56,484 bases of DNA, taken from assembly GCF_001270965.1 (NCBI RefSeq), contig NZ_LGIA01000164.1, positions 1-56,484 on the forward strand. The letters are read 5' to 3'. The stretch's first letter is position 1, and each line of letters begins with the position of its first letter. Below the pieces are notes generated by a model. It ran no database searches. It was not told the DNA's origin and saw only the letters and a list, made by a program, of their open reading frames with translations. This document shows positions 1 through 56,484 of this stretch, one piece after another. The stretch is from Sunxiuqinia dokdonensis (GTDB lineage Bacteria > Bacteroidota > Bacteroidia > Bacteroidales > Prolixibacteraceae). A program made the translations under genes and the position numbers.

Positions 1-75
1 TTTTGGTATCGTGCTTGGGTTCGGCGCAATTAGTTTTTGGACAGCCTCTTTGATTTTTAGATCGATAAATGTCAA
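1..75 (-). CDS. Possible 5' end of a gene running off the window
   Basis: On the minus strand a frame stays open from a TTG at 73-75 to the window edge (25 codons). It starts by overlapping the cysS stop codon in a TTGA arrangement, a common coupling in operons. The codons read as an ordinary mixed-charge peptide (it contains [13 protein letters not shown]). No ATG is available and the piece is too short to assign to a family. It could equally be non-coding sequence after cysS. Confidence 0.25.
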
Positions 76-1547
76 TGTTTCAATTCCCAGCTAAAGCCAT
101 TTTTGGTATCTTTCACCACAAACCCAAGTTTGGCGAGTTCATCGCGAATCTTGTCAGCTGTGGCCCAGTCTTTATTGGCTTTCGATTCCATGCGCAGTTG
201 TAGCAACAAGTCGATGGCATGCTCATAGGGCTCAGTGTTTGTACTCGACTGTTCATCAGCTTTTTGAAGGCCAAACAAATCGAATAAAAAAGTGTTATAC
301 AAATCCTTCAGTTTTGCCAAATCATCAGCGGTAATGGTCGCTTTTCCATCGGCAATGGAGTTGATCATTTTCACGCCGTCAAATAAGTGGGCAATGGCAA
401 TAGGGCTATTGAGGTCATCATCCATTGCCTGGTAGCATTTTTCCTTCAGCGTTTTTACATCAATGGTTGATTTACCTTTTGCTTCCAGTGTTTCGAGCGT
501 TTCCACAGCTTTTAGCAGCCGCTCCATGCCTTTTTCGGCTGCTTGCAATGCTTCATTTGAGAAATCGAGCGTACTTCGGTAATGGGCCATCAGCATAAAA
601 AAGCGGATGGTCATCGGATGGTAGGCTTTTTCGAGCAAAGGATGGTTTCCGGTGAAAAAATCATCGAGCGAAATGGCATTTCCAAGCGATTTTCCCATTT
701 TTTGGCCGTTCAAAGTAATCATGTTGTTGTGCATCCAATAGCGTACGGCATCGTGTCCGTGAGCGGTTTTGGCTTGTGCAATTTCTGCTTCGTGGTGCGG
801 AAAGGTCAGGTCCATGCCGCCACCGTGAATGTCAAACGTTTCGCCTAAATACTTGCAACTCATGGCTGTACATTCCACATGCCAGCCCGGAAAACCATCG
901 CTCCACTTGGATGGCCATCGCATGATGTGCTCGGGAGCCGCTTTTTTCCAGATGGCAAAATCAAGCGACGAACGCTTTTCATCTTGCCCGTCCAGTTGGC
1001 GGGTATTGGCCTGCAAATCTTCAATTTTCCGCCCCGAAAGCTCGCCGTATGGGTAATCTCTGGCATATTTTTCCACATCAAAATAAACAGATCCATTACT
1101 TTCGTAGGCGTAGCCTGCAGCCAGAATTTTTTCAACAGTCTCAATCTGTTCAATGATGTGTCCGGTCGCTCGGGGCTCAATGCTGGGCGGAAGCACATTG
1201 AGTTGTTGCATGTTTGTATGGTAATCGTTGGTGTAAATCTGGACAATTTCCATCGGCTCCAGTTCCTCCAAACGGGCTCGTTTGGCAATTTTGTCCTCGC
1301 CTTCGTCCGAATCGTTGGCCAGGTGCCCCACATCGGTGATGTTGCGCACATAGCGAACTTTATAACCCAGGTGTTTCAGATAGCGAAACAGCAGGTCGTA
1401 CGTTACTGCCGGACGGGCGTGTCCCAGGTGCGCTTTTCCATAAACGGTTGGGCCGCAAACATATAAGCCAACCTTGCCCGGGTGAAGTGGTTCAAAAACT
1501 TCTTTTTTGCGACTTAATGTATTGTAAATCTGTAGCTGGTTTTCCAT
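72..1547 (-). CDS. cysS: Cysteine--tRNA ligase
   Basis: Cytoplasmic class I aminoacyl-tRNA synthetase that charges tRNA-Cys with cysteine. The product is 491 aa from the ATG at 1547. An in-frame extension upstream to 1634 exists, but it adds 29 residues without family similarity and runs through a palindrome, so I reject it. Visible signatures are the HIGH motif as HLGH near residue 42, the KMSKS loop as KMGKS, and the zinc site typical of CysRS: Cys31 in YVCGPTVY, the Cys in WHVECTAM, and the His pair in LTFPHHE. The C-terminal anticodon-binding helix bundle is present, so the gene looks complete. It follows fumC on the same strand after a 90-base gap that holds a strong hairpin, so the two may be transcribed separately. 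The family is unmistakable. Confidence 0.97.
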
Positions 1548-1603
1548 TGATTCGGGAAATTTTTGCAAAGGTAGAAAATTTCTTTGCAACAACTGTTTCA
1601 CGA

Positions 1604-1634
1604 TTGAGGGTCTCACTCGAAGTGAGACTCTCAA
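1604..1634 (-). terminator. Hairpin between fumC and cysS
   Basis: Imperfect palindrome with a 14-bp stem (one mismatch) and a 3-base TCG loop, starting just after the fumC stop codon. It lacks a clear T-run on the minus strand, so it may act as a terminator, an mRNA 3' stabiliser or a REP-like element. Confidence 0.55.
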
Positions 1635-1637
1635 TGT

Positions 1638-3038
1638 TTATTTCCCAACCATCTTTTTCGGGTTCACCCACTCATCAAACTGCTGTTCAGTTAACAAACC
1701 CAAAGCGATAGCAGCCGCTTTTAGGGTGGTATTTTCAGCATGGGCCTTTTTGGCAATTTTGGCCGCATTTTCATAGCCGATGTGCGTATTCAGTGCGGTG
1801 ACCAACATGAGTGAGTTTTTCAGATGCGCATCAATTCTGCTTTGATTGGGTTCAATGCCAATAGCACAGTGGTCATTAAAGGCTTGACATGCATCGCCCA
1901 ACAAGGTGGCTGATTGCAGGAAAGCGTTGATCATGAGGGGTTTAAACACATTTAGCTCGAATTGGCCGTTTGAACCAGCGATTGTAATGGTCGTGTCATT
2001 TCCCATCACCTGTGCGCAAACCATGGTCAACGCTTCTACCTGTGTGGGATTGACTTTTCCGGGCATGATGGAAGAGCCGGGCTCGTTAGCTGGAATGGTG
2101 ATTTCCCCGATTCCGGAACGTGGCCCTGATGCCAGCAGGCGGATGTCGTTCGCTATTTTCATCAAGCTGACCGCCAATTGCTTCAAGGCGCCATGTGATT
2201 CGACCAGGGCATCGTGTGCAGCCAGCGATTCGAACTTGTTTTCAGCCGTTACAAAAGGCAATCCGGTCAGTTCAGCAATTGTGGCAGCCACTTGTTCAGC
2301 GTAACCGTCTGGGGTGTTAAGGCCCGTGCCAACTGCGGTACCTCCCAAAGCCAATTCCGAAAGATGCGGGAGTGTATTTTTCAAGGCCTTCAGCCCATGA
2401 TTCAGCTGCGAAACATAACCCGAAAACTCCTGTCCCAACGTCAGCGGTGTCGCGTCCATCCAGTGGGTACGGCCAATTTTCACCACCTCCATCATTTCTT
2501 CGGATTTATGATTCAGCGAGTCTCGAAGTTGTTCAATTGATGGGATAGTATTTTCAACCAGTTTTTTGTAGCCTGCAATGTGCATGGCGGTGGGAAAGGT
2601 GTCGTTTGAGGATTGCGATTTGTTGACATCATCGTTGGGGTGAATTGGGGGTTTTCCTTCGCCCAACCGATTACCGGCCAAAACGTGCGTCCGATTCGAA
2701 ATCACTTCATTCACATTCATGTTGCTCTGCGTGCCTGAACCGGTTTGCCAAACGACCAAGGGAAACTGATCATCGAGCTTGCCGGCGATAATTTCGTCGC
2801 ACACTTCCTGGATCTGCACACTTTTATCTTTGGGTAAAATGCCCAGCTTTTCATTGGTCAGGGCGGCCGCTTTTTTTAGGTAGCCAAAAGCGTGAATGAT
2901 TTCAATGGGCATGCTGGCTGCCGGACCAATCGGAAAATTTTCAATGGAGCGTTGCGTTTGCGCTCCCCAGTATTTATCGGCTGGTACGTTGATTTCTCCC
3001 AAGGTATCTTTTTCAATTCTGAAATGCATGCTATTCAT
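1638..3038 (-). CDS. fumC: Class II fumarate hydratase
   Basis: Iron-independent fumarase, which interconverts fumarate and (S)-malate in the TCA cycle in the cytoplasm. The 466-aa length matches the family. The fumarase/aspartase signature [11 protein letters not shown] is intact near residue 325, and the [14 protein letters not shown] and [10 protein letters not shown] regions that shape the active site are present. FumC rather than aspartase is supported by the HWMDATP segment and by the overall resemblance to FumC. The start is ATG 3038; a second ATG three codons later (MHFRIEK) is an alternative. It faces away from the radical SAM gene at 3171 and shares the short divergent region with it. 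Confidence 0.95.
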
Positions 3039-3139
3039 CTTAATGGTTTAATTATTCAGACAATTTTAGGCTGTATTTGTTTGATTCATAGAAGGAAGAT
3101 AAATATGCAGATGCGTGTTTTTTCGATTCTTTTTGAAAC

Positions 3140-3147
3140 TATATTTG
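3140..3147 (+). promoter_or_regulatory. Bacteroidota -7 box upstream of the radical SAM gene
   Basis: TATATTTG matches the TAnnTTTG -7 consensus of Bacteroidota housekeeping promoters. It would place the transcript start near 3154, about 17 bases before the ATG at 3171. A clean TTG -33 element is not seen, only a T-rich stretch at the right distance. Confidence 0.5.
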
Positions 3148-3170
3148 CGGCCAGTTATTTGATCGATTGA

Positions 3171-4577
3171 ATGAATGGGTTAACACCTTTAAAAGAGCGG
3201 CACCTGCTGAGGAATCAGGAGGAGTACCAGGTGAAATACAACTATTTGAAATTCCCTTCACCAGAAGAAGCAGCGACTGCTATGCAGGAACGACAGAGCA
3301 TTTTGTCGGCCATTGAAAGCAGGGTCAAGTGGGGATTTCATGACACCAAAGTGGACGTGACAAAACTTTCAAAGGGCTGTCAGCTTTGTGGAGAAGGGCA
3401 GTGGTCCTGCCTTTTCATTAACAACCTGTGCAATGGGAAATGTTTTTATTGCCCCACGCAGCAAACCGATTTGGCCCGGCCCGAAACGAATACGCTCATT
3501 TTTGATGAGCCCCAAACCTACGTGGATTACATCCGAAAGTTTGGCTTTAAAGGCGTGAGTATATCGGGTGGCGAACCGCTGATTTCGTTCGACAAAAGCC
3601 TGGCTTTTGTGCAGGCTGTAAAAGCGGCTTTTGGCGATCAGGTGTACGTTTGGCTCTACACCAATGGCATTTTGCTGACTCCCGAAAAAGTGGAAGCCTT
3701 GAAAACGGCCGGATTGGATGAAATGCGTTTTGACATTGGCGCCACCGACTATAAAACCGATAAAATCCGCTTGGCTGTTGGCCAAATTCCGGTTGTCACG
3801 GTCGAAATTCCGGCAGTTCCGCAAGAGGAAGAACTACTGAAAGGAAAACTTCGTGAGCTGGATGCGCTGGGCGTGAATCATGTCAATTTTCACCAAATGC
3901 GTTTGACTCCCCACAACTTCAGCCAGTTGATCGAATTCGATTATATTTATGCACATGGCGAAAAAGTCACGGTTTTGGATTCTGAATTAACAGCCTTGCG
4001 TTTGATTCAGTTTGCATTGGATGAAGGCCTGAAATTACCAATCAACTATTGTTCGTTTGTCTATAAAAACCGGCACCAGAAATCGGCTAACCGGAAAAAA
4101 CACGCACCAATGGTGGTGAAACCCTGGGAGAAAATGACCAATAATGGGTTCATCCGGAGGCTGTTTGTTAAAATTCCTTCTGAAAGAAAAACAGCCGTTT
4201 TAGCTGAAATGGTTTCGCTGGTTGAACAACAGCTTGCCTTTTTTGACGAGCAGCGGCAGGAGCTGAGTTTTCACCATTACATTTTGGATGAAGTGAAGGA
4301 ACTGGATTTACCGATTCTACTGGAATACCATGTCAGCCATATTTTTCCGAAGGAAACCGGTTTAAATGAGTTTGAATCGATTCAGCTCAATGATGAAAGG
4401 GAAGTTGTGGTGGAACGTCGTCCGGCGGCTTTGCCCATTGAGCTGGATGCAGAGCAACTGGCACTGCTCGAACAGTTCATCGAAGGAGATGTGGCCTATG
4501 AGGAATCGTACGACGAAGCGATTCAGCAAATGATGACCCACGAACTGATTCCCGAAGGCCTGGCTGATTATTATTAG
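3171..4577 (+). CDS. Radical SAM protein of unassigned function
   Basis: 468-aa protein with a canonical radical SAM cluster motif CNGKCFYC (Cys87, Cys91, Cys94), followed by the SISGGEP element that binds AdoMet. Upstream of it lie further cysteines at 70, 73 and 80 (CQLCGEGQWSC), which could bind metal or a second cluster. It should therefore generate a 5'-deoxyadenosyl radical, or activate another protein, in the cytoplasm. The C-terminal ~170 residues are acidic and not a domain I recognise. It is convergent with selD and mnmH, with a hairpin between the stops. That proximity to selenium genes is suggestive but not proof of a shared pathway. Substrate unknown. Confidence 0.85.
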   Translation: MNGLTPLKERHLLRNQEEYQVKYNYLKFPSPEEAATAMQERQSILSAIESRVKWGFHDTKVDVTKLSKGCQLCGEGQWSCLFINNLCNGKCFYCPTQQTDLARPETNTLIFDEPQTYVDYIRKFGFKGVSISGGEPLISFDKSLAFVQAVKAAFGDQVYVWLYTNGILLTPEKVEALKTAGLDEMRFDIGATDYKTDKIRLAVGQIPVVTVEIPAVPQEEELLKGKLRELDALGVNHVNFHQMRLTPHNFSQLIEFDYIYAHGEKVTVLDSELTALRLIQFALDEGLKLPINYCSFVYKNRHQKSANRKKHAPMVVKPWEKMTNNGFIRRLFVKIPSERKTAVLAEMVSLVEQQLAFFDEQRQELSFHHYILDEVKELDLPILLEYHVSHIFPKETGLNEFESIQLNDEREVVVERRPAALPIELDAEQLALLEQFIEGDVAYEESYDEAIQQMMTHELIPEGLADYY

Positions 4578-4584
4578 CAAGAGC

Positions 4585-4612
4585 CGATCAAGCAGTTGAG
4601 ACCGCTTGATCG
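4585..4612. terminator. Hairpin between convergent radical SAM and selD genes
   Basis: Perfect 9-bp inverted repeat (CGATCAAGC and its complement) around a 10-base loop, filling the 36-base gap between the two convergent stop codons. It probably serves both directions. There is no long T-run on either side. Confidence 0.55.
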
Positions 4613-4613
4613 A

Positions 4614-5645
4614 TTAAATGACCCGTATCAAATCCTCTTTGGGTTCGGTTAAACGACCAAAAACTGTGGTGTTGAGCTCATTTTCTGCCAGAATCGCTGT
4701 CACTTGAGCAAGCGAGTCAGATTCAACAGCCAGGAGTAATCCTCCGCTGGTTTGCGCGTCGCACAAAAGCAGTTTGTCGCTTTCGTTTTTCAACTTAATT
4801 TTCGTTCCGTAGCTGTCCCAGTTACGGTGCGTTCCACCGGGAATACAGCCCAGGTCAATGTATTCCTGCACTTCGGCAAAGCGCGGTACTTTGTCCAGTT
4901 CAATCTCGGCCGAAAGGCGGCTGCCTTCGCACAACTCGGTTAAATGGCCCAAAAGCCCAAATCCGGTCACATCGGTCATGGCTTTCACACCCGGAATGGC
5001 TGCCAGGTCCAATCCAACCTTATTTAATTTCATCATCGATTCGGGTGCCAGGTGGCTGTGTTCGGCTTTCAATTTGCCATTTTTTTGAGCGGTTGAAAGA
5101 ATCCCTACGCCCAGTGGTTTGGTGAGCAATAAAACACATCCTTCGGTAGCGGTGTCGTTTCGCTTCAACTGGCTAAGGGCAACCTGCCCCGTTACAGCAA
5201 GTCCGAAAATAGGCTCCGGACTGTCGATACTGTGGCCACCGGCCAGCGGAATACCCGCTTCCATGCAGGTTTCACGTCCGCCTTCAAGCACCTGTTGCGC
5301 AATTTCAGGGGCCAGCTTGTTCACCGGCCAACCCAGAATGGCAATGGCCAGCAGCGGTTTTCCGCCCATGGCGTACACATCACTGATGGCGTTGGCAGCG
5401 GCAATTTTTCCAAAGGTGAAAGGATCGTCAACAATGGGCATAAAAAAGTCGGTGGTACTGATGATGGCTGTTCCGTCTTGCATGTCGTACACGGCAGCGT
5501 CATCGCGGCTGTCGTTGCCAACCAGCAAATTTGGGCTTTCAAAAGAGGCCAGACTGGTTTGAAGGATCGAACTGAGTACTTTGGGCGATATTTTGCAGCC
5601 ACAGCCAGCGCCGTGACTATATTGTGTGAGTTTGATGCTGTTCAT
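4614..5645 (-). CDS. selD: Selenide, water dikinase (selenophosphate synthase)
   Basis: Makes selenophosphate from selenide and ATP, the activated selenium donor for selenocysteine and tRNA 2-selenouridine. From the ATG at 5645 the product is 343 aa and begins almost like E. coli SelD. The catalytic loop [12 protein letters not shown] is present with Cys15, Cys17 and Lys18, so this is a cysteine form with no UGA recoding. The ATP-binding and C-terminal segments [25 protein letters not shown] and [13 protein letters not shown] are well conserved. The start lies inside mnmH, a 29-bp overlap that implies translational coupling. A longer in-frame start at 5678 adds 11 unconserved residues. No selA, selB or selC was seen here. 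Confidence 0.96.
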
Positions 5646-6669
5646 GTGTTTCAACAAATTTGATGATTGATTGGGCATTTTTTTGATGGTTCATATCTTC
5701 CAGCTGAATTCTGAATACCAGCTCCGGATCACGATTTTCTACCCCGCGCGCGTAGGCTTTGTCGTAATATTGAAGGGCCAGTAAAGCCACTTCGTAATAG
5801 TTGTTTTCTTTTAGAAGTTGATGGGCAAGCTGCACATTTTGGCCACCCAGCCGCTTGGCAATGCCGTTGATGGCCCAGGCCAATTGGTCGTTTCCAAACG
5901 AAGCATATTCACCAACCAGGTGTTTGGCCCGCTGTTCTTTAGGAATTTGAATGAAGTAAACGATTTGTTGGCGTATTTGGAGAAAGAGCGGCATCGGAAT
6001 TTTTACCTGGCCGATGTTGTGGCTTTCATCCTCAAGCCAGATCGGTTCCTGCAGATCCAAATGGAGAAATTCTTCAAAAAGCGTGTTCTCAAACTGCTCT
6101 ACCGTGGGTTGTGCCAACTCGCCAATGGAGCCAAAAGCCGATCCTTTGTGGTGGGCAATGGCTTCCATGTCAACTACTTGATGGCCCAGTTTCTTTAGTA
6201 TTTTCAGAATATAGGTTTTTCCGCTTCCGGTGTAGCCACCCAAAATTCGCAATTGGAAAGGCTGTTCGAAGAAATTGAGCACATGATTCCGGAAAGCCTT
6301 GTAGCCTCCGCTGATCACATAAACTTCCTGAAAACCATTTTGCTGAAGGTGTTCCGCAAAAGCGTGACTGCGCATTCCCCCGCGCCAGCAATGGACTGCA
6401 ACAGCTGATTTTCCGGCTACTTTCCGGCTTTCAGCAATAAACCAGTCCAACTTGGGATTGACATACCGATACCCCAGCTCAACCGCTTTTTCTTTCGACT
6501 GCTGCACATAAACCGTCCCCACGTGCGCCCGCTCCTCGTTTGAAAACAAGGGAATATTGGTTGCTCCCGGAATGTGGCCTTTCTCAAACTCGCCGGGCGA
6601 ACGCACATCAATTAACGGTAGCCCGTGAGGCTGTGTATAAAAGTTATCGATGCTGATTTCGGTAATCAT
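5617..6669 (-). CDS. mnmH: tRNA 2-selenouridine synthase
   Basis: Also called SelU. It replaces the 2-thio group of wobble uridine (mnm5s2U in Lys, Glu and Gln tRNAs) by selenium from selenophosphate, via a geranylated intermediate. The 350-aa protein has the expected two parts: an N-terminal rhodanese domain with the catalytic Cys94 in [10 protein letters not shown], and a C-terminal P-loop domain with Walker [10 protein letters not shown] at 144-152. It is transcribed ahead of, and overlaps, selD, so donor synthesis and use are coupled. The start ATG 6669 is followed by the usual short MITEISI N-terminus. The pair indicates that this organism uses selenium at least for tRNA modification. 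Confidence 0.95.
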
Positions 6670-6780
6670 GGCTGCAAAAGTAGCAGATTTTCGATGAGGA
6701 AGGAAATTGAAAGGTGAAATCCACCCGCGAGTTTCCAGCGGTGATGTTTGTCATCTGGTGGAAACTTTTCAAAAATGATT

Positions 6781-7563
6781 TTAAAGGTTTTTTAGCCAGA
6801 TGTTACGGAACTCCACTTTCATGGGTGGCCCAACATGCACCTGAACGCCAATCATCCCTTGCAACTTTCGGTTTTTTGAGTCGTTGTCTGTCACATCGCT
6901 CATCAGAACCCCGTTCACGTAATGTTTCATGCGGTTACCGTCCACAACCAGGTGGCACAAGTTCCAGTCGCCAGATTTAATATTGGCATTTAATTCGGCC
7001 GCATGTCCGAGCGATCCGGTTACTTCCGCCTTTGTCCAGGCATTGTTTTCAATGAACGTGCTTAGCGGTTCGTTCCAAAGTGAATCTTCCAACTCGTTTA
7101 ATACCACTATCTGACCACGATACGCCAAGGTTGTCCGTCCGCGTTCTTCGTAGTTTTGGCCTGTGTAGCGGTTTGTGCCATCCAAATCGAACTGGTAACC
7201 GCGCAAAGCAAACGGAACGCCTTCCACTTTTTCGCTTCGATAGTTGATGCCGCTGTTTCCCCGCTCGCTGATTCGATATTCCAGCTTTAATTCAAAATTT
7301 TCAGGCGATCCTCCCTGCCAAATAATAAAAGTGTTGCGATCCAGAATGGTCGACGGTGTAATTTCGCCAACCAAATGACCATCTTCAACCCGCCAATAGG
7401 TTGAGTCTCCGTGCCAGCCGTCCAATGTCTTGCCATTGAAAATGGACGTAAAACCTTCAGCTGCTGTTTGTTCTTTTTCTTTTTGATTTTTGCACGAAAT
7501 CGCGGTGGCAATGACTAAAATAAGCAGAAAGAGTTTGGTCAATATTTGCTTTTTGAAATTCAT
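6781..7563 (-). CDS. DUF1080 (3-keto-disaccharide hydrolase) lipoprotein
   Basis: 260-aa exported lipoprotein. The N-terminus has a hydrophobic signal and a lipobox ending in ATAISC. The mature part begins with FTSIFNGKTLDGWHGD and WRVEDGHLVGEI, the hallmark of DUF1080 proteins, a concanavalin-like jelly-roll family. Some members hydrolyse 3-keto-glycosides, and many occur as surface or periplasmic sugar-processing proteins in Bacteroidota. The blocks NSGINYRSEK, YEERGRTTL and WNLCHLVVDGNRMKHYVNG are also typical. It stands alone between mnmH and the divergent metH operon, so the neighbours do not suggest a substrate. The domain call is firm; the enzymatic activity is inferred. Confidence 0.85.
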   Translation of the reverse strand: MNFKKQILTKLFLLILVIATAISCKNQKEKEQTAAEGFTSIFNGKTLDGWHGDSTYWRVEDGHLVGEITPSTILDRNTFIIWQGGSPENFELKLEYRISERGNSGINYRSEKVEGVPFALRGYQFDLDGTNRYTGQNYEERGRTTLAYRGQIVVLNELEDSLWNEPLSTFIENNAWTKAEVTGSLGHAAELNANIKSGDWNLCHLVVDGNRMKHYVNGVLMSDVTDNDSKNRKLQGMIGVQVHVGPPMKVEFRNIWLKNL

Positions 7564-7718
7564 AACAGTGTGGTTTTTGATGGATGACTATCCTTGCGAA
7601 TCAATTTTTTGTGGTTCTAATTTACCACTAATTGCAAAGTTCGCGGCTTTATTCTGAAATTCTTTTCGTGGAAATCATTTGCTATTTGACCTGATTTTAA
7701 CTCAAAGCACCCAGATTC

Positions 7719-7749
7719 TTGATATTTATCAGTTTTGACACTACATTTG
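7719..7749 (+). promoter_or_regulatory. Promoter of the UPF0280-metH operon
   Basis: TTG at 7719-7721, a 20-base spacer, and TACATTTG at 7742-7749 match the Bacteroidota TTG...TAnnTTTG promoter well. The transcript start would be near 7756, giving a leader of about 275 bases before the first structural gene at 8030. No other promoter as good lies closer to the gene. Confidence 0.65.
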
Positions 7750-7754
7750 CAGCA

Positions 7755-7816
7755 AATCATCAATAAATCCTGCTTTTTCAGGAATGATTAAAATGAAGCC
7801 GGAAGCTCGTGCCGGC
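7755..7816 (+). other. Structured 5' leader: two hairpins
   Basis: Directly after the predicted transcript start, bases 7755-7789 form a two-part stem (6 bp, a 7-base bulge, then 5 bp with a 6-base loop). Bases 7798-7816 form a GCCGG/CCGGC hairpin with a 9-base loop. Neither matches a riboswitch class I can recognise by eye (SAM-I, SAM-II, SAH, cobalamin). Neither is followed by a T-run. Confidence 0.4.
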
Positions 7817-7820
7817 ATAA

Positions 7821-7907
7821 ATGACAAAAATGGAACAAGTGAACAAACATAGCAGCACCCTTTTCCTGTTGAGCTTTCGGTATTTTTCGAACAGCTGCAT
7901 GCGCTAG
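7821..7907 (+). CDS. Candidate 28-residue leader peptide upstream of metH
   Basis: ATG at 7821 opens a 28-codon frame ending in TAG at 7905-7907. The peptide has a basic start, a hydrophobic and aromatic core (STLFLLSFRYF) and ends Cys-Met-Arg. It lies between the predicted promoter and the UPF0280/metH genes. The stop codon sits in the loop of a small hairpin (TGCGC/GCGCA, 7900-7915) that is followed by a run of eleven A. The position, the length and a Met and Cys as the penultimate codons fit a transcription or translation attenuator sensing methionine or sulfur status. That is inference. It could be a chance ORF. Confidence 0.4.
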   Translation: MTKMEQVNKHSSTLFLLSFRYFSNSCMR

Positions 7908-8029
7908 CCGGCGCAAAAAAAAAAATTCCCTCTGCAACCTCCTCTTTTTTAGTAGTCGAATGAATCCTGTATTCAGGATTTAAACCTTTGAAATACAAAC
8001 AACAGTATTCAAATAATCGTAAAAAAAGC

Positions 8030-8779
8030 ATGCTATTCGAAACCAAAACATACCGCAACAGTTTATCCAACGAGCGTTTTCAGTCCTTTGTCATTCAGCA
8101 CGAAACCGCTGATTTGTGGATTGGTATTGACCCCGGGTCTTTTCAGAAAGAAATGGCCGATATCGCTTTGGCCACGCTGAAGTCTGTTTTGGATGAGCTG
8201 GAAGTTTATGCTGCGTCAAATCCCTTCTTCAAAAAAAGCCTGAAACCCTGTTCGGTTCAAGACGATGCACCAGCTATAATCAGACAACTGGCTGTTGCCG
8301 GAGAAAAGGCGGGTGTTGGACCAATGGCCGCAGTTGGTGGTTTGCTCAGCGAAACCGTTGGTCGAGCACTGCTGGAAAACTTTTCCATTGGTGAGTTGGT
8401 TGTTGAGAACGGCGGAAATTTGTTTGTCAAGCTTCAAGAGCCTTTGGTCATGAGTATTTTTGCAGGCGAGTCACCCTTGTCGGGCATGGCCGGGCTGGAA
8501 ATTTTGCCGGAACAAACACCGCTGGGAGTTGGTACTTTCACGCAGGCAGACAGCTCGCCGATGAACTTTGGAAAAGCTGATGCGGTGATGATTTGCTGCA
8601 AGGAAGCGGCGCTTGCCGATGCCTTGACCACCGGCTTTGGCAACCGGATTAAGAAAGCGGCCGATGTGGAAAACGTGCTAAATCGAACAGAGCATGTTCC
8701 GGAGATCCTGGCTGCCGTCTTGGTTTGCGATGACCAGATTGGCATTCGCGGTGAGTTCGAATTGAAGATATTAGGCTGA
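8030..8779 (+). CDS. UPF0280 family protein (ApbE-related fold)
   Basis: 249 aa from the ATG at 8030; the reading frame extends 14 codons further up but without conserved residues. The sequence matches the UPF0280 family: an N-terminal IGIDPGSF-like segment, then GPMAAVGGLLSETVGRALL and VVENGGNLFVK, and the C-terminal DALTTGFGNRI. The fold resembles ApbE flavin transferases, but the family has no firmly established reaction. It precedes metH by 57 bases on the same strand under one promoter. That suggests a role tied to one-carbon, cobalamin or sulfur metabolism, though this is an inference from context only. Probably cytoplasmic, as no signal peptide is seen. Confidence 0.8.
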   Translation: MLFETKTYRNSLSNERFQSFVIQHETADLWIGIDPGSFQKEMADIALATLKSVLDELEVYAASNPFFKKSLKPCSVQDDAPAIIRQLAVAGEKAGVGPMAAVGGLLSETVGRALLENFSIGELVVENGGNLFVKLQEPLVMSIFAGESPLSGMAGLEILPEQTPLGVGTFTQADSSPMNFGKADAVMICCKEAALADALTTGFGNRIKKAADVENVLNRTEHVPEILAAVLVCDDQIGIRGEFELKILG

Positions 8780-8836
8780 AATAAAAGTTATTCGATGACT
8801 TCGAGTCTTCGGATCACTTTAAAAAAACAGATAAAA

Positions 8837-11800
8837 ATGATACAGAAAAAAGATATACGCGAAGAGTTGAAAAGCAGGGTGTTGGTGCTGGACGGCGCCA
8901 TGGGAACTATGATTCAGCAGTACCGCTTGACGGAAGAAGATTTCAGAAATGAAGAAATGACGGAGATGACGAATGAGTTGTTTGGCAACAACGATTTTCT
9001 TTCGTTGACCCGGCCGGATATCATTCGGGAGATTCACGCCGCCTTTTTGGATGCCGGGTCGGATATTCTGGAAACCAACACCTTTAACGCCAACCGCATT
9101 TCGCAAGCCGATTACCACACCGAAAAATGGGTTTATGCCATGAACAAGGCATCGGCCGAACTGGCGCGTGAGGTAGCTGATGATTTTACGCAAAAAGATC
9201 CGGACAAACCGCGCTACGTAGCGGGTGCGCTGGGGCCAACCAATAAGACCTTGTCACTTTCGCCCGATGTGAATGATCCGGGATTTCGTGCGGCCACCTT
9301 CGATAGCGTGAAAGAGGCCTACCGCGAACAAATTGAAGGTTTGCTTGATGGCGGCGTGGATCTGCTGCTGGTGGAGACCATCTTTGATACGCTGAACGCC
9401 AAAGCCGCTTTGTTTGCCATTGAAGAGGAGCTTGAACGACGCGGCATCCGTTTACCAGTGATGGTTTCGGGAACAATTACCGATGCCAGCGGGCGAACGT
9501 TATCGGGCCAAACGGTGGAAGCTTTTTTGAATTCGATGCGTCATATTGATTTGCTGAGCATTGGGCTGAACTGCTCGCTGGGTGCCAAAGATATGCGCCC
9601 TTATTTGGAAGAAATGGCTAAAAAGGCGCCGTTTTACATCAGTGCCTATCCCAATGCCGGATTGCCCAACCAGTTTGGCGAGTACGACGAGACGCCGGAA
9701 GAAATGGCCGAGCAGGTGAAAGATTTCCTGGATAACCATTTTGTGAATATCATCGGTGGCTGTTGTGGAACTACGCCCGACCACATTCGGAAGTTTGCCG
9801 GAATTGCGGCTGCCTCCGAGCCGCATATCAAGCAAAAAAACGACGAACTTACGCGTTTCAGCGGGCTGGAGCCGGTGACGATCACACCCGAAACCAATTT
9901 TGTCAACATTGGCGAGCGATGTAACGTGTCGGGCTCGCGCAAATTTGCCCGCCTCATTCGCGAAGAAAAATACGAGGAGGCCTTGGCTGTTGCCCGCGAT
10001 CAGGTTGAAAATGGTGCCCAGATTATTGATGTGAATTTGGATGATGCCATGCTCGACGCCAAAAAAGAGATGGTTCGGTTCCTGAACCTGTTGATGGCCG
10101 AACCCGACATTGCCAAGCTGCCCGTGATGGTCGATTCGTCGAAATGGGAAGTGCTGGAAGCTGGCTTGAAATGCCTGCAAGGAAAAGCGATTGTAAACTC
10201 CATCAGCATGAAAGAAGGCGAGGAGCAATTTCTGGAACAGGCCAGTAGAATTAAGCGTTATGGAGCTGCGGTCGTGGTCATGGCTTTTGATGAAAAAGGG
10301 CAGGCCGACAACTTCCAACGGCGCATCGAAATTTGCGAACGGGCCTACAAACTGCTCACGGAGAAAATTGGATTTCCAGCGGAAGATATCATTTTCGACC
10401 CCAATATTCTGACCATTGGAACCGGCATGGAAGAGCACAACAACTACGCCGTCGATTTCATTGATGCGATCCGCTGGATCAAAGCCAACCTGCCGCACGC
10501 CAAAACCAGTGGTGGAGTGAGCAACGTGTCATTTTCGTTCCGTGGAAATGATTTGGTGCGCGAGGCCATCCATTCGGTGTTCCTGTTTCATGCCATCAAA
10601 GCGGGGCTGGACATGGGAATTGTGAACCCCGGCATGTTGCAGATTTACGATGAGATTCCGAAAGATTTGCTAGAACGGGTGGAGGATTTGGTGATGAACC
10701 GCCGTCCGGATGCGACCGAGCGTTTGCTGGAATTTGCTCAGGATTTAAAGGCCGATCCCAACAAAGTGGTCCGGAAAGATGAGTGGCGCGAACTGCCGCT
10801 TGAAAAACGGCTGGAACATGCGCTGGTAAAAGGAATTCCGGATTATGTGGAAATTGATTTGGCCGAAGCCTTACCGAAATACCAACCCGCGCTCACCATC
10901 ATTGAAGGCCCGCTGATGGATGGTATGAACGTGGTGGGCGACTTGTTCGGCTCTGGAAAAATGTTCCTCCCGCAGGTCATTAAGTCGGCCCGGGTGATGA
11001 AAAAGGCGGTGGCGTTTTTGCTGCCCTACATCGAAAAAGACAAGGAAAAGTTCAAGGAACAGCGTTCGGAACAAAAGAAAGTGCTGATGGCCACCGTGAA
11101 AGGCGATGTGCACGATATTGGTAAAAACATTGTGGGCGTGGTGCTGGCCTGTAACAACTACGAAGTGATTGACCTGGGCGTGATGGTTCCAACAGAAAAG
11201 ATTCTGGAAACAGCAAAAAAAGAACAGGTTGATATCATCGGTTTGAGTGGACTGATCACGCCATCGCTGGAAATTATGGCCAGCGTGGCTTCCGAAATGG
11301 AACGTCAGAACTTCCATTTGCCGCTGTTGATTGGTGGGGCAACGACCTCGAAAATACATACAGCCGTTAAAATTGAGCCCAATTATTCACACCCGGTAAT
11401 TCATGTGAAAGATGCCAGCCGGACGGTGAATGTGGTGGCTAACCTGGTGGCCAACAATAAGGAATACATTCAGTCGGTGAAAGATGAATACGCGAAGATC
11501 CGCGAGTTTCACGGACAAAAAAAGCAGAAGGAATACCTGACACTGGAGGAAGCCCGGGCCAATAAATTTCAGATTGATTGGGACCGGGATGAGATTTACA
11601 AACCTAAACAAACCGGTATTTTTGAGTTGATTGATTACCCGATTGAAGAACTTCGGAAATACATCGACTGGAACTTTTTCTTTTTTGTTTGGGAATTGAA
11701 AGGGCGCTTCCCCGATATTTTGGAAGACGAACGCCAAGGCGAACAAGCCCGAAAGGTGTACGAAGATGCCCAGAAGCTGTTGGATGAAATCGTGGAAAAG

Positions 11801-12514
11801 AAGATGATTCAGGCGAATGGTATTTACGGCATTTGGCCGGCACATGCCGATGGCGACGACATTGTGTTGTTTGATGATGAGGCCCGCCAAAAGGAACTGG
11901 GCCGCTTTTATCACCTGCGTCAGCAGGAAAAGAAACGCGAAGGTTCGCCCAACTTTTGCCTGGCCGATTTTGTGGCGCCAAAGGAAATCAACAAAACAGA
12001 CTACTGCGGGGCTTTTGCCGTGACAGCCGGAATTGGCATTGAAAAGTGGATGGCTGAATACAAAGCCGACCACGACGACTACAAAGCCATTATGCTAGAA
12101 GCCGTTGCCGACCGCTTGTCGGAAGCATTTGCCGAATTGCTACACGAAAAATTGCGTCAGGAATACTGGGCTTATGCGCCCGACGAAAACCTGAGCTGGG
12201 ACGACATTCTGAAAGTAAAATACCAGGGGATCCGCCCGGCGATGGGCTATCCGGCTTGCCCCGAGCATCACGAAAAGCGAAATCTGTTCGATGTGTTGGG
12301 CGCCGAGAAAATAGGCATTACACTGACCGAGCACTTTGCCATGTATCCGACGGCAGCGGTTTGCGGGCAGTTTTTTGCCCATCCGGAGTCGCGCTATTTC
12401 AGCTTGGAAAAGATTGGAAAAGATCAGGTAGAAGATTACGCACGCCGCAAGGGCGTCACCGTTGAATTGGTGGAACAATTCCTGCCGGTCAACCTGAACT
12501 ATAAAGGGGTGTAA
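8837..12514 (+). CDS. metH: Cobalamin-dependent methionine synthase
   Basis: Transfers the methyl group of 5-methyltetrahydrofolate to homocysteine through methylcobalamin. The 1225-aa length is full size. Domains in order: homocysteine-binding with zinc cysteines in [11 protein letters not shown] and [10 protein letters not shown] (about 1-325); pterin-binding with [17 protein letters not shown] (about 355-610); the cap and B12-binding domains with the axial-His motif [12 protein letters not shown] (about 650-900); and the AdoMet reactivation domain with [15 protein letters not shown] near the C-terminus. The start ATG 8837 is chosen over an upstream frame because [23 protein letters not shown] is the normal N-terminus. 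It is downstream of UPF0280, and metF follows after a small gene, so the folate supplier and consumer are adjacent. Confidence 0.97.
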
Positions 12515-12527
12515 GCAAGACGAGCGC

Positions 12528-12604
12528 CGTCATTGCGAGGAGGTAGGACGAAGCAATCTGCCAGAATCCGTCAAACAGATTGCTTCGCTTCACTCGCAAT
12601 GACG
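12528..12604. repeat. REP/MITE-like interspersed hairpin
   Basis: A 77-base inverted repeat just after metH. Its arms, GTCATTGCGAG and AAGCAATCTG with their complements, are separated by a short asymmetric middle. Elements opening with CGTCATTGCGAG are familiar non-coding dispersed hairpins in many genomes. It could also help to end or stabilise the metH transcript. Confidence 0.7.
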
Positions 12605-12605
12605 A

Positions 12606-12635
12606 ACAGAAATTAAATGATAACGAAGAATTCGC
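12606..12635 (+). repeat. Direct repeat, copy 1 (decayed start of the small gene)
   Basis: Thirty bases that recur at 12714-12743 with one change, 108 bases apart. In copy 2 the repeat contains the ATG of the small membrane protein gene. In copy 1 the same position reads ACG. The 5' end of that gene thus appears to have been duplicated, next to the hairpin element. Confidence 0.7.
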
Positions 12636-12713
12636 TTCGGCAAAACATGGAAAATCTAAACTTGAACTTTAGGATTTCAATGTTTTGTGAATGAAAAAGG
12701 ATATTTTGAGCCC

Positions 12714-12743
12714 ACAGAAATTAAATGATAATGAAGAATTCGC
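12714..12743 (+). repeat. Direct repeat, copy 2 (active start of the small gene)
   Basis: Second copy of the 30-base repeat, carrying the translation start of the 52-aa gene at 12731. It differs from copy 1 at one base, which creates or keeps the ATG. Confidence 0.7.
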
Positions 12744-12889
12744 CGCGAAAAATTTTAAAGGCTTTTGTTTTAGGAATGGTCCTTATGTTTGTATTGGATA
12801 TGGTGTTTCATTTCAATAATTCGGTTGAAAAGCAGATGGAACGCGAAGCCAATAAGGCCCAAAAGAAAATAGAAAACATTTTTAAATAA
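12731..12889 (+). CDS. Small single-pass membrane protein
   Basis: A 52-aa ORF between metH and metF, ending 49 bases before metF. It has a basic start (KNSPRKILK), one hydrophobic stretch (about residues 11-27, AFVLGMVLMFVLDMVF) and a charged, lysine-rich helical tail with coiled-coil character (EKQMEREANKAQKKIENI). The composition and intact frame look like a real small membrane protein of the inner membrane, tail in the cytoplasm. I do not recognise a family. It may be co-transcribed with metF. Confidence 0.6.
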   Translation: MKNSPRKILKAFVLGMVLMFVLDMVFHFNNSVEKQMEREANKAQKKIENIFK

Positions 12890-12938
12890 TCGGAGTAAGT
12901 GAGCGAATGGCTCACCACTCGAAATGCACGATTCAACC

Positions 12939-13892
12939 ATGAAAGTAATTGACATCATCAACAACAGCGATAAAACGGTTTTTTCGTTTGAATTGCTTCC
13001 CCCACTGAAAGGGAATGATGCTGGTAATATTTATCGGACCATTGAAAGTTTGATCGACTTCGATCCCAAGTATATCAACATTACGACTCACCGCGATGAG
13101 ATGGTTTTTAAGGAGCTACCTGATGGAACCATTGAAAAGCGAACCGTCCGCAAACGACCGGGAACAGTAGCTATTGCAGCGGCTATTCAGCACAAATATG
13201 GTATTCCGGTGGTGCCGCACATTTTGTGTGGGGGCTTCTCGAAAAGTGAAACCGAACACGTGCTGATCGACCTCAATTTTATGGGAATCAGCAATGTGCT
13301 GGCTTTACGGGGCGATGGCCTGAAAACCGATAACATGTTCCGGCCCAACCCTGATGGGCATGCCAATGCCAACCAGTTGGTGGAGCAGATTGTCAACCTG
13401 CGCGAAGGAAAGTACCTGGAACCCGACCTGAAAAACAACGCACCGCTTGATTTTTGCATTGGCGTGGCCGGTTACCCGGAGAAGCATTTCGAATGCCCCA
13501 ATTTCGATACCGACATGATCTACCTGAAACAAAAGGTGGATGCCGGCGCCGATTACATTGTCACCCAAATGTTTTTCAACAACGAGGTGTACTACAATTT
13601 TGTGGATAAATGCCGGGCTGCCGGAATTACCGTGCCCATTATCCCCGGAATTAAACCCATCAACCTGAAAAACCAGCTGACGGTTTTGCCCAAGATTTTC
13701 AGTATCGACCTGCCGCAGGAACTGGCCACCGAACTGGCCAAATGCAAGGACGACCAGGAAGCCAAAGTGGTGGGAACGGAATGGGCCATTTACCAGTCGA
13801 AAGACCTGGTAGCCCACAACGTACCCAGCTTGCACATGTATACCTACGGCGTGTCCGATAATGCCCGTAAGATTGTGAAGGCCGTGTTTTAG
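12939..13892 (+). CDS. metF: 5,10-methylenetetrahydrofolate reductase
   Basis: Flavoenzyme that reduces 5,10-methylene-THF to 5-methyl-THF, the methyl donor used by MetH. 317 aa from the ATG at 12939. The frame extends five codons further up, but the chosen start gives the usual MKVIDIIN opening. FSFELLPP carries the catalytic Glu near the N-terminus. The blocks FMGISNVLALRGD and VDAGADYIVTQMFFNN and the C-terminal IPGIKPI are characteristic of MetF. It is separated from metH by a repeat and a 52-aa gene, so it may be in the same operon or have its own promoter. A clear terminator follows. Confidence 0.95.
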   Translation: MKVIDIINNSDKTVFSFELLPPLKGNDAGNIYRTIESLIDFDPKYINITTHRDEMVFKELPDGTIEKRTVRKRPGTVAIAAAIQHKYGIPVVPHILCGGFSKSETEHVLIDLNFMGISNVLALRGDGLKTDNMFRPNPDGHANANQLVEQIVNLREGKYLEPDLKNNAPLDFCIGVAGYPEKHFECPNFDTDMIYLKQKVDAGADYIVTQMFFNNEVYYNFVDKCRAAGITVPIIPGIKPINLKNQLTVLPKIFSIDLPQELATELAKCKDDQEAKVVGTEWAIYQSKDLVAHNVPSLHMYTYGVSDNARKIVKAVF

Positions 13893-13923
13893 AAGGGGAA
13901 AATAATAGAAGCAACAATACAGG

Positions 13924-13951
13924 AATCCGGTCTTTTGGGCCGGATTTTTTG
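13924..13951 (+). terminator. Rho-independent terminator after metF
   Basis: AATCCGG, a short loop, then CCGGATT running into a T-rich tract, 31 bases after the metF stop. A textbook intrinsic terminator for the methionine operon. Confidence 0.8.
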
Positions 13952-14072
13952 TTTTAAATCGAAGCAATTCGTTTTAGAATCTCACTTGCTATTTCGTACG
14001 GTGGAATTGTACTTGAAAGCTTTGATAGTATCAAATGTGCCGATCAATTTCGACTTGAGAGGCCCGTCAAGA

Positions 14073-15332
14073 TTAATCCCAGCCTCTCGAGTAGTTAGAA
14101 ACAAGTGTGTTGAGCCGGTCTGTTGTTAAGGTGATTTCAATGTCCCTGTTTTCTGAATTCATGAACTTGAAATGGATGGTATCCTTTCTAAGTTCGGACG
14201 TCCATTCTCCTTTTATCAATTCGCATTGAGATAATGAATCCATCATGATTGTATTAACCTCTTTTAGGACATATCCTTGTTTAATGCCGTTTATTTCAGC
14301 AGTCGAATTTGGTCTGATTTTATGTACCACGAAGCGGTTGTTTTGGTGGGTTAAATGCATGCCAAATGGGGGAGCAAGGCTAATTGGTTCCTTGCTGTAG
14401 GGCTGAAAGTAGAATCGTCTATTTTTATAATCGAGGGTAATAATTCCTAAATTGAGAAAAGGAGCTCCGGCAACTGATTTTACACCGCCACTAAAGGTTG
14501 TGGCTGGGCAATGGGCGATTTTTGTTCCTATGAACTGTATGGTGTCCAGTTCAAGCTGAAAGTTGACAGAGTCTTTCTGTTTACCAAATACTCCGGCCCT
14601 ATTTGCTGTTTGATCAAGGGTGTCAACGATGTAATTGTGGGCCAGAATACCTGCTTCCAATAGCTGGGTAAGCGTAGACATCCGCATTCGATAGAAATCG
14701 TTGTTGGATCCGGTATCGAACATGACTTGTTCAGCAGCTTTTTCCCCGGGAAAGTAAATATAAATCAAAGGTGTGTTTTGCTTCTCCGATAAGAAATCGA
14801 AATTGGAAGCCTGATGCTCCTCAAGGTCGATGTTTTCTATTGAACTTGAGATTCGAATCATCTGGTTTTTAATATCAATTTGTAAGACTTTTTCAGTGAA
14901 AAAATCACTACCCAGGTAGCCATCAATCTCCCGATTGCAAGGCTTGAAGCTCTGGATTGGCCTGGTAATCGACGCTTTGATGTTTTCGTACTTTGTGTTA
15001 CCCAATGTAAGCTCTGGAATGATGGTCGTTGGAATCTTCCTCGAATTCCCGTAGTAATCAAGAGCACTTATTGAATCGTTAGATATCTCAAGCTTCAACT
15101 CCTTGCTCAAATCTGGAGAAATGAATGTGGGTGAACCAGTGTCAAGCAGGAAATTCCGAACTTTTCCGCCAATGTTAACCGGAACAAGAATGGAGTTTGA
15201 ATAAACTGCTACTTCTATTTCTTGAACTTGGTTGTTGCTGAAGTAATTCTGCCATTTGGCTTTCGAATCAGGATGGTAACAGAGCATCGGCAATAATAAG
15301 AGCAAGCTGATGAATTTTCTCATGGGTTCCAT
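14073..15332 (-). CDS. Secreted retropepsin-like aspartyl protease with PDZ domain
   Basis: 419 aa from the ATG at 15332; another ATG three codons later is also possible, and the longest frame starts only with TTG. An N-terminal signal peptide (RKFISLLLLLPMLCYHP) suggests export. Two retropepsin-type active-site motifs are seen, LLDTGSPTFIS near residue 65 and VMFDTGSNNDFYR near 200, so a single chain could supply both catalytic aspartates. The C-terminal ~100 residues form a PDZ-like domain (FVVHKIRPNSTAEINGIKQGYVLKEV) able to bind peptide ends. The gene starts 8 bases inside the end of the LytTR regulator region and belongs to the same operon, which hints at a role in envelope signalling. 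Confidence 0.8.
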   Translation of the reverse strand: MEPMRKFISLLLLLPMLCYHPDSKAKWQNYFSNNQVQEIEVAVYSNSILVPVNIGGKVRNFLLDTGSPTFISPDLSKELKLEISNDSISALDYYGNSRKIPTTIIPELTLGNTKYENIKASITRPIQSFKPCNREIDGYLGSDFFTEKVLQIDIKNQMIRISSSIENIDLEEHQASNFDFLSEKQNTPLIYIYFPGEKAAEQVMFDTGSNNDFYRMRMSTLTQLLEAGILAHNYIVDTLDQTANRAGVFGKQKDSVNFQLELDTIQFIGTKIAHCPATTFSGGVKSVAGAPFLNLGIITLDYKNRRFYFQPYSKEPISLAPPFGMHLTHQNNRFVVHKIRPNSTAEINGIKQGYVLKEVNTIMMDSLSQCELIKGEWTSELRKDTIHFKFMNSENRDIEITLTTDRLNTLVSNYSRGWD

Positions 15333-15340
15333 TTGAATAA

Positions 15341-16111
15341 TCAATATTCGAGCAGCGACTTGATGGCTTGATAGTAGCTCCTGCCGCTGGTAATTTTGCT
15401 TTGGCTGTAATCATCGACGATGAGCACAAAGCGATTGTTAAAATGCTTCCTGATTTCCTTCAGCAGGTTTTTATTGACGAGGTACGACTTGTGTACCCGG
15501 ATAAAATAGGCGGGGAGTTTATCTTCCATTTTCTTTAAACTCGAATCCAAAATATACGATTTAGCGTGTTTGGTAACGATGGTAACGTATTTTTCATCGG
15601 CCTGAAAATAAGAAACTTCGTCCAGCCTAACAAAAATAACGCGGTCGCCTACTTTTACCGGAATCGAAGTGGTTTCATTTCTGGTGTACTCCAGGTTGAA
15701 TTGTGCAATGAGTTTGTTCAAGTCAATTTCCGCACTGTTTTCGTTCAGCTGGTCTAGTTTGGCAATGGTTTTGGCAAACCGATCCTTCGTGAGTGGTTTT
15801 ACCAAATAGTCGATGCAATTGGTGTCGAAAGCCTGCAAGGCGAATTCGTCATAAGCGGTGCAAAAAATGATCTTGGGCAGGTAGTCGAGTTTTTTCAGGA
15901 CATCAAATCCACTGATTTCGGGCATTTGTATATCCAGAAAAATAAACTCCGGTCTCATTCTGTTAATTTTTTCAATGGCTTCTTCGCCATCTTCGGCTTC
16001 GCCAATCAGTTCAAACTTTTCAGGATATTCTGAAATCATGGATTTTAAACGCACGCGTGCCAAAGGTTCGTCGTCAACGACAATTGTTTTATAGGGTTGA
16101 TTGGTTTTCAC
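15341..16111 (-). CDS. LytTR-family response regulator
   Basis: 256-aa two-component regulator. The receiver domain (about 8-125) shows VVDDEPLARVRL, the phospho-acceptor Asp in FIFLDIQMPEISG and the conserved Lys in VKPLTKD. The C-terminal LytTR DNA-binding domain (about 150-255) includes VKVGDRVIFVRLDEVSYFQADEKYVTI and FIRVHKSYLVN. The only start that fits is a GTG at 16111, two bases after the stop of the histidine kinase gene, so translation is likely coupled. Its partner is the kinase upstream, and the protease gene follows directly. Target genes cannot be told from the sequence. Confidence 0.92.
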   Translation of the reverse strand: MKTNQPYKTIVVDDEPLARVRLKSMISEYPEKFELIGEAEDGEEAIEKINRMRPEFIFLDIQMPEISGFDVLKKLDYLPKIIFCTAYDEFALQAFDTNCIDYLVKPLTKDRFAKTIAKLDQLNENSAEIDLNKLIAQFNLEYTRNETTSIPVKVGDRVIFVRLDEVSYFQADEKYVTIVTKHAKSYILDSSLKKMEDKLPAYFIRVHKSYLVNKNLLKEIRKHFNNRFVLIVDDYSQSKITSGRSYYQAIKSLLEY

Positions 16112-16113
16112 GA

Positions 16114-17901
16114 TTAAAACTGATTTTTCAGTAGCATATTAAAGTTCTTGTTCGCGCCGTTTTCCCAGTTGATAACGGCGTCATCGCCATAAATAATAGC
16201 CAGTTTGTCGTGCAGGTTTTGCAGCCCGTAGCCGCTTACCGGCTCTTTGGGGAAATCAGGTCCGTTGTCATAAATCGAAATCGATAGCGCCTTTTCAAGT
16301 CGTTTGACTTCCACGACAATCTTACCTGATTCTTTTATTTTTGAAAGCCCGTGTTTCACCGCATTTTCTACCAGTGGCTGAATCAGGAACTTGGGGATTT
16401 GTTTTTCCTGCGTACTTTCATCTGCATTGATCTCGTACTCGAGTTTACTGCCAAAACGTGTTTTTTCTATTTCGAGGTATTTTGTTACCATCTCCAGTTC
16501 TTCGGCAATGCTTACATAGGTTTTGTTTTCCTTGTTAATGGAGTACCTGAAAAGTTCTGAAAGTCCTGTGGCCATGCTTTCAGTTCTATCGGCGTCGATG
16601 TGTGCCAGGCTGGCAATGGAATTCAGCGAGTTGTATAAAAAGTGCGGGTTGATTCGCGAATGCAGTGCATTTAGTTCAGCCTGGTTTTTCAACTCTTTCA
16701 TTTTGGCAATTTCCACGTCTTTTTGGTTCACCATGCTTTGGATGCGGTAGTTGAACCAAACAAATAGTACGCGTAGGGATGCCGTTATAAAAGCAACAAG
16801 CACAAATTCAGGGGATAAACTAGGTGAATCTTTGATATTTGTGAGATTTAGATACTTAAATGCTGCAAAAAAGAAATGTTCAACCAAATAGACAAATTGA
16901 AATACAGTAAGGGTTGTACAAAAAATGATGGATTGTCGTAGGAGAAAATTTTGGCTGTTTTTTAGGAGGAATCGTTCACTGTAGTAGAGAAATGGAATTG
17001 CAAATAATCCTATGACCAGAAACGGGAATGCGAAAAATCCAAGATTCGAAAGATAGTTTGTGTTTTTCATGCTAATGAACGCAGGTAGCATAAACATCCA
17101 GTACATAAAAGCCGTCAACATCAGAACAAGAAATCCGGCTTTGAAATAATCTCCAAGTTTATAGGTTGTCTTTTTGACATTTCTAGATTGTATGAAGAGT
17201 AATCCCAAAGCTGCAGTAATTATTGAAATAAATGCGAGAAAAAACTTTAAAGTTGCTTTGTACCGGATGTTCCAATAATAAAGATAACCATGTGTTTTGA
17301 TCGTGTTTTCCTTTAAATCAGGATAAAAGTTTTCTGAGTATAATTTTCGGATAATTTCTTTATCAATGTTGGAAAAAGATATTTGCTCAGGTTTATTTTT
17401 ATAGTAAAATATCCCTCCATAACCGATAATGTCGGCATCAAAGTTAAATAGATTAGTGAGTGCCCTTATAGTGTAGAAATAATAATCCCTCACTTTTTCA
17501 TCATGCGAATTGATGTACCGAAGGTTAAAATCGATTTCAACTCTTTTAATTACGGATTTTTCAGAGTCTTGAATATATCGTCGACCTAGGCCATCATTCG
17601 GCGGTAAAATTGAGATGATAAAATTTGCGTTATCCTTTACGAGCTTTACCTCAACAGTTTCTGTTAGTGAGTCAAGTTCATTCACAAGTGTTTGAAAAAT
17701 GGTGGAATCTTCATGGATCGGAGAACCTTTTAATTGAATTCGGATATCATCTTCAAATCGATATGCCTCTGAACTGTAATCGCCAAATAGTCGGGGTCTG
17801 ATAATGTCCCAAACGACGTCTTCATTAATATTTTCGTCTTGTGTAAGTGATGTGCTGAACGATGTAAAAGCAATGAGTACGATAAATAACAACTGTTTCA
17901 T
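16114..17901 (-). CDS. LytS/YehU-type sensor histidine kinase
   Basis: 595-aa membrane kinase. A signal-like N-terminus is followed by about 200 extracytoplasmic residues, then several membrane spans (for example FFLAFISIITAALGLLFI and FFAFPFLVIGLFAIPFLYY). The cytoplasmic part has the His_kinase domain with NPHFLYNSLNSIASL, which carries the phospho-His, and an ATPase domain with IPKFLIQPLVENAVKHGLS and SIYDNGPDF. The pairing with a LytTR regulator is typical. The input domain has no family I recognise. It is the first gene of a three-gene minus-strand operon with the regulator and the protease. Confidence 0.9.
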   Translation of the reverse strand: MKQLLFIVLIAFTSFSTSLTQDENINEDVVWDIIRPRLFGDYSSEAYRFEDDIRIQLKGSPIHEDSTIFQTLVNELDSLTETVEVKLVKDNANFIISILPPNDGLGRRYIQDSEKSVIKRVEIDFNLRYINSHDEKVRDYYFYTIRALTNLFNFDADIIGYGGIFYYKNKPEQISFSNIDKEIIRKLYSENFYPDLKENTIKTHGYLYYWNIRYKATLKFFLAFISIITAALGLLFIQSRNVKKTTYKLGDYFKAGFLVLMLTAFMYWMFMLPAFISMKNTNYLSNLGFFAFPFLVIGLFAIPFLYYSERFLLKNSQNFLLRQSIIFCTTLTVFQFVYLVEHFFFAAFKYLNLTNIKDSPSLSPEFVLVAFITASLRVLFVWFNYRIQSMVNQKDVEIAKMKELKNQAELNALHSRINPHFLYNSLNSIASLAHIDADRTESMATGLSELFRYSINKENKTYVSIAEELEMVTKYLEIEKTRFGSKLEYEINADESTQEKQIPKFLIQPLVENAVKHGLSKIKESGKIVVEVKRLEKALSISIYDNGPDFPKEPVSGYGLQNLHDKLAIIYGDDAVINWENGANKNFNMLLKNQF

Positions 17902-18024
17902 AATTGTTTGGTTTTAGTTTAAGGTCAAATAAACAGTGTTATCATGGGGCAATTTAATTTTTTCCGACGAAGTGTTGAATTTAGGGAATATTCTGTTTTT
18001 GGCAGCGTATTTAAGCAGTAAGAG

Positions 18025-18483
18025 TTACGGTAAGTGATACCCCCGGTTTAGGTTTTTTTGTTTAAGGCTACGATAGCGGTACGGTTCCATGTGCTGGTAA
18101 GCCCGAAAGAACTGCGAAAAGCTGCTTGCCGAAAGGCCCATGAGCTTTCCGATGTCTTTAAACGACAGTTTCGTATGTTCCAGTAAGTCGCAGGCTGCCA
18201 GGCGCAAATATTCGTTTATCCAGTCGAGCGCACCGATGCCCGACATGCACCGGATGGCGCCTTCAAACTTTCGCGGGTCGGCTCCCAGCATCAAGGCATA
18301 CTGCTTTGCCGTTAGTTTCCCGTGTGTACGAATCAGGTCGGCAAACAAATCCATATAACTGTTGCCGCTGGGTTTGTTTTCGAGAAGTACTTCTGAAAGC
18401 GTCGCGTGTTCTTTGCTAAACGTTTCGGCCAAGCCCGGGTAGACCATTTCCGGGCGAATGGGAGGGTATTCCAGGGTCGTCAT
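18025..18483 (-). CDS. Short AraC-type helix-turn-helix regulator
   Basis: 152 aa. The last ~100 residues are an AraC-type double helix-turn-helix: ALDWINEYLRLAACDLLEHTKLSFKDIGKLMGLSASSFSQFFRAYQHMEPYRYR. There is no sugar-binding cupin or receiver domain, only about 45 N-terminal residues of unknown role. It should bind DNA as a stand-alone regulator. Its start codon at 18483 is directly preceded by an array of six ~42-bp repeats (18511-18763), an arrangement that suggests autoregulation or another function of the array. It is separated from the LytTR kinase by 123 bases. Confidence 0.85.
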   Translation of the reverse strand: MTTLEYPPIRPEMVYPGLAETFSKEHATLSEVLLENKPSGNSYMDLFADLIRTHGKLTAKQYALMLGADPRKFEGAIRCMSGIGALDWINEYLRLAACDLLEHTKLSFKDIGKLMGLSASSFSQFFRAYQHMEPYRYRSLKQKNLNRGYHLP

Positions 18484-18510
18484 GGGTGAGTGGTTTAATT
18501 TTTCGAAGCA

Positions 18511-18763
18511 AATTACAAACTTTTTTTAGGAATCTCAACAGTTGCTTAAAATCAAAAAATGTACATTTTAGGAAAATGTAAAAATGGATAAAAAAACTAA
18601 ACCTACATTTCATGAAAAAGCACATGGTGATTAAAAAACTAAATGTATATTTTAGGAGAAAGTACATGGTGATTAAAAAACTAAATCTACACTTTAGGAA
18701 AATGTGAGTTTTGATTAAAAAATCAAATCTACATTTTAGGAATCTGTAAATTTTCTTAAAATC
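18511..18763. repeat. Array of six degenerate ~42-bp tandem repeats
   Basis: Six AT-rich units with the anchor TTTTAGGA (CATG in the second unit) at 18527, 18569, 18611, 18654, 18695 and 18737, a spacing of 41-43 bases. A typical unit is a run of A, then CTAAATCTACATTTTAGG, which holds an inverted CTAAA/TTTAG pair, then a variable part ending TGATT. The first and last units resemble each other most (TTTTAGGAATCT...CTTAAAATC). The array fills the region just upstream of the AraC-type gene. No protein frame explains it, and a 42-bp period equals four helical turns. The rest of 18484-18932 shows no gene. Confidence 0.85.
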
Positions 18764-18932
18764 TGGATGCGTTTATCCGGAGCACTTGAAACTTTTTCTG
18801 AATTTTGCATCGTGAGATGATAGCCGGATGATCGTTTGGATAACAGGAAGCGGTGTGGCTGCTCTGCCTATGTCCGTTCATGGGCCTGGAATCAGCATCC
18901 ATTCGGGACGAGATATGGCACCGGGTGCTGCA

Positions 18933-19388
18933 CTAGTTATCTTCCAATCGTTTAATCATTCTTTTCATTTCTGCTATTTCCCTTTCTTGAGCTTTAATAA
19001 TTTCTTCCGCTAATTGTTTTACTTCCGGATCTTTCAAGTCAGCTCTATTGCTTGTCAAAATGGCGATGGAGTGGTGTGGTATCATCGCTTTCATCCATTT
19101 GACGTCTTCAATCGGGAGTTGTTGCCGTACCAAAAATGTTGAAAAACCCATAAGCATAATACTTCCGACGACAATGGCCAGGTTCTTTTTCTTATTCTTA
19201 TACATGTTTTTCATAGACAAGAACATGATAATGGCCATGCCGCTTATTCCAATTAAGGTCATATACACCCGGGTCCAACTAAAGAAAATGTGGCTGAATT
19301 CATAAGTATTGAAATACATCGTTAGGTACATCGAAATTGCTGAACCGGTCAGCATCAGAATGAATTTCGTGTAATTTGAATTTTTCAT
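18933..19388 (-). CDS. DUF305 membrane protein
   Basis: 151 aa from the ATG at 19388; 13 further upstream codons lack similarity. Three hydrophobic spans occupy about residues 5-25, 35-55 and 65-85. They are followed by the DUF305 core MIPHHSIAILTSNRADLKDPEVKQLAEEI, then a charged helix ending KRMIKRLEDN. The MxxHH motif suggests metal binding, and DUF305 proteins are often found with copper or other metal handling genes, but no such genes are near here. It is probably an inner-membrane protein. It stands alone between the AraC-type regulator and the divergent 19666 gene. Confidence 0.8.
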   Translation of the reverse strand: MKNSNYTKFILMLTGSAISMYLTMYFNTYEFSHIFFSWTRVYMTLIGISGMAIIMFLSMKNMYKNKKKNLAIVVGSIMLMGFSTFLVRQQLPIEDVKWMKAMIPHHSIAILTSNRADLKDPEVKQLAEEIIKAQEREIAEMKRMIKRLEDN

Positions 19389-19613
19389 CTTGTTTTTATT
19401 TTGGTTCTGAAAATTCGAACGCGACACATTGGACGTGCTATTACTGGCGTCTGTGTGCTGATTCCTGTAACAAATGGATTCTTGATGAAGTTTAATGACT
19501 TGCTGATTGCAAAGGCGTTCGGGTTTGTTTTGGGCTCTTCGGTATTGTTGCGTGAGGTTTTGCTGCGCCAGGCGTGGCTGGCTAACGCATCACAAGCCAG
19601 AACTGTCCGCTGC

Positions 19614-19645
19614 TTGGTTTTATTTTTCCAAAATGCCTACCTTTC
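19614..19645 (+). promoter_or_regulatory. Putative promoter of the 19666 gene
   Basis: TTG at 19614-19616, a 21-base spacer and TACCTTTC at 19638-19645, one base off the TAnnTTTG consensus. It predicts a transcript start near 19651. That favours the ATG at 19666 over the in-frame ATG at 19633. Confidence 0.4.
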
Positions 19646-19665
19646 AGCCTCAAAATCCAACAAAA

Positions 19666-20037
19666 ATGAATCTACCCAATATTACCCACACCAATGTCGA
19701 TGTTTTCCTGAATCGCGAGGACATCATTCTCGATACGATTGCCCAAATCATGAAGGATTTTGGTTTGTTCGGCGTTGAAATTCACTTTTCGGGCCACATC
19801 GACGATGCTTACCATGAGCTGCACCAGCAGTTGGTCGGGCAGGTTGATTCGTTGTTGATTCACAATTCGGACCTGCTGATGTCGATTCTGTACCAGGTTG
19901 ACATTTCCGACCGCGATATTTCCTGCACACAGGCCGATTTTCCGCGCTATAATCAGGTAGAGGTGATTGCCCATCAGATTATCTTTCGCGACTTGAAAAA
20001 GGTCTTATTCCGGCGTTATTTCAGCGCTCAAGGATAG
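19666..20037 (+). CDS. Conserved-looking hypothetical protein next to the phosphate transporter
   Basis: 123 aa from the ATG at 19666; an in-frame ATG at 19633 is an alternative, but a promoter-like element overlaps it. There is no signal peptide or membrane span. The protein is acidic and helical, with VDVFLNREDIILDTIAQIMKDFGLFG and a C-terminal QVEVIAHQIIFRDLKKVLFRRYF. The composition is that of a small cytoplasmic soluble protein. I do not recognise a domain. It is convergent with the Pit transporter gene and shares a terminator with it, so nothing links the two beyond position. Confidence 0.65.
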   Translation: MNLPNITHTNVDVFLNREDIILDTIAQIMKDFGLFGVEIHFSGHIDDAYHELHQQLVGQVDSLLIHNSDLLMSILYQVDISDRDISCTQADFPRYNQVEVIAHQIIFRDLKKVLFRRYFSAQG

Positions 20038-20043
20038 GGACTA

Positions 20044-20069
20044 AAAAGCCGGACACTTGGCCCGGCTTT
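20044..20069. terminator. Bidirectional terminator between the 19666 gene and pit
   Basis: AAAAGCCGG, an 8-base loop, then CCGGCTTT, flanked by A-rich sequence on the left and T-rich on the right. It can serve both convergent genes. Confidence 0.75.
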
Positions 20070-20092
20070 CTGTATTTGTTGCTCGCTATTTT

Positions 20093-22330
20093 TTACTTTT
20101 TGCTCAACTCCACAAAATCGCGTTGCGACTTGATCAGGTTGATGGAATGCAGAATCAGGTTTTTGGTTTCCTTAATGACGTTGAAGTACAGCAAGGAATT
20201 TCGCGTACTCACATCTTTGGCCTTGATTCGTTTAATCTGTTTTTTCTCCAGTTGGGTCAGTTTGTCGGTCAGCGCTTCTTTCTGAGCCAACATTTCGTCG
20301 AACTTCTCGTATTGGTTTTCTTTCACCAAGTGAAGGGCCAGGTTGAAAAACTCATCCACATGGTTAATCAGGTCGGTCATTTCTTCCAACTGCACCTCAA
20401 TGAATGGTTTGTGGTTATTGTTCAGGTGCTTGTACAATGGTTCGATCAGGAATTTCAGCGAGTGCGAAACTTCACGCTGGTAATCTACAATTTGCACGTA
20501 GCAGTGGCCACTTTCCATCGATTCCTGTTGTAAGGTCTGGATGGTAGGGAACACCTTGTCTTTCGCCTTTTTCACCTTCTTCTGGAACTTTTTGATCAAC
20601 TCCATCGATTCTTTCAAATGTGCCCGGTCTTCTTTGATAAAGCTGTCAATACTCACCGAAAAAATCTGGTTGGCATTCATTACCGTGTTAAACACCTGCT
20701 TTTTGGTTTTTTCAATGATTTTATCCGACAGATCAACTTCTTCGGCTTCCTCTTCTTCGTTCTCTTGAGCCCGTTTTTTGAAAAGCAGATAGGTCCTGGC
20801 CACCATGACAATAGCCACAGCAACAAATACAAAAATCATAAATTGGCCGCTGATGGAAATAACCCAGGCAATGAAAGCAGCCACGCTGAAGGCAACCAGC
20901 GCCGTCATAAACCAGCCACCAATGACTGTGAAAACACCCGATATCCGGTACACGGCGCTTTCGCGATCCCAGGCCCGGTCGGCCAGTGAGGTTCCCATAG
21001 CCACCATAAAGGTCACGTAGGTGGTGGAGAGCGGTAGCTTGTAAGAGGTTCCAATTGAAATGAGAATACCTGCAACCACCAAATTCACCGAAGCTCTGAT
21101 TTTATCGAAAGCCGGGCGATCTTTGTCGCTAAATTGCTCTTCTTTATTGGGTTCAAAGCGTTTGTCGAGGCTGTTGATGACGACTGCAGGAAGAACTTTT
21201 CGCAAACCTTTATTCACCGAGATGGTGGTACGCACCATTGAGCGTGAAAACACAGAAGAGGCAAAGCGTTCTTCACCTTCGCTTTGGCGCGAAAGATCGA
21301 CCGAGGTAGCCACCACCGATTGCGCTTTGCGGGAGGTGATTAAGGTGATGATCATGATAAATCCAGCAATGGCCAACATATAAGTTGGTGTGGCAACGGG
21401 GCCGGTCAACATGCCCATTTCAAAGGTTTCGGGCGAGGTGGCTCCGGCAGCAACCCAGGCTTTAAATGAAGAAAATCCGGCCAGCGGAACGCCGATAAAG
21501 TTCACCAGATCGTTTCCGGCAAAGGCCATGGCCAACCCAAAGGTTCCAACCAATACAATCATTTTGGGAATATCAATCTTGAAAACCCAGTACAACAATT
21601 GTAGAAGGATGGTCCAGCCAACAAAACTGATCAGAAGAATATTTGTCATGTTGACATTTAGGTATTCAACAGTGGCTTCCGACATAAAGGAAGCACCTTT
21701 GGCCCCTTTAATGATCATGAAATAAGTCATGGCTGCGATGGCTATACCGCCAAATATCGAACCGAAATACTTGAGCGTCCGGTTCGTTTTGAAGGAGAAA
21801 ATGACACGGGCAATGTATTGAACCAAAGCTCCGACAACAAAAGCCACAATCACCGAAAGCAGGATGCCGGTGATAATAGCCAGGGCCTTTTCGGAGTTAA
21901 TGTACCGGTGGAGTTCGGCAATCGACTGTCCTGCCTGACTGATTTTAACGATGGAAACAGCCACCGCTGCGCCCAGCAACTCGAATACAATGGAGACTGT
22001 TGTTGAGGTAGGCAAGCCGAAGGTGTTAAATAAATCGAGCAGAATAATGTCGGTAATCATTACCGCCATAAAAATGACCATGATCTCCGTAAAGAAGAAC
22101 ATGTCGGGATGAAAAATTCCCTTTCGTGCCACTTCCATCATGCCACTGGAAAAAGTAGCACCCACTAAAACTCCTAAACTAGCAACGGTGAAAATGATCC
22201 ATTTTGGTGCGGCTTTCGAGCCGATGGCCGAGTTGAGGAAGTTAACAGCATCGTTGCTTACCCCAACTACTAAATCGGAGATGGCCAGTGCAAAAAGCAC
22301 CACAACAAGAATAAGATAAAATTGTTCCAT
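20093..22330 (-). CDS. Pit-family inorganic phosphate transporter with PhoU-like tail
   Basis: 745-aa inner-membrane protein. The N-terminal ~510 residues contain about ten membrane spans and the two PiT signatures, VVGVSNDAVNFLNSAIGS near residue 22 and AFAGNDLVNFIGVPLAG near 270, with GLPTSTTVSIVFELLGAAVAV after the first. A cytoplasmic C-terminal extension (about 530-745) is helical and PhoU-like, with many charged heptads, a layout common in Bacteroidota. It imports phosphate, probably driven by a cation gradient. It is divergent from a PhoR/PhoB-like pair at 22482, and the region between has a duplicated TAAGGTTAAC motif. Metal-phosphate specificity cannot be read from sequence. Confidence 0.92.
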   Translation of the reverse strand: MEQFYLILVVVLFALAISDLVVGVSNDAVNFLNSAIGSKAAPKWIIFTVASLGVLVGATFSSGMMEVARKGIFHPDMFFFTEIMVIFMAVMITDIILLDLFNTFGLPTSTTVSIVFELLGAAVAVSIVKISQAGQSIAELHRYINSEKALAIITGILLSVIVAFVVGALVQYIARVIFSFKTNRTLKYFGSIFGGIAIAAMTYFMIIKGAKGASFMSEATVEYLNVNMTNILLISFVGWTILLQLLYWVFKIDIPKMIVLVGTFGLAMAFAGNDLVNFIGVPLAGFSSFKAWVAAGATSPETFEMGMLTGPVATPTYMLAIAGFIMIITLITSRKAQSVVATSVDLSRQSEGEERFASSVFSRSMVRTTISVNKGLRKVLPAVVINSLDKRFEPNKEEQFSDKDRPAFDKIRASVNLVVAGILISIGTSYKLPLSTTYVTFMVAMGTSLADRAWDRESAVYRISGVFTVIGGWFMTALVAFSVAAFIAWVISISGQFMIFVFVAVAIVMVARTYLLFKKRAQENEEEEAEEVDLSDKIIEKTKKQVFNTVMNANQIFSVSIDSFIKEDRAHLKESMELIKKFQKKVKKAKDKVFPTIQTLQQESMESGHCYVQIVDYQREVSHSLKFLIEPLYKHLNNNHKPFIEVQLEEMTDLINHVDEFFNLALHLVKENQYEKFDEMLAQKEALTDKLTQLEKKQIKRIKAKDVSTRNSLLYFNVIKETKNLILHSINLIKSQRDFVELSKK

Positions 22331-22361
22331 TTTTTTGCTATAAGATTGACGGGGGCAAAAA

Positions 22362-22411
22362 TAAGGTTAACTAACTTTACACCGCCCCCGGTGCGTTAAA
22401 TTAAGGTTAAC
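22362..22411. promoter_or_regulatory. Duplicated TAAGGTTAAC motif in the pit/phoR-like divergent region
   Basis: The decamer TAAGGTTAAC occurs at 22362-22371 and 22402-22411, 40 bases apart, between the divergent phosphate transporter and sensor-kinase genes. A second TTAAC half-site overlaps the first copy (GTTAACTAAC). The placement suggests an operator, possibly for the adjacent OmpR-type regulator. This is an inference, since the sequence does not match the E. coli Pho box. Confidence 0.4.
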
Positions 22412-22481
22412 GAACCGTCAATTTACTATTAATGAGGGAACAAGCAAAATTTTATTCTAAATTCGTCGCAAACAAATTTTT

Positions 22482-23516
22482 ATGAAAACATATTCACCAC
22501 AAAAACTGGCTTTTTATCTCGGACTGTCCTTAACTTCTTTAACGATTCTGTTTGTGGTAGCCTTCTCATTACTAGATTTTTCGTTGTGGGTTTACCTGGC
22601 CTTAATCTTGTTTTATTTCGCCATCATCTATTCGCTTATCGTTTATATCATGCGCGAATATGTTGATCACAAGATTGAGCCCCTTTATAAAATTATCCGC
22701 AAAATACCGGTCGAAGGGAAGAAACTGAAAAAGCGTGGTGATCAGGTTGACCTGGTTTCTACCGCCCGGCAGGAGGTGGAGGAGTGGGCCAAAAATCAAA
22801 CCCAGGAAATTACACGCCTGAAAGATCTGGAACGATACCGGAAAGATTTTGTAGGCAATGTTTCGCACGAACTGAAAACACCAATTTTCAATATCCAAGG
22901 CTATATTTTAACCTTGCTTGAAGGTGGAATTGACGATCCGAAAGTGAATAAGCTGTACCTGAAACGGACGGAGAAAAGTATTGACCGGATGATTTCAATA
23001 GTGGAAGATTTGGAGTCTATTACCAAGTTGGAGTCTGGCGAACTAAAGCTGAAATACGAAACCTTCGACTTGGTGAAGCTGGTGGATGATGTGATTGAAA
23101 TGGAACACATGATGGCGGGCGAGCGCAAAATTCAGCTGTTGTTCGATCGGCCGGAAAAGCCGGTGAAGGTGCATGCCGATAAGAAGCGTATTATGGAAGT
23201 GATGACCAACCTGGTGGTGAACGGAATAAAGTACGGCAATCGGAAAGGCTATGTGAAAATCTCGTTTTACGACCTGAAACACAACCTGATGATTGAAGTA
23301 GCCGACAACGGTCTGGGAATCGACAGCAAGCATCTGCCCCGTATTTTCGAGCGATTCTACCGGGCCGATAAATCGCGGTCGCGCGAGCAGGGAGGAACCG
23401 GCCTGGGGCTTTCCATCGTGAAGCACATCATCGAAGCTCACGAACAAACCATCAATGTTAAGTCTGCGGTTGATGAGGGAACAACTTTCACCTTCACCCT
23501 TGAAAAAGCCAAATGA
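22482..23516 (+). CDS. PhoR-like sensor histidine kinase
   Basis: 344-aa membrane kinase with two spans at about 14-32 and 36-56 and almost no periplasmic loop. A HAMP/linker-like segment follows, then the phospho-His box FVGNVSHELKTP (His129). The ATPase domain shows N, G1 and G2 boxes (VVNGIKYGN, VADNGLGID, REQGGTGLGLSIVKHI). The lack of a sensing domain and the pairing with an OmpR-type regulator match PhoR of Gram-negative bacteria, and the phosphate transporter next door supports that. The assignment to phosphate control is inferred from context. The regulator gene begins 95 bases downstream. Confidence 0.85.
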   Translation: MKTYSPQKLAFYLGLSLTSLTILFVVAFSLLDFSLWVYLALILFYFAIIYSLIVYIMREYVDHKIEPLYKIIRKIPVEGKKLKKRGDQVDLVSTARQEVEEWAKNQTQEITRLKDLERYRKDFVGNVSHELKTPIFNIQGYILTLLEGGIDDPKVNKLYLKRTEKSIDRMISIVEDLESITKLESGELKLKYETFDLVKLVDDVIEMEHMMAGERKIQLLFDRPEKPVKVHADKKRIMEVMTNLVVNGIKYGNRKGYVKISFYDLKHNLMIEVADNGLGIDSKHLPRIFERFYRADKSRSREQGGTGLGLSIVKHIIEAHEQTINVKSAVDEGTTFTFTLEKAK

Positions 23517-23611
23517 AAGTCGTAATTTTCGTAGGTTTTCAAGTTTAAACGATCATTTACATTCAAATTCACGCAGTGCTTCTGCCTTTGCAGTGGTTAA
23601 TCTATTCAACT

Positions 23612-24313
23612 ATGAGTGATACAAAATACAAGATCTTGCTGGTCGATGACGAAGTCGACATTTTGGAGTTCATCAGTTACAACCTCGAAAAAGAAGGTTA
23701 CAAAGTTTACACGGCTCAGAATGGTGTGGAGGCCATTAAGTTGGCTGAGAAAAAGACACCCGATTTGATCATCCTCGATGTGATGATGCCCGAAATGGAC
23801 GGCATTGCAGCCTGCGAAGAAATCCGGAAAATTTCATCGCTTCAGAATGTGGTCATTGCCTTTTTAACGGCTCGTGGCGAAGATTATTCGCAAATTGCCG
23901 GCTTCGAAGCCGGGGCCGACGATTACATCACCAAGCCCATTCGACCGAAAGTGTTGGTGAGCCGTGTCAAGGCCTTGCTGAAACGTACCGGAGGCGGCAT
24001 TGTCACCGAACAAGCCGTTGAAAATTCAACAACCATTACGATTGGTAATTTGGTGATTGACAAGGAGCGCTACCTGATTAATTCGGAAGGCGTGGAAATG
24101 ATCCTTCCGCGGAAAGAGTTTGAGCTGCTTTCGTTGCTGGTTTCCAAGCCGGGCAAAGTTTTTACCAGAGAAGAAATTTACTACTCGGTTTGGGGTGATA
24201 ATGTGGTAGTTGGCGACCGTACCATTGATGTTCACATTCGGAAACTTCGTGAGAAAATTGGTAACGATCACATCAAAACCCTCAAGGGAATTGGCTATAA
24301 GTTCGTAGAATAG
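23612..24313 (+). CDS. OmpR/PhoB-type response regulator
   Basis: 233 aa from the ATG at 23612; the frame extends 12 codons up without receiver similarity. The receiver domain has LLVDDEVDILEF, Asp56 in LIILDVMMPEMDG and Lys in DDYITKPIRP. The winged-helix domain (about 135-233) ends with VWGDNVVVGDRTIDVHIRKLREKIG and GIGYKFVE, the usual OmpR/PhoB recognition helix and wing. It is downstream of its cognate kinase and ends with a strong terminator. A role in phosphate starvation is likely from the neighbouring Pit gene. Confidence 0.92.
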   Translation: MSDTKYKILLVDDEVDILEFISYNLEKEGYKVYTAQNGVEAIKLAEKKTPDLIILDVMMPEMDGIAACEEIRKISSLQNVVIAFLTARGEDYSQIAGFEAGADDYITKPIRPKVLVSRVKALLKRTGGGIVTEQAVENSTTITIGNLVIDKERYLINSEGVEMILPRKEFELLSLLVSKPGKVFTREEIYYSVWGDNVVVGDRTIDVHIRKLREKIGNDHIKTLKGIGYKFVE

Positions 24314-24319
24314 TCGCTT

Positions 24320-24346
24320 AATCCCTTATAAACTAAGGGATTTTTT
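24320..24346 (+). terminator. Rho-independent terminator after the PhoB-like gene
   Basis: AATCCCTTA, short loop, TAAGGGATT, then a run of T, seven bases after the regulator stop. Confidence 0.85.
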
Positions 24347-24357
24347 ATTTCTTTCCT

Positions 24358-24365
24358 TACCTTTG
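24358..24365 (+). promoter_or_regulatory. -7 box upstream of the SPOR lipoprotein
   Basis: TACCTTTG matches the TAnnTTTG consensus and lies 19 bases before the chosen ATG, directly after the upstream terminator. No TTG -33 element is seen. Confidence 0.45.
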
Positions 24366-24383
24366 GAAAAAAGCACTTTGGAA

Positions 24384-24797
24384 ATGAAATCAAGAAATTT
24401 ATTGGTATTGGTTATTTTACTTGCTTTGGTAGCTTGTAAATCCAACGAGAAGGAAGAAGATCTTCAGGTTGAAGTTGCCCCTCAGGATACCGTTCAAATT
24501 GTTGAAGCGCCTGAGCCTGAACCCGAACCAGTTGTTGAGGTTGATATGGGCGTTAACCTGGAAGACAAATACTTTCTGATTGCCGACACATACACCGTCA
24601 AGGCTTTTGCCGAAAGCTGGAATAAAAAATATCAGCAGAGAGGTTTCAAATCGGCTGTCATTATGCGGAATGAAGATGGTTATTACCGCTTGGCCTTGCA
24701 GTCGTTCAACGACTTCGATTTGGCAAAGAATGCCCTGGAAGTGCTTCGGCAGGAAGAGGAGCTGAACGACGCCTGGATTATGATCATAGATAAATAA
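24384..24797 (+). CDS. SPOR-domain lipoprotein
   Basis: 137 aa from the ATG at 24384. The upstream in-frame start is a TTG inside the -7 box. A lipoprotein signal ends in LALVAC. A proline/glutamate linker (EAPEPEPEPVVEV) follows, and the C-terminal ~75 residues are a SPOR domain (DKYFLIADTYTVKAFAESW ... LALQSFNDFDLAKNAL). SPOR domains bind denuded peptidoglycan at division sites, so it probably sits in the envelope and binds the wall. The 3' end overlaps that of the PAP2-like gene on the opposite strand by 14 bases. Confidence 0.8.
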   Translation: MKSRNLLVLVILLALVACKSNEKEEDLQVEVAPQDTVQIVEAPEPEPEPVVEVDMGVNLEDKYFLIADTYTVKAFAESWNKKYQQRGFKSAVIMRNEDGYYRLALQSFNDFDLAKNALEVLRQEEELNDAWIMIIDK

Positions 24798-25395
24798 TGA
24801 CCAGGTAGTTGACGGCAAAACCCAGAAAAAATCCGGCATAAATTTGTACCGGAGTGTGTTTCTCCAAGATTAAACGTGAAGTTCCTACAGCGCCTGCCAC
24901 AGCAATTAGGCCGGTTAAAAGCAGGGAACTGTTCAGCCCCAAACGAAATGACAATGCCAATATCGCCCCGATCAATCCGCCAATTCCAGCCATGTGGTTG
25001 CTGATTTTCCACTTCATCGAAATCAACAGTAACAGAATGATGATGAGGATGGTGGATAGCAGAAAAATCCGGTAGATTGGATAAACCTGTAGCCGGCCGA
25101 GATAAAAATAGCCCAGGTAAAAATAAATCGCTGTAAAAAGCAACGGAATCACCCGGTCGGTGCTCTTGTCCATTTTCATATTGAAATGCTTGTTGAACGA
25201 AAGCAGTCCGAGGCTTAGCAAAGGCATCAGGAACGTACTCATAAACACAATCAGCAAGAGAAGTTTTTTGGCATCGAAGGTGATCATGGAAAAGTAAAAG
25301 CCGGAATTCATCAGCAACAAGAACCCATAGGTCGGAATCAGTAGCGGATGAAATATAATTGAACATGTTTGGGCAATACTTTGCTTGATATTCAT
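24784..25395 (-). CDS. PAP2-like integral membrane protein
   Basis: 203 aa with five or six membrane spans. It retains pieces of the phosphatidic-acid phosphatase (PAP2) motifs in order: K-x6-R in KMDKSTDRV, a His in ISNHMAG where PSGH is expected, and SR-x5-H in SRLILEKHTP. The Asp that normally follows the last His is Gln (HTPVQ) and the Pro after the first Arg is Val, so catalytic power is uncertain. Undecaprenyl-pyrophosphate recycling or lipid phosphate removal would be the family role. The 5' end is 10 bases downstream of rpoN on the same strand, so they may be co-transcribed. Confidence 0.7.
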   Translation of the reverse strand: MNIKQSIAQTCSIIFHPLLIPTYGFLLLMNSGFYFSMITFDAKKLLLLIVFMSTFLMPLLSLGLLSFNKHFNMKMDKSTDRVIPLLFTAIYFYLGYFYLGRLQVYPIYRIFLLSTILIIILLLLISMKWKISNHMAGIGGLIGAILALSFRLGLNSSLLLTGLIAVAGAVGTSRLILEKHTPVQIYAGFFLGFAVNYLVIIYL

Positions 25396-25404
25396 GCGTT
25401 GCTT

Positions 25405-26850
25405 TTAGAGTTCTTTGCGTAAACGTGCCACCGGAATACCCAGCTGCTCGCGGTATTTGGCAACCGTTCGCCGGGCAATGGGGTACGATTTTTCTTTCAG
25501 AATTTTAGCCAGCCGGTCATCGGTCAGCGGTTTGCGTTTATCTTCATTCCCAATACATTCTTCCAGTATCTTTTTTATTTCCCGTGTCGAAACTTCTTCG
25601 CCGGTATCTTTCTGCATCCCCTCCGAAAAGAAATATTTCAGTGGATAAATGCCAAAATGGGTTTGAATGTATTTACTGTTCGAAACCCGCGAAATGGTTG
25701 AAATATCCAGCCCGGTGCGGTCGGCAATGTCCTTCAGAATCATTGGGCGGAGTTTGGTTTCGTCGCCTTCCTTGAAATATTCTTTCTGAAATTCAATAAT
25801 TTCCGACATGGTAACCAGCAAGGTTTGCTGCCGTTGCTTTATGGCATCAATAAACCACTTGGCCGAATCCAGCTTCTGTTTGACAAACTGAACCGCTTCT
25901 TTTTGATTTTTGGTGGCATTTTTCCGATTGCTGGTGTAGCCTTTCAGCATGTCCATGTAGGAATTATTCATGCGTAAATCCGGCACATTGCGCTGGTTCA
26001 GCGACAAGATCAACTCGCCATCAATGTTGTCCAAAGTAAAGTCAGGTACAATCACCTGGTTCGAGCTATTTTGCGGGTTGTTGACCGAACCGCCCGGTTT
26101 GGGGTTGAGTTTCAGAATTTCGTTGAAAGCCTCTTTCAGCTGGTCTTCTGTAATTTCAAATTTATGGAGAATTTTATCGTAGTGCTTTTTGGTGAATTCA
26201 TCGAAGCTTTGCTGTAGGATTTTTGATGCCAGCAAAGTGGCATCTGTCCCTTTTTTACGTTGAATTTGAAGCAACAAACATTCCTGCAGCGAACGGGCTC
26301 CAATACCAGCCGGATCAAACTCCTGAATGACCTCGAGAATTTCTTCCAGCTCCTGTTCGGTTACATTCATGTTCAGGGTGAAAGCCAAATCGTCGCTGAT
26401 GGACAGTAAATCGCGGCGCAGGTAGCCATCCTCGTCAATGTTTCCGATGATGTATTCGGCCAGCAATTTTTGCTGATCATTCAGATCGGTCAGTCCCAAT
26501 TGCTCGGTCAGCGACTCGTAAAAGCTTATTCCCGAGCTGTAGGGCATATCGACTTGCTTATCGTCTTTCGAGTAATTGTTGGCGTTTAGCTTATAGGTCG
26601 GAATTTCGTCATCATCCATGTAATCTTCCAGCGAGAACTCGTCACTTTCGCTTTCACTGTTCTCGCTCTCATCACTTTGATCAACGGGTTCATCATCGAT
26701 CATTTCAAGAACCGGATTTTCTTCCAGCTCTTTCTTGATTCGTTGTTCGAGCTGCATAGTAGGAATCTCCAGAAGCTTGATCACCTGAATTTGCTGAGGC
26801 GACAGTTTCTGTAGCAGTTTTTGTTGTAAACTTAAGCGTTGAGATGGCAT
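25405..26850 (-). CDS. rpoN: RNA polymerase sigma-54 factor
   Basis: Alternative sigma factor that needs AAA+ activators to open promoters of the -24/-12 type. 481 aa, full length. The N-terminal region I is glutamine- and leucine-rich (QRLSLQQKLLQKLSPQQIQVIKLLEIPTMQ as separate short runs), followed by an acidic region II. The core-binding domain includes YIIGNIDEDGYL, and the C-terminal RpoN box is ARRTVAKYREQLGIP. The ATG at 26850 is the standard start. A TAACTTTG -7 box is 17 bases upstream. The PAP2-like gene lies just downstream. Confidence 0.96.
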   Translation of the reverse strand: MPSQRLSLQQKLLQKLSPQQIQVIKLLEIPTMQLEQRIKKELEENPVLEMIDDEPVDQSDESENSESESDEFSLEDYMDDDEIPTYKLNANNYSKDDKQVDMPYSSGISFYESLTEQLGLTDLNDQQKLLAEYIIGNIDEDGYLRRDLLSISDDLAFTLNMNVTEQELEEILEVIQEFDPAGIGARSLQECLLLQIQRKKGTDATLLASKILQQSFDEFTKKHYDKILHKFEITEDQLKEAFNEILKLNPKPGGSVNNPQNSSNQVIVPDFTLDNIDGELILSLNQRNVPDLRMNNSYMDMLKGYTSNRKNATKNQKEAVQFVKQKLDSAKWFIDAIKQRQQTLLVTMSEIIEFQKEYFKEGDETKLRPMILKDIADRTGLDISTISRVSNSKYIQTHFGIYPLKYFFSEGMQKDTGEEVSTREIKKILEECIGNEDKRKPLTDDRLAKILKEKSYPIARRTVAKYREQLGIPVARLRKEL

Positions 26851-26866
26851 ACTATTCTAATTTCTC

Positions 26867-26874
26867 CAAAGTTA
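26867..26874 (-). promoter_or_regulatory. -7 box upstream of rpoN
   Basis: On the minus strand this reads TAACTTTG, matching TAnnTTTG. A TTTG lies 16 bases further upstream, slightly short for the usual spacing. Confidence 0.45.
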
Positions 26875-26914
26875 ACTTTTCTCGAAATAACAAATATAAG
26901 CTTTGTTATCAAAA

Positions 26915-26941
26915 AGAGGTTGGCTTTTTAAGCCAACCTCT
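26915..26941 (-). terminator. Terminator after asnS
   Basis: Perfect 11-12-bp stem (AGAGGTTGGCT and its complement) with a tiny loop, 34 bases beyond the asnS stop, with A/T-rich flanks on both sides. Confidence 0.75.
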
Positions 26942-26974
26942 CGTGTTTTTCGTAATATTTAATGATTTTTTGCT

Positions 26975-28411
26975 TTAAAATTCAGCATTTTTTGGAGTTC
27001 GGGGGAAAGCAATCACGTCGCGAATGTTGCCCATTCCGGTTACAAAAAGGATAAATCGTTCGAATCCTAGGCCAAAACCGGCGTGCGGCACTGTTCCGTA
27101 GCGGCGGGTATCCAGGTACCACCACATTTCGTCGGTGGGCACATCCATTTCCTCCATCCGTTTCACCAGCTTGTCATAGTTTGATTCACGCTCTGAACCA
27201 CCAATGATTTCTCCAATCTGCGGGAAAAGTACATCCATGGCGGCAACGGTTTTGCCATCGTCGTTTTGCTTCATGTAGAACGCTTTGATGTCTTTCGGAT
27301 AATCGATCAGAATGACGGGCTTGTTGAAATGCTTTTCAACCAGGTAGCGCTCGTGTTCGCTTTGCAGGTCGATACCCCACTCAACCGGAAACTGGAACTT
27401 GCCTTTTTTGTAGGGTTTTGAATTCCGCAGAATTTCAATGGCTTCGGTGTAAGTACAGCGCACGAAATCGTTTTCGAGCACAAACTGCAATTTTTCAATC
27501 AGTTCCATTGATCGTTGATCCTGCGGCTTGTTTTTTTCTTCCTGCTCCAATCGGTTACTCAAAAACTTAAGGTCATCCATGCAGTTTTCCAAAGCGTATT
27601 TGATCAGGTATTTCAGAAACTCTTCGGCCAAATCCATGTTGTCCTTCAGCTCATAAAAAGCCATTTCCGGCTCAATCATCCAAAATTCGGCCAGGTGGCG
27701 CGTGGTGTTTGAATTTTCGGCTCTAAACGTGGGGCCAAAAGTGTACACTTCACCCAAAGCGGTCGCTCCGAGTTCGCCTTCGAGCTGACCCGACACCGTG
27801 AGGTTGGTTGCTCGGCCAAAAAAATCCTGCGTATAATCTACTTCGCCTGCTTCGTTCAGTGGCGGATCGATAGCCGGCAGCGTGGATACCCGGAACATTT
27901 GGCCGGCGCCCTCAGCATCCGAAGCGGTGACAATGGGCGTGTGCAGGTAATAAAATCCTTTGTCGTTAAAATACTTGTGAATGGCAAAAGCCATGGCGTG
28001 ACGAATGCGGAAAACAGCGCTAAAAGTGGCTGTACGAAAGCGCAGGTGCGCATTTTCGCGTAAAAATTCCAGGCTGTGTTTTTTGGGTTGAATGGGATAT
28101 TTCTCCGGGTCAGATTTTCCGTAAATGGTAATTTCCGAAGCAACCAATTCTACCGACTGTCCGCTACCCATCGACTCCACCAACTCGCCTGTAATTCCGA
28201 GCGCGGCGCTGGTGTTGATGTCGCGCAGCAAGGCTTCACCAAACTTTTCAACATCAGCAACAACCTGCAAATTATTGATGGTTGATCCGTCGTTTAGCGC
28301 AATAAAATTGACATTTTTACTGCCGCGTTTGGTTCTCACCCATCCTTTGACCAACACTTGCTGGCCTACTTCGCCGCCAGCCAATACTTCTTTAATTTTC
28401 AGTCGTTTCAT
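26975..28411 (-). CDS. asnS: Asparagine--tRNA ligase
   Basis: Class IIb synthetase that charges tRNA-Asn. 478 aa, full length. An N-terminal OB-fold anticodon-binding domain ([24 protein letters not shown]) leads to the catalytic domain with motif 2 [16 protein letters not shown] and motif 3 [15 protein letters not shown]. The long insertion between these motifs fits bacterial AsnRS rather than AspRS, and the overall sequence is AsnRS-like. It starts at ATG 28411. A TACTTTTG box lies about 65 bases upstream. It is transcribed toward rpoN with a terminator between. Confidence 0.96.
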
Positions 28412-28754
28412 GTTGTTTGTTGTGTTTTGCAGATTATTTCTTGTGCTTCCTGATGATCAGGCGCAAAATCGAATCACAAAAGTACATTTTTCTGCTGAAA
28501 AACATGAATTGGACCCTGAAAAGTTCAGGCAGTGAGCCCAGTTGACTTCCTTTGGGAGATCGATTTTCGAAATGCCAGGAATGATTGCTCTTTGGAGAGC
28601 GTACGCTTTTTTGTATTAAAGGGAGGACTTCACGCGGCAGTTCCTTGTTCTATTTCGTGTTAAAAAACACGATTCATCATAGGTGTGGTATCTCAATTAT
28701 TTCTATTTTTGATAACAATGTAGAATTTCAGGTCATATAATTAATTCATTTGCA
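28412..28754. other. Intergenic region between divergent asnS and lipoprotein gene
   Basis: 343 bases without a convincing gene. On the minus strand a -7 box (28477-28484) probably serves asnS. A perfect 7-bp hairpin, TCGTGTT/AACACGA with an AAAA loop, lies at 28655-28672. TTCATTTG at 28743-28750, just before the lipoprotein ATG, resembles a -7 box but sits too close to the start to be convincing. Confidence 0.5.
28477..28484 (-). promoter_or_regulatory. -7 box upstream of asnS
   Basis: Reads TACTTTTG on the minus strand, matching TAnnTTTG, about 65 bases upstream of the asnS start. No TTG -33 element is seen. Confidence 0.4.
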
Positions 28755-30020
28755 ATGAAAAAGTTAGGCAGGTTTTTGTTTCCGTTGATTTTGATTCTGG
28801 CAATCGTCATTTTGTCAAATTGTAAAAAAACAAGTAGCGAAGAACCCATCGAAGCGCAGGATATTGCGGGCGTGGTGCAAAAGGGGCCATTTATTAGCGG
28901 CAGCTCGGTGACTCTGTATGATTTGAAATCGGATTTGACGCCGGTGGGAAAGTCGTATAATGCCCAGATAGTCGATAACCAAGGTTCCTTTCAACTCAAT
29001 GGGATTGCCTTAAGTTCGGGCTATGTCAGCGTAAGGGCCGATGGTTTTTATTTTAATGAAGTGGCGGGCAGCCAGTCGGCAGCACAGCTCACGCTGTATG
29101 CTTTGGCCGATGTTACCGGCTCGGGCTCAATCAATGTGAATTTGCTGACCCACCTGGAAAAACCGCGGGTGGAATTTTTGATGCAGCAGGGAAAATCGTT
29201 TTCCGAAGCAAAAATTCAGGCACAAAGAGAAGTCCTGGCCATTTTCAGTCTGGATAAAGATGGAGTTGGAGCTTCGGAGAGTTTGAATATTTCACGGGGA
29301 GGCGAAGACAATGGCATTTTGCTGGCTATTTCGAGCATTTTGCAGGGCTACCGTTCCGAAGGAGCGTTGACCGAACTTTTATCGAACATCAGCAACGATA
29401 TTCGCGAAGATGGGCAGCTGGATGACGAAAACCTGGGAGCGGCTCTGATTAACCATGCCGTATCACTCAACGCGACAGCCATTCAGGCGAACCTGGCCAA
29501 GCGATATCAGGAACTTGGGGCAACGGCAAGTGTTCCCGGTTTTGGACCGTTCATCACCAACTTCATTACAAAAACTAGCTTTGAGCCGACAGGACCTGTG
29601 ATTACTTACCCGGCCAGCGGAATATATGGACAAAACATTCTTGCTTTGTCGACAACAGATTACTTCTCAGGACAAGGTAATCTTTTCAGCCTTGCTGCGG
29701 AACTGCCAAAAAATTCGGCCCTGAAGGTTCGGATTACTGCGCTCAGCGATTCAGACACCATAACAACGGTTTCGGCTGATACGACTGAAGTTTCAGGACC
29801 AGTGACAACCAAGGCGGCATGGTATTACCAAACAAGTACGAACTACAACTGGTCCATCTCTGATTTTGATATGGAGACTTTTTCGCAGACCTTTACCGCT
29901 ATCGAGTCTGATCAATCCTGCGGTTTGGCGTTGTTCTTTGATCGTGGTTCGTTTTTGGTTGAATATTTTGAGATGAATGCCATCGAACCAAGCAAGGAAA
30001 AGACAATCACTGTGGAGTGA
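28755..30020 (+). CDS. Lipoprotein of unknown function
   Basis: 421-aa exported lipoprotein. The signal ends with a lipobox at IVILSNC. The mature part starts with an Ig/carboxypeptidase-regulatory-like stretch (IAGVVQKGPFISGSSVTLYDL), in which the phrase KGPFISGS recurs in Bacteroidota surface proteins. A helical middle follows (NLLTHLEKPRVEFLMQQGKSFSEAK) and a beta-rich C-terminal half. I do not recognise an enzyme motif. It is followed 52 bases later by a serine hydrolase gene on the same strand, so the two may form an operon. Probably at the cell surface or outer-membrane inner leaflet. Confidence 0.8.
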   Translation: MKKLGRFLFPLILILAIVILSNCKKTSSEEPIEAQDIAGVVQKGPFISGSSVTLYDLKSDLTPVGKSYNAQIVDNQGSFQLNGIALSSGYVSVRADGFYFNEVAGSQSAAQLTLYALADVTGSGSINVNLLTHLEKPRVEFLMQQGKSFSEAKIQAQREVLAIFSLDKDGVGASESLNISRGGEDNGILLAISSILQGYRSEGALTELLSNISNDIREDGQLDDENLGAALINHAVSLNATAIQANLAKRYQELGATASVPGFGPFITNFITKTSFEPTGPVITYPASGIYGQNILALSTTDYFSGQGNLFSLAAELPKNSALKVRITALSDSDTITTVSADTTEVSGPVTTKAAWYYQTSTNYNWSISDFDMETFSQTFTAIESDQSCGLALFFDRGSFLVEYFEMNAIEPSKEKTITVE

Positions 30021-30072
30021 TAAAGGGGCTTTGAATAATCGATTTCAATGCCGAAATGACAAGCAAAATGAT

Positions 30073-31176
30073 ATGAAGGAAGGAATTGTATTGACTTTGG
30101 TTTTAATGCTGCTTGCCGCTTCTGTAAGAAGTCAGGCTCAGTCTTCGGGATGTTGGACGAAACAGCAGGAGCAGCTGATTTTTGAGCATGTTCGGGCCTT
30201 CCCGGAGCAAACGCAAATGGCATATGCATTCATCGAAAACGGCGCAGTTGCTTTTTCAGGTGTCATTGTTGAAAGTGATACGATGAGGCTGGTTGACAAC
30301 CATCAAAAAGTCTTTGAAATTGGCTCGATTTCCAAAGTGTTTACCGCAAGCTTGCTGACGGCTTTGGTTGTTGAGGGCAAGCTGAGCCTGGACGACCCGG
30401 TGAACGATCACCTGCCTTTTGCCTTGAGAGATTCCATTCGGCCCACGTTTAGGCAATTGGCCAATCATACTTCTGGTTTGCCCAGGATGCCGTCGAACTT
30501 TGATGCCGCTGTTCCGTTCGATCCGGCCAATCCTTATCGGAATTATGGCGCTGATCTTCTGGAAGCCTACCTCACAACACAAGTGGAACTGGCATACCAG
30601 CCCGGCGAGCGAAGTGAATATTCCAACCTGGGGACAGGGCTGCTTGCCTATGTATTGACGCAAATGACTGGCCTGGATTATCAGGAATTACTGGAGAAAT
30701 ACCTGTTTTCGAAATACAATATGATCGCCTCAACCACCCGGCGTAAGGAAGTGACTTCATGCCTGGTCAGCGGCCTTGATCAAAGCGGCAAGGCGACGTC
30801 GAACTGGGATTTCTCGGTGATGGTTGGGGCTGGCGGTATTCTATCGACCACCGAAGACTTGGCCAAATTTGCCCTGGCTCAGTTTGATGAGTCGAACCGG
30901 GAACTGGAACTAACGCGATTGCCGACGTTTGAAGTGAATGAGCAATTAGCGATAGGGCTGGGCTGGCATATTGTGAAAACACCTGCTGAAACGGAGCTCT
31001 ATTGTCACAACGGTGGCACGGGCGGCTATAGCTCATCGATTGTACTCGATACCGACCGAAGAAATGGCGTGATTATCCTTTCCAATGTCTCGGCCTTTCA
31101 CCCCGAATCGCCAAAAATTGAGCAACTGTGTTTTTCGTTGCTGCGGACGATTAATCAATCATTGAAAGAACAATAA
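30073..31176 (+). CDS. Serine beta-lactamase-fold hydrolase (class C/AmpH-like)
   Basis: 367 aa from the ATG at 30073; the frame runs up to 29977, overlapping the previous gene, but only this start gives a signal peptide (VLTLVLMLLAASVRSQA). The three active-site motifs of the class C beta-lactamase/DD-peptidase fold are visible: S85-I-S-K88, Y-S-N in SEYSNLG, and HNGGTGG in place of KTG. The last is the form common in AmpH-like esterases and peptidases rather than true resistance enzymes. It should act in the periplasm on peptidoglycan peptides, esters or beta-lactams. The upstream lipoprotein may be a partner. Confidence 0.88.
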   Translation: MKEGIVLTLVLMLLAASVRSQAQSSGCWTKQQEQLIFEHVRAFPEQTQMAYAFIENGAVAFSGVIVESDTMRLVDNHQKVFEIGSISKVFTASLLTALVVEGKLSLDDPVNDHLPFALRDSIRPTFRQLANHTSGLPRMPSNFDAAVPFDPANPYRNYGADLLEAYLTTQVELAYQPGERSEYSNLGTGLLAYVLTQMTGLDYQELLEKYLFSKYNMIASTTRRKEVTSCLVSGLDQSGKATSNWDFSVMVGAGGILSTTEDLAKFALAQFDESNRELELTRLPTFEVNEQLAIGLGWHIVKTPAETELYCHNGGTGGYSSSIVLDTDRRNGVIILSNVSAFHPESPKIEQLCFSLLRTINQSLKEQ

Positions 31177-31223
31177 GACAGCAATCAACCAAGCTTTTAA
31201 ATCTTGGACCAGTGTTGGATTAG

Positions 31224-31450
31224 ACGAAGGAAAAGCCGAAAAGCCAGCTCTTTTCACGTATTCCGATAGATTTCCAAGCGAAAGTCAACCGTCAGCTTTC
31301 ATTTCTATGAGTTTCCAAGCGAAAGTCAGTCGTCAACTTTTATTTCTATGGAATTCGAAGTGAAAATCTGCGATTAACTTTTACTTCTATGAAATTCTAA
31401 ATGAAAGTCAGCCGCCATCTTTTAATCCGATGGAATCTGAAATGAAAAAG
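31224..31450. repeat. Array of five or six 41-bp tandem repeats
   Basis: Degenerate units with anchors at 31265, 31306, 31347, 31388 and 31429, exactly 41 bases apart, and a weaker unit before the first. A unit reads roughly GAATTCCAAGCGAAAGTCA, then a C/G-mixed middle, then CTTTTATTTCTAT. It fills the gap between the convergent beta-lactamase-fold gene and the DUF4998 gene. No reading frame runs through it, and no inverted ends or target duplications are seen. Confidence 0.85.
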
Positions 31451-31479
31451 GCTCAGCCCAAATTGGACTGAACCTTTTT
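31446..31479. terminator. Hairpin between convergent genes at 31.5 kb
   Basis: AAAAGGCTCAG, a loop, then CTGAACCTTTTT. An 11-bp stem with one wobble and a T-run on the plus strand and an A/T-rich flank on the minus side. It probably terminates the SusC/D locus and also the 30073 transcript. Confidence 0.7.
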
Positions 31480-31510
31480 ACTGGTTTATTAAATGGTCTA
31501 GTGTTTATCT

Positions 31511-33151
31511 TTATTCCTTGGTAAACCGGATGTTTGAAAAGTAATACACTAATTCCTTGGAAGGATCTGGTCCTGGTTCACCTCCAATATTCAAAATAAT
31601 AACACGGTTGTGTCTGCCCAATGCCGTTGACATATCCAAAGTAATGTCAGTCCACTGGTGCAAATCTTCATCCGGGATATAGAACCGGGGGATGTCCCAG
31701 TATTCCTGGCCGTAATCACTATTGCCGCCAAATGACCACATGTTGTTCATAATACGGGGCCAAAGTCTTTTAAAAGGTTCATCTGATCCTGTTAATTCAC
31801 TTGCTGTAGGAGTATAGATTTTAAATTTCAGGTATTTATATTCTTCAATGTTAAATCTATATTCTTTTGGTAGGGCAATAACAAAAGAAGCACTTCGTTT
31901 GCGCGGAATAAGCTTATAAACATTTTCAAGCCCGTCTCCTTCGGGCGCATCTGTCGCAGGGAAAGTGTAATCGAGTGTGAAATTTCCATCCTGAACAATT
32001 CCGTCCAGATGGAATTGATTGCCAACCAAAACTTCATCGGGATTTTCAACCAGTTCTACCACGCCACTTGCAACGTAAGGCATTAAGATGTCATCGAGTC
32101 CCATGGTGTGTGGATGATAGTACACTTTTGTGAGTATTCCTGCTTCGAGGAAATCCTTCAAGGTATTTCCACCTGAAACGTTGCCGACTTTTCGCATGAA
32201 CGGTGAAAATTCACCTCCACCTACAACATCTTGAACACCATTTCTGTCGTACGCCAACTCTGTAATACTAAACATATCGCCACCGGTTAAATCCAGTGTT
32301 TCCAAATTCGGGAAATAGAAGATATCCTGCAGCGAATTGGCGTGGATTGGATAGACCAGCTCGGTAATGTCAGACACACCATCGGCTGTAAAAGTAGTAA
32401 CCCCATTGGCCTGAAGGATGTCTCTTTCGGCTGGCGCAAATTCGGATGAGGTGGTTGGCATATTCACATTCAGTACATTCTCAAAGATGACCGTATCCAA
32501 AATGGGTTGGCGGTTGACAATCGGAATGATTTTATATTCCATGTCGATGGCAACCGGTTGTCCAGCCTCAACATTTCCGATAAAGAATCTTGAATTCGCT
32601 CCACGTTCACCACTCTGAACCTCTCCGTTTTTGTCGGTATACTGAAAATTCAAGCCATAGTAGTTCATCAGTACCGATGAAATTCCGTTTGGCCAGTCAA
32701 TGACGGCGGCTGAGGGCGATGCCATGACCCGAGGTGGGGTGACGGCATAGTTCGCCAGGTCGGTGCTGGTAAAGGGAATCAGGGCAATCTCGAGCGGCAC
32801 AGATTCATTTCCAAACTCGTCGATGGTGTACACCTTAAAACGATAGAGTTTGGATTGTGTCAGTCCGGTAATGTTGACCCATGAAACCAAAGAATCAATG
32901 GTGATAATCTGATCGTCATACTCAATTCGAGTCTTTTTAGCTTTTCCCAGTCGAATCTGACTGCTGGGAATACGTCCGGCTTTCATCAGGTCAATTTCAA
33001 CCCGTTCGAAGCCGATGTGTCCAATGATGGTATCGTACTTAGCCGGATAGACAACTTCTCCTTCATACTGTTCCTGCTTTTCGTACATGCCTTCGCACGA
33101 CCACATAAATGTTGCAAAAACCAATATTGATAGCAATATGATGTTTCTCAT
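31511..33151 (-). CDS. DUF4998-type surface lipoprotein of the SusC/D locus
   Basis: 546 aa from the ATG at 33151; the frame extends 37 codons up without a signal. A lipobox at TFMWSC makes it a lipoprotein. The first ~220 residues resemble two fibronectin/Ig-like DUF4998 units (LVSWVNITGLTQSKLYRFKVYTIDEFGNES). The rest contains a carbohydrate-binding-like beta domain (FVIALPKEYRFNIEEYKYLKFKIYTP ... WTDITLDM ... YYFSNIRFTKE). As the last gene of the locus it is most likely a surface glycan-binding protein working with SusD. The ligand is unknown. Confidence 0.75.
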   Translation of the reverse strand: MRNIILLSILVFATFMWSCEGMYEKQEQYEGEVVYPAKYDTIIGHIGFERVEIDLMKAGRIPSSQIRLGKAKKTRIEYDDQIITIDSLVSWVNITGLTQSKLYRFKVYTIDEFGNESVPLEIALIPFTSTDLANYAVTPPRVMASPSAAVIDWPNGISSVLMNYYGLNFQYTDKNGEVQSGERGANSRFFIGNVEAGQPVAIDMEYKIIPIVNRQPILDTVIFENVLNVNMPTTSSEFAPAERDILQANGVTTFTADGVSDITELVYPIHANSLQDIFYFPNLETLDLTGGDMFSITELAYDRNGVQDVVGGGEFSPFMRKVGNVSGGNTLKDFLEAGILTKVYYHPHTMGLDDILMPYVASGVVELVENPDEVLVGNQFHLDGIVQDGNFTLDYTFPATDAPEGDGLENVYKLIPRKRSASFVIALPKEYRFNIEEYKYLKFKIYTPTASELTGSDEPFKRLWPRIMNNMWSFGGNSDYGQEYWDIPRFYIPDEDLHQWTDITLDMSTALGRHNRVIILNIGGEPGPDPSKELVYYFSNIRFTKE

Positions 33152-33185
33152 AATTTTAATCTTTAAATCACTGTTCCTAATAAAC

Positions 33186-34463
33186 TTAATTTGCAGCCTT
33201 TCTGCCATAAAGGGTAATCTCAGACAAGCAGTTGGCATTATCCAGCGTGTAGTTACCACCAAAGCCTTTCATGGCCCGGTAACGGAACCAACGGGTAGGT
33301 TTGGTGTATTGAGGTTCATCAGGATACATGTAGGCTTCATCGCCTTCTTTTCCTTTTTTCACAATTTCGAGTTCACTGAGTCCTACGGGAACTTCAATTT
33401 TATTCTCCGATACATACTCCCACGACTGTGTGTCTTCATCCCAGATGTACATTTCGTAAAGACCAACATTCTCACCGCGGTAATACTGTCCCTGGCAAAG
33501 GTCGCCGCAGAAATCCATATGACGCTGATGGGTCAAAATCCGGCTCAGCTCATAGTGGTCTCCCAGGTCGATAATCACGTTCCAGGGCATGTTTCCGTCA
33601 GCACTACTTCCGGTGCGGCCACGGCCTCCGGTGTGCATGTAGTTGAGGTTGTTTCCTTCGTCGATAATACCGTCAATGACGCTAACTAAGCGGCCTTCAA
33701 CATTATCACCAAACGCCTGGGGAACGCCTCCAACGGAGTCGCTGTTCAATGGAAGTTCCCATCCCTCTTTCGAAAGTACCATGTCTTCCAACAGGTGAAT
33801 TTGGCCCATGTCTTTCGGTTCAGTGATGTTCCCGTAAATATCTGAAACGCGAATTGACACACTAACCGGATCTTCTGAACTCAGCGCAAGATCATCAACA
33901 AATCGCCGGTCCTCTTCGAGGTTGGATGAGAAAACCGAAGTGAACGATCTTGACTCGCCGTTTTGGCTGTAATTGAAATCGATGTAAACATTGATACTTT
34001 GCTCCAGCTCATTGATCCAATCGACGAAGAATGATCCAAAGGCTGGTTTCAGTTCGAGTGAATTGACCACCCTTGAAATGGCCGACTCCAGTGGTTTAAC
34101 TGTAACGGCAACCGGTGTTGAGCGGTTACCCGCCCGGTCAACAGCATACAAATCAATTTCGTAATTGATGGTATCGCCAAAGCCATACACATCGAGCGAA
34201 TCGACAAAGTATGAGGCCGAAAAAGAGAACGAATCGCCTTGTTTGTTGGTATAAACGGCTTCGACACTTAAAAGATCCTCATCATCCGGAACTTCATAAT
34301 AGAACCGGGCACCACCATAGAGTGGCTGGTAGGTCACCTCTGTTGGAGGCTGTGGAGGTATGCTGTCATCAGATGTTGCCCGGTGCACCTTCTCCTCTTC
34401 GCAGGAAGTGACAACCAGCAAAAATGCTGCAATTAGTAGTAAATATGCTTTTATGGTTTTCAT
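33186..34463 (-). CDS. DUF4959/DUF5000-type surface lipoprotein
   Basis: 425 aa from the ATG at 34463. A lipoprotein signal ends LVVTSC. The following Ig-like units (GARFYYEVPDDEDLLSVEAVYTN ... VDRAGNRSTPVAV) match the DUF4959 and DUF5126 pattern. The C-terminal ~150 residues (NMPWNVIIDLGDHYELSRILTHQR ... RWFRYRAMKGFGG ... LSEITLYGR) form a discoidin-like DUF5000 carbohydrate-binding domain. Proteins of this build follow susD in many Bacteroidota loci and bind glycans at the cell surface. It lies between susD and the DUF4998 gene on the same strand with short gaps, in one operon. Confidence 0.8.
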   Translation of the reverse strand: MKTIKAYLLLIAAFLLVVTSCEEEKVHRATSDDSIPPQPPTEVTYQPLYGGARFYYEVPDDEDLLSVEAVYTNKQGDSFSFSASYFVDSLDVYGFGDTINYEIDLYAVDRAGNRSTPVAVTVKPLESAISRVVNSLELKPAFGSFFVDWINELEQSINVYIDFNYSQNGESRSFTSVFSSNLEEDRRFVDDLALSSEDPVSVSIRVSDIYGNITEPKDMGQIHLLEDMVLSKEGWELPLNSDSVGGVPQAFGDNVEGRLVSVIDGIIDEGNNLNYMHTGGRGRTGSSADGNMPWNVIIDLGDHYELSRILTHQRHMDFCGDLCQGQYYRGENVGLYEMYIWDEDTQSWEYVSENKIEVPVGLSELEIVKKGKEGDEAYMYPDEPQYTKPTRWFRYRAMKGFGGNYTLDNANCLSEITLYGRKAAN

Positions 34464-34507
34464 ACGATTCTTTTTATCGTGTTTATTAAATAAATAACCT
34501 GTCACCA

Positions 34508-36472
34508 TTACCATCCCGGGTTCTGAACCAGGTTAGAGTTGGTATTCATCTCATTCAAGTCGATTGGCCATAGGCAATCGGTGATGGTAAACCGTCTGGT
34601 TTGCTTGACTTCCAGGTTGAAGAAATTGGCGCCAGTACTTCCGGTATAGTCCCATCCCCAAACAGGGTTTGAAAATTCCATGACGGCCCTTTTGGTCCGG
34701 ATCATGTCCCAGAAACGGCTTCCTTCAAAAGCGAATTCAATGCTTCTTTCCTGAAGGATGATATCACGCATACCCTCTTTCGTTTTGTGCTTATTGACTG
34801 ATTTTACAATGCTGGCATCTGCCCAGACGCTTTCAACATCAGGAACTCCGGCTCGTTCACGAACCACATTAATCGCGTCATAAACTTCCTGGGTTGGTGT
34901 GTCGTAGTATTCGTTCAGAGCTTCTGCTTTCATCAGGTACAAATCGGCCAACCGGATAATCGGGTACGGATATTTTACGGTACGCGCCCAGTGACCCGAC
35001 TTCGATTCCATGTGAACAAACTTCTTGATGCCAATACCAGTTTCGTAATAGTCGGTGGTATGTTGCGAGGAGTTGAATCCTCCATGGCTACCAGCATACA
35101 TGACTGTATTAATCCGTACACCATGCGAACGCCAGTATCCGCCCGTAATGGCCAGATTTGCGTAAAAGCGTGGTTCGCGGTTCAGGTACAGGTTAATCGT
35201 TTCTGCTCCGGGCTGCATAATGCCACGCAGTTCTTGGTACTCCGGATCACTGGCTCCGGGAGTAGTGGTCAGTTCCCACTTTTTATCCAGCTCAAAGGTC
35301 AGGTCTTCTTCAATAGGAACGCCGTTTTTTGTGTAGTACCGTTCAGCCATCCGGTAGGTTGCCGCCATCCATTGCCACGAGAAACCGGGCGTATTGGTAA
35401 TGCCGCCACCGTAACCTTCGGGCAAACGCATGTTGGTGGAGTGTGCCAGTTCCGAGCCACCATAAATATCAATGTTGGAAAAGCCCCACACCAGTTCCTT
35501 GTTCCAGGGGTCGGTAATGGCCATTCTCAAATCGTAAATACGCTGTACGTTTTCTGTGTTTGCCAAATAGTCTTCACGATCAAAAACATAGGGTTGGGCA
35601 GTGTATTCGTACAGTTCAATGCCATTGGTCTCGCAGGCTGCCAGGGCCTCGTCGATGGCGTCAATGGCATCTTTCCATTTTTCCTTATCGTAGTCCAGCG
35701 GAAAGTAGGGGTCACCGTTGGGGGCAAAAAAGTCACCAAAATATTCCATATTTCCATTGAAGAATGGACTGGCACGGAACAGCATCACCCGGGCTTTAAT
35801 GCCTTTGGCGGCTGCCTGGTCCACTTGGCCGAGGTTTGTCGCAATTGCTTTTTCCCGAAGTTCAGGAATCGCTTCATCCATCAAGGCAATGATGTAGTCA
35901 AAGCATTCTTCCACACTTGAACGTTCCTGGAATAGGTCTTCCTTGGACGCGTCAGGGGCAATTAATTCGTCTGCGATGATGATTGGTCCGTATTTTTGTA
36001 CCAGCAAGAAGTTGTAGTAGGCTTTCAGGAATTTGACCTGGGCACGCCATTCGCTTCTTTCTTCGTCTGACATATCGGGTACTTTATCGATATTGGAGAG
36101 AAATACATTGGCTTGGCGGATTCCGGCGTACAGCCGTGTGCCGGCAGATGTACCGGACCAATCGCCCAGCAGAGGATCTGTAGCCGATTGCAGTCCCCGC
36201 ATCAAACGGATTCCTCTTAAGTCCCATGCATTGTCATTCAAATCGAGGCGTCCGATATATTCATCTCCTGCCGTCCAGATAGAGCTGTGTGTTTGTTCTA
36301 TATGCGGCATATAGCTATAAACTTTAGCCAGTGCATCCCAGGCTTCCTCTTTCGACTTAAAGAGGTCCTCCAGGGTTAAGGTATTGTCCGGAACCACATC
36401 CAGATACTCAGAGCAGGATGGTGTGAAGGCAAGGACAAGAAACAATATGATTAAATTTTTCAATCTTTTCAT
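34508..36472 (-). CDS. RagB/SusD-family nutrient-binding lipoprotein
   Basis: 654 aa from the ATG at 36472. A lipobox at FTPSC places it at the outer-membrane surface. The N-terminal TPR-like helical region begins DVVPDNTLTLEDLFKSKEEAWDALAKVYSYMPH, and the C-terminal SusD domain includes YPIIRLADLYLMKAEALNE, VRERAGVP and RSIEFAFEGSRFWDMIR. SusD binds the substrate as a lid on the SusC transporter just upstream. Its presence next to a broken SusC reading frame is noted under that gene. No glycoside hydrolase lies in this locus, so the ligand cannot be guessed. Confidence 0.93.
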   Translation of the reverse strand: MKRLKNLIILFLVLAFTPSCSEYLDVVPDNTLTLEDLFKSKEEAWDALAKVYSYMPHIEQTHSSIWTAGDEYIGRLDLNDNAWDLRGIRLMRGLQSATDPLLGDWSGTSAGTRLYAGIRQANVFLSNIDKVPDMSDEERSEWRAQVKFLKAYYNFLLVQKYGPIIIADELIAPDASKEDLFQERSSVEECFDYIIALMDEAIPELREKAIATNLGQVDQAAAKGIKARVMLFRASPFFNGNMEYFGDFFAPNGDPYFPLDYDKEKWKDAIDAIDEALAACETNGIELYEYTAQPYVFDREDYLANTENVQRIYDLRMAITDPWNKELVWGFSNIDIYGGSELAHSTNMRLPEGYGGGITNTPGFSWQWMAATYRMAERYYTKNGVPIEEDLTFELDKKWELTTTPGASDPEYQELRGIMQPGAETINLYLNREPRFYANLAITGGYWRSHGVRINTVMYAGSHGGFNSSQHTTDYYETGIGIKKFVHMESKSGHWARTVKYPYPIIRLADLYLMKAEALNEYYDTPTQEVYDAINVVRERAGVPDVESVWADASIVKSVNKHKTKEGMRDIILQERSIEFAFEGSRFWDMIRTKRAVMEFSNPVWGWDYTGSTGANFFNLEVKQTRRFTITDCLWPIDLNEMNTNSNLVQNPGW

Positions 36473-36490
36473 CTTCAATCTTTTTAAATA

Positions 36491-36731
36491 TTAAAACGAT
36501 AACTGGATACCAATATTAAACCGCTTGTTTGGCGGATAGCCCAATCCCCTGTTACCCATCTCCGGGTCCCATAGTTTGAACGGGCTGATAACAAAAAGGT
36601 TGGTTCCACTGGCATAGATGCGGGTACTTTGTAAGCCGATCTTCTTGAAGGTGTTTGCCGGGAGATTATATCCCATTTCAACGGTTTTCAAACGAAGGAA
36701 AGCGGCATCACGTAACCACCACGATGATGGA
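36491..36731 (-). pseudogene. Frameshifted C-terminal part of the SusC gene
   Basis: In another frame, the missing end of SusC is intact: SSWWLRDAAFLRLKTVEMGYNLP, then a last beta-strand ending in the terminal Phe (FNIGIQLSF). This is exactly what should follow the truncated ORF. The two frames meet at about 36724-36731, where one extra base would account for the shift. There is no long homopolymer at the junction. The sequence beyond the junction shows no other decay, so either a sequencing error or a recent mutation is plausible. Confidence 0.85.
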
Positions 36732-39700
36732 TGTTCTGGTGTTGTTCTGTAAAGGGTCAACCGATAGCCGAGGCCAAAAAGCATGAACATCGGGGTTGGT
36801 TTCACTCCAGTAATCCTCGGCGATGATGGTTAAAGCGTTTCGTCGTCCAGCAAATGGAGCAATACCGTCGTCACCGGTTCCTGGATTGATAAACATTGAA
36901 ACCCGGGCGTTCCCCTGGAAGAAGAACGACAGGTCAAAGTCTTTAAATCCACCTGATAAACCAAAGCCGTACTGAATCTCAGGTACGGTAGGTAAACCCA
37001 GAGGGACCTCGTCGTTAGCATTCACTACGCCGTCACCGTTTACATCCTTGTATTTGATATCACCGGCCTGGTAGGTACCAAAGTCTTGCTTGGGGGAGTT
37101 GGCAATTTCAGCTTCATCCACAAACAAACGCTCGGCAATCAAGCCCCACCACTGGTTGATAGGATGTCCCTGGCGTTTCAAGTATTCATCGGCATAATCC
37201 CGTTCATCCAATTGAACGTATTCATTGGTGGCAAAGGTGAAGTTGGCACGGCCGGTCATCCACCAATTATCTTGCGAAATGTATTGGTAATCAATGGACC
37301 CTTCAAAACCCATTGATTCCACTTTCCCAACGTTTCCGCTAATGGATGCCTCCAGACCTGCAGAGGATGGGAAGTTTTGGCGTTGCAGATAAATCTGGTC
37401 ACGAATATCCTTGAACACATCTCCCTGAATCTTTAAAGCATCGTCGAGGAACGTTAGTTCAATACCCAGGTTCATTTTTGTTGAAACCTCCCAGGTAATA
37501 TCGGGGTTGGCATACCGGTTGATCCGGTAACCGCCATATTCATTCATAAAGGTATTTCCCCAGCGATAACCGCCTCCTCCTCTAGCAATATCGGATAAAT
37601 AGAAGAAACGATCCTGCCGTTCGGCAATGGCATCGTTACCTACTTTTCCCCAGGTAGCCTTCAACTTTAGGGTGTTGATGATATTTTCCATGGGAGCCCA
37701 GAACGATTCGTTAGAGACGAGCCAACCACCTCCAAATGAAGGGAAGAAACCAAACCGGCGGTCGCCACTGAATTTTTCCGACCCGTTGTATCCGTAAGCG
37801 AACTCGAAGAAATAGCGGTTGTCGAAATCATAAGTTAGACGTCCCGAGTTTCCCATGTTTCGTTCCGGAAGCGTTTCATAAATAGAACGGCTGTTCCCAC
37901 TGGTCAACAGGTATTCTTCAAACATACCCACGGTCATTAAACCTACGCTGTGCAGCCCGAATTTACGGTCCCAGTTCAAACGGCCTTCGTAGTAATAGTG
38001 CGCACTGGCATCGCGTCCCGGATTGACATCACCTAGGAATGCCTGTCCTCCGGTTGGGTTCAGGGCAAAAAGCGTATATTCTCCGGTAATCTGGTTGTAG
38101 TTTTCCAAGTCGTAATAAAACGGACTGTATGATCTTGTACTTCTGTATTGACTCCAGGTGTTGACCGAGGCTTTGGCTTGCAACTTCAATCCTTCGGTGA
38201 TAAAATCCAGGTCCTGCGAGAGAGTAGCCATGGCCGTAATCGAGCTTTCATTCCGGTCTTCGTAACCACGAACCATCTCAGCATAGGGGTTGGCTTTCAG
38301 GTTCCCGGTAACAAAGGTATTTCCAAATAAAATATGATCGGCGAAAGCGTGCTTTTCATCCGCTTCATAAACAGCAGGAAAATCTACTGGATTAGAGTTC
38401 ATGACCTGTCTGAAAATATCGCCTGCACCGGTGGCTGGACCATTGTAGCGTTCAAACCGGCCTTGTAGCCTGGTATCCAGTCTGGTGGTTGGTGTCAACT
38501 TAAAAATAACGTTGTTTCGCAGCTGGACCCGGTTGATACTGATGTTGTTGTTAAAATTGTTCTCCGGGGCAACTTTTAACAGACCATTCTCGTTTTCTAC
38601 CGTTCCAGCTACATAATAGGTGGCCACCTGACCACCGCCTGATACGTTAAAATTGGCTTTTTTATTGATGGTTGATTTCTCAAACAATTCATCATACCAA
38701 TCAATATTGGGATAAATCATCGGGTCAACACCATCAATGGTCGATTGAATCTTCTGTTCGCTGTAATAGGCCCCGAGTAGTGGATTTCTGGAAATCCGGG
38801 CTTCGTTGTACAGGCGCATGTAATCCACGCCGTCCAGCAATTCGTTCATCTGGGTTGGGGTGGCGATATGTGTTTCTAGTCTGATGTTGATTTTAGCCGG
38901 TCCTTCGCGCCCTGACTTGGTCTCAACAATGATAATTCCGTTCGCTCCCCTTGCACCGTATAGTACGGTAGCCGAGGCATCTTTCAAAATGGAGAAACTC
39001 TCGATGTTATCCGGTTCCATACGGGCCAGATCATCCGGCGAGGCCTCAAAGCCATCAATCAAAATCAGCGGATTGGTTTTGTAACCAAAAGTAGTCACCC
39101 CGCGAACAAAGAACTGCGCGTTGTCATTGCCGGGTTCACCTGTTGTTTGGTACGAAATAATCCCTGGAATTTTACCCGCCAAAGCACTGGTCAGGTTCGA
39201 TGCTGGTTGCTTTAGATCGGCCGGTCTTACTGTTTCAATAGAAGAAATCACACTCGTTTTTTTCTGCCTACCGAAAGCAACCACCTGGACTTCTTCCAAC
39301 TGGGTGTCATCGTCATACAATGCTATATCGAAGATATTGCGATCTCCAACAACCTGCTCAACCGGGGTTTTCCCAATAAATGAGAAGATCAGCGTGTCGC
39401 CTACAGCAGCCTGCATGGAAAATTCACCGTTCACATCGGTACTGGTTCCCCGTGCAGTTCCCTTCACAGCAACTGAAACGCCAGGAAGGCCAAGGCCTAC
39501 GTCATCTTTCACCACCCCTGATATTGTTTTCAGGCCCGGTTGTTGGATAACTTCCTGCACCTGTTCGGAAGCTTCGGTCTGATCAGGAATAATAACAATT
39601 TGCCGATCAGAGATTTCATACGTCAGGTCTGTTCCTTCGAACGCTTTTCTGAGTATTCGCTCAACAGAAAACCGTTCAGCTTTAACGCTCACTTTCTTTT

Positions 39701-39962
39701 CAAGGTCCACATCGCTGTCCTTGTAAAAGATAATAAACTCGCTTTCTTCCTGAATCTCTTCAAAAAGCTGTTTCATCGTCCCGTTTTCCAGGTTTATGGA
39801 AAGCCTGGTACTCTGAGAATAAGTAGAAGTTGCGTACAAGTTGCCAACTCCCAGCAGAAGCAGTAGTACACTCAATTTCATAACTCTTAAGAAATGTGCA
39901 CAATAGTCCCTTCGATGGAAAAAATACGCACAGTTGCCACTTTTTTTCATAAATTTGTTCAT
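36708..39962 (-). CDS. SusC/RagA-family TonB-dependent transporter, frameshifted at the 3' end
   Basis: 1084-aa ORF for the outer-membrane barrel that imports ligands with SusD. It begins with a signal peptide and an STN domain (about 45-115, IEEIQEESEF-like), the mark of transducers that signal to a FecR anti-sigma factor. A carboxypeptidase-like domain (about 145-225) and the plug with LTSALAGKIPGIISYQTTGEPGNDNAQFFVRG follow, then the barrel. The ORF stops early with NNTRTSIIVVVT, just short of the expected SSWWLRDAAF segment, which continues in another frame (see the neighbouring entry). As it stands, the last beta-strands are missing and the barrel would not insert. FecR and the ECF sigma are directly upstream. 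Confidence 0.88.
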   Translation of the reverse strand: MNKFMKKSGNCAYFFHRRDYCAHFLRVMKLSVLLLLLGVGNLYATSTYSQSTRLSINLENGTMKQLFEEIQEESEFIIFYKDSDVDLEKKVSVKAERFSVERILRKAFEGTDLTYEISDRQIVIIPDQTEASEQVQEVIQQPGLKTISGVVKDDVGLGLPGVSVAVKGTARGTSTDVNGEFSMQAAVGDTLIFSFIGKTPVEQVVGDRNIFDIALYDDDTQLEEVQVVAFGRQKKTSVISSIETVRPADLKQPASNLTSALAGKIPGIISYQTTGEPGNDNAQFFVRGVTTFGYKTNPLILIDGFEASPDDLARMEPDNIESFSILKDASATVLYGARGANGIIIVETKSGREGPAKINIRLETHIATPTQMNELLDGVDYMRLYNEARISRNPLLGAYYSEQKIQSTIDGVDPMIYPNIDWYDELFEKSTINKKANFNVSGGGQVATYYVAGTVENENGLLKVAPENNFNNNISINRVQLRNNVIFKLTPTTRLDTRLQGRFERYNGPATGAGDIFRQVMNSNPVDFPAVYEADEKHAFADHILFGNTFVTGNLKANPYAEMVRGYEDRNESSITAMATLSQDLDFITEGLKLQAKASVNTWSQYRSTRSYSPFYYDLENYNQITGEYTLFALNPTGGQAFLGDVNPGRDASAHYYYEGRLNWDRKFGLHSVGLMTVGMFEEYLLTSGNSRSIYETLPERNMGNSGRLTYDFDNRYFFEFAYGYNGSEKFSGDRRFGFFPSFGGGWLVSNESFWAPMENIINTLKLKATWGKVGNDAIAERQDRFFYLSDIARGGGGYRWGNTFMNEYGGYRINRYANPDITWEVSTKMNLGIELTFLDDALKIQGDVFKDIRDQIYLQRQNFPSSAGLEASISGNVGKVESMGFEGSIDYQYISQDNWWMTGRANFTFATNEYVQLDERDYADEYLKRQGHPINQWWGLIAERLFVDEAEIANSPKQDFGTYQAGDIKYKDVNGDGVVNANDEVPLGLPTVPEIQYGFGLSGGFKDFDLSFFFQGNARVSMFINPGTGDDGIAPFAGRRNALTIIAEDYWSETNPDVHAFWPRLSVDPLQNNTRTSIIVVVT

Positions 39963-40074
39963 CTTTTAGTTATTAAATATCGCCTTTGGCGATGTTTGTT
40001 AAGTACCAAAGCTTGCAGGTGTTGCAGCATCTGCAGGCTTTTTTTGTTCCAGGTTTGATTGTAATTTATATCGT

Positions 40075-41214
40075 TTAGTAGATCGTGATTCTTTGTTCCT
40101 CCTCTTTAAAGTTAAATGGTGTTGTTTTTTTGATGGTATTCAACACTTCTTCGGGACTGCTTTTAAGATCCAGACGGCCCGAAAAAGTAACTTGAGCCAA
40201 CGGCTCGTCTTGCAGTTCGATTTCAATATTGTAATAGCGCGATACTCTTGTCAGGATGTTACCGAGGGTTTCACTTCGGAATACATAGTAGCCGTGGTGC
40301 CAGGATAAATAATCAGAAGGATCAACTCGCCGGCTGTTGAATTTTTCTTCGGTGGCATCAAACGTCACCATCTCTCCCGGTGATATCATCTTATTTTCGG
40401 CTGGCAAAAAGGCTTTTGTTTTACGGCTCAGTTTAATGGAACCCTCTTTTAAGACCGTGCTTGATATTTTATCCTCCGAATAGGCATTCAGGTTGAAAAT
40501 GGTTCCAATTACTTCGATGTCGAATTGTTGTGATTTGACGATGAATGGCTTTGCCGGATCTTTGGAAACATTGAAAATGGCTTCGCCGTCCAGGTAAACT
40601 TCCCGCTTGTTTTCGGCAAATACGGCGGGATATACCAACTTCGAACCCGAGTTTAACCAGACTGTTGTTCCTTCGGACAGGGTAATTTTTGACCGCCTGC
40701 CGTAGGGAACCGTTAGCGTATTGAAGCTTGGTTCTACCGGTTCCAGTTTTTGCTGAACGGTTTGATTTGCTCCAATGGCAATTTCTTCTCCTTTGGTGCT
40801 GTACTGAATTTCTGACTCCACTTCCGAAATCTCGATGGCCCGGGCTTCACTTAAAACTAAGCGGGTAATCGTATCTGTTTTGTTTTCCTGAACGCTGTTG
40901 GCAAACTCCGCAATCTCGGAGTGCTGATCCACTTGGCTGTACCAAACTCCGCCAGACAAGGCCAAAATAAAAACGGATGCGGCGGTAAACCAGATTTGTC
41001 TGGTTTTTCGTCGGGTAATGGATTCGATGGAATACTGGATGCGCGTTTTTAATTGCTTCTTTTCCAATACAGACCACTGGTCCTTTGGTGTTTGCAAATA
41101 GGTATAAAGATGACTGGCTGATTTTAAAACCTTCGGGCTGGCATCTGCTTCTTCCCTGATTTTCTGCGTCGTAATCTTTTCTTCGGCTAAAATATCTTCG
41201 ACTTTCTTTTTCAC
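40075..41214 (-). CDS. FecR-type anti-sigma factor
   Basis: 379-aa inner-membrane regulator. The cytoplasmic N-terminus (about 1-75) binds the sigma factor. One span lies at about 76-95 (IWFTAASVFILALSGGVWY). The periplasmic FecR domain (about 170-270, LTVPYGRRSKITLSEGTTVWLNSGSKLVYP) and the C-terminal DUF4974 STN-binding part (about 310-379, YYNIEIELQDEPLAQVTFSGRLD) contact SusC. The start is a GTG at 41214, since the nearby ATG is out of frame and ends at once. It lies between the ECF sigma gene and susC, the classic transduction order. Confidence 0.92.
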   Translation of the reverse strand: MKKKVEDILAEEKITTQKIREEADASPKVLKSASHLYTYLQTPKDQWSVLEKKQLKTRIQYSIESITRRKTRQIWFTAASVFILALSGGVWYSQVDQHSEIAEFANSVQENKTDTITRLVLSEARAIEISEVESEIQYSTKGEEIAIGANQTVQQKLEPVEPSFNTLTVPYGRRSKITLSEGTTVWLNSGSKLVYPAVFAENKREVYLDGEAIFNVSKDPAKPFIVKSQQFDIEVIGTIFNLNAYSEDKISSTVLKEGSIKLSRKTKAFLPAENKMISPGEMVTFDATEEKFNSRRVDPSDYLSWHHGYYVFRSETLGNILTRVSRYYNIEIELQDEPLAQVTFSGRLDLKSSPEEVLNTIKKTTPFNFKEEEQRITIY

Positions 41215-41309
41215 ATGAATTGTGCTTATACCTATATAAAGAAGAAAAAAGCCAAAACATAGACAGCAAAAATGATTTTTTTTTCGAAAAAAAGTTAAAT
41301 CGCTGATTT

Positions 41310-41915
41310 TCAGAGCTGATTTTTGGAATAAAGCAGGACGAATAAGTTCAAGGAAATTTCGTGTTTGGAAAGGCTTTTCCGTAGCGACTTTAAGGCCCGA
41401 TACATATTGGTTCTGGCCGATTCAACTGAAATATTGAGCAGGACCGCAATTTCGGTGTAGTTGAGGTCTTGTTCAAACTTTAGAAAGAGCGCCCGTTGCT
41501 GTACTTTGGTTAGCTGGCTGATGGCATTGGCCAGCAAATCCATGCCTTCTTCCTGCCTCTCCGAGTCGATGATTGTCTCGTCGCAAGCCGGGGAGTGCGC
41601 ACGGATCGTCTTCTCGAGCTTGTGATCAAGCTTTAGCAAACTCATGCTTAGTCGCTGTTTGTGAATGATTCGCTTTAACGTGCGGAACAAATAAAACTGG
41701 ATGGAGTCGGTGGGGCGCAACTGTTCGCGGTACTTGTGCAGTTCCAAAAACAGGTCGTGGATGCAATCCTTCACGAAATCGCTGTCTTTACAAAATTGCA
41801 TGCCAAAGCTGTACAACGCATCGCTATATTGGTCGTACAGTTCGTAAAAAGCTTTATCATCCCCAGCTTTAAAGCTTTTCCAAAGCAAAAGGTCTTTTTT
41901 CGGTTGGTTTGGCAT
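41310..41915 (-). CDS. ECF-type RNA polymerase sigma factor
   Basis: 201-aa sigma-70 group IV factor. Region 2 is seen at about 20-90 (DDKAFYELYDQYSDALYSFGMQFC ... FLELHKYREQL) and region 4 at about 130-190 (AISQLTKVQQRALFLKFEQDLNYTEIAVLLNISVESARTNMYRALKSLRKSL). It is encoded directly before its FecR anti-sigma factor, so ligand binding to SusC should release it to transcribe this locus. A good promoter lies upstream. Length and domain order are typical of the Bacteroidota ECF group linked to SusC/D. Confidence 0.93.
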   Translation of the reverse strand: MPNQPKKDLLLWKSFKAGDDKAFYELYDQYSDALYSFGMQFCKDSDFVKDCIHDLFLELHKYREQLRPTDSIQFYLFRTLKRIIHKQRLSMSLLKLDHKLEKTIRAHSPACDETIIDSERQEEGMDLLANAISQLTKVQQRALFLKFEQDLNYTEIAVLLNISVESARTNMYRALKSLRKSLSKHEISLNLFVLLYSKNQL

Positions 41916-41957
41916 ACAATCCTGAAACTATTGGCACAAGCAAATTTCTCTCGGGCT

Positions 41958-41987
41958 CAAAAATAGGATTAATTTCGCTAACATCAA
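41958..41987 (-). promoter_or_regulatory. Promoter of the ECF sigma gene
   Basis: On the minus strand TTG, a 19-base spacer, and TATTTTTG match the Bacteroidota promoter consensus, about 40 bases before the sigma start codon. Confidence 0.55.
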
Positions 41988-42039
41988 TTACATACAGAGC
42001 ATCAATAAGTTTTGGATTTGACCCAAAAAGTTCACGATG

Positions 42040-42072
42040 CCAAAAGAGCTTCAATCATTGAAGCTCTTTTGG
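42040..42072 (-). terminator. Terminator after the TIM-barrel isomerase gene
   Basis: Perfect 15-bp inverted repeat (CCAAAAGAGCTTCAA and its complement) around a 3-base loop, 15 bases after the stop of the 42088 gene. The lack of a strong T-run is common in this phylum. Confidence 0.8.
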
Positions 42073-42087
42073 TATCTTTTTTTGCGT

Positions 42088-43011
42088 TTAAAAACTGTCT
42101 GCTTTGCGGTAGGCATCAATGAAAGCCTGTTCTCCCTCTTTTCCCGGAATGCTGCGACCATGTTCGCAGCAAAGCACGCCGTCGTAGCCTTTGTTGTGAA
42201 TGTGTTTGAATACATTAACAAAGTTGATCTCGCCGGTGCCCGGCTCTTTACGCCCCGGATTGTCGCCAATATGGAAAGCGGCAATCGATTCCCAGGCCAT
42301 GTCAATGTTTGGGATGAGGTTGCCTTCGGTAATTTGCTGGTGGTACAAGTCGTTCACCAGTTTGCAGCTTGGGCGGTTTACGGCTTGGCAAATCATGTGC
42401 GTTTGCGGGATTTTGGTCAGGAACAAACCCGGGTGATCGGTCCAGGCATTGAGGGGTTCCAGTACCAGGGTCAGCCCTTCCGGCTCAACAATATCGCAAC
42501 ACATGCGCAGGTTATCGATTACGTTGGCGGTTTGGTAGTCCCACTCCAGGTTGTCAGCATAGCGTCCCGGAACCACCAGGGCCGTTTTGGCGCCGGTGCG
42601 TTTGGCACAATCCAGGCCTTCCTGCATTTTCTTACGCAGCATGTCCTTGATTTCCGGATCTTGTGTGACGAACGACTTCACACCAAAATCAGCATACAGC
42701 ACAAACGGGCCCAAGTCCATTCCGTGGCGCGCCAACTCGTTGGCAATTTTATCCTGTAGTGCAGCGTCTTTGTGCATCAGGCCGTTGTCGAAAATGGCGC
42801 GGAAACCCTGATCGTTCATAAACTTGATCTGGTCGATCGGATCATTTCCCGCCATTTCGTTAAAAGTGCCCAGCCCGGGGGCATACTTCAGTTTAAACTT
42901 CGCCGAGTTGGACGTTTGTTGCGTTGAAGCCGATGCCGATAGCCCGGCGGTTAATCCGGTAGCTGCAAAGCTCCCGAAAGCGGCGTTCCTGATAAAATTT
43001 CTTCGTTTCAT
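42088..43011 (-). CDS. Hydroxypyruvate isomerase-like TIM-barrel protein, Tat-exported
   Basis: 307 aa. The N-terminus MKRRNFIRNAAFGSFAATG is a twin-arginine signal. The body is a xylose-isomerase-like TIM barrel with typical metal-binding residues: a Glu in GLTLVLEPLNAW, an Asp/His pair in NIDMAWESIAAFHIGD and a Glu in GVLCCEHGRS. Such Bacteroidota proteins are annotated as hydroxypyruvate isomerase or sugar phosphate isomerase/epimerase, but the true substrate of the exported form is not known. It has its own promoter and terminator and is divergent from nothing obvious. The ECF sigma gene lies downstream on the same strand as a separate unit. Confidence 0.82.
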   Translation of the reverse strand: MKRRNFIRNAAFGSFAATGLTAGLSASASTQQTSNSAKFKLKYAPGLGTFNEMAGNDPIDQIKFMNDQGFRAIFDNGLMHKDAALQDKIANELARHGMDLGPFVLYADFGVKSFVTQDPEIKDMLRKKMQEGLDCAKRTGAKTALVVPGRYADNLEWDYQTANVIDNLRMCCDIVEPEGLTLVLEPLNAWTDHPGLFLTKIPQTHMICQAVNRPSCKLVNDLYHQQITEGNLIPNIDMAWESIAAFHIGDNPGRKEPGTGEINFVNVFKHIHNKGYDGVLCCEHGRSIPGKEGEQAFIDAYRKADSF

Positions 43012-43036
43012 TGTAGCAATTGGTTTAGTAAAGTCT

Positions 43037-43067
43037 CAAAAATAAGATTAATTCATCCAGATTACAA
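43037..43067 (-). promoter_or_regulatory. Promoter of the TIM-barrel isomerase gene
   Basis: On the minus strand TTG, a 20-base spacer, and TATTTTTG, 25 bases before the gene start. Same architecture as the ECF sigma promoter at 41958-41987. Confidence 0.6.
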
Positions 43068-43235
43068 ACAGTTTTTTAAGCGTGGCAGCTACGATTTGGT
43101 TTTGTTCGTTCATTATTTATAGAATGAGTTGAAAAATTTTCATCGTGCAGGATCGTCGAACAGGGGGTTCTTAGCCAGTGCCCGCGCTGGTTCCTTCCCT
43201 TGTTTTCCAAAGCCAAACCCTTGTAGGCCGTCTAA

Positions 43236-43345
43236 GCTCTGTAGACAGAGCGTCATTCCGAACTGGTTTCGTAATCTGTTGGTGAGTTGCGCGGGTTGAG
43301 GGGACGGTTATCTGACTTATCCGACCCGTGAAGGATCTCGATGCC
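43236..43345. repeat. Interspersed non-coding element of the CGTCATTCCGAA type
   Basis: Begins with a perfect 7-bp hairpin (GCTCTGT/ACAGAGC, 43236-43251), followed by CGTCATTCCGAACTGGTTTCG and a GC-rich segment reaching about 43345. This phrase is common in dispersed, palindrome-containing intergenic elements. The partner arm is only weakly visible, so the copy may be degenerate. The rest of 43068-43373 shows nothing I can identify. Confidence 0.5.
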
Positions 43346-43373
43346 CGGTTTCAATACCGTGGGAAACTTCGAG

Positions 43374-43648
43374 CATGAATTGTTTTGCAAAAAGTACTTC
43401 GAGTTTTGTAAAAGTGATTCTTCATTTTGCTAAAATGAGTATAAGTTTTGAAGAGACAGGTATGAGTGTTGATATCATTGGTATGAGTGTTTATATAATC
43501 GGTGTGAGTGTTGATATAATTGATATTAGTGTTCAGATAATTGAGATCAGTATTGAGATAATTGATATGACTGTTGAGCTAATTGATATGAATGTTTAGA
43601 TCATTGGTATGAGTGTTGAGTTAGCTGGTATTGGTTCGTCTAAATAAT
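43374..43648. repeat. Array of about thirteen 21-bp tandem repeats
   Basis: A clean 21-bp periodicity runs from 43374 to about 43648. The first units carry a core like TTTTGTAAAA; later units read GTATGAGTGTTGATATAATTG with scattered changes. The array ends about 100 bases before the XRE-type gene at 43746. Since 21 is a multiple of 3, one frame from ATG 43375 stays open for 74 codons as a 7-residue repeat (MSVDIIG type), until an amber codon at 43597. The repeats go on past the stop, so coding is uncertain. 21 bp equals two helical turns. Confidence 0.88.
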
Positions 43649-43745
43649 GGAATAGTGTTAATTAGAGTAGAATGTGTTTTCAAAAATGAAGAATAAGTTT
43701 TACTTTTAATGAACCGATTGTTATTAACTAAAACATTTGTCAATC

Positions 43746-44126
43746 ATGTTACAATTCAACATTAGCTACCTGCTCGAAATCAAAGGAATTGCCAATCCCT
43801 TCAATTTTTTGGTCAAGCATGGGCTAACGCCCAATGTGGCCTCGCGCTTGCTCAACGGGAAAGTCGCGCAGCTAAAGCTAAGTCACGTCAGTGTGCTTTG
43901 CCGGTCTTTGCACTGTACGCCCAACGATTTGGTGGATTGGGTAGAGGATCACGATGCACCCTTGCCTGAAAATCACCCGCTGCAATCGTTGGTTCGCGAA
44001 CATATCCCTCTGAATATACGCGGACAACTGAGGGAACTGTCGTTTGAGCAATTGAAAGAGGTCAGGTCGTTGATCGCGAAGATGAAGGAGACGGATCACG
44101 GCGATTCAGGCCATGATGGCGAATAA
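43746..44126 (+). CDS. XRE-type helix-turn-helix regulator
   Basis: 126 aa from the ATG at 43746; the longest frame starts at a TTG three codons up. The N-terminal ~65 residues are a Cro/C1-type helix-turn-helix (MLQFNISYLLEIKGIANPFNFLVKHGLTPNVASRLLNGKVAQLKL ... VLCRSLHCTPNDLVDW, in short runs). The C-terminal part is a helical tail, REHIPLNIRGQLRELSFEQLKEVRSLIAKM, perhaps for dimerisation. It is a stand-alone DNA-binding protein. The 21-bp repeat array directly upstream could be its binding region, by analogy with the AraC-type gene and its 42-bp array. Confidence 0.85.
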   Translation: MLQFNISYLLEIKGIANPFNFLVKHGLTPNVASRLLNGKVAQLKLSHVSVLCRSLHCTPNDLVDWVEDHDAPLPENHPLQSLVREHIPLNIRGQLRELSFEQLKEVRSLIAKMKETDHGDSGHDGE

Positions 44127-44285
44127 ATTGGCAAAGGTTTTCAATTCTGCGCCGTTTCGCTTGTAGCCGGTTTGGTGTCAGCATGAGCAATCAAACCAAT
44201 GAATGATGCGGTATCGATTTATTTTTCGACACAGGAAATGCTAATATTGCAGTTGCTCAGTTTTTGATACAACCGGCTTGTCATT

Positions 44286-45386
44286 TTAGGCGTGAAACAC
44301 CAGCAAAGGTGTTTTCAGGTGAAACACCATTTTTCGTGCGATACTCGGGTTGAAAAACCGGGTAATCAGGTTGCGTTTGTGGGTGGTCAGCGACAGAATA
44401 TCGATGCCTTTTTCCTGGATGTATTTTTCCAGATCGGTCAGCAAATCATCGCCGGCTACGATTTCGCAGGTCACCGAATCTTCCGGATAGCTTTTCTTCA
44501 GGACTTTGGCCATACTTTTCAGGCGGGCGCGGCTCAGCTCTTCGTTTTCGCGGTCGCCAATGTGCAGGCAGGTCACCACGGTATTGAAAGGTTTCAGCAA
44601 AGCCAGCAACTTGTCAATGGCTGTAAAGTCTTTCTCATCAAAATTGGTGGCATAAACCACTTTTTTTATGGATGACAAATTCAGCAGCGGAGCCTTTTCC
44701 GGAATTACCAAAACGGGCACTTTCGCCTTGTAAATCACGCCTGCCGTGGTGCTGCCCATCACGGCATCCATGTCGTTCGACGGCCCTTTGATGCCCATCA
44801 CAATTAAGCGTGGCGGATGAAGTTCGGTGTAGGATAAAATATCATCTTCGGGGTAGCCCATTTTCACAATTTGCTCCATGTGGATGGTTTTCCATGCCTC
44901 CTTGCCAACTTGCTCCAGCAATTGCTTCTGAAAGCGTTCGAACTCCTCGTTAACAAACTCTTCGCGTTCTTTCAGGTGCTCATAAAGGCCGGCATCAAAA
45001 GCCATTACGTCGGAATAGGGGATGGTGAAATAGTCGGGCTGCGGAATCACGTGATAGAACACCAGGCCACAATTCAGCTTCAGGGCGATTTCGAAAGCCA
45101 TGGCTGCAGCTTTCAACGAATAGCCGGAAAAATCGACCGGAATCAGAATGAAGTTCTCTGACTTTTGGTGACTTTTCTCCGCTTTCCCCAATAGCTTGTC
45201 CAGCACCGGATAGGCTTTTTTGGCATCTTTTGCGTTGATACGCACTTTCACACCGGAGGCTACCGCCCCCTGAATGAGATTGACATTTTCAAGTGAGCAA
45301 TCAATCCCTTTTGCTTCGAGCAGAGAGCGCAGTACTTCAGCTTTATGATAAGGCAGCAAGGCAATGGTGATGATTTTATCTTCCAT
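44286..45386 (-). CDS. Tandem universal stress protein with N-terminal DUF2007-like domain
   Basis: 366 aa from the ATG at 45386. The first ~70 residues (ITIALLPYHKAEVLRSLLEAKGIDC) look like the DUF2007 signal-transducing domain. Two Usp domains follow (about 80-230 and 240-366). The first keeps the ATP-binding pattern G-2x-G-9x-G-S (GIKGPSNDMDAVMGSTT). The second lacks it. It is probably a cytoplasmic stress-response or nucleotide-binding protein. It stands alone, between the XRE-type regulator and the folate cluster, transcribed away from the latter. Confidence 0.85.
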   Translation of the reverse strand: MEDKIITIALLPYHKAEVLRSLLEAKGIDCSLENVNLIQGAVASGVKVRINAKDAKKAYPVLDKLLGKAEKSHQKSENFILIPVDFSGYSLKAAAMAFEIALKLNCGLVFYHVIPQPDYFTIPYSDVMAFDAGLYEHLKEREEFVNEEFERFQKQLLEQVGKEAWKTIHMEQIVKMGYPEDDILSYTELHPPRLIVMGIKGPSNDMDAVMGSTTAGVIYKAKVPVLVIPEKAPLLNLSSIKKVVYATNFDEKDFTAIDKLLALLKPFNTVVTCLHIGDRENEELSRARLKSMAKVLKKSYPEDSVTCEIVAGDDLLTDLEKYIQEKGIDILSLTTHKRNLITRFFNPSIARKMVFHLKTPLLVFHA

Positions 45387-45582
45387 GACATCGGATTTTA
45401 GTGAACTTTCGTCTCTTTTTGTTTTTCGGTATTCAGCGGGTTTTAGTTTCAAAAACCGAAAGGAATCTTTGGAAAGCTATTTTTTAACATATCGATGAGA
45501 AATGATCCAAATCCATATTGGAATCCAAACAAATTCATCGATTTGCTGTTGTCACTTTTGACATAAAACGGTAAATTTCGGG

Positions 45583-46311
45583 ATGCAAAAAACCGCACTG
45601 ATAACAGGGGCTTCAAAACGGATTGGCCAGGCGATTGCCCGGCATCTGGCAGCGCAGGGTTGGAACGTGGCCATCCATTACAATTCATCGGCTACCGAGG
45701 CTCAAAAGCTTCAAAAAGAATTGAAGCAGCAGTTTCCTCAAAGTGAGTTTGATATTTTTCAGGCCAATCTGATGGACATGGCGGACGTGCAGCGGTTGAT
45801 TCCGGCGGTGGTGCGACGATTCGAATCACTGGATTTGCTGGTCAACAATGCTTCGGTTTTTGAGCCTTCAAGTTTGAAGGAAACTTCGTTGGAATTGCTT
45901 CAGCGGCAAATGATCGTCAACTTTCAGGCACCGTTTTTGCTTTGCCGCGACCTGGCAAATGCCTGCAAAAAGGGCCTGATCATTAACCTTGTCGATACCA
46001 GGATCACCAACAACCGCTCGAACTTTGCGGCTTATTCCATGTCTAAAAAAGCCCTTTGGGAATTGACGAAAATGGCGGCACTCGAATTCGCTCCCAATAT
46101 CCGAGTCAATGCCATTGCGCCAGGCGTGAGCTTACCGCCCGAAGACAAGGATGAGAAGTACCTATGGAAGTTGGCACAAGACATTCCGATGCAAAAACCC
46201 GGCGGACTGGAACCGATTCTTCGAAGCCTGGATTTTATTCTGGCAAACGATCATTTAACCGGGCAGCTGCTTTTTGCTGATGGCGGTGAAAACCTTGGAA
46301 AAAACAATTAA
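45583..46311 (+). CDS. FolM-like pteridine/dihydrofolate reductase (SDR)
   Basis: 242-aa short-chain dehydrogenase. The NADPH motif is TGASKRIGQAIA, the TGxxxR form typical of pteridine reductases (PTR1, FolM). The NNAS motif and the catalytic Tyr/Lys in AAYSMSKKAL are present. It heads a cluster with folB and folK, with only three bases before folB, so reduction of dihydropterins or dihydrofolate is the likely role. A TTG-N20-TAAATTTC promoter-like sequence at 45549-45579 ends 4 bases before the ATG, so either the mRNA is leaderless or that element is not the promoter. Confidence 0.85.
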   Translation: MQKTALITGASKRIGQAIARHLAAQGWNVAIHYNSSATEAQKLQKELKQQFPQSEFDIFQANLMDMADVQRLIPAVVRRFESLDLLVNNASVFEPSSLKETSLELLQRQMIVNFQAPFLLCRDLANACKKGLIINLVDTRITNNRSNFAAYSMSKKALWELTKMAALEFAPNIRVNAIAPGVSLPPEDKDEKYLWKLAQDIPMQKPGGLEPILRSLDFILANDHLTGQLLFADGGENLGKNN

Positions 46312-46314
46312 TAC

Positions 46315-46668
46315 ATGGCACGAATACGCGTAAAAAATCTCTTGCTGCGAACCTTCATCGGATTTAATCCCGAAGAGTTGGTGAATAAACAAGATGTGGT
46401 CATTAATCTCGAAATTGAAATCAGCGTACCCAATGAAGCGCTTGAGTCGGACGAGCCCGATGGTATTTACGATTACAAAAAAATTACCAAGCGGGTCATT
46501 ACCTATGTCCAGGACGGGCGTTTCAAACTGCTGGAAGTGTTGACGAAAAACCTGCTTGAGATGATTATGGAGGACGACCGGGTGCGCTGGGCCAAAGTTG
46601 AAGTGGATAAGCCACATGCCCTGCGGTTTGCCGAATCAGTTTCATTCGAAATGGAAGCCAAGCGATGA
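46315..46668 (+). CDS. folB: Dihydroneopterin aldolase
   Basis: 117 aa, typical for FolB, which cleaves dihydroneopterin to 6-hydroxymethyl-dihydropterin and glycolaldehyde in folate synthesis. The family start RIRVKNLLLRTFIGFNPEE is seen, and the active-site Lys region near the end is WAKVEVDKPHALRFAESVSFE. It starts three bases after the FolM-like gene and overlaps folK by four bases (ATGA), so it is part of a tightly coupled operon. The length and motifs also match the related epimerase FolX, but FolB is more likely with folK next to it. Confidence 0.9.
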   Translation: MARIRVKNLLLRTFIGFNPEELVNKQDVVINLEIEISVPNEALESDEPDGIYDYKKITKRVITYVQDGRFKLLEVLTKNLLEMIMEDDRVRWAKVEVDKPHALRFAESVSFEMEAKR

Positions 46669-47048
46669 ACACCTGCATTGTTGGCATCGGATCAAATATT
46701 GAAGCAGAAAAGTATATTCCGCTGGCGCTTGAAATGATTGGAAACGATTGTACGATTTTGCAAACCTCCAGCATGGTAAAAACCAAGCCCATTGGTTATG
46801 CTGATCAGGATGATTTTACAAATGGTGCCGTAAAAATCGAAACAAATTGGAACCGGCAGGAGTTAAACAGGTACCTGAAACAGGTTGAAGACCAGCTTGG
46901 CCGCGACCGAACCCAAATTAAATTTGGTCCCCGGACGATCGATTTGGATCTGATGATTTGGAACGGGCAGGTTGTCGATAAAGATTATTACACCCGTGAT
47001 TTCTTGCGTCAGTCGGCTGCCGAACTTGGGTTTAAGGCATCCGGTTAG
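46665..47048 (+). CDS. folK: 6-hydroxymethyl-7,8-dihydropterin pyrophosphokinase
   Basis: 127 aa, at the short end for HPPK, which transfers pyrophosphate from ATP to hydroxymethyl-dihydropterin. The signature DRTQIKFGPRTIDLDLMIW is intact and the N-terminal GIGSNIEAEKYIPLAL matches the family. The C-terminal helices of longer HPPKs are missing. Its start overlaps the folB stop. Three consecutive pterin steps, reductase-like, aldolase and kinase, are therefore made from one transcript. Confidence 0.9.
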   Translation: MNTCIVGIGSNIEAEKYIPLALEMIGNDCTILQTSSMVKTKPIGYADQDDFTNGAVKIETNWNRQELNRYLKQVEDQLGRDRTQIKFGPRTIDLDLMIWNGQVVDKDYYTRDFLRQSAAELGFKASG

Positions 47049-47153
47049 TCCGTCGTTCCATCGGTTAGCATTTCGTTTGCAATTAGAATAGTCATTTCAA
47101 AACAAGATTGTTATCATCGTAATATTCACCTGAAAAAAAAATAGGCCCCAAGT

Positions 47154-48389
47154 ATGAAATATCCTTACAATCAATTCGCATTCGTTCTTCTCATCGCTTT
47201 TTTCATCGTTTCCTGTGGTAAAAACGATGATCCGATCGTTGAAGAACCTCTGTTTACCTATCTCGAGTCCGAAAAACAGGTTAGCACCATTCCACGAAGT
47301 TCCGCGCAGTTTTTATTTTCGGCGCTGGCTGCCCAATACGATGACGATGGTACGATGGACAATGAGGTGAGTTCGGGGGCTTTAGTTTACAAGGTGGCTT
47401 ATAAAACCACTTTCGAAGGCGAAGCTTTAATGGTGTCTGGCTTGGTGTCTGTTCCCGACCAGCCCGGCAACTATCCGGTCATCAGCTTCCAAAACGGGAC
47501 GAATGTGGAGTACAGTCAGGCTCCAACAGCTAAACCGGGCGACAACCTTTTTGTGGTTTTGGAAAGTTTTGCTTCGCTGGGATTTATCGTGGTCATTCCC
47601 GACTATCCGGGTTTTGGAGACTCGAAGCAGGTTTTTCACCCTTATCTTGAAAAGGATAATATGGTTCCGAGTTTGGTCGATCTGTTGAAAGCAACGCGCG
47701 AGTTTGTCAGCCAGGATCACATTGTGGCCTCGCTCAACGATGATCTTTACCTGATGGGCTATTCCCTTGGCGGCTGGGCAACTTTGCAGCTTCAGCGCGA
47801 AATTGAAACCAAGGGGCTGGAAGATTATCAGCTGAAAGCCAGTTCGTGTGGCGCAGGTCCTTACAATTTGAATAGACTGAATGAGCTGATTGTTGGCAAG
47901 GAAACTTATCCGATGCCTTATTTTCTGGCTTTTTTGATGCAGGCCTATCATGTGCATGGCGAATTTTCGAACCCGTTGAACACGATTTTTGCGGATGAAT
48001 ACGCGGCAAAAATCCCTGGTTTATTCAATGGAATCAATACCGGAGTCGAAATTAATGCGCAACTCACCACCAACGTAACTGACTTATTTCATCCGGATTT
48101 CCGTGCCGGTTACGAGTCCGGCGCAACGTACCAAGCCGTTCAGGAAGCCTTGAGCAAAAACAGCGTTGAGGCCTGGAATACCACGACGCCTACCCGTTTG
48201 TTTCATGGTGAAAACGACACCTTTGTTGCTGTGGAACTGTCCACTCAAATGGAACAGGATTTCCACGATCTGGGGGTCAGCAGTAACGTGCTAAGAGAAG
48301 TTGTACTGCCAGATGTGGACCACCAAAGTGCTATTTTGCCGTTTGGAATTAAGACGATCAATTGGTTTATCAACCTAAACAACAACTAG
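47154..48389 (+). CDS. Lipase-like alpha/beta hydrolase lipoprotein
   Basis: 411 aa. The lipobox FIVSC marks an exported lipoprotein. The body shows an alpha/beta hydrolase fold with VISFQNGTNVEY, the oxyanion region, FIVVIPDYPGFGDSK, the nucleophile elbow LMGYSLGGWA and a probable catalytic His in VDHQSAILP near the end; the acid residue is likely Asp in HGENDTFV. It resembles secretory lipases. The substrate is unknown, but an ester is probable. It follows folK by about 105 bases and precedes the tryptophanase gene on the same strand, with a hairpin after its stop. Confidence 0.8.
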   Translation: MKYPYNQFAFVLLIAFFIVSCGKNDDPIVEEPLFTYLESEKQVSTIPRSSAQFLFSALAAQYDDDGTMDNEVSSGALVYKVAYKTTFEGEALMVSGLVSVPDQPGNYPVISFQNGTNVEYSQAPTAKPGDNLFVVLESFASLGFIVVIPDYPGFGDSKQVFHPYLEKDNMVPSLVDLLKATREFVSQDHIVASLNDDLYLMGYSLGGWATLQLQREIETKGLEDYQLKASSCGAGPYNLNRLNELIVGKETYPMPYFLAFLMQAYHVHGEFSNPLNTIFADEYAAKIPGLFNGINTGVEINAQLTTNVTDLFHPDFRAGYESGATYQAVQEALSKNSVEAWNTTTPTRLFHGENDTFVAVELSTQMEQDFHDLGVSSNVLREVVLPDVDHQSAILPFGIKTINWFINLNNN

Positions 48390-48408
48390 CGAAAGCTGAC
48401 ATATTTTA

Positions 48409-48429
48409 GGCTTTTTCCGGCTGAAAGCC
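48409..48429 (+). terminator. Terminator after the lipase-like gene
   Basis: GGCTTT, a 9-base loop, and AAAGCC, about 20 bases after the stop codon and just before a -7 box. Stem of six pairs, with a short T-rich tail. Confidence 0.5.
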
Positions 48430-48431
48430 CT

Positions 48432-48439
48432 TACTTTTG
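48432..48439 (+). promoter_or_regulatory. -7 box upstream of tnaA
   Basis: TACTTTTG matches TAnnTTTG. It would start the transcript near 48445, with about 125 bases of leader before tnaA. A 27-codon ORF at 48444-48527 would be nearly leaderless. The -33 region overlaps the terminator hairpin and has no TTG. Confidence 0.45.
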
Positions 48440-48570
48440 TTGTATGTCAACGATAAATGTACAAGCCGCAAAGCACATTTTCAAAAACATCAAAAACCGC
48501 GATGCTTTCCTTTTCTCTGTCGTTTAAATGGAGTGAACAATGCTTTTTTTTAATTTTAAACACATGAGAA

Positions 48571-49956
48571 ATGGATTTACCTTTTGCAGAAAATTATAAA
48601 ATAAAAATGGTAGAGCCCATCTACCGGAGTACCCGTGAGGAACGGGAAAATTGGATCGATCAGGCCCATTACAATCTATTCAACTTAAAGAGCGATCAGG
48701 TTTTTGTTGATTTGTTGACCGACAGCGGAACGGGAGCCATGAGCGACCGGCAGTGGGCTGCCCTGATGACCGGCGACGAAAGTTATGCCGGCTCCTCCTC
48801 CTATTTTCACCTGAAGGAAAAAGTGAAGGAAATCTTTGGATTCGACTATTTTTTACCGGTCCACCAGGGACGGGCAGCCGAGAATGTGCTGTTTTCGGTT
48901 TTGGTGAAAGCAGGTCAGCTGGTGCCGGGAAATTCGCATTTTGATACCACGAAAGGACACATTGAATTTCGAAAAGCCACTGCTGTTGATTGTACGATTG
49001 ATGAGGCGTTTGATACAAACGGCATGCACCCGTTCAAAGGCAACATCGATATCAGCAAACTGAAAGCCGTATTGAATGAGCATCCCAAAGAGCAGGTGCC
49101 CATGATTATTGTAACGCTCACCTGCAACAGTTCAGGTGGGCAGCCCGTTTCGATGGCCAACCTGCGCGAAATCCGTCAGGTAGCAGACCAATATCAAATT
49201 CCGGTCATCTTTGATTCGGCGCGTTTTGCCGAAAACGCCTGGTTCATTCAAAGTCGCGAACCAGGCTATCAGGATCGGTCGATTCGCGAAATTGTCAGTG
49301 AAATGTACCAATATGCCGACGGGATGACCATGAGCAGCAAAAAAGATGGTATCGTGAATATTGGTGGTATTTTGGCCATGCGAAGCAAAGCATGGTACGA
49401 ACAGGCTTCGGTTTACAATATTTTGTTTGAAGGATTTGTCACTTACGGTGGAATGGCCGGGCGCGACATGAATGCGCTGGCTGTGGGGTTGGATGAAGTG
49501 ACCAGCGGCGTTTATCTGGAGAACCGGATTCGTCAGGTTCACTATCTCGGGAACAAGCTGATTGACATGGGCATTCCGGTTCAAAAACCACTGGGCGGGC
49601 ACGCGGTTTTTGTCGATGCCAAACGATTCTTAAGCAGGGTTTCAAAGGAAGAGTTTGTGGCGCAAACTTTAGCCATTGAACTTTACCTGGAAGCTGGTGT
49701 GCGCGGTGTTGAAGTGGGTACACTGCTGGCCGATCGTGATCCGCAAACGAAGGAAAACCGCTATCCCAAACTGGAATTTTTGCGTTTGGCCATTCCGCGC
49801 CGAACCTACACCAACAACCACATGGATGTGGTGGCGGCAGGCCTGAAGAATATTTTCGACCGCAGAGATTCGATTGCCAGGGGATTTCAAATTGTGGAAG
49901 AGGCACCGATCATGCGGCACTTTACCGTGAAATTGGAGCCCATAAACGACCAGTGA
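48571..49956 (+). CDS. tnaA: Tryptophanase
   Basis: PLP enzyme that splits L-tryptophan to indole, pyruvate and ammonia. 461 aa. The PLP Lys is in MSSKKDGIVNIGG (Lys257/258). The segments FDTTKGH, DEAFDTN and DSARFAENA match tryptophanase. The related tyrosine phenol-lyase has FTTT, DATR and MERG at corresponding places, while this protein has GVRGVEVGTLL, the tryptophanase form. The ATG at 48571 gives the family start. The leader contains a small ORF without a Trp codon, so control by a TnaC-like peptide is not shown. The product would be indole, a known signal. Confidence 0.92.
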   Translation: MDLPFAENYKIKMVEPIYRSTREERENWIDQAHYNLFNLKSDQVFVDLLTDSGTGAMSDRQWAALMTGDESYAGSSSYFHLKEKVKEIFGFDYFLPVHQGRAAENVLFSVLVKAGQLVPGNSHFDTTKGHIEFRKATAVDCTIDEAFDTNGMHPFKGNIDISKLKAVLNEHPKEQVPMIIVTLTCNSSGGQPVSMANLREIRQVADQYQIPVIFDSARFAENAWFIQSREPGYQDRSIREIVSEMYQYADGMTMSSKKDGIVNIGGILAMRSKAWYEQASVYNILFEGFVTYGGMAGRDMNALAVGLDEVTSGVYLENRIRQVHYLGNKLIDMGIPVQKPLGGHAVFVDAKRFLSRVSKEEFVAQTLAIELYLEAGVRGVEVGTLLADRDPQTKENRYPKLEFLRLAIPRRTYTNNHMDVVAAGLKNIFDRRDSIARGFQIVEEAPIMRHFTVKLEPINDQ

Positions 49957-50014
49957 TAAAAATAAAATTGGAGGAGATTGCCACGAGCCTGGTCGGGAAA
50001 AATCCGGATCAGGC

Positions 50015-50665
50015 TTATTTCTTCAGCAGTTTAAAGGCATGGCGCCATTCGTTGTTCCGAAAGCCAGGAATACACCACAACATGCTAAGTGGCTCAATGG
50101 CCCGGGCAGCTTCAACTTTGCCCATATCTTCGGTTTCCCAGCCAAACAAGTCCAGCACTTCTCTCACTTGCTTTTTGGCTTGATCATTATTTCCGCAGAT
50201 GAACATCGTGGGCTGGCCGTCTTCAAACTTTGGGTTGACCATGAGCGCATTGCCTACGCAACTAAAGGCTTTGACAAAGTTGATCCGGGAGTATTTTTCC
50301 TGCAAGTGTTCCATGAGCGAAGTATTGGGTTTGGTAAAAAAGTGCAAAACGCCGTTTACGGGTTCCTCATCGCTGATTGGATTACAGGTGTCGATGACTG
50401 TTTTTTCGTGCAGGTTGGCTGCTCCGGCCAGGTCGAGCACAAATTCAACGGCACTTCCCTTCACGGCCAGTACGACCAAATCGCCAAAGTGAGCCGCCTC
50501 TTCAAATGTACCGAGCGAAGCTTTTTCGCCGGCGTTGTTCAGCCAATCTTCCAGCCTACGTTTATCACGGGTTCCAAGTTTAACCTCGTACCCATATTTT
50601 AAAAAGCCCTCGGCGAGTGCCCGGCCAACGCTTCCTGATCCTAAAATACCCACTTGTTTTCTCAT
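50015..50665 (-). CDS. NAD(P)-binding oxidoreductase of the F420-dependent NADP reductase type
   Basis: 216 aa with an N-terminal dinucleotide-binding motif GILGSGSVGRALAEGFLKYG and a sugar-nucleotide-type GTRDKRRLEDWL that favours NADP. The central VVLAVKGSAVEFVLDLAG and NFVKAFSCVGNALM are typical of COG2085 proteins (NADPH-dependent F420 reductase-like). Bacteroidota generally lack F420, so it is likely a NADPH-dependent reductase of another substrate. It is convergent with tnaA and divergent from the LD-carboxypeptidase gene. Confidence 0.8.
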   Translation of the reverse strand: MRKQVGILGSGSVGRALAEGFLKYGYEVKLGTRDKRRLEDWLNNAGEKASLGTFEEAAHFGDLVVLAVKGSAVEFVLDLAGAANLHEKTVIDTCNPISDEEPVNGVLHFFTKPNTSLMEHLQEKYSRINFVKAFSCVGNALMVNPKFEDGQPTMFICGNNDQAKKQVREVLDLFGWETEDMGKVEAARAIEPLSMLWCIPGFRNNEWRHAFKLLKK

Positions 50666-50781
50666 GACAGTTTTTATAAAAAATTCATACTGATTAAGTC
50701 ATTGGATGATACGATTTATTTTGAATTTTGGTTTTCAGGCTCGAAAGAAGATTGTACCTTCAAAATTCAAAAAAGAGCAGG

Positions 50782-51687
50782 ATGCTGAAACCAGAATTAT
50801 TAAAGCAAGGAGACCGGATTCGGGTTATTTCGCCAGCCGGCAAAGTGGAGAAAGAGAAAATTTCTGCAGGCATGAAATTGTTTGAGCAAGCGGGTTTTGA
50901 GGTGGTGTGGGGTGATCATACTTTTGATAGCCACTATCAGTTTGCAGCATCCGATGCCAACCGCTTGCTGGATTTGCAGCAAGCCCTGGACGATTCGGAG
51001 TGTAAAGCCATTGTTTGTGCCCGTGGTGGTTATGGTGCCATTCGCCTGGTTGACCAACTGGATTTTTCGGGATTCCGCAGGCAGCCAAAATGGGTGGTTG
51101 GTTTTAGCGACATTACTGTGCTGCATGCCCGCATTCAGCACGAAGGTTTTTGCAGCATCCATGGGGCCATGCCGGGTTTTTATTGGAAAGATCAGCTGCC
51201 AACCGAAAGCTTCAGCGAGCTTCTGAAAACGCTGGCAGGTGAATCCCGTCCGGTGAAGGTGCCACCTCATGAGTTTAATCGGCCTGGTCAGATCACCGGA
51301 AAGCTGGTCGGTGGAAACCTCTCGATTGTTTACAGCCTGATGGGAACACCACTCGAACCAAAATTGGATGGCAATATTCTTTTTATTGAAGATTTGGCTG
51401 AGTACCTGTATCACCTCGACCGGATGATGCACAGCCTAAAGCTAACTGGAAAACTCAAAAGCCTGAAAGGATTGCTGGTGGGCGGTTTTACCGATATGAA
51501 AGACAATGAGGCTCCGTTTGGGCAGACGGCTCCGGAGATTATTCGCGATGTTGTGCGAGAATACAGTTTTCCGGTCTGTTTCGATTTTCCGGCCGGGCAT
51601 ATCGATCGTAATTTGCCGTTAATCCTTGGTGCCGGGTATCAATTGGAAGTGAATGAATCGCAAGGGGTGATTTTGACGGCGCTTTAA
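50782..51687 (+). CDS. LD-carboxypeptidase (S66 family)
   Basis: 301 aa from the ATG at 50782; the frame extends 18 codons up without similarity. The S66 fold starts GDRIRVISPAGKVEKEKI. The catalytic Ser is in WVVGFSDITVLH, the Glu probably in IEDLAEYLYHLDRM, and the His in FPAGHIDRNLPL. These enzymes remove the terminal D-Ala from murein tetrapeptides (LdcA) in the cytoplasm during wall recycling. Microcin-immunity homologues share the fold, but LdcA is the simplest call here. It is followed by yraN on the same strand. Confidence 0.87.
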   Translation: MLKPELLKQGDRIRVISPAGKVEKEKISAGMKLFEQAGFEVVWGDHTFDSHYQFAASDANRLLDLQQALDDSECKAIVCARGGYGAIRLVDQLDFSGFRRQPKWVVGFSDITVLHARIQHEGFCSIHGAMPGFYWKDQLPTESFSELLKTLAGESRPVKVPPHEFNRPGQITGKLVGGNLSIVYSLMGTPLEPKLDGNILFIEDLAEYLYHLDRMMHSLKLTGKLKSLKGLLVGGFTDMKDNEAPFGQTAPEIIRDVVREYSFPVCFDFPAGHIDRNLPLILGAGYQLEVNESQGVILTAL

Positions 51688-51735
51688 CAAATTCAAAACA
51701 TCGATTGTCTTAACTTGTGACATAAAAAGACGGAC

Positions 51736-52098
51736 ATGAGCCAACGAAAAGAACTTGGAAACAAAGGTGAGGCGCTTGCAGAGGAGCATTTGCGAAGCCT
51801 TGGCTATCAAATCCTCGAAACAAACTGGCGGTCGAACCATTACGAAATTGATATCATTGCACGGGATAAGGATGAGCTGGTTATTGTGGAAGTAAAAGCC
51901 CGTGGCAGCGCCACTTACGAGCATCCTTCGGAAGCAATTAGTGACAAGAAAATTCGTTTTCTGATTAATGCGGCTGAAGCTTATATTTTTGAAACCGACA
52001 GCCATTTGGATACTCGATTTGATGTGATCACCATCATTTTTTATGGACAAAACTTTGAGTTGGAACATTTTAAAGATGCCTTTTACCCAACGGCCTGA
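51736..52098 (+). CDS. yraN: YraN/UPF0102 family nuclease-like protein
   Basis: 120 aa. The family start GNKGEALAEEHLRSLGYQILETNWRSNHYEIDIIA leads to the PD-(D/E)XK-like core, in which EIDIIARDKDELVIVEVKARG has the Glu, Asp, Glu and Lys expected of that nuclease fold. Members are often called endonucleases but a defined role is not established. It is 48 bases downstream of the LD-carboxypeptidase gene and 43 bases before the YjbR gene, so the three may form one operon with the S4 protein. Confidence 0.88.
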   Translation: MSQRKELGNKGEALAEEHLRSLGYQILETNWRSNHYEIDIIARDKDELVIVEVKARGSATYEHPSEAISDKKIRFLINAAEAYIFETDSHLDTRFDVITIIFYGQNFELEHFKDAFYPTA

Positions 52099-52141
52099 AA
52101 TCCACATTTTAATCCTTATTTTTGAGCCACAACAAACGACC

Positions 52142-52495
52142 ATGAATATTGAAGAATTGAGAACCTGGTGCATCTCCAAAAAAGGCGTGAGCGAAGATTT
52201 TCCGTTTGATGAAACCACGCTGGTGTTTAAAGTGATGGGCAAGATGTTTGCTTTAACGGATCTGGAAGGAGATTTAAGCATCAATTTGAAGTGCGACCCC
52301 GAAGAGGCCATTGAGTTGCGCGAGCATTATTCCTGCGTGTTGCCGGGCTATCACATGAATAAAGCGCACTGGAATACGGTTCTGGTGGATGGTTCGGTTC
52401 CGGACCAATTGATCCGGCAATGGATTGACCAGTCGTACAATTTGGTTGTGGAGAAACTCAGCAAAAAGCAGCAAGAAGCATTGGCACAATTATAA
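52142..52495 (+). CDS. MmcQ/YjbR family protein
   Basis: 117 aa from the ATG at 52142; a longer frame overlaps yraN and is not used. The family signature EDFPFDETTLVFKVMGKMFAL, then INLKCDPEEAIELREHY and MNKAHWNTV, is clear. MmcQ/YjbR proteins are small DNA-binding-like domains of unknown physiological role. It is six bases before the S4-domain gene, so co-translation is likely. Confidence 0.88.
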   Translation: MNIEELRTWCISKKGVSEDFPFDETTLVFKVMGKMFALTDLEGDLSINLKCDPEEAIELREHYSCVLPGYHMNKAHWNTVLVDGSVPDQLIRQWIDQSYNLVVEKLSKKQQEALAQL

Positions 52496-52501
52496 AACCA
52501 A

Positions 52502-52711
52502 ATGATGATGGAATTTGAATTGAAAACAGAATACATTGAATTGATTAAACTGCTGAAGTTGCTTCGGCTGGTTGAATCGGGCGGAATGGCGAAGGTTGTG
52601 GTTGAAGATGGTCTGGTAAGTCTGAACGGAGTAACCGAATATCGTAAACGCGCAAAGATTCGAAAGGGAGATCAGATCCAATTTGAGGGGCAAACGGTCG
52701 TGGTAAAATAA
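52502..52711 (+). CDS. S4-domain RNA-binding protein (YbcJ-like)
   Basis: 69 aa, small and basic. A single S4 domain is seen: EYIELIKLLKLLRLVESGG ... VEDGLVSLNGVTEYRKRAKIRKGDQIQFEG, as in E. coli YbcJ. It probably binds structured RNA. It follows the YjbR gene closely and is followed by a terminator, so it ends the LD-carboxypeptidase/yraN/YjbR group. Confidence 0.88.
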   Translation: MMMEFELKTEYIELIKLLKLLRLVESGGMAKVVVEDGLVSLNGVTEYRKRAKIRKGDQIQFEGQTVVVK

Positions 52712-52713
52712 GA

Positions 52714-52738
52714 AAGCCGGCGAAGAACTCGCCGGCTT
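52714..52738 (+). terminator. Terminator after the S4-domain gene
   Basis: AAGCCGGCGA, a short loop, TCGCCGGCTT, a 10-bp stem starting three bases after the stop codon. The T-run is poor, but the GC-rich stem is strong. Confidence 0.75.
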
Positions 52739-52971
52739 GAATTGTGCTTGTGCTTAAGAGAGAGAGGAGAGAAGAACTAGAACCAGATCGCATTGCGTAT
52801 GAAACGACCGTTGTTAATCTCAAATTTCAAAAATCCTAAGCGCAAAATCAAACTTTTTGCTGTCCATTATATGAACTGCACTTTTTTGGCCCAAAAACAC
52901 CCTGAAACTCCGACGAACGATTAGATATTGTTTACCAGAAAATTTTCAAATGGCATTTTAGTGAACCTATG

Positions 52972-53862
52972 TTAGAATTTAAGACTTAATCCGACCCCAA
53001 AAAGCTGTTTAAACTGAATTCGGGGACCACTTTCGTCGATTATTCCGTCATCATTGGTATCTTTTCCGATGTGGACATCGTCGTCATAAATCAGGTTGGT
53101 AATTAAATTGGCTGATAAAAAATCATTGATTTTCATATTCAGCAAAACGTCCCAATGTATGTCGATATTCTGCGGCGTGTCCAGGTAATTGGAAAACAAA
53201 TCCAGCTTGGTTTCAAAATCGACATTTTTAACCACGGTGGTTTTAAACTGGCTTTTTAGAAAAGCACCCATTTCACCCCGGCTTTTCTTACCCGGATCTA
53301 CACCAAACGCTCCGGCATCCGATAGCGCATCGTCAGTCACCACCGTCATTTTTCCGGTTAGTGGCGAAAGGAACAGCGAAAACTTATCATTTGGCTTATA
53401 ATCCACACCCAATGCCAGGGTGAGATAGCCAGGTGCCAAAAAAGTTGAGATCGCATCGTCGGTGTTTGGATAATTGTAGCCTTCGGTCATCTGTGTTCTG
53501 AAATTGAACAAGGCGGTATAAAACAGCTTGCTTTCCGCCTTTGGCTTAAAACCAAACTTGGAGGTAAAGTCAATTTTATCTTCTGTTTTTACTGCTTTGT
53601 CATCTTCTTCTTTCAGAAGGCCATAGCCCATATTCAGCGTATTTTCCCAACTTTTGTTGTCTTTGGCATAATTGGCAAAAACGTTGAACAAAACTGTTCC
53701 CGAAGCAGAGCTTTTACCTCCCGCCGCCCAATTGGTTAAGGAAACCTGAGAGAAATTAACCGAGATTGTTCCTCCTTTTTTCCAAACGCTGGTGGTGTCG
53801 GCGGCAGATTGTGCAAAACCAGCAAAAGGCAGCATTAACAACAAAATGAGTAATCGTTTCAT
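52972..53862 (-). CDS. DUF3078 outer-membrane-like protein
   Basis: 296 aa with a signal peptide (RLLILLLMLPFAGFAQS) and no lipobox. The sequence is rich in beta-strands with alternating aromatics and begins with the DUF3078 pattern WKKGGTISVNFSQVSLTNWAAGGKSS. It ends FKQLFGVGLSLKF, with a terminal Phe as in outer-membrane barrels. It is probably an outer-membrane beta-barrel protein of unknown function. It shares its strand with the MscS gene upstream but has no visible promoter of its own. Confidence 0.82.
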   Translation of the reverse strand: MKRLLILLLMLPFAGFAQSAADTTSVWKKGGTISVNFSQVSLTNWAAGGKSSASGTVLFNVFANYAKDNKSWENTLNMGYGLLKEEDDKAVKTEDKIDFTSKFGFKPKAESKLFYTALFNFRTQMTEGYNYPNTDDAISTFLAPGYLTLALGVDYKPNDKFSLFLSPLTGKMTVVTDDALSDAGAFGVDPGKKSRGEMGAFLKSQFKTTVVKNVDFETKLDLFSNYLDTPQNIDIHWDVLLNMKINDFLSANLITNLIYDDDVHIGKDTNDDGIIDESGPRIQFKQLFGVGLSLKF

Positions 53863-53893
53863 AAATCATTTGGGGTTTTGGTTCGAATAAATA

Positions 53894-54709
53894 CTATTGC
53901 TGTTGGATGTGTAAATCCATTTGAGGGAATGGAATATTCAGTCCAGCTTTTGGGAATTCTTTGTACACAAGCTCGGTGAGATCAAATTTGATCGCCCAAT
54001 AATCAGCGGCTTGTGCCCATACCCGAACGGTAATATTTACCGAGCTGTCGGCCAATTCACTCAAAACAATGAATGGAGCGGGGTCTTTTAGAATGCGTGA
54101 GTCGGCTTCAATTATTTTAGTGATTGTTGCTTTGGCCAGGTCGTAGTCATCACCGTAGGCAACGCCAAACACAAAATCAACACGGCGTTGTGCTTCTGTC
54201 GAGTAGTTTTTTACCGAACCGGTTGACAGGCCGCCATTGGGGATGATAATGGTCACATTGTCCGGCGTTTTCAGAATGGTATTAAAGATCTGAATTTCAC
54301 GAACACTGCCCGCATAGCCTTGTGCCTCAATGTAGTCGCCAACTTTAAAGGGTTTGATAATAAGGATGATCACCCCGCCGGCAAAGTTTTGCAATGTTCC
54401 CGATAAAGCCATACCAACTGCCAGGCCAGCGGCACCCAAAATGGCGATGAACGAAGTCATCTGAATGCCCATCATTCCGATCACCGAAACAATCAGTAAA
54501 ACTTTCAGAATAATGCCGGTCATGCTTTTAAGAAAGCCACGAAGTGAAAGATCAACGTTTTTACGATCCATCAGCCGGGATAACGCGTTGGTCAGAATCT
54601 TGATGACCCACAAACCAACGACCAGCGTAATCAGCGCCGAGATCAATTTAATACCATAGAGGACAGCCATTTCTGAAATCCAACTTGAAGCATCTTGTAA
54701 AATTTCCAT
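53894..54709 (-). CDS. MscS-type mechanosensitive channel
   Basis: 271 aa from the ATG at 54709; 12 upstream codons in frame lack similarity. Three membrane spans are followed by the pore helix FIAILGAAGLAVGMALSGTLQNFAGGVIILI, with its glycine/alanine pattern, and the beta-domain FKVGDYIEAQGYAGSVREIQIFNTILKTPDNVTIIIPNGGL. It opens under membrane tension to release solutes in osmotic downshift. The length and domains match the small MscS family. DUF3078 lies downstream on the same strand. Confidence 0.93.
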   Translation of the reverse strand: MEILQDASSWISEMAVLYGIKLISALITLVVGLWVIKILTNALSRLMDRKNVDLSLRGFLKSMTGIILKVLLIVSVIGMMGIQMTSFIAILGAAGLAVGMALSGTLQNFAGGVIILIIKPFKVGDYIEAQGYAGSVREIQIFNTILKTPDNVTIIIPNGGLSTGSVKNYSTEAQRRVDFVFGVAYGDDYDLAKATITKIIEADSRILKDPAPFIVLSELADSSVNITVRVWAQAADYWAIKFDLTELVYKEFPKAGLNIPFPQMDLHIQQQ

Positions 54710-54788
54710 AATTATAGGATTTAAAATTTGTTTAATGAACGTCAAGTTACAATTCTTGTTCGGTTAAAACCAGCTAATATTAAAAAAA

Positions 54789-54815
54789 AAAGACGGTCTC
54801 TTCCGAGATCGTCTT
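54789..54815 (-). terminator. Terminator after the ACP-like gene
   Basis: On the minus strand AAGACGATCTC, GGAA loop, GAGACCGTCTT, followed by a run of nine T. A strong intrinsic terminator, about 30 bases after the ACP-like stop codon. Confidence 0.85.
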
Positions 54816-54847
54816 CTATCAAACTTAGCTAATTATTTATACCCCAT

Positions 54848-55084
54848 TTACGCCATACTTTCAACCAGGTTTAAGGTGTCTTTCACCTGGTGCATGCGCG
54901 AAATCTCTTCATCCTCGACATTAATCTTAAAACATTCTTCGAGAAAATAAAGAAACAAGGCCCAATCAACCTGATCAAAATTCAGGTCTTCATCAAAGGT
55001 GGCATCCAGTTCTATTTCCTTTCTGGGCACCCCGGTCTTCCTTAAAACCCTATACAAAGTTCTCCTAATTGTCTTGTTTTTCAT
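54848..55084 (-). CDS. Acyl-carrier-protein-like protein lacking the carrier serine
   Basis: 78 aa, size and four-helix layout of ACP. DEDLNFDQVDWALFLYFLEECFKINVEDEEI aligns with the ACP segment around DSLD and the following recognition helix, and VKDTLNLVE matches the last helix. The serine that carries phosphopantetheine is Gln (FDQVDW for DSLD). The N-terminus is unusually basic (MKNKTIRRTLYRVLRKTG). It may be a structural or regulatory ACP homologue. It has its own -7 box and a strong terminator, so it is a single-gene unit. No fatty-acid genes are nearby. Confidence 0.7.
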   Translation of the reverse strand: MKNKTIRRTLYRVLRKTGVPRKEIELDATFDEDLNFDQVDWALFLYFLEECFKINVEDEEISRMHQVKDTLNLVESMA

Positions 55085-55144
55085 CGCGTTTCGTTTTGTT
55101 TCGTGCCCATCTGTTTTCTGACTTTAAAAGACACAAATTCGTTG

Positions 55145-55152
55145 CAAATATA
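55145..55152 (-). promoter_or_regulatory. -7 box upstream of the ACP-like gene
   Basis: On the minus strand this reads TATATTTG, matching TAnnTTTG, about 60 bases before the start codon. No TTG -33 element at the usual spacing. Confidence 0.45.
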
Positions 55153-55255
55153 AAAAAATCGAACAAACCATTAAACGATTCAAAGATTAAAAAAGTTTTG
55201 GGAAATAGAAAAAATTGAGTCATCCAATTGCCGTGAGTCTTTAACATTCAGATAA

Positions 55256-55810
55256 TCAAAATCTAGTGTGCGATTTCCAGTCCTTTTTCAAACAACTAAA
55301 AACCTTAAGATCGATGTATCTTTCTTGATGTTTTTCTCCTTGACGCTCAATGCCTTCAAACTCAAAACCCAGCCGTAACGGAATGGCCGAGCTTTTGTCG
55401 TTTCCCACACCACATCGGATAACGATTCGGTTCATGCCAAGTTCTGAAAAAGCAAAATCGATCAGTGTTTTGGTTGATAAAATCACAATGCCTTTGCCGG
55501 TCATGCGCTCAATCAGCCAATAGCCAATCTCTGTTTTTAGGTTAATCCGGTCGGTATCTTTGTATCCGATCAAACCGGCGAAGCAATGATCGTACCAAAT
55601 TACAAACACATCATCCTGATCTTGACCGGCTCTGGAGGTGATGGACTGAATAAATGCTTCGGTGTCTTCCTGTGTTTCAGTATCCTGAACAAAAGGGAGC
55701 CAAGGTGACAGAAATGCGCGGTTGCGGTCAATCGCCTGGAAAACCTGGAAAGCATGCGAAAACTTGAGCTTTTCCAGTTCTATTTTTTGATTTACAATCA
55801 GCCTTTCCAT
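55256..55810 (-). CDS. GNAT-family N-acetyltransferase (RimJ/RimL type)
   Basis: 184 aa from the ATG at 55810; an ATG 25 codons upstream is possible but adds an unconserved tail. The family start RLIVNQKIELEKLKFSHAFQVFQAID leads to the GNAT core FAGLIGYKDTDRINLKTEIGYWLIERMTGKGI, where the acetyl-CoA loop RMTGKGI is recognisable, then GMNRIVIRCGVGNDKSSAIPLRLGFEFEG. It is likely an acetyltransferase of protein N-termini or small amines. It is divergent from the peptidyl-prolyl isomerase gene at 55955. Confidence 0.85.
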   Translation of the reverse strand: MERLIVNQKIELEKLKFSHAFQVFQAIDRNRAFLSPWLPFVQDTETQEDTEAFIQSITSRAGQDQDDVFVIWYDHCFAGLIGYKDTDRINLKTEIGYWLIERMTGKGIVILSTKTLIDFAFSELGMNRIVIRCGVGNDKSSAIPLRLGFEFEGIERQGEKHQERYIDLKVFSCLKKDWKSHTRF

Positions 55811-55892
55811 GAGGCCGTCAAGATACTTATTTTTATGAATTTCGTGGTTGCCGGAAGTCAAATCCGAATTTCGTGACAGTCCCATTAATTTC

Positions 55893-55900
55893 TATATTTG
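55893..55900 (+). promoter_or_regulatory. -7 box upstream of the peptidyl-prolyl isomerase gene
   Basis: TATATTTG matches TAnnTTTG. It lies 55 bases before the ATG at 55955, so a leader of about 48 bases is expected. The -33 region reads TTTCG instead of TTTG. Confidence 0.5.
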
Positions 55901-55954
55901 CGAATGTGACACAAAAAAAGAAGCAAATTAACAAACCATTGGATTCAAATTAAC

Positions 55955-56484
55955 ATGAAACAGATCACGCTCTTTTCTCTCATTGTAGTTTTTCTCCTTC
56001 AGGTTTCGTGCGTTAACTCGCAGGATAACAGTCAAGATGGAAGTCGTGTAAAGATTGAGACTGAATTTGGAGATATCACCTTGAAGTTGTTTGATGAAAC
56101 TCCGATTCACCGGGACAATTTTATCAAGCTGGCCAACGAAGGTTTTTTCGATGGTCTACTTTTTCATCGGGTGATTGAAAACTTTATGATCCAAGGTGGC
56201 GATCCCGATTCAAAGAATGCCGAGCCGGGAAAGCGATTGGGCGGCGGCGATCCGGGCTATACGCTTCCTGCCGAGATTGATTCATCGCTGTTTCATAAAA
56301 AGGGCGTGCTGGCTGCAGCACGCAGGGGAGGCCCGTCCAACCCCGAGAAGCGCTCATCGGGTTCGCAGTTCTACATTGTGCAGGGTACTGTTTTTAGCCA
56401 CGGGGCGCTCGTCCGAAATTTTCAGGGGTGCCATTTGGCTGATCTTTTGGTTGGCCAGTTCTCTGATTTCGGCCATCCGAAGAT
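55955..56484 (+). CDS. Cyclophilin-type peptidyl-prolyl isomerase lipoprotein, partial
   Basis: Starts at ATG 55955 with a lipobox (LQVSC), so it is an exported lipoprotein. The cyclophilin core is clear: ETEFGDITLKLFDETPIH, FDGLLFHRVIENFMIQGGDPD, SGSQFYIVQGTVF. It assists folding at prolines in the periplasm. The frame stays open to the window end. From about 56395 the plus-strand translation no longer resembles the family, whereas the opposite strand in the same register reads like a charged helical insert. The 3' part is missing or rearranged. Confidence 0.85.
   Translation, partial: MKQITLFSLIVVFLLQVSCVNSQDNSQDGSRVKIETEFGDITLKLFDETPIHRDNFIKLANEGFFDGLLFHRVIENFMIQGGDPDSKNAEPGKRLGGGDPGYTLPAEIDSSLFHKKGVLAAARRGGPSNPEKRSSGSQFYIVQGTVFSHGALVRNFQGCHLADLLVGQFSDFGHPK

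What the first reader, a model, noticed from the sequence alone, without database searches (positions are those of the whole stretch)
18511..43648. Three arrays share helical phasing and two share the regulator neighbour
Within 25 kb, three unrelated-sequence arrays have periods of 42, 41 and 21 bp, all close to multiples of 10.5 bp. Two of the three sit just upstream of short stand-alone DNA-binding proteins. A common mechanism, where small HTH proteins coevolve with helically phased iterated sites, is possible and, as far as I know, not described. It could also be a coincidence of slippage-prone AT-rich gaps.
Basis: inference. Interest (0 to 1): 0.7.

Follow-up and report, generated by a model that had tools for sequence, protein, structure and literature searches.

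The report
Regulator genes behind 21-bp site arrays
Two small DNA-binding proteins in this bacterium are encoded right behind arrays of short DNA sites spaced two or four turns of the double helix apart, and the same gene-plus-array pairing, often with quite different letters, turns up in relatives, which suggests a little-noticed kind of self-regulating DNA switch.

Summary
The three arrays are real: A 42 bp x4.6, B 41 bp x4.1, C 21 bp x7.6. Chance or slippage does not explain them. C precedes a stand-alone HTH_26 (Cro/C1-type) gene. Of 36 homologous loci, inside and outside its class, 34 show 21-bp self-similarity upstream (z>=3) against 13 of 577 control genes, though units of different genera look unrelated. 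A precedes a stand-alone AraC-type HTH gene; 7 of 8 orthologues have best lag 42, with inverted half-sites 21 bp apart, and in 5 of 8 the last half-site lies 15 bp before a -7-like box. B has no HTH neighbour: it is an orphan copy of an array that precedes a DUF6261 gene in the same genome. Of ten DUF6261 genes examined, nine have 41/42-bp arrays. So period goes with gene family. The wider claim, enrichment at short HTH genes, fails in a 2.55-Mb sample: 4 of 129 short genes against 9 of 448 others. Best reading: autoregulatory operator lattices, not shown by experiment. Ten searches of an open library found no description.

The parts
18524..18751 (-). Array A: 42-bp lattice of CCTAAA-type half-sites with TTTTATCA-type half-sites midway (21 bp), upstream of the AraC-type gene
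   Evidence: TRF 18557-18751; half-sites at -257,-215,-173,-89,-47 and -236,-194,-152,-110 from the ATG
18509..18515 (-). -7-like box TAATTTG, 15 bp after the last half-site (18524-18530)
   Evidence: sequence
18025..18483 (-). Stand-alone AraC-type HTH_18 regulator, 152 aa (P0001)
   Evidence: Pfam 33.6 bits, equal to the cut-off; orthologues
31258..31450 (.). Array B: 41-bp units, orphan copy of a DUF6261-type array, between two convergent genes
   Evidence: matches to G000:C142:10005-10356 and G000:C6:43665-43760, read
43382..43702 (+). Array C: 21-bp direct lattice, clear at 43461-43620, degenerate outside
43746..44126 (+). Stand-alone HTH_26 (Cro/C1-type) regulator, 126 aa from ATG (P0002 read from TTG 43737)
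   Evidence: Pfam 37.9 bits against 22; model

Best explanation
Arrays A and C are operator lattices of the regulator genes that follow them. The encoded HTH protein binds one half-site per two helical turns, so that bound copies lie on one face of the DNA and can touch each other; together they cover some 200-350 bp up to the gene's own promoter and make its control steep and self-limiting. The HTH_26 family uses a direct 21-bp lattice; the AraC-type family uses inverted half-sites 21 bp apart, hence 42. Sites drift together with the protein. Array B is the same kind of structure for DUF6261 (41-bp units), here without its gene. Shown: arrays, their tie to gene families, the register, direct against dyad architecture, the promoter offset in the AraC family. 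Inferred: binding, cooperativity, autoregulation and its sign.
For: HTH_26: 34 of 36 loci z>=3 at lag 21 against 13 of 577 controls (3 of 401 AT-rich ones); best lag 21/42/63 in 36 of 36 against 49 of 577; mean z 7.3 at lag 21, 1.3 and 0.9 at 20 and 22. The seven loci of the phylum-wide search all agree. A gap of exactly 21 bp occurs in 5 of 8 alignments of related loci. Conservation peaks at period 21 in 4 of 8, p 0.005-0.04. Unit similarity 0.43-0.59 for proteins above 60% identity, 0.26-0.29 below, same strand only. AraC family: best lag 42 in 7 of 8; 28 of 42 CCTAAA-pair distances within 1 bp of a multiple of 42; dyad significant in 3 of 3 arrays tested, in none of 9 HTH_26 arrays; half-site 15 bp before a -7-like box in 5 of 8. 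No neighbour family in more than 2 of 21 HTH_26 loci. Arrays A and C were each found once in the own genome; the paired A half-site pattern has 3 hits in the array and 2 elsewhere, control 1.
Against: No binding data. Two Labilibacter paralogues with identical HTH regions have lattices whose letters differ (motif similarity 0.15; 45% identity over 359 columns). Four overlapping Prolixibacter comparisons show no 21-bp periodicity of conservation, and 2 of 3 AraC comparisons show none at 21 or 42. Other gap lengths (1, 2, 4, 9, 17) also occur. A -7-like motif is not clearly enriched before HTH_26 genes (9 of 36 against 332 of 1867), so autoregulation rests mainly on the AraC family, where I chose the motif variants after looking. 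HTH_26 locus L066 and AraC orthologue L028 lack a clear array.
Confidence: 0.55

Rival explanations
1. Scaffold or centromere-like array: the protein coats its array to organise or mark the chromosome, and control of its own gene is a side effect, as in ParR/parC plasmid partition.
For: A median of ten sites, far more than a usual operator (recalled); no conserved target gene nearby; orphan arrays of the DUF6261 type exist away from the gene.
Against: No motor gene recurs nearby; the AraC lattice is locked to a -7-like box in 5 of 8; no homologue in the plasmid collection.
Confidence: 0.17
2. DNA shape rather than letters is read: what is selected is a 21-bp periodic bend or A/T pattern, and the letters of the unit are spread along the array by drift and conversion.
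For: Labilibacter pair with identical HTH but different letters in the same register; units of different genera look unrelated.
Against: Unit letters follow protein identity; AraC-family half-sites are conserved between genera; AT-rich controls rarely show the period, 3 of 401.
Confidence: 0.12
3. Passive tandem duplication: replication slippage or a nuclease makes repeats of two or four helical turns in gaps, without function.
For: 21/41/42-bp arrays also lie beside many unrelated genes; some are nearly uniform along the whole unit, e.g. L076 and L074.
Against: Period tied to gene family; register kept while letters diverge; promoter offset.
Confidence: 0.06
4. The arrays are transcribed and act as RNA (leader, terminator or hairpin series), or encode heptad peptides.
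For: B and five of the six other DUF6261-type arrays with dyads that I folded (L230, L231, L222, L223, L127) fold better than shuffles, z -2.4 to -8.6; B is next to a terminator-like hairpin.
Against: Arrays A and C do not fold better than shuffles (z 0.16 and 1.16); L125 and L074 do not either (z about -1.1); 22 of 32 HTH_26 arrays of 100 bp or more have stops in all six frames; no Rfam match in the window.
Confidence: 0.07

Closest known systems
ParR/parC and omega/parS plasmid partition (PMC5016525, passages seen)
   Same: Small DNA-binding protein, tandem sites at helical spacing beside the promoter of its own operon, repression of that promoter
   Different: Ribbon-helix-helix or winged-HTH proteins, 10-bp class repeats in parC and a motor gene; here Cro/C1 or AraC HTH, 21-bp steps, no partner gene
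Plasmid replication iterons (recalled)
   Same: Directly repeated units of about 20 bp in helical register bound by a protein encoded nearby
   Different: No Rep protein; no HTH_26-family match in 72,556 plasmid records
Short Cro/C1-type autoregulators such as CylR2 and restriction controller proteins (structures listed; biology recalled)
   Same: Same HTH fold, short proteins acting on their own promoters
   Different: Few operator sites there; a median of ten on a 21-bp lattice here
REP/BIME palindromes (PMC3733652, seen only as a listing)
   Same: Intergenic palindromic repeats of 20-40 bp, like the dyad 41-bp units
   Different: One palindrome dispersed in many copies; here tandem units, found at one to three places per genome
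TAACTGA heptamer repeats (PMC4679880, passages seen)
   Same: Intergenic direct repeats, present in five Bacteroidetes, proposed regulatory role
   Different: One fixed heptamer, mostly next to start codons in the main genome studied; no 21-bp lattice or partner gene family in the passages seen

Membership tests
HTH_26 (Cro/C1-type) regulators | Cro/C1-type HTH domain above the curated score | tested here: met
   P0002 37.9 bits against 22; HTH-level fold matches, best E 2.6e-3, none at 0.001 or below
AraC/XylS family | C-terminal double HTH (HTH_18) | tested here: met
   P0001 33.6 bits, just at the cut-off 33.6
AraC/XylS family | Separate sensing domain (usual, not universal; recalled) | tested here: not met
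   No other Pfam family at E<=0.01 in its 152 residues
Plasmid partition (ParR/parC type) | Tandem site array beside the gene of the binding protein | tested here: met
   Array beside gene; that the protein binds it is not tested
Plasmid partition (ParR/parC type) | Linked motor gene | tested here: not met
   No neighbour family in more than 2 of 21 loci, several of them short contigs
Plasmid replication iterons | On a plasmid origin with a Rep gene | tested here: not met
   No plasmid match of the HTH_26 family; window genes include no Rep among the ten scanned
Autoregulatory operator | Protein binds the array and changes its own transcription | not testable with these tools
   Only geometry: 15-bp offset to a -7-like box in 5 of 8
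Neutral minisatellite | Period unrelated to the neighbouring gene family | tested here: not met
REP/BIME | Many dispersed copies of one palindrome per genome | tested here: not met
   Array B family at three places; A and C at one each

The most novel reading that the evidence does not exclude
Bacteroidota carry a general class of self-contained DNA-lattice modules: a solitary gene plus its own array, with a step fixed by the protein family (HTH_26 21 bp direct, AraC-type 42 bp dyad, DUF6261 41 bp dyad) and letters rewritten along the whole array as the protein diverges. DUF6261 would then be an undescribed DNA-lattice protein, and orphan arrays such as B would be remote docking sites that fold or mark the chromosome.
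Probability: 0.22. Interest if true: 0.9.

Novelty: new variant of a known kind. Interest (0 to 1): 0.74.

Why it matters
A spacing of two helical turns kept before one regulator family, inside and outside its class, while the letters of the sites change almost completely, separates the geometry of a protein-DNA assembly from its sequence. It offers dozens of natural protein/array pairs on which change of specificity can be read, gives a first lead on the uncharacterised family DUF6261, and helps to explain a genome-wide peak of 21/41/42-bp tandem repeats in this family of bacteria.

Tried and rejected
Coding heptad repeats: 22 of 32 arrays have stops in all six frames. General enrichment at short HTH genes: not found. 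Array B as a relative of A or C: it matches DUF6261-type arrays instead. Array B as an old part of the region: window 28526-42073 is missing at the matching place in two same-genus genomes. Mobile module: no plasmid match, one phage record and three viral contigs matched only at the HTH part. Known RNA family: none in the window. NCBIfam: nothing for P0002; PHROGs: weak, E 0.006. PDB by sequence: SaPI2 Stl HTH, E 4e-4. A -7-like motif before HTH_26 genes was uninformative. The 'core against spacer' information was not used as evidence, because the core was chosen as the best stretch. The control count had a slicing flaw for genes at stretch starts and was replaced. DUF6261 was not folded: the tool admits only window proteins and loci of certain other tools.

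Rows dropped. HTH_26: eight loci (L012-L019, short or broken matches, E 1.4e-7 to 7.9e-4) were left out; L006, L059, L060 and L113 duplicate L051, L009, L008 and L002. The 36 are 10 loci, 19 and 7. Three of them (L067, L068, L071) have proteins cut by frame breaks or contig ends, so their identities rest on part of the protein. One search used the 34 loci with four or more copies. AraC: 8 of the 9 strong matches were read. DUF6261: ten loci examined, of 56 matches in 16 of 61 genomes, plus one plasmid; three are all that one search found in the sample (3 of 3 with arrays), six were chosen by protein alone (L222-L226, L232: 5 of 6), and L230 was found through its array. Sample: L202, L203, L208, L220 and L221 were left out.
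Full report
TRF and autocorrelation find array A (18557-18751, 42 bp), array B (31271-31448, 41 bp) and array C (43461-43620, 21 bp). A and C lie upstream of short stand-alone regulators, AraC-type HTH_18 and HTH_26; B lies between two convergent genes. The window is a whole contig of a 4.96-Mb draft genome. Two genomes of its family have contigs of the same lengths as the named Prolixibacter bellariivorans and P. denitrificans records, so the family is probably Prolixibacteraceae (inference).

The HTH_26 family. Homologues of P0002 were collected by protein only: 100 relatives, a scan of named genomes and 395 genomes of the phylum. After removing duplicates and eight partial matches 36 loci remain. 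In each the best lag among 8-69 in the 345-380 bp upstream is 21, 42 or 63, and 34 of 36 have z>=3 at lag 21. Of 577 sample genes with at least 250 nt free upstream, 49 have such a best lag and 13 have z>=3 at 21; of 401 AT-rich ones, 26 and 3. Mean z is 7.3 at lag 21 and about 1 at 20 and 22. The family is sparse: a strong match in 7 of 395 genomes, the own one included; three of the other six lie outside the class, and all seven of their loci show the period. The loci are not all independent, since same-genus pairs and paralogues occur. The array segment runs, in the median, from -280 to -61 and holds ten copies.

The register is kept. A gap of exactly 21 bp occurs in 5 of 8 alignments of related loci; other gaps of 1-17 bp occur too. 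In 4 of 8 comparisons conservation peaks at period 21 (p 0.005-0.04); in the four overlapping Prolixibacter comparisons it does not. Unit letters resemble each other only between proteins above about 60% identity and on the same strand (0.43-0.59 against 0.26-0.29); Mantel rho 0.27, p 0.001. Against simple sequence reading stands a Labilibacter pair: proteins identical in the HTH region, lattices nearly equal in length and in the same register, letters different.

The AraC-type family. Eight loci were read, the seven relatives at 50-70% identity to the window's gene. Seven have best lag 42; the eighth, L028, has 21 with z 3.5. CCTAAA cores recur at multiples of 42 bp (28 of 42 pair distances within 1 bp), and a TTTTATCA-type site, which resembles the inverted core, lies an odd multiple of 21 bp from a core in six of eight. 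The unit is dyad-symmetric in the three arrays tested (p 0.012, 0.010, below 0.002). Letters are conserved between genera. In five of eight the last half-site starts 15 bp before a TAnnTT-type box, though that box lies 21 to 36 nt from the ATG; I chose the motif variants after looking. This is the best sign that the lattice is built around the regulator's own promoter. Conservation by phase was significant in 1 of 3 AraC comparisons. No strong homologue appeared in 294 other genomes of the order sampled; all found are in the same family.

Array B and DUF6261. In the same genome the closest relative of B (79% over 175 bp) is the 41-bp array (7.7 copies by TRF) just upstream of a DUF6261 gene on contig C142. 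A third array (81% over 96 bp) is on contig C6, with no DUF6261 match listed on that contig. One 39-bp match is in G003; 11 other genomes had none. Nine of ten DUF6261 genes examined have best lag 41 or 42 upstream: L074, L125, L127, L222, L223, L225, L226, L230 and a Parabacteroides distasonis plasmid gene, L232; L224 does not. The stretches tested differ in length (303-540 bp). In the 577 controls best lag 41 occurs 9 times, two of these before DUF6261 genes. Six of nine DUF6261-type arrays, orphans included, are dyad-symmetric at p<=0.012, B itself at 0.058; none of nine HTH_26 arrays is; of five other 41/42-bp arrays one is at p 0.036. The segment that holds B, window 28526-42073, is missing at the matching place in two same-genus genomes, where about 140 and 160 bp remain.

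Genome-wide background. In 2.55 Mb of eight genomes 104 intergenic arrays of TRF score 50 or more peak at 11 bp (14), 20-23 bp (22) and 41-42 bp (16); 8 lie in 24-40 and one in 30-33. But the neighbours are varied, and short genes are not enriched (4 of 129 against 9 of 448). The link is to particular gene families.

Mechanism. I favour operator lattices that control the regulator's own promoter through proteins bound on one face of the helix. For it: position, register, promoter offset in the AraC family, no recurrent neighbours, no second copy of A or C found in the genome. Not shown: binding, cooperativity, sign of control. The HTH_26 model (mean pLDDT 83) has a Cro/C1 HTH and a C-terminal helix of 22 residues that could carry protein contacts (inference). 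The number of sites also fits a scaffold or centromere-like role (PMC5016525, passages), ranked second.

Literature. Ten searches of the open library listed no paper whose title or abstract start describes such arrays before HTH_26 or DUF6261 genes. 'DUF6261' occurs in one paper, on a Streptococcus topic by its title. I read passages of two papers; the rest were seen as listings. Most subscription papers are not covered.

Noticed in passing
window 28526-42073: A 13.5-kb segment is missing at the matching place in two same-genus genomes; it carries array B.
   Followed up: partly
L075 8874-9055, L094 9551-9619, L140 2591-2689: Proteins of about 220-245 aa above no Pfam cut-off sit beside 21/42-bp arrays; those of L075 and L140 are weakly related to each other. 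Perhaps a fourth array-associated family.
   Followed up: partly
L077 17777-17900: A 23/46-bp array just downstream of a HU-type DNA-binding (PF14848) gene.
   Followed up: no
L078 15792-16215; L083 13227-13547: Long 41-bp arrays (10.3 and 5.9 copies) without a DUF6261 gene beside them, like B; neither is dyad-symmetric.
   Followed up: partly
L095 10913-16863: A long array of 258-bp units (23 copies, 97% alike) in a complete relative's genome.
   Followed up: no
samples of G017 and G047 (L142-L181): 13 of the 14 intergenic arrays of period 11, one helical turn, come from these two genomes.
   Followed up: no
L062 and L063: Labilibacter paralogues with identical HTH regions and lattices of nearly equal length whose letters have diverged in register.
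   Followed up: partly
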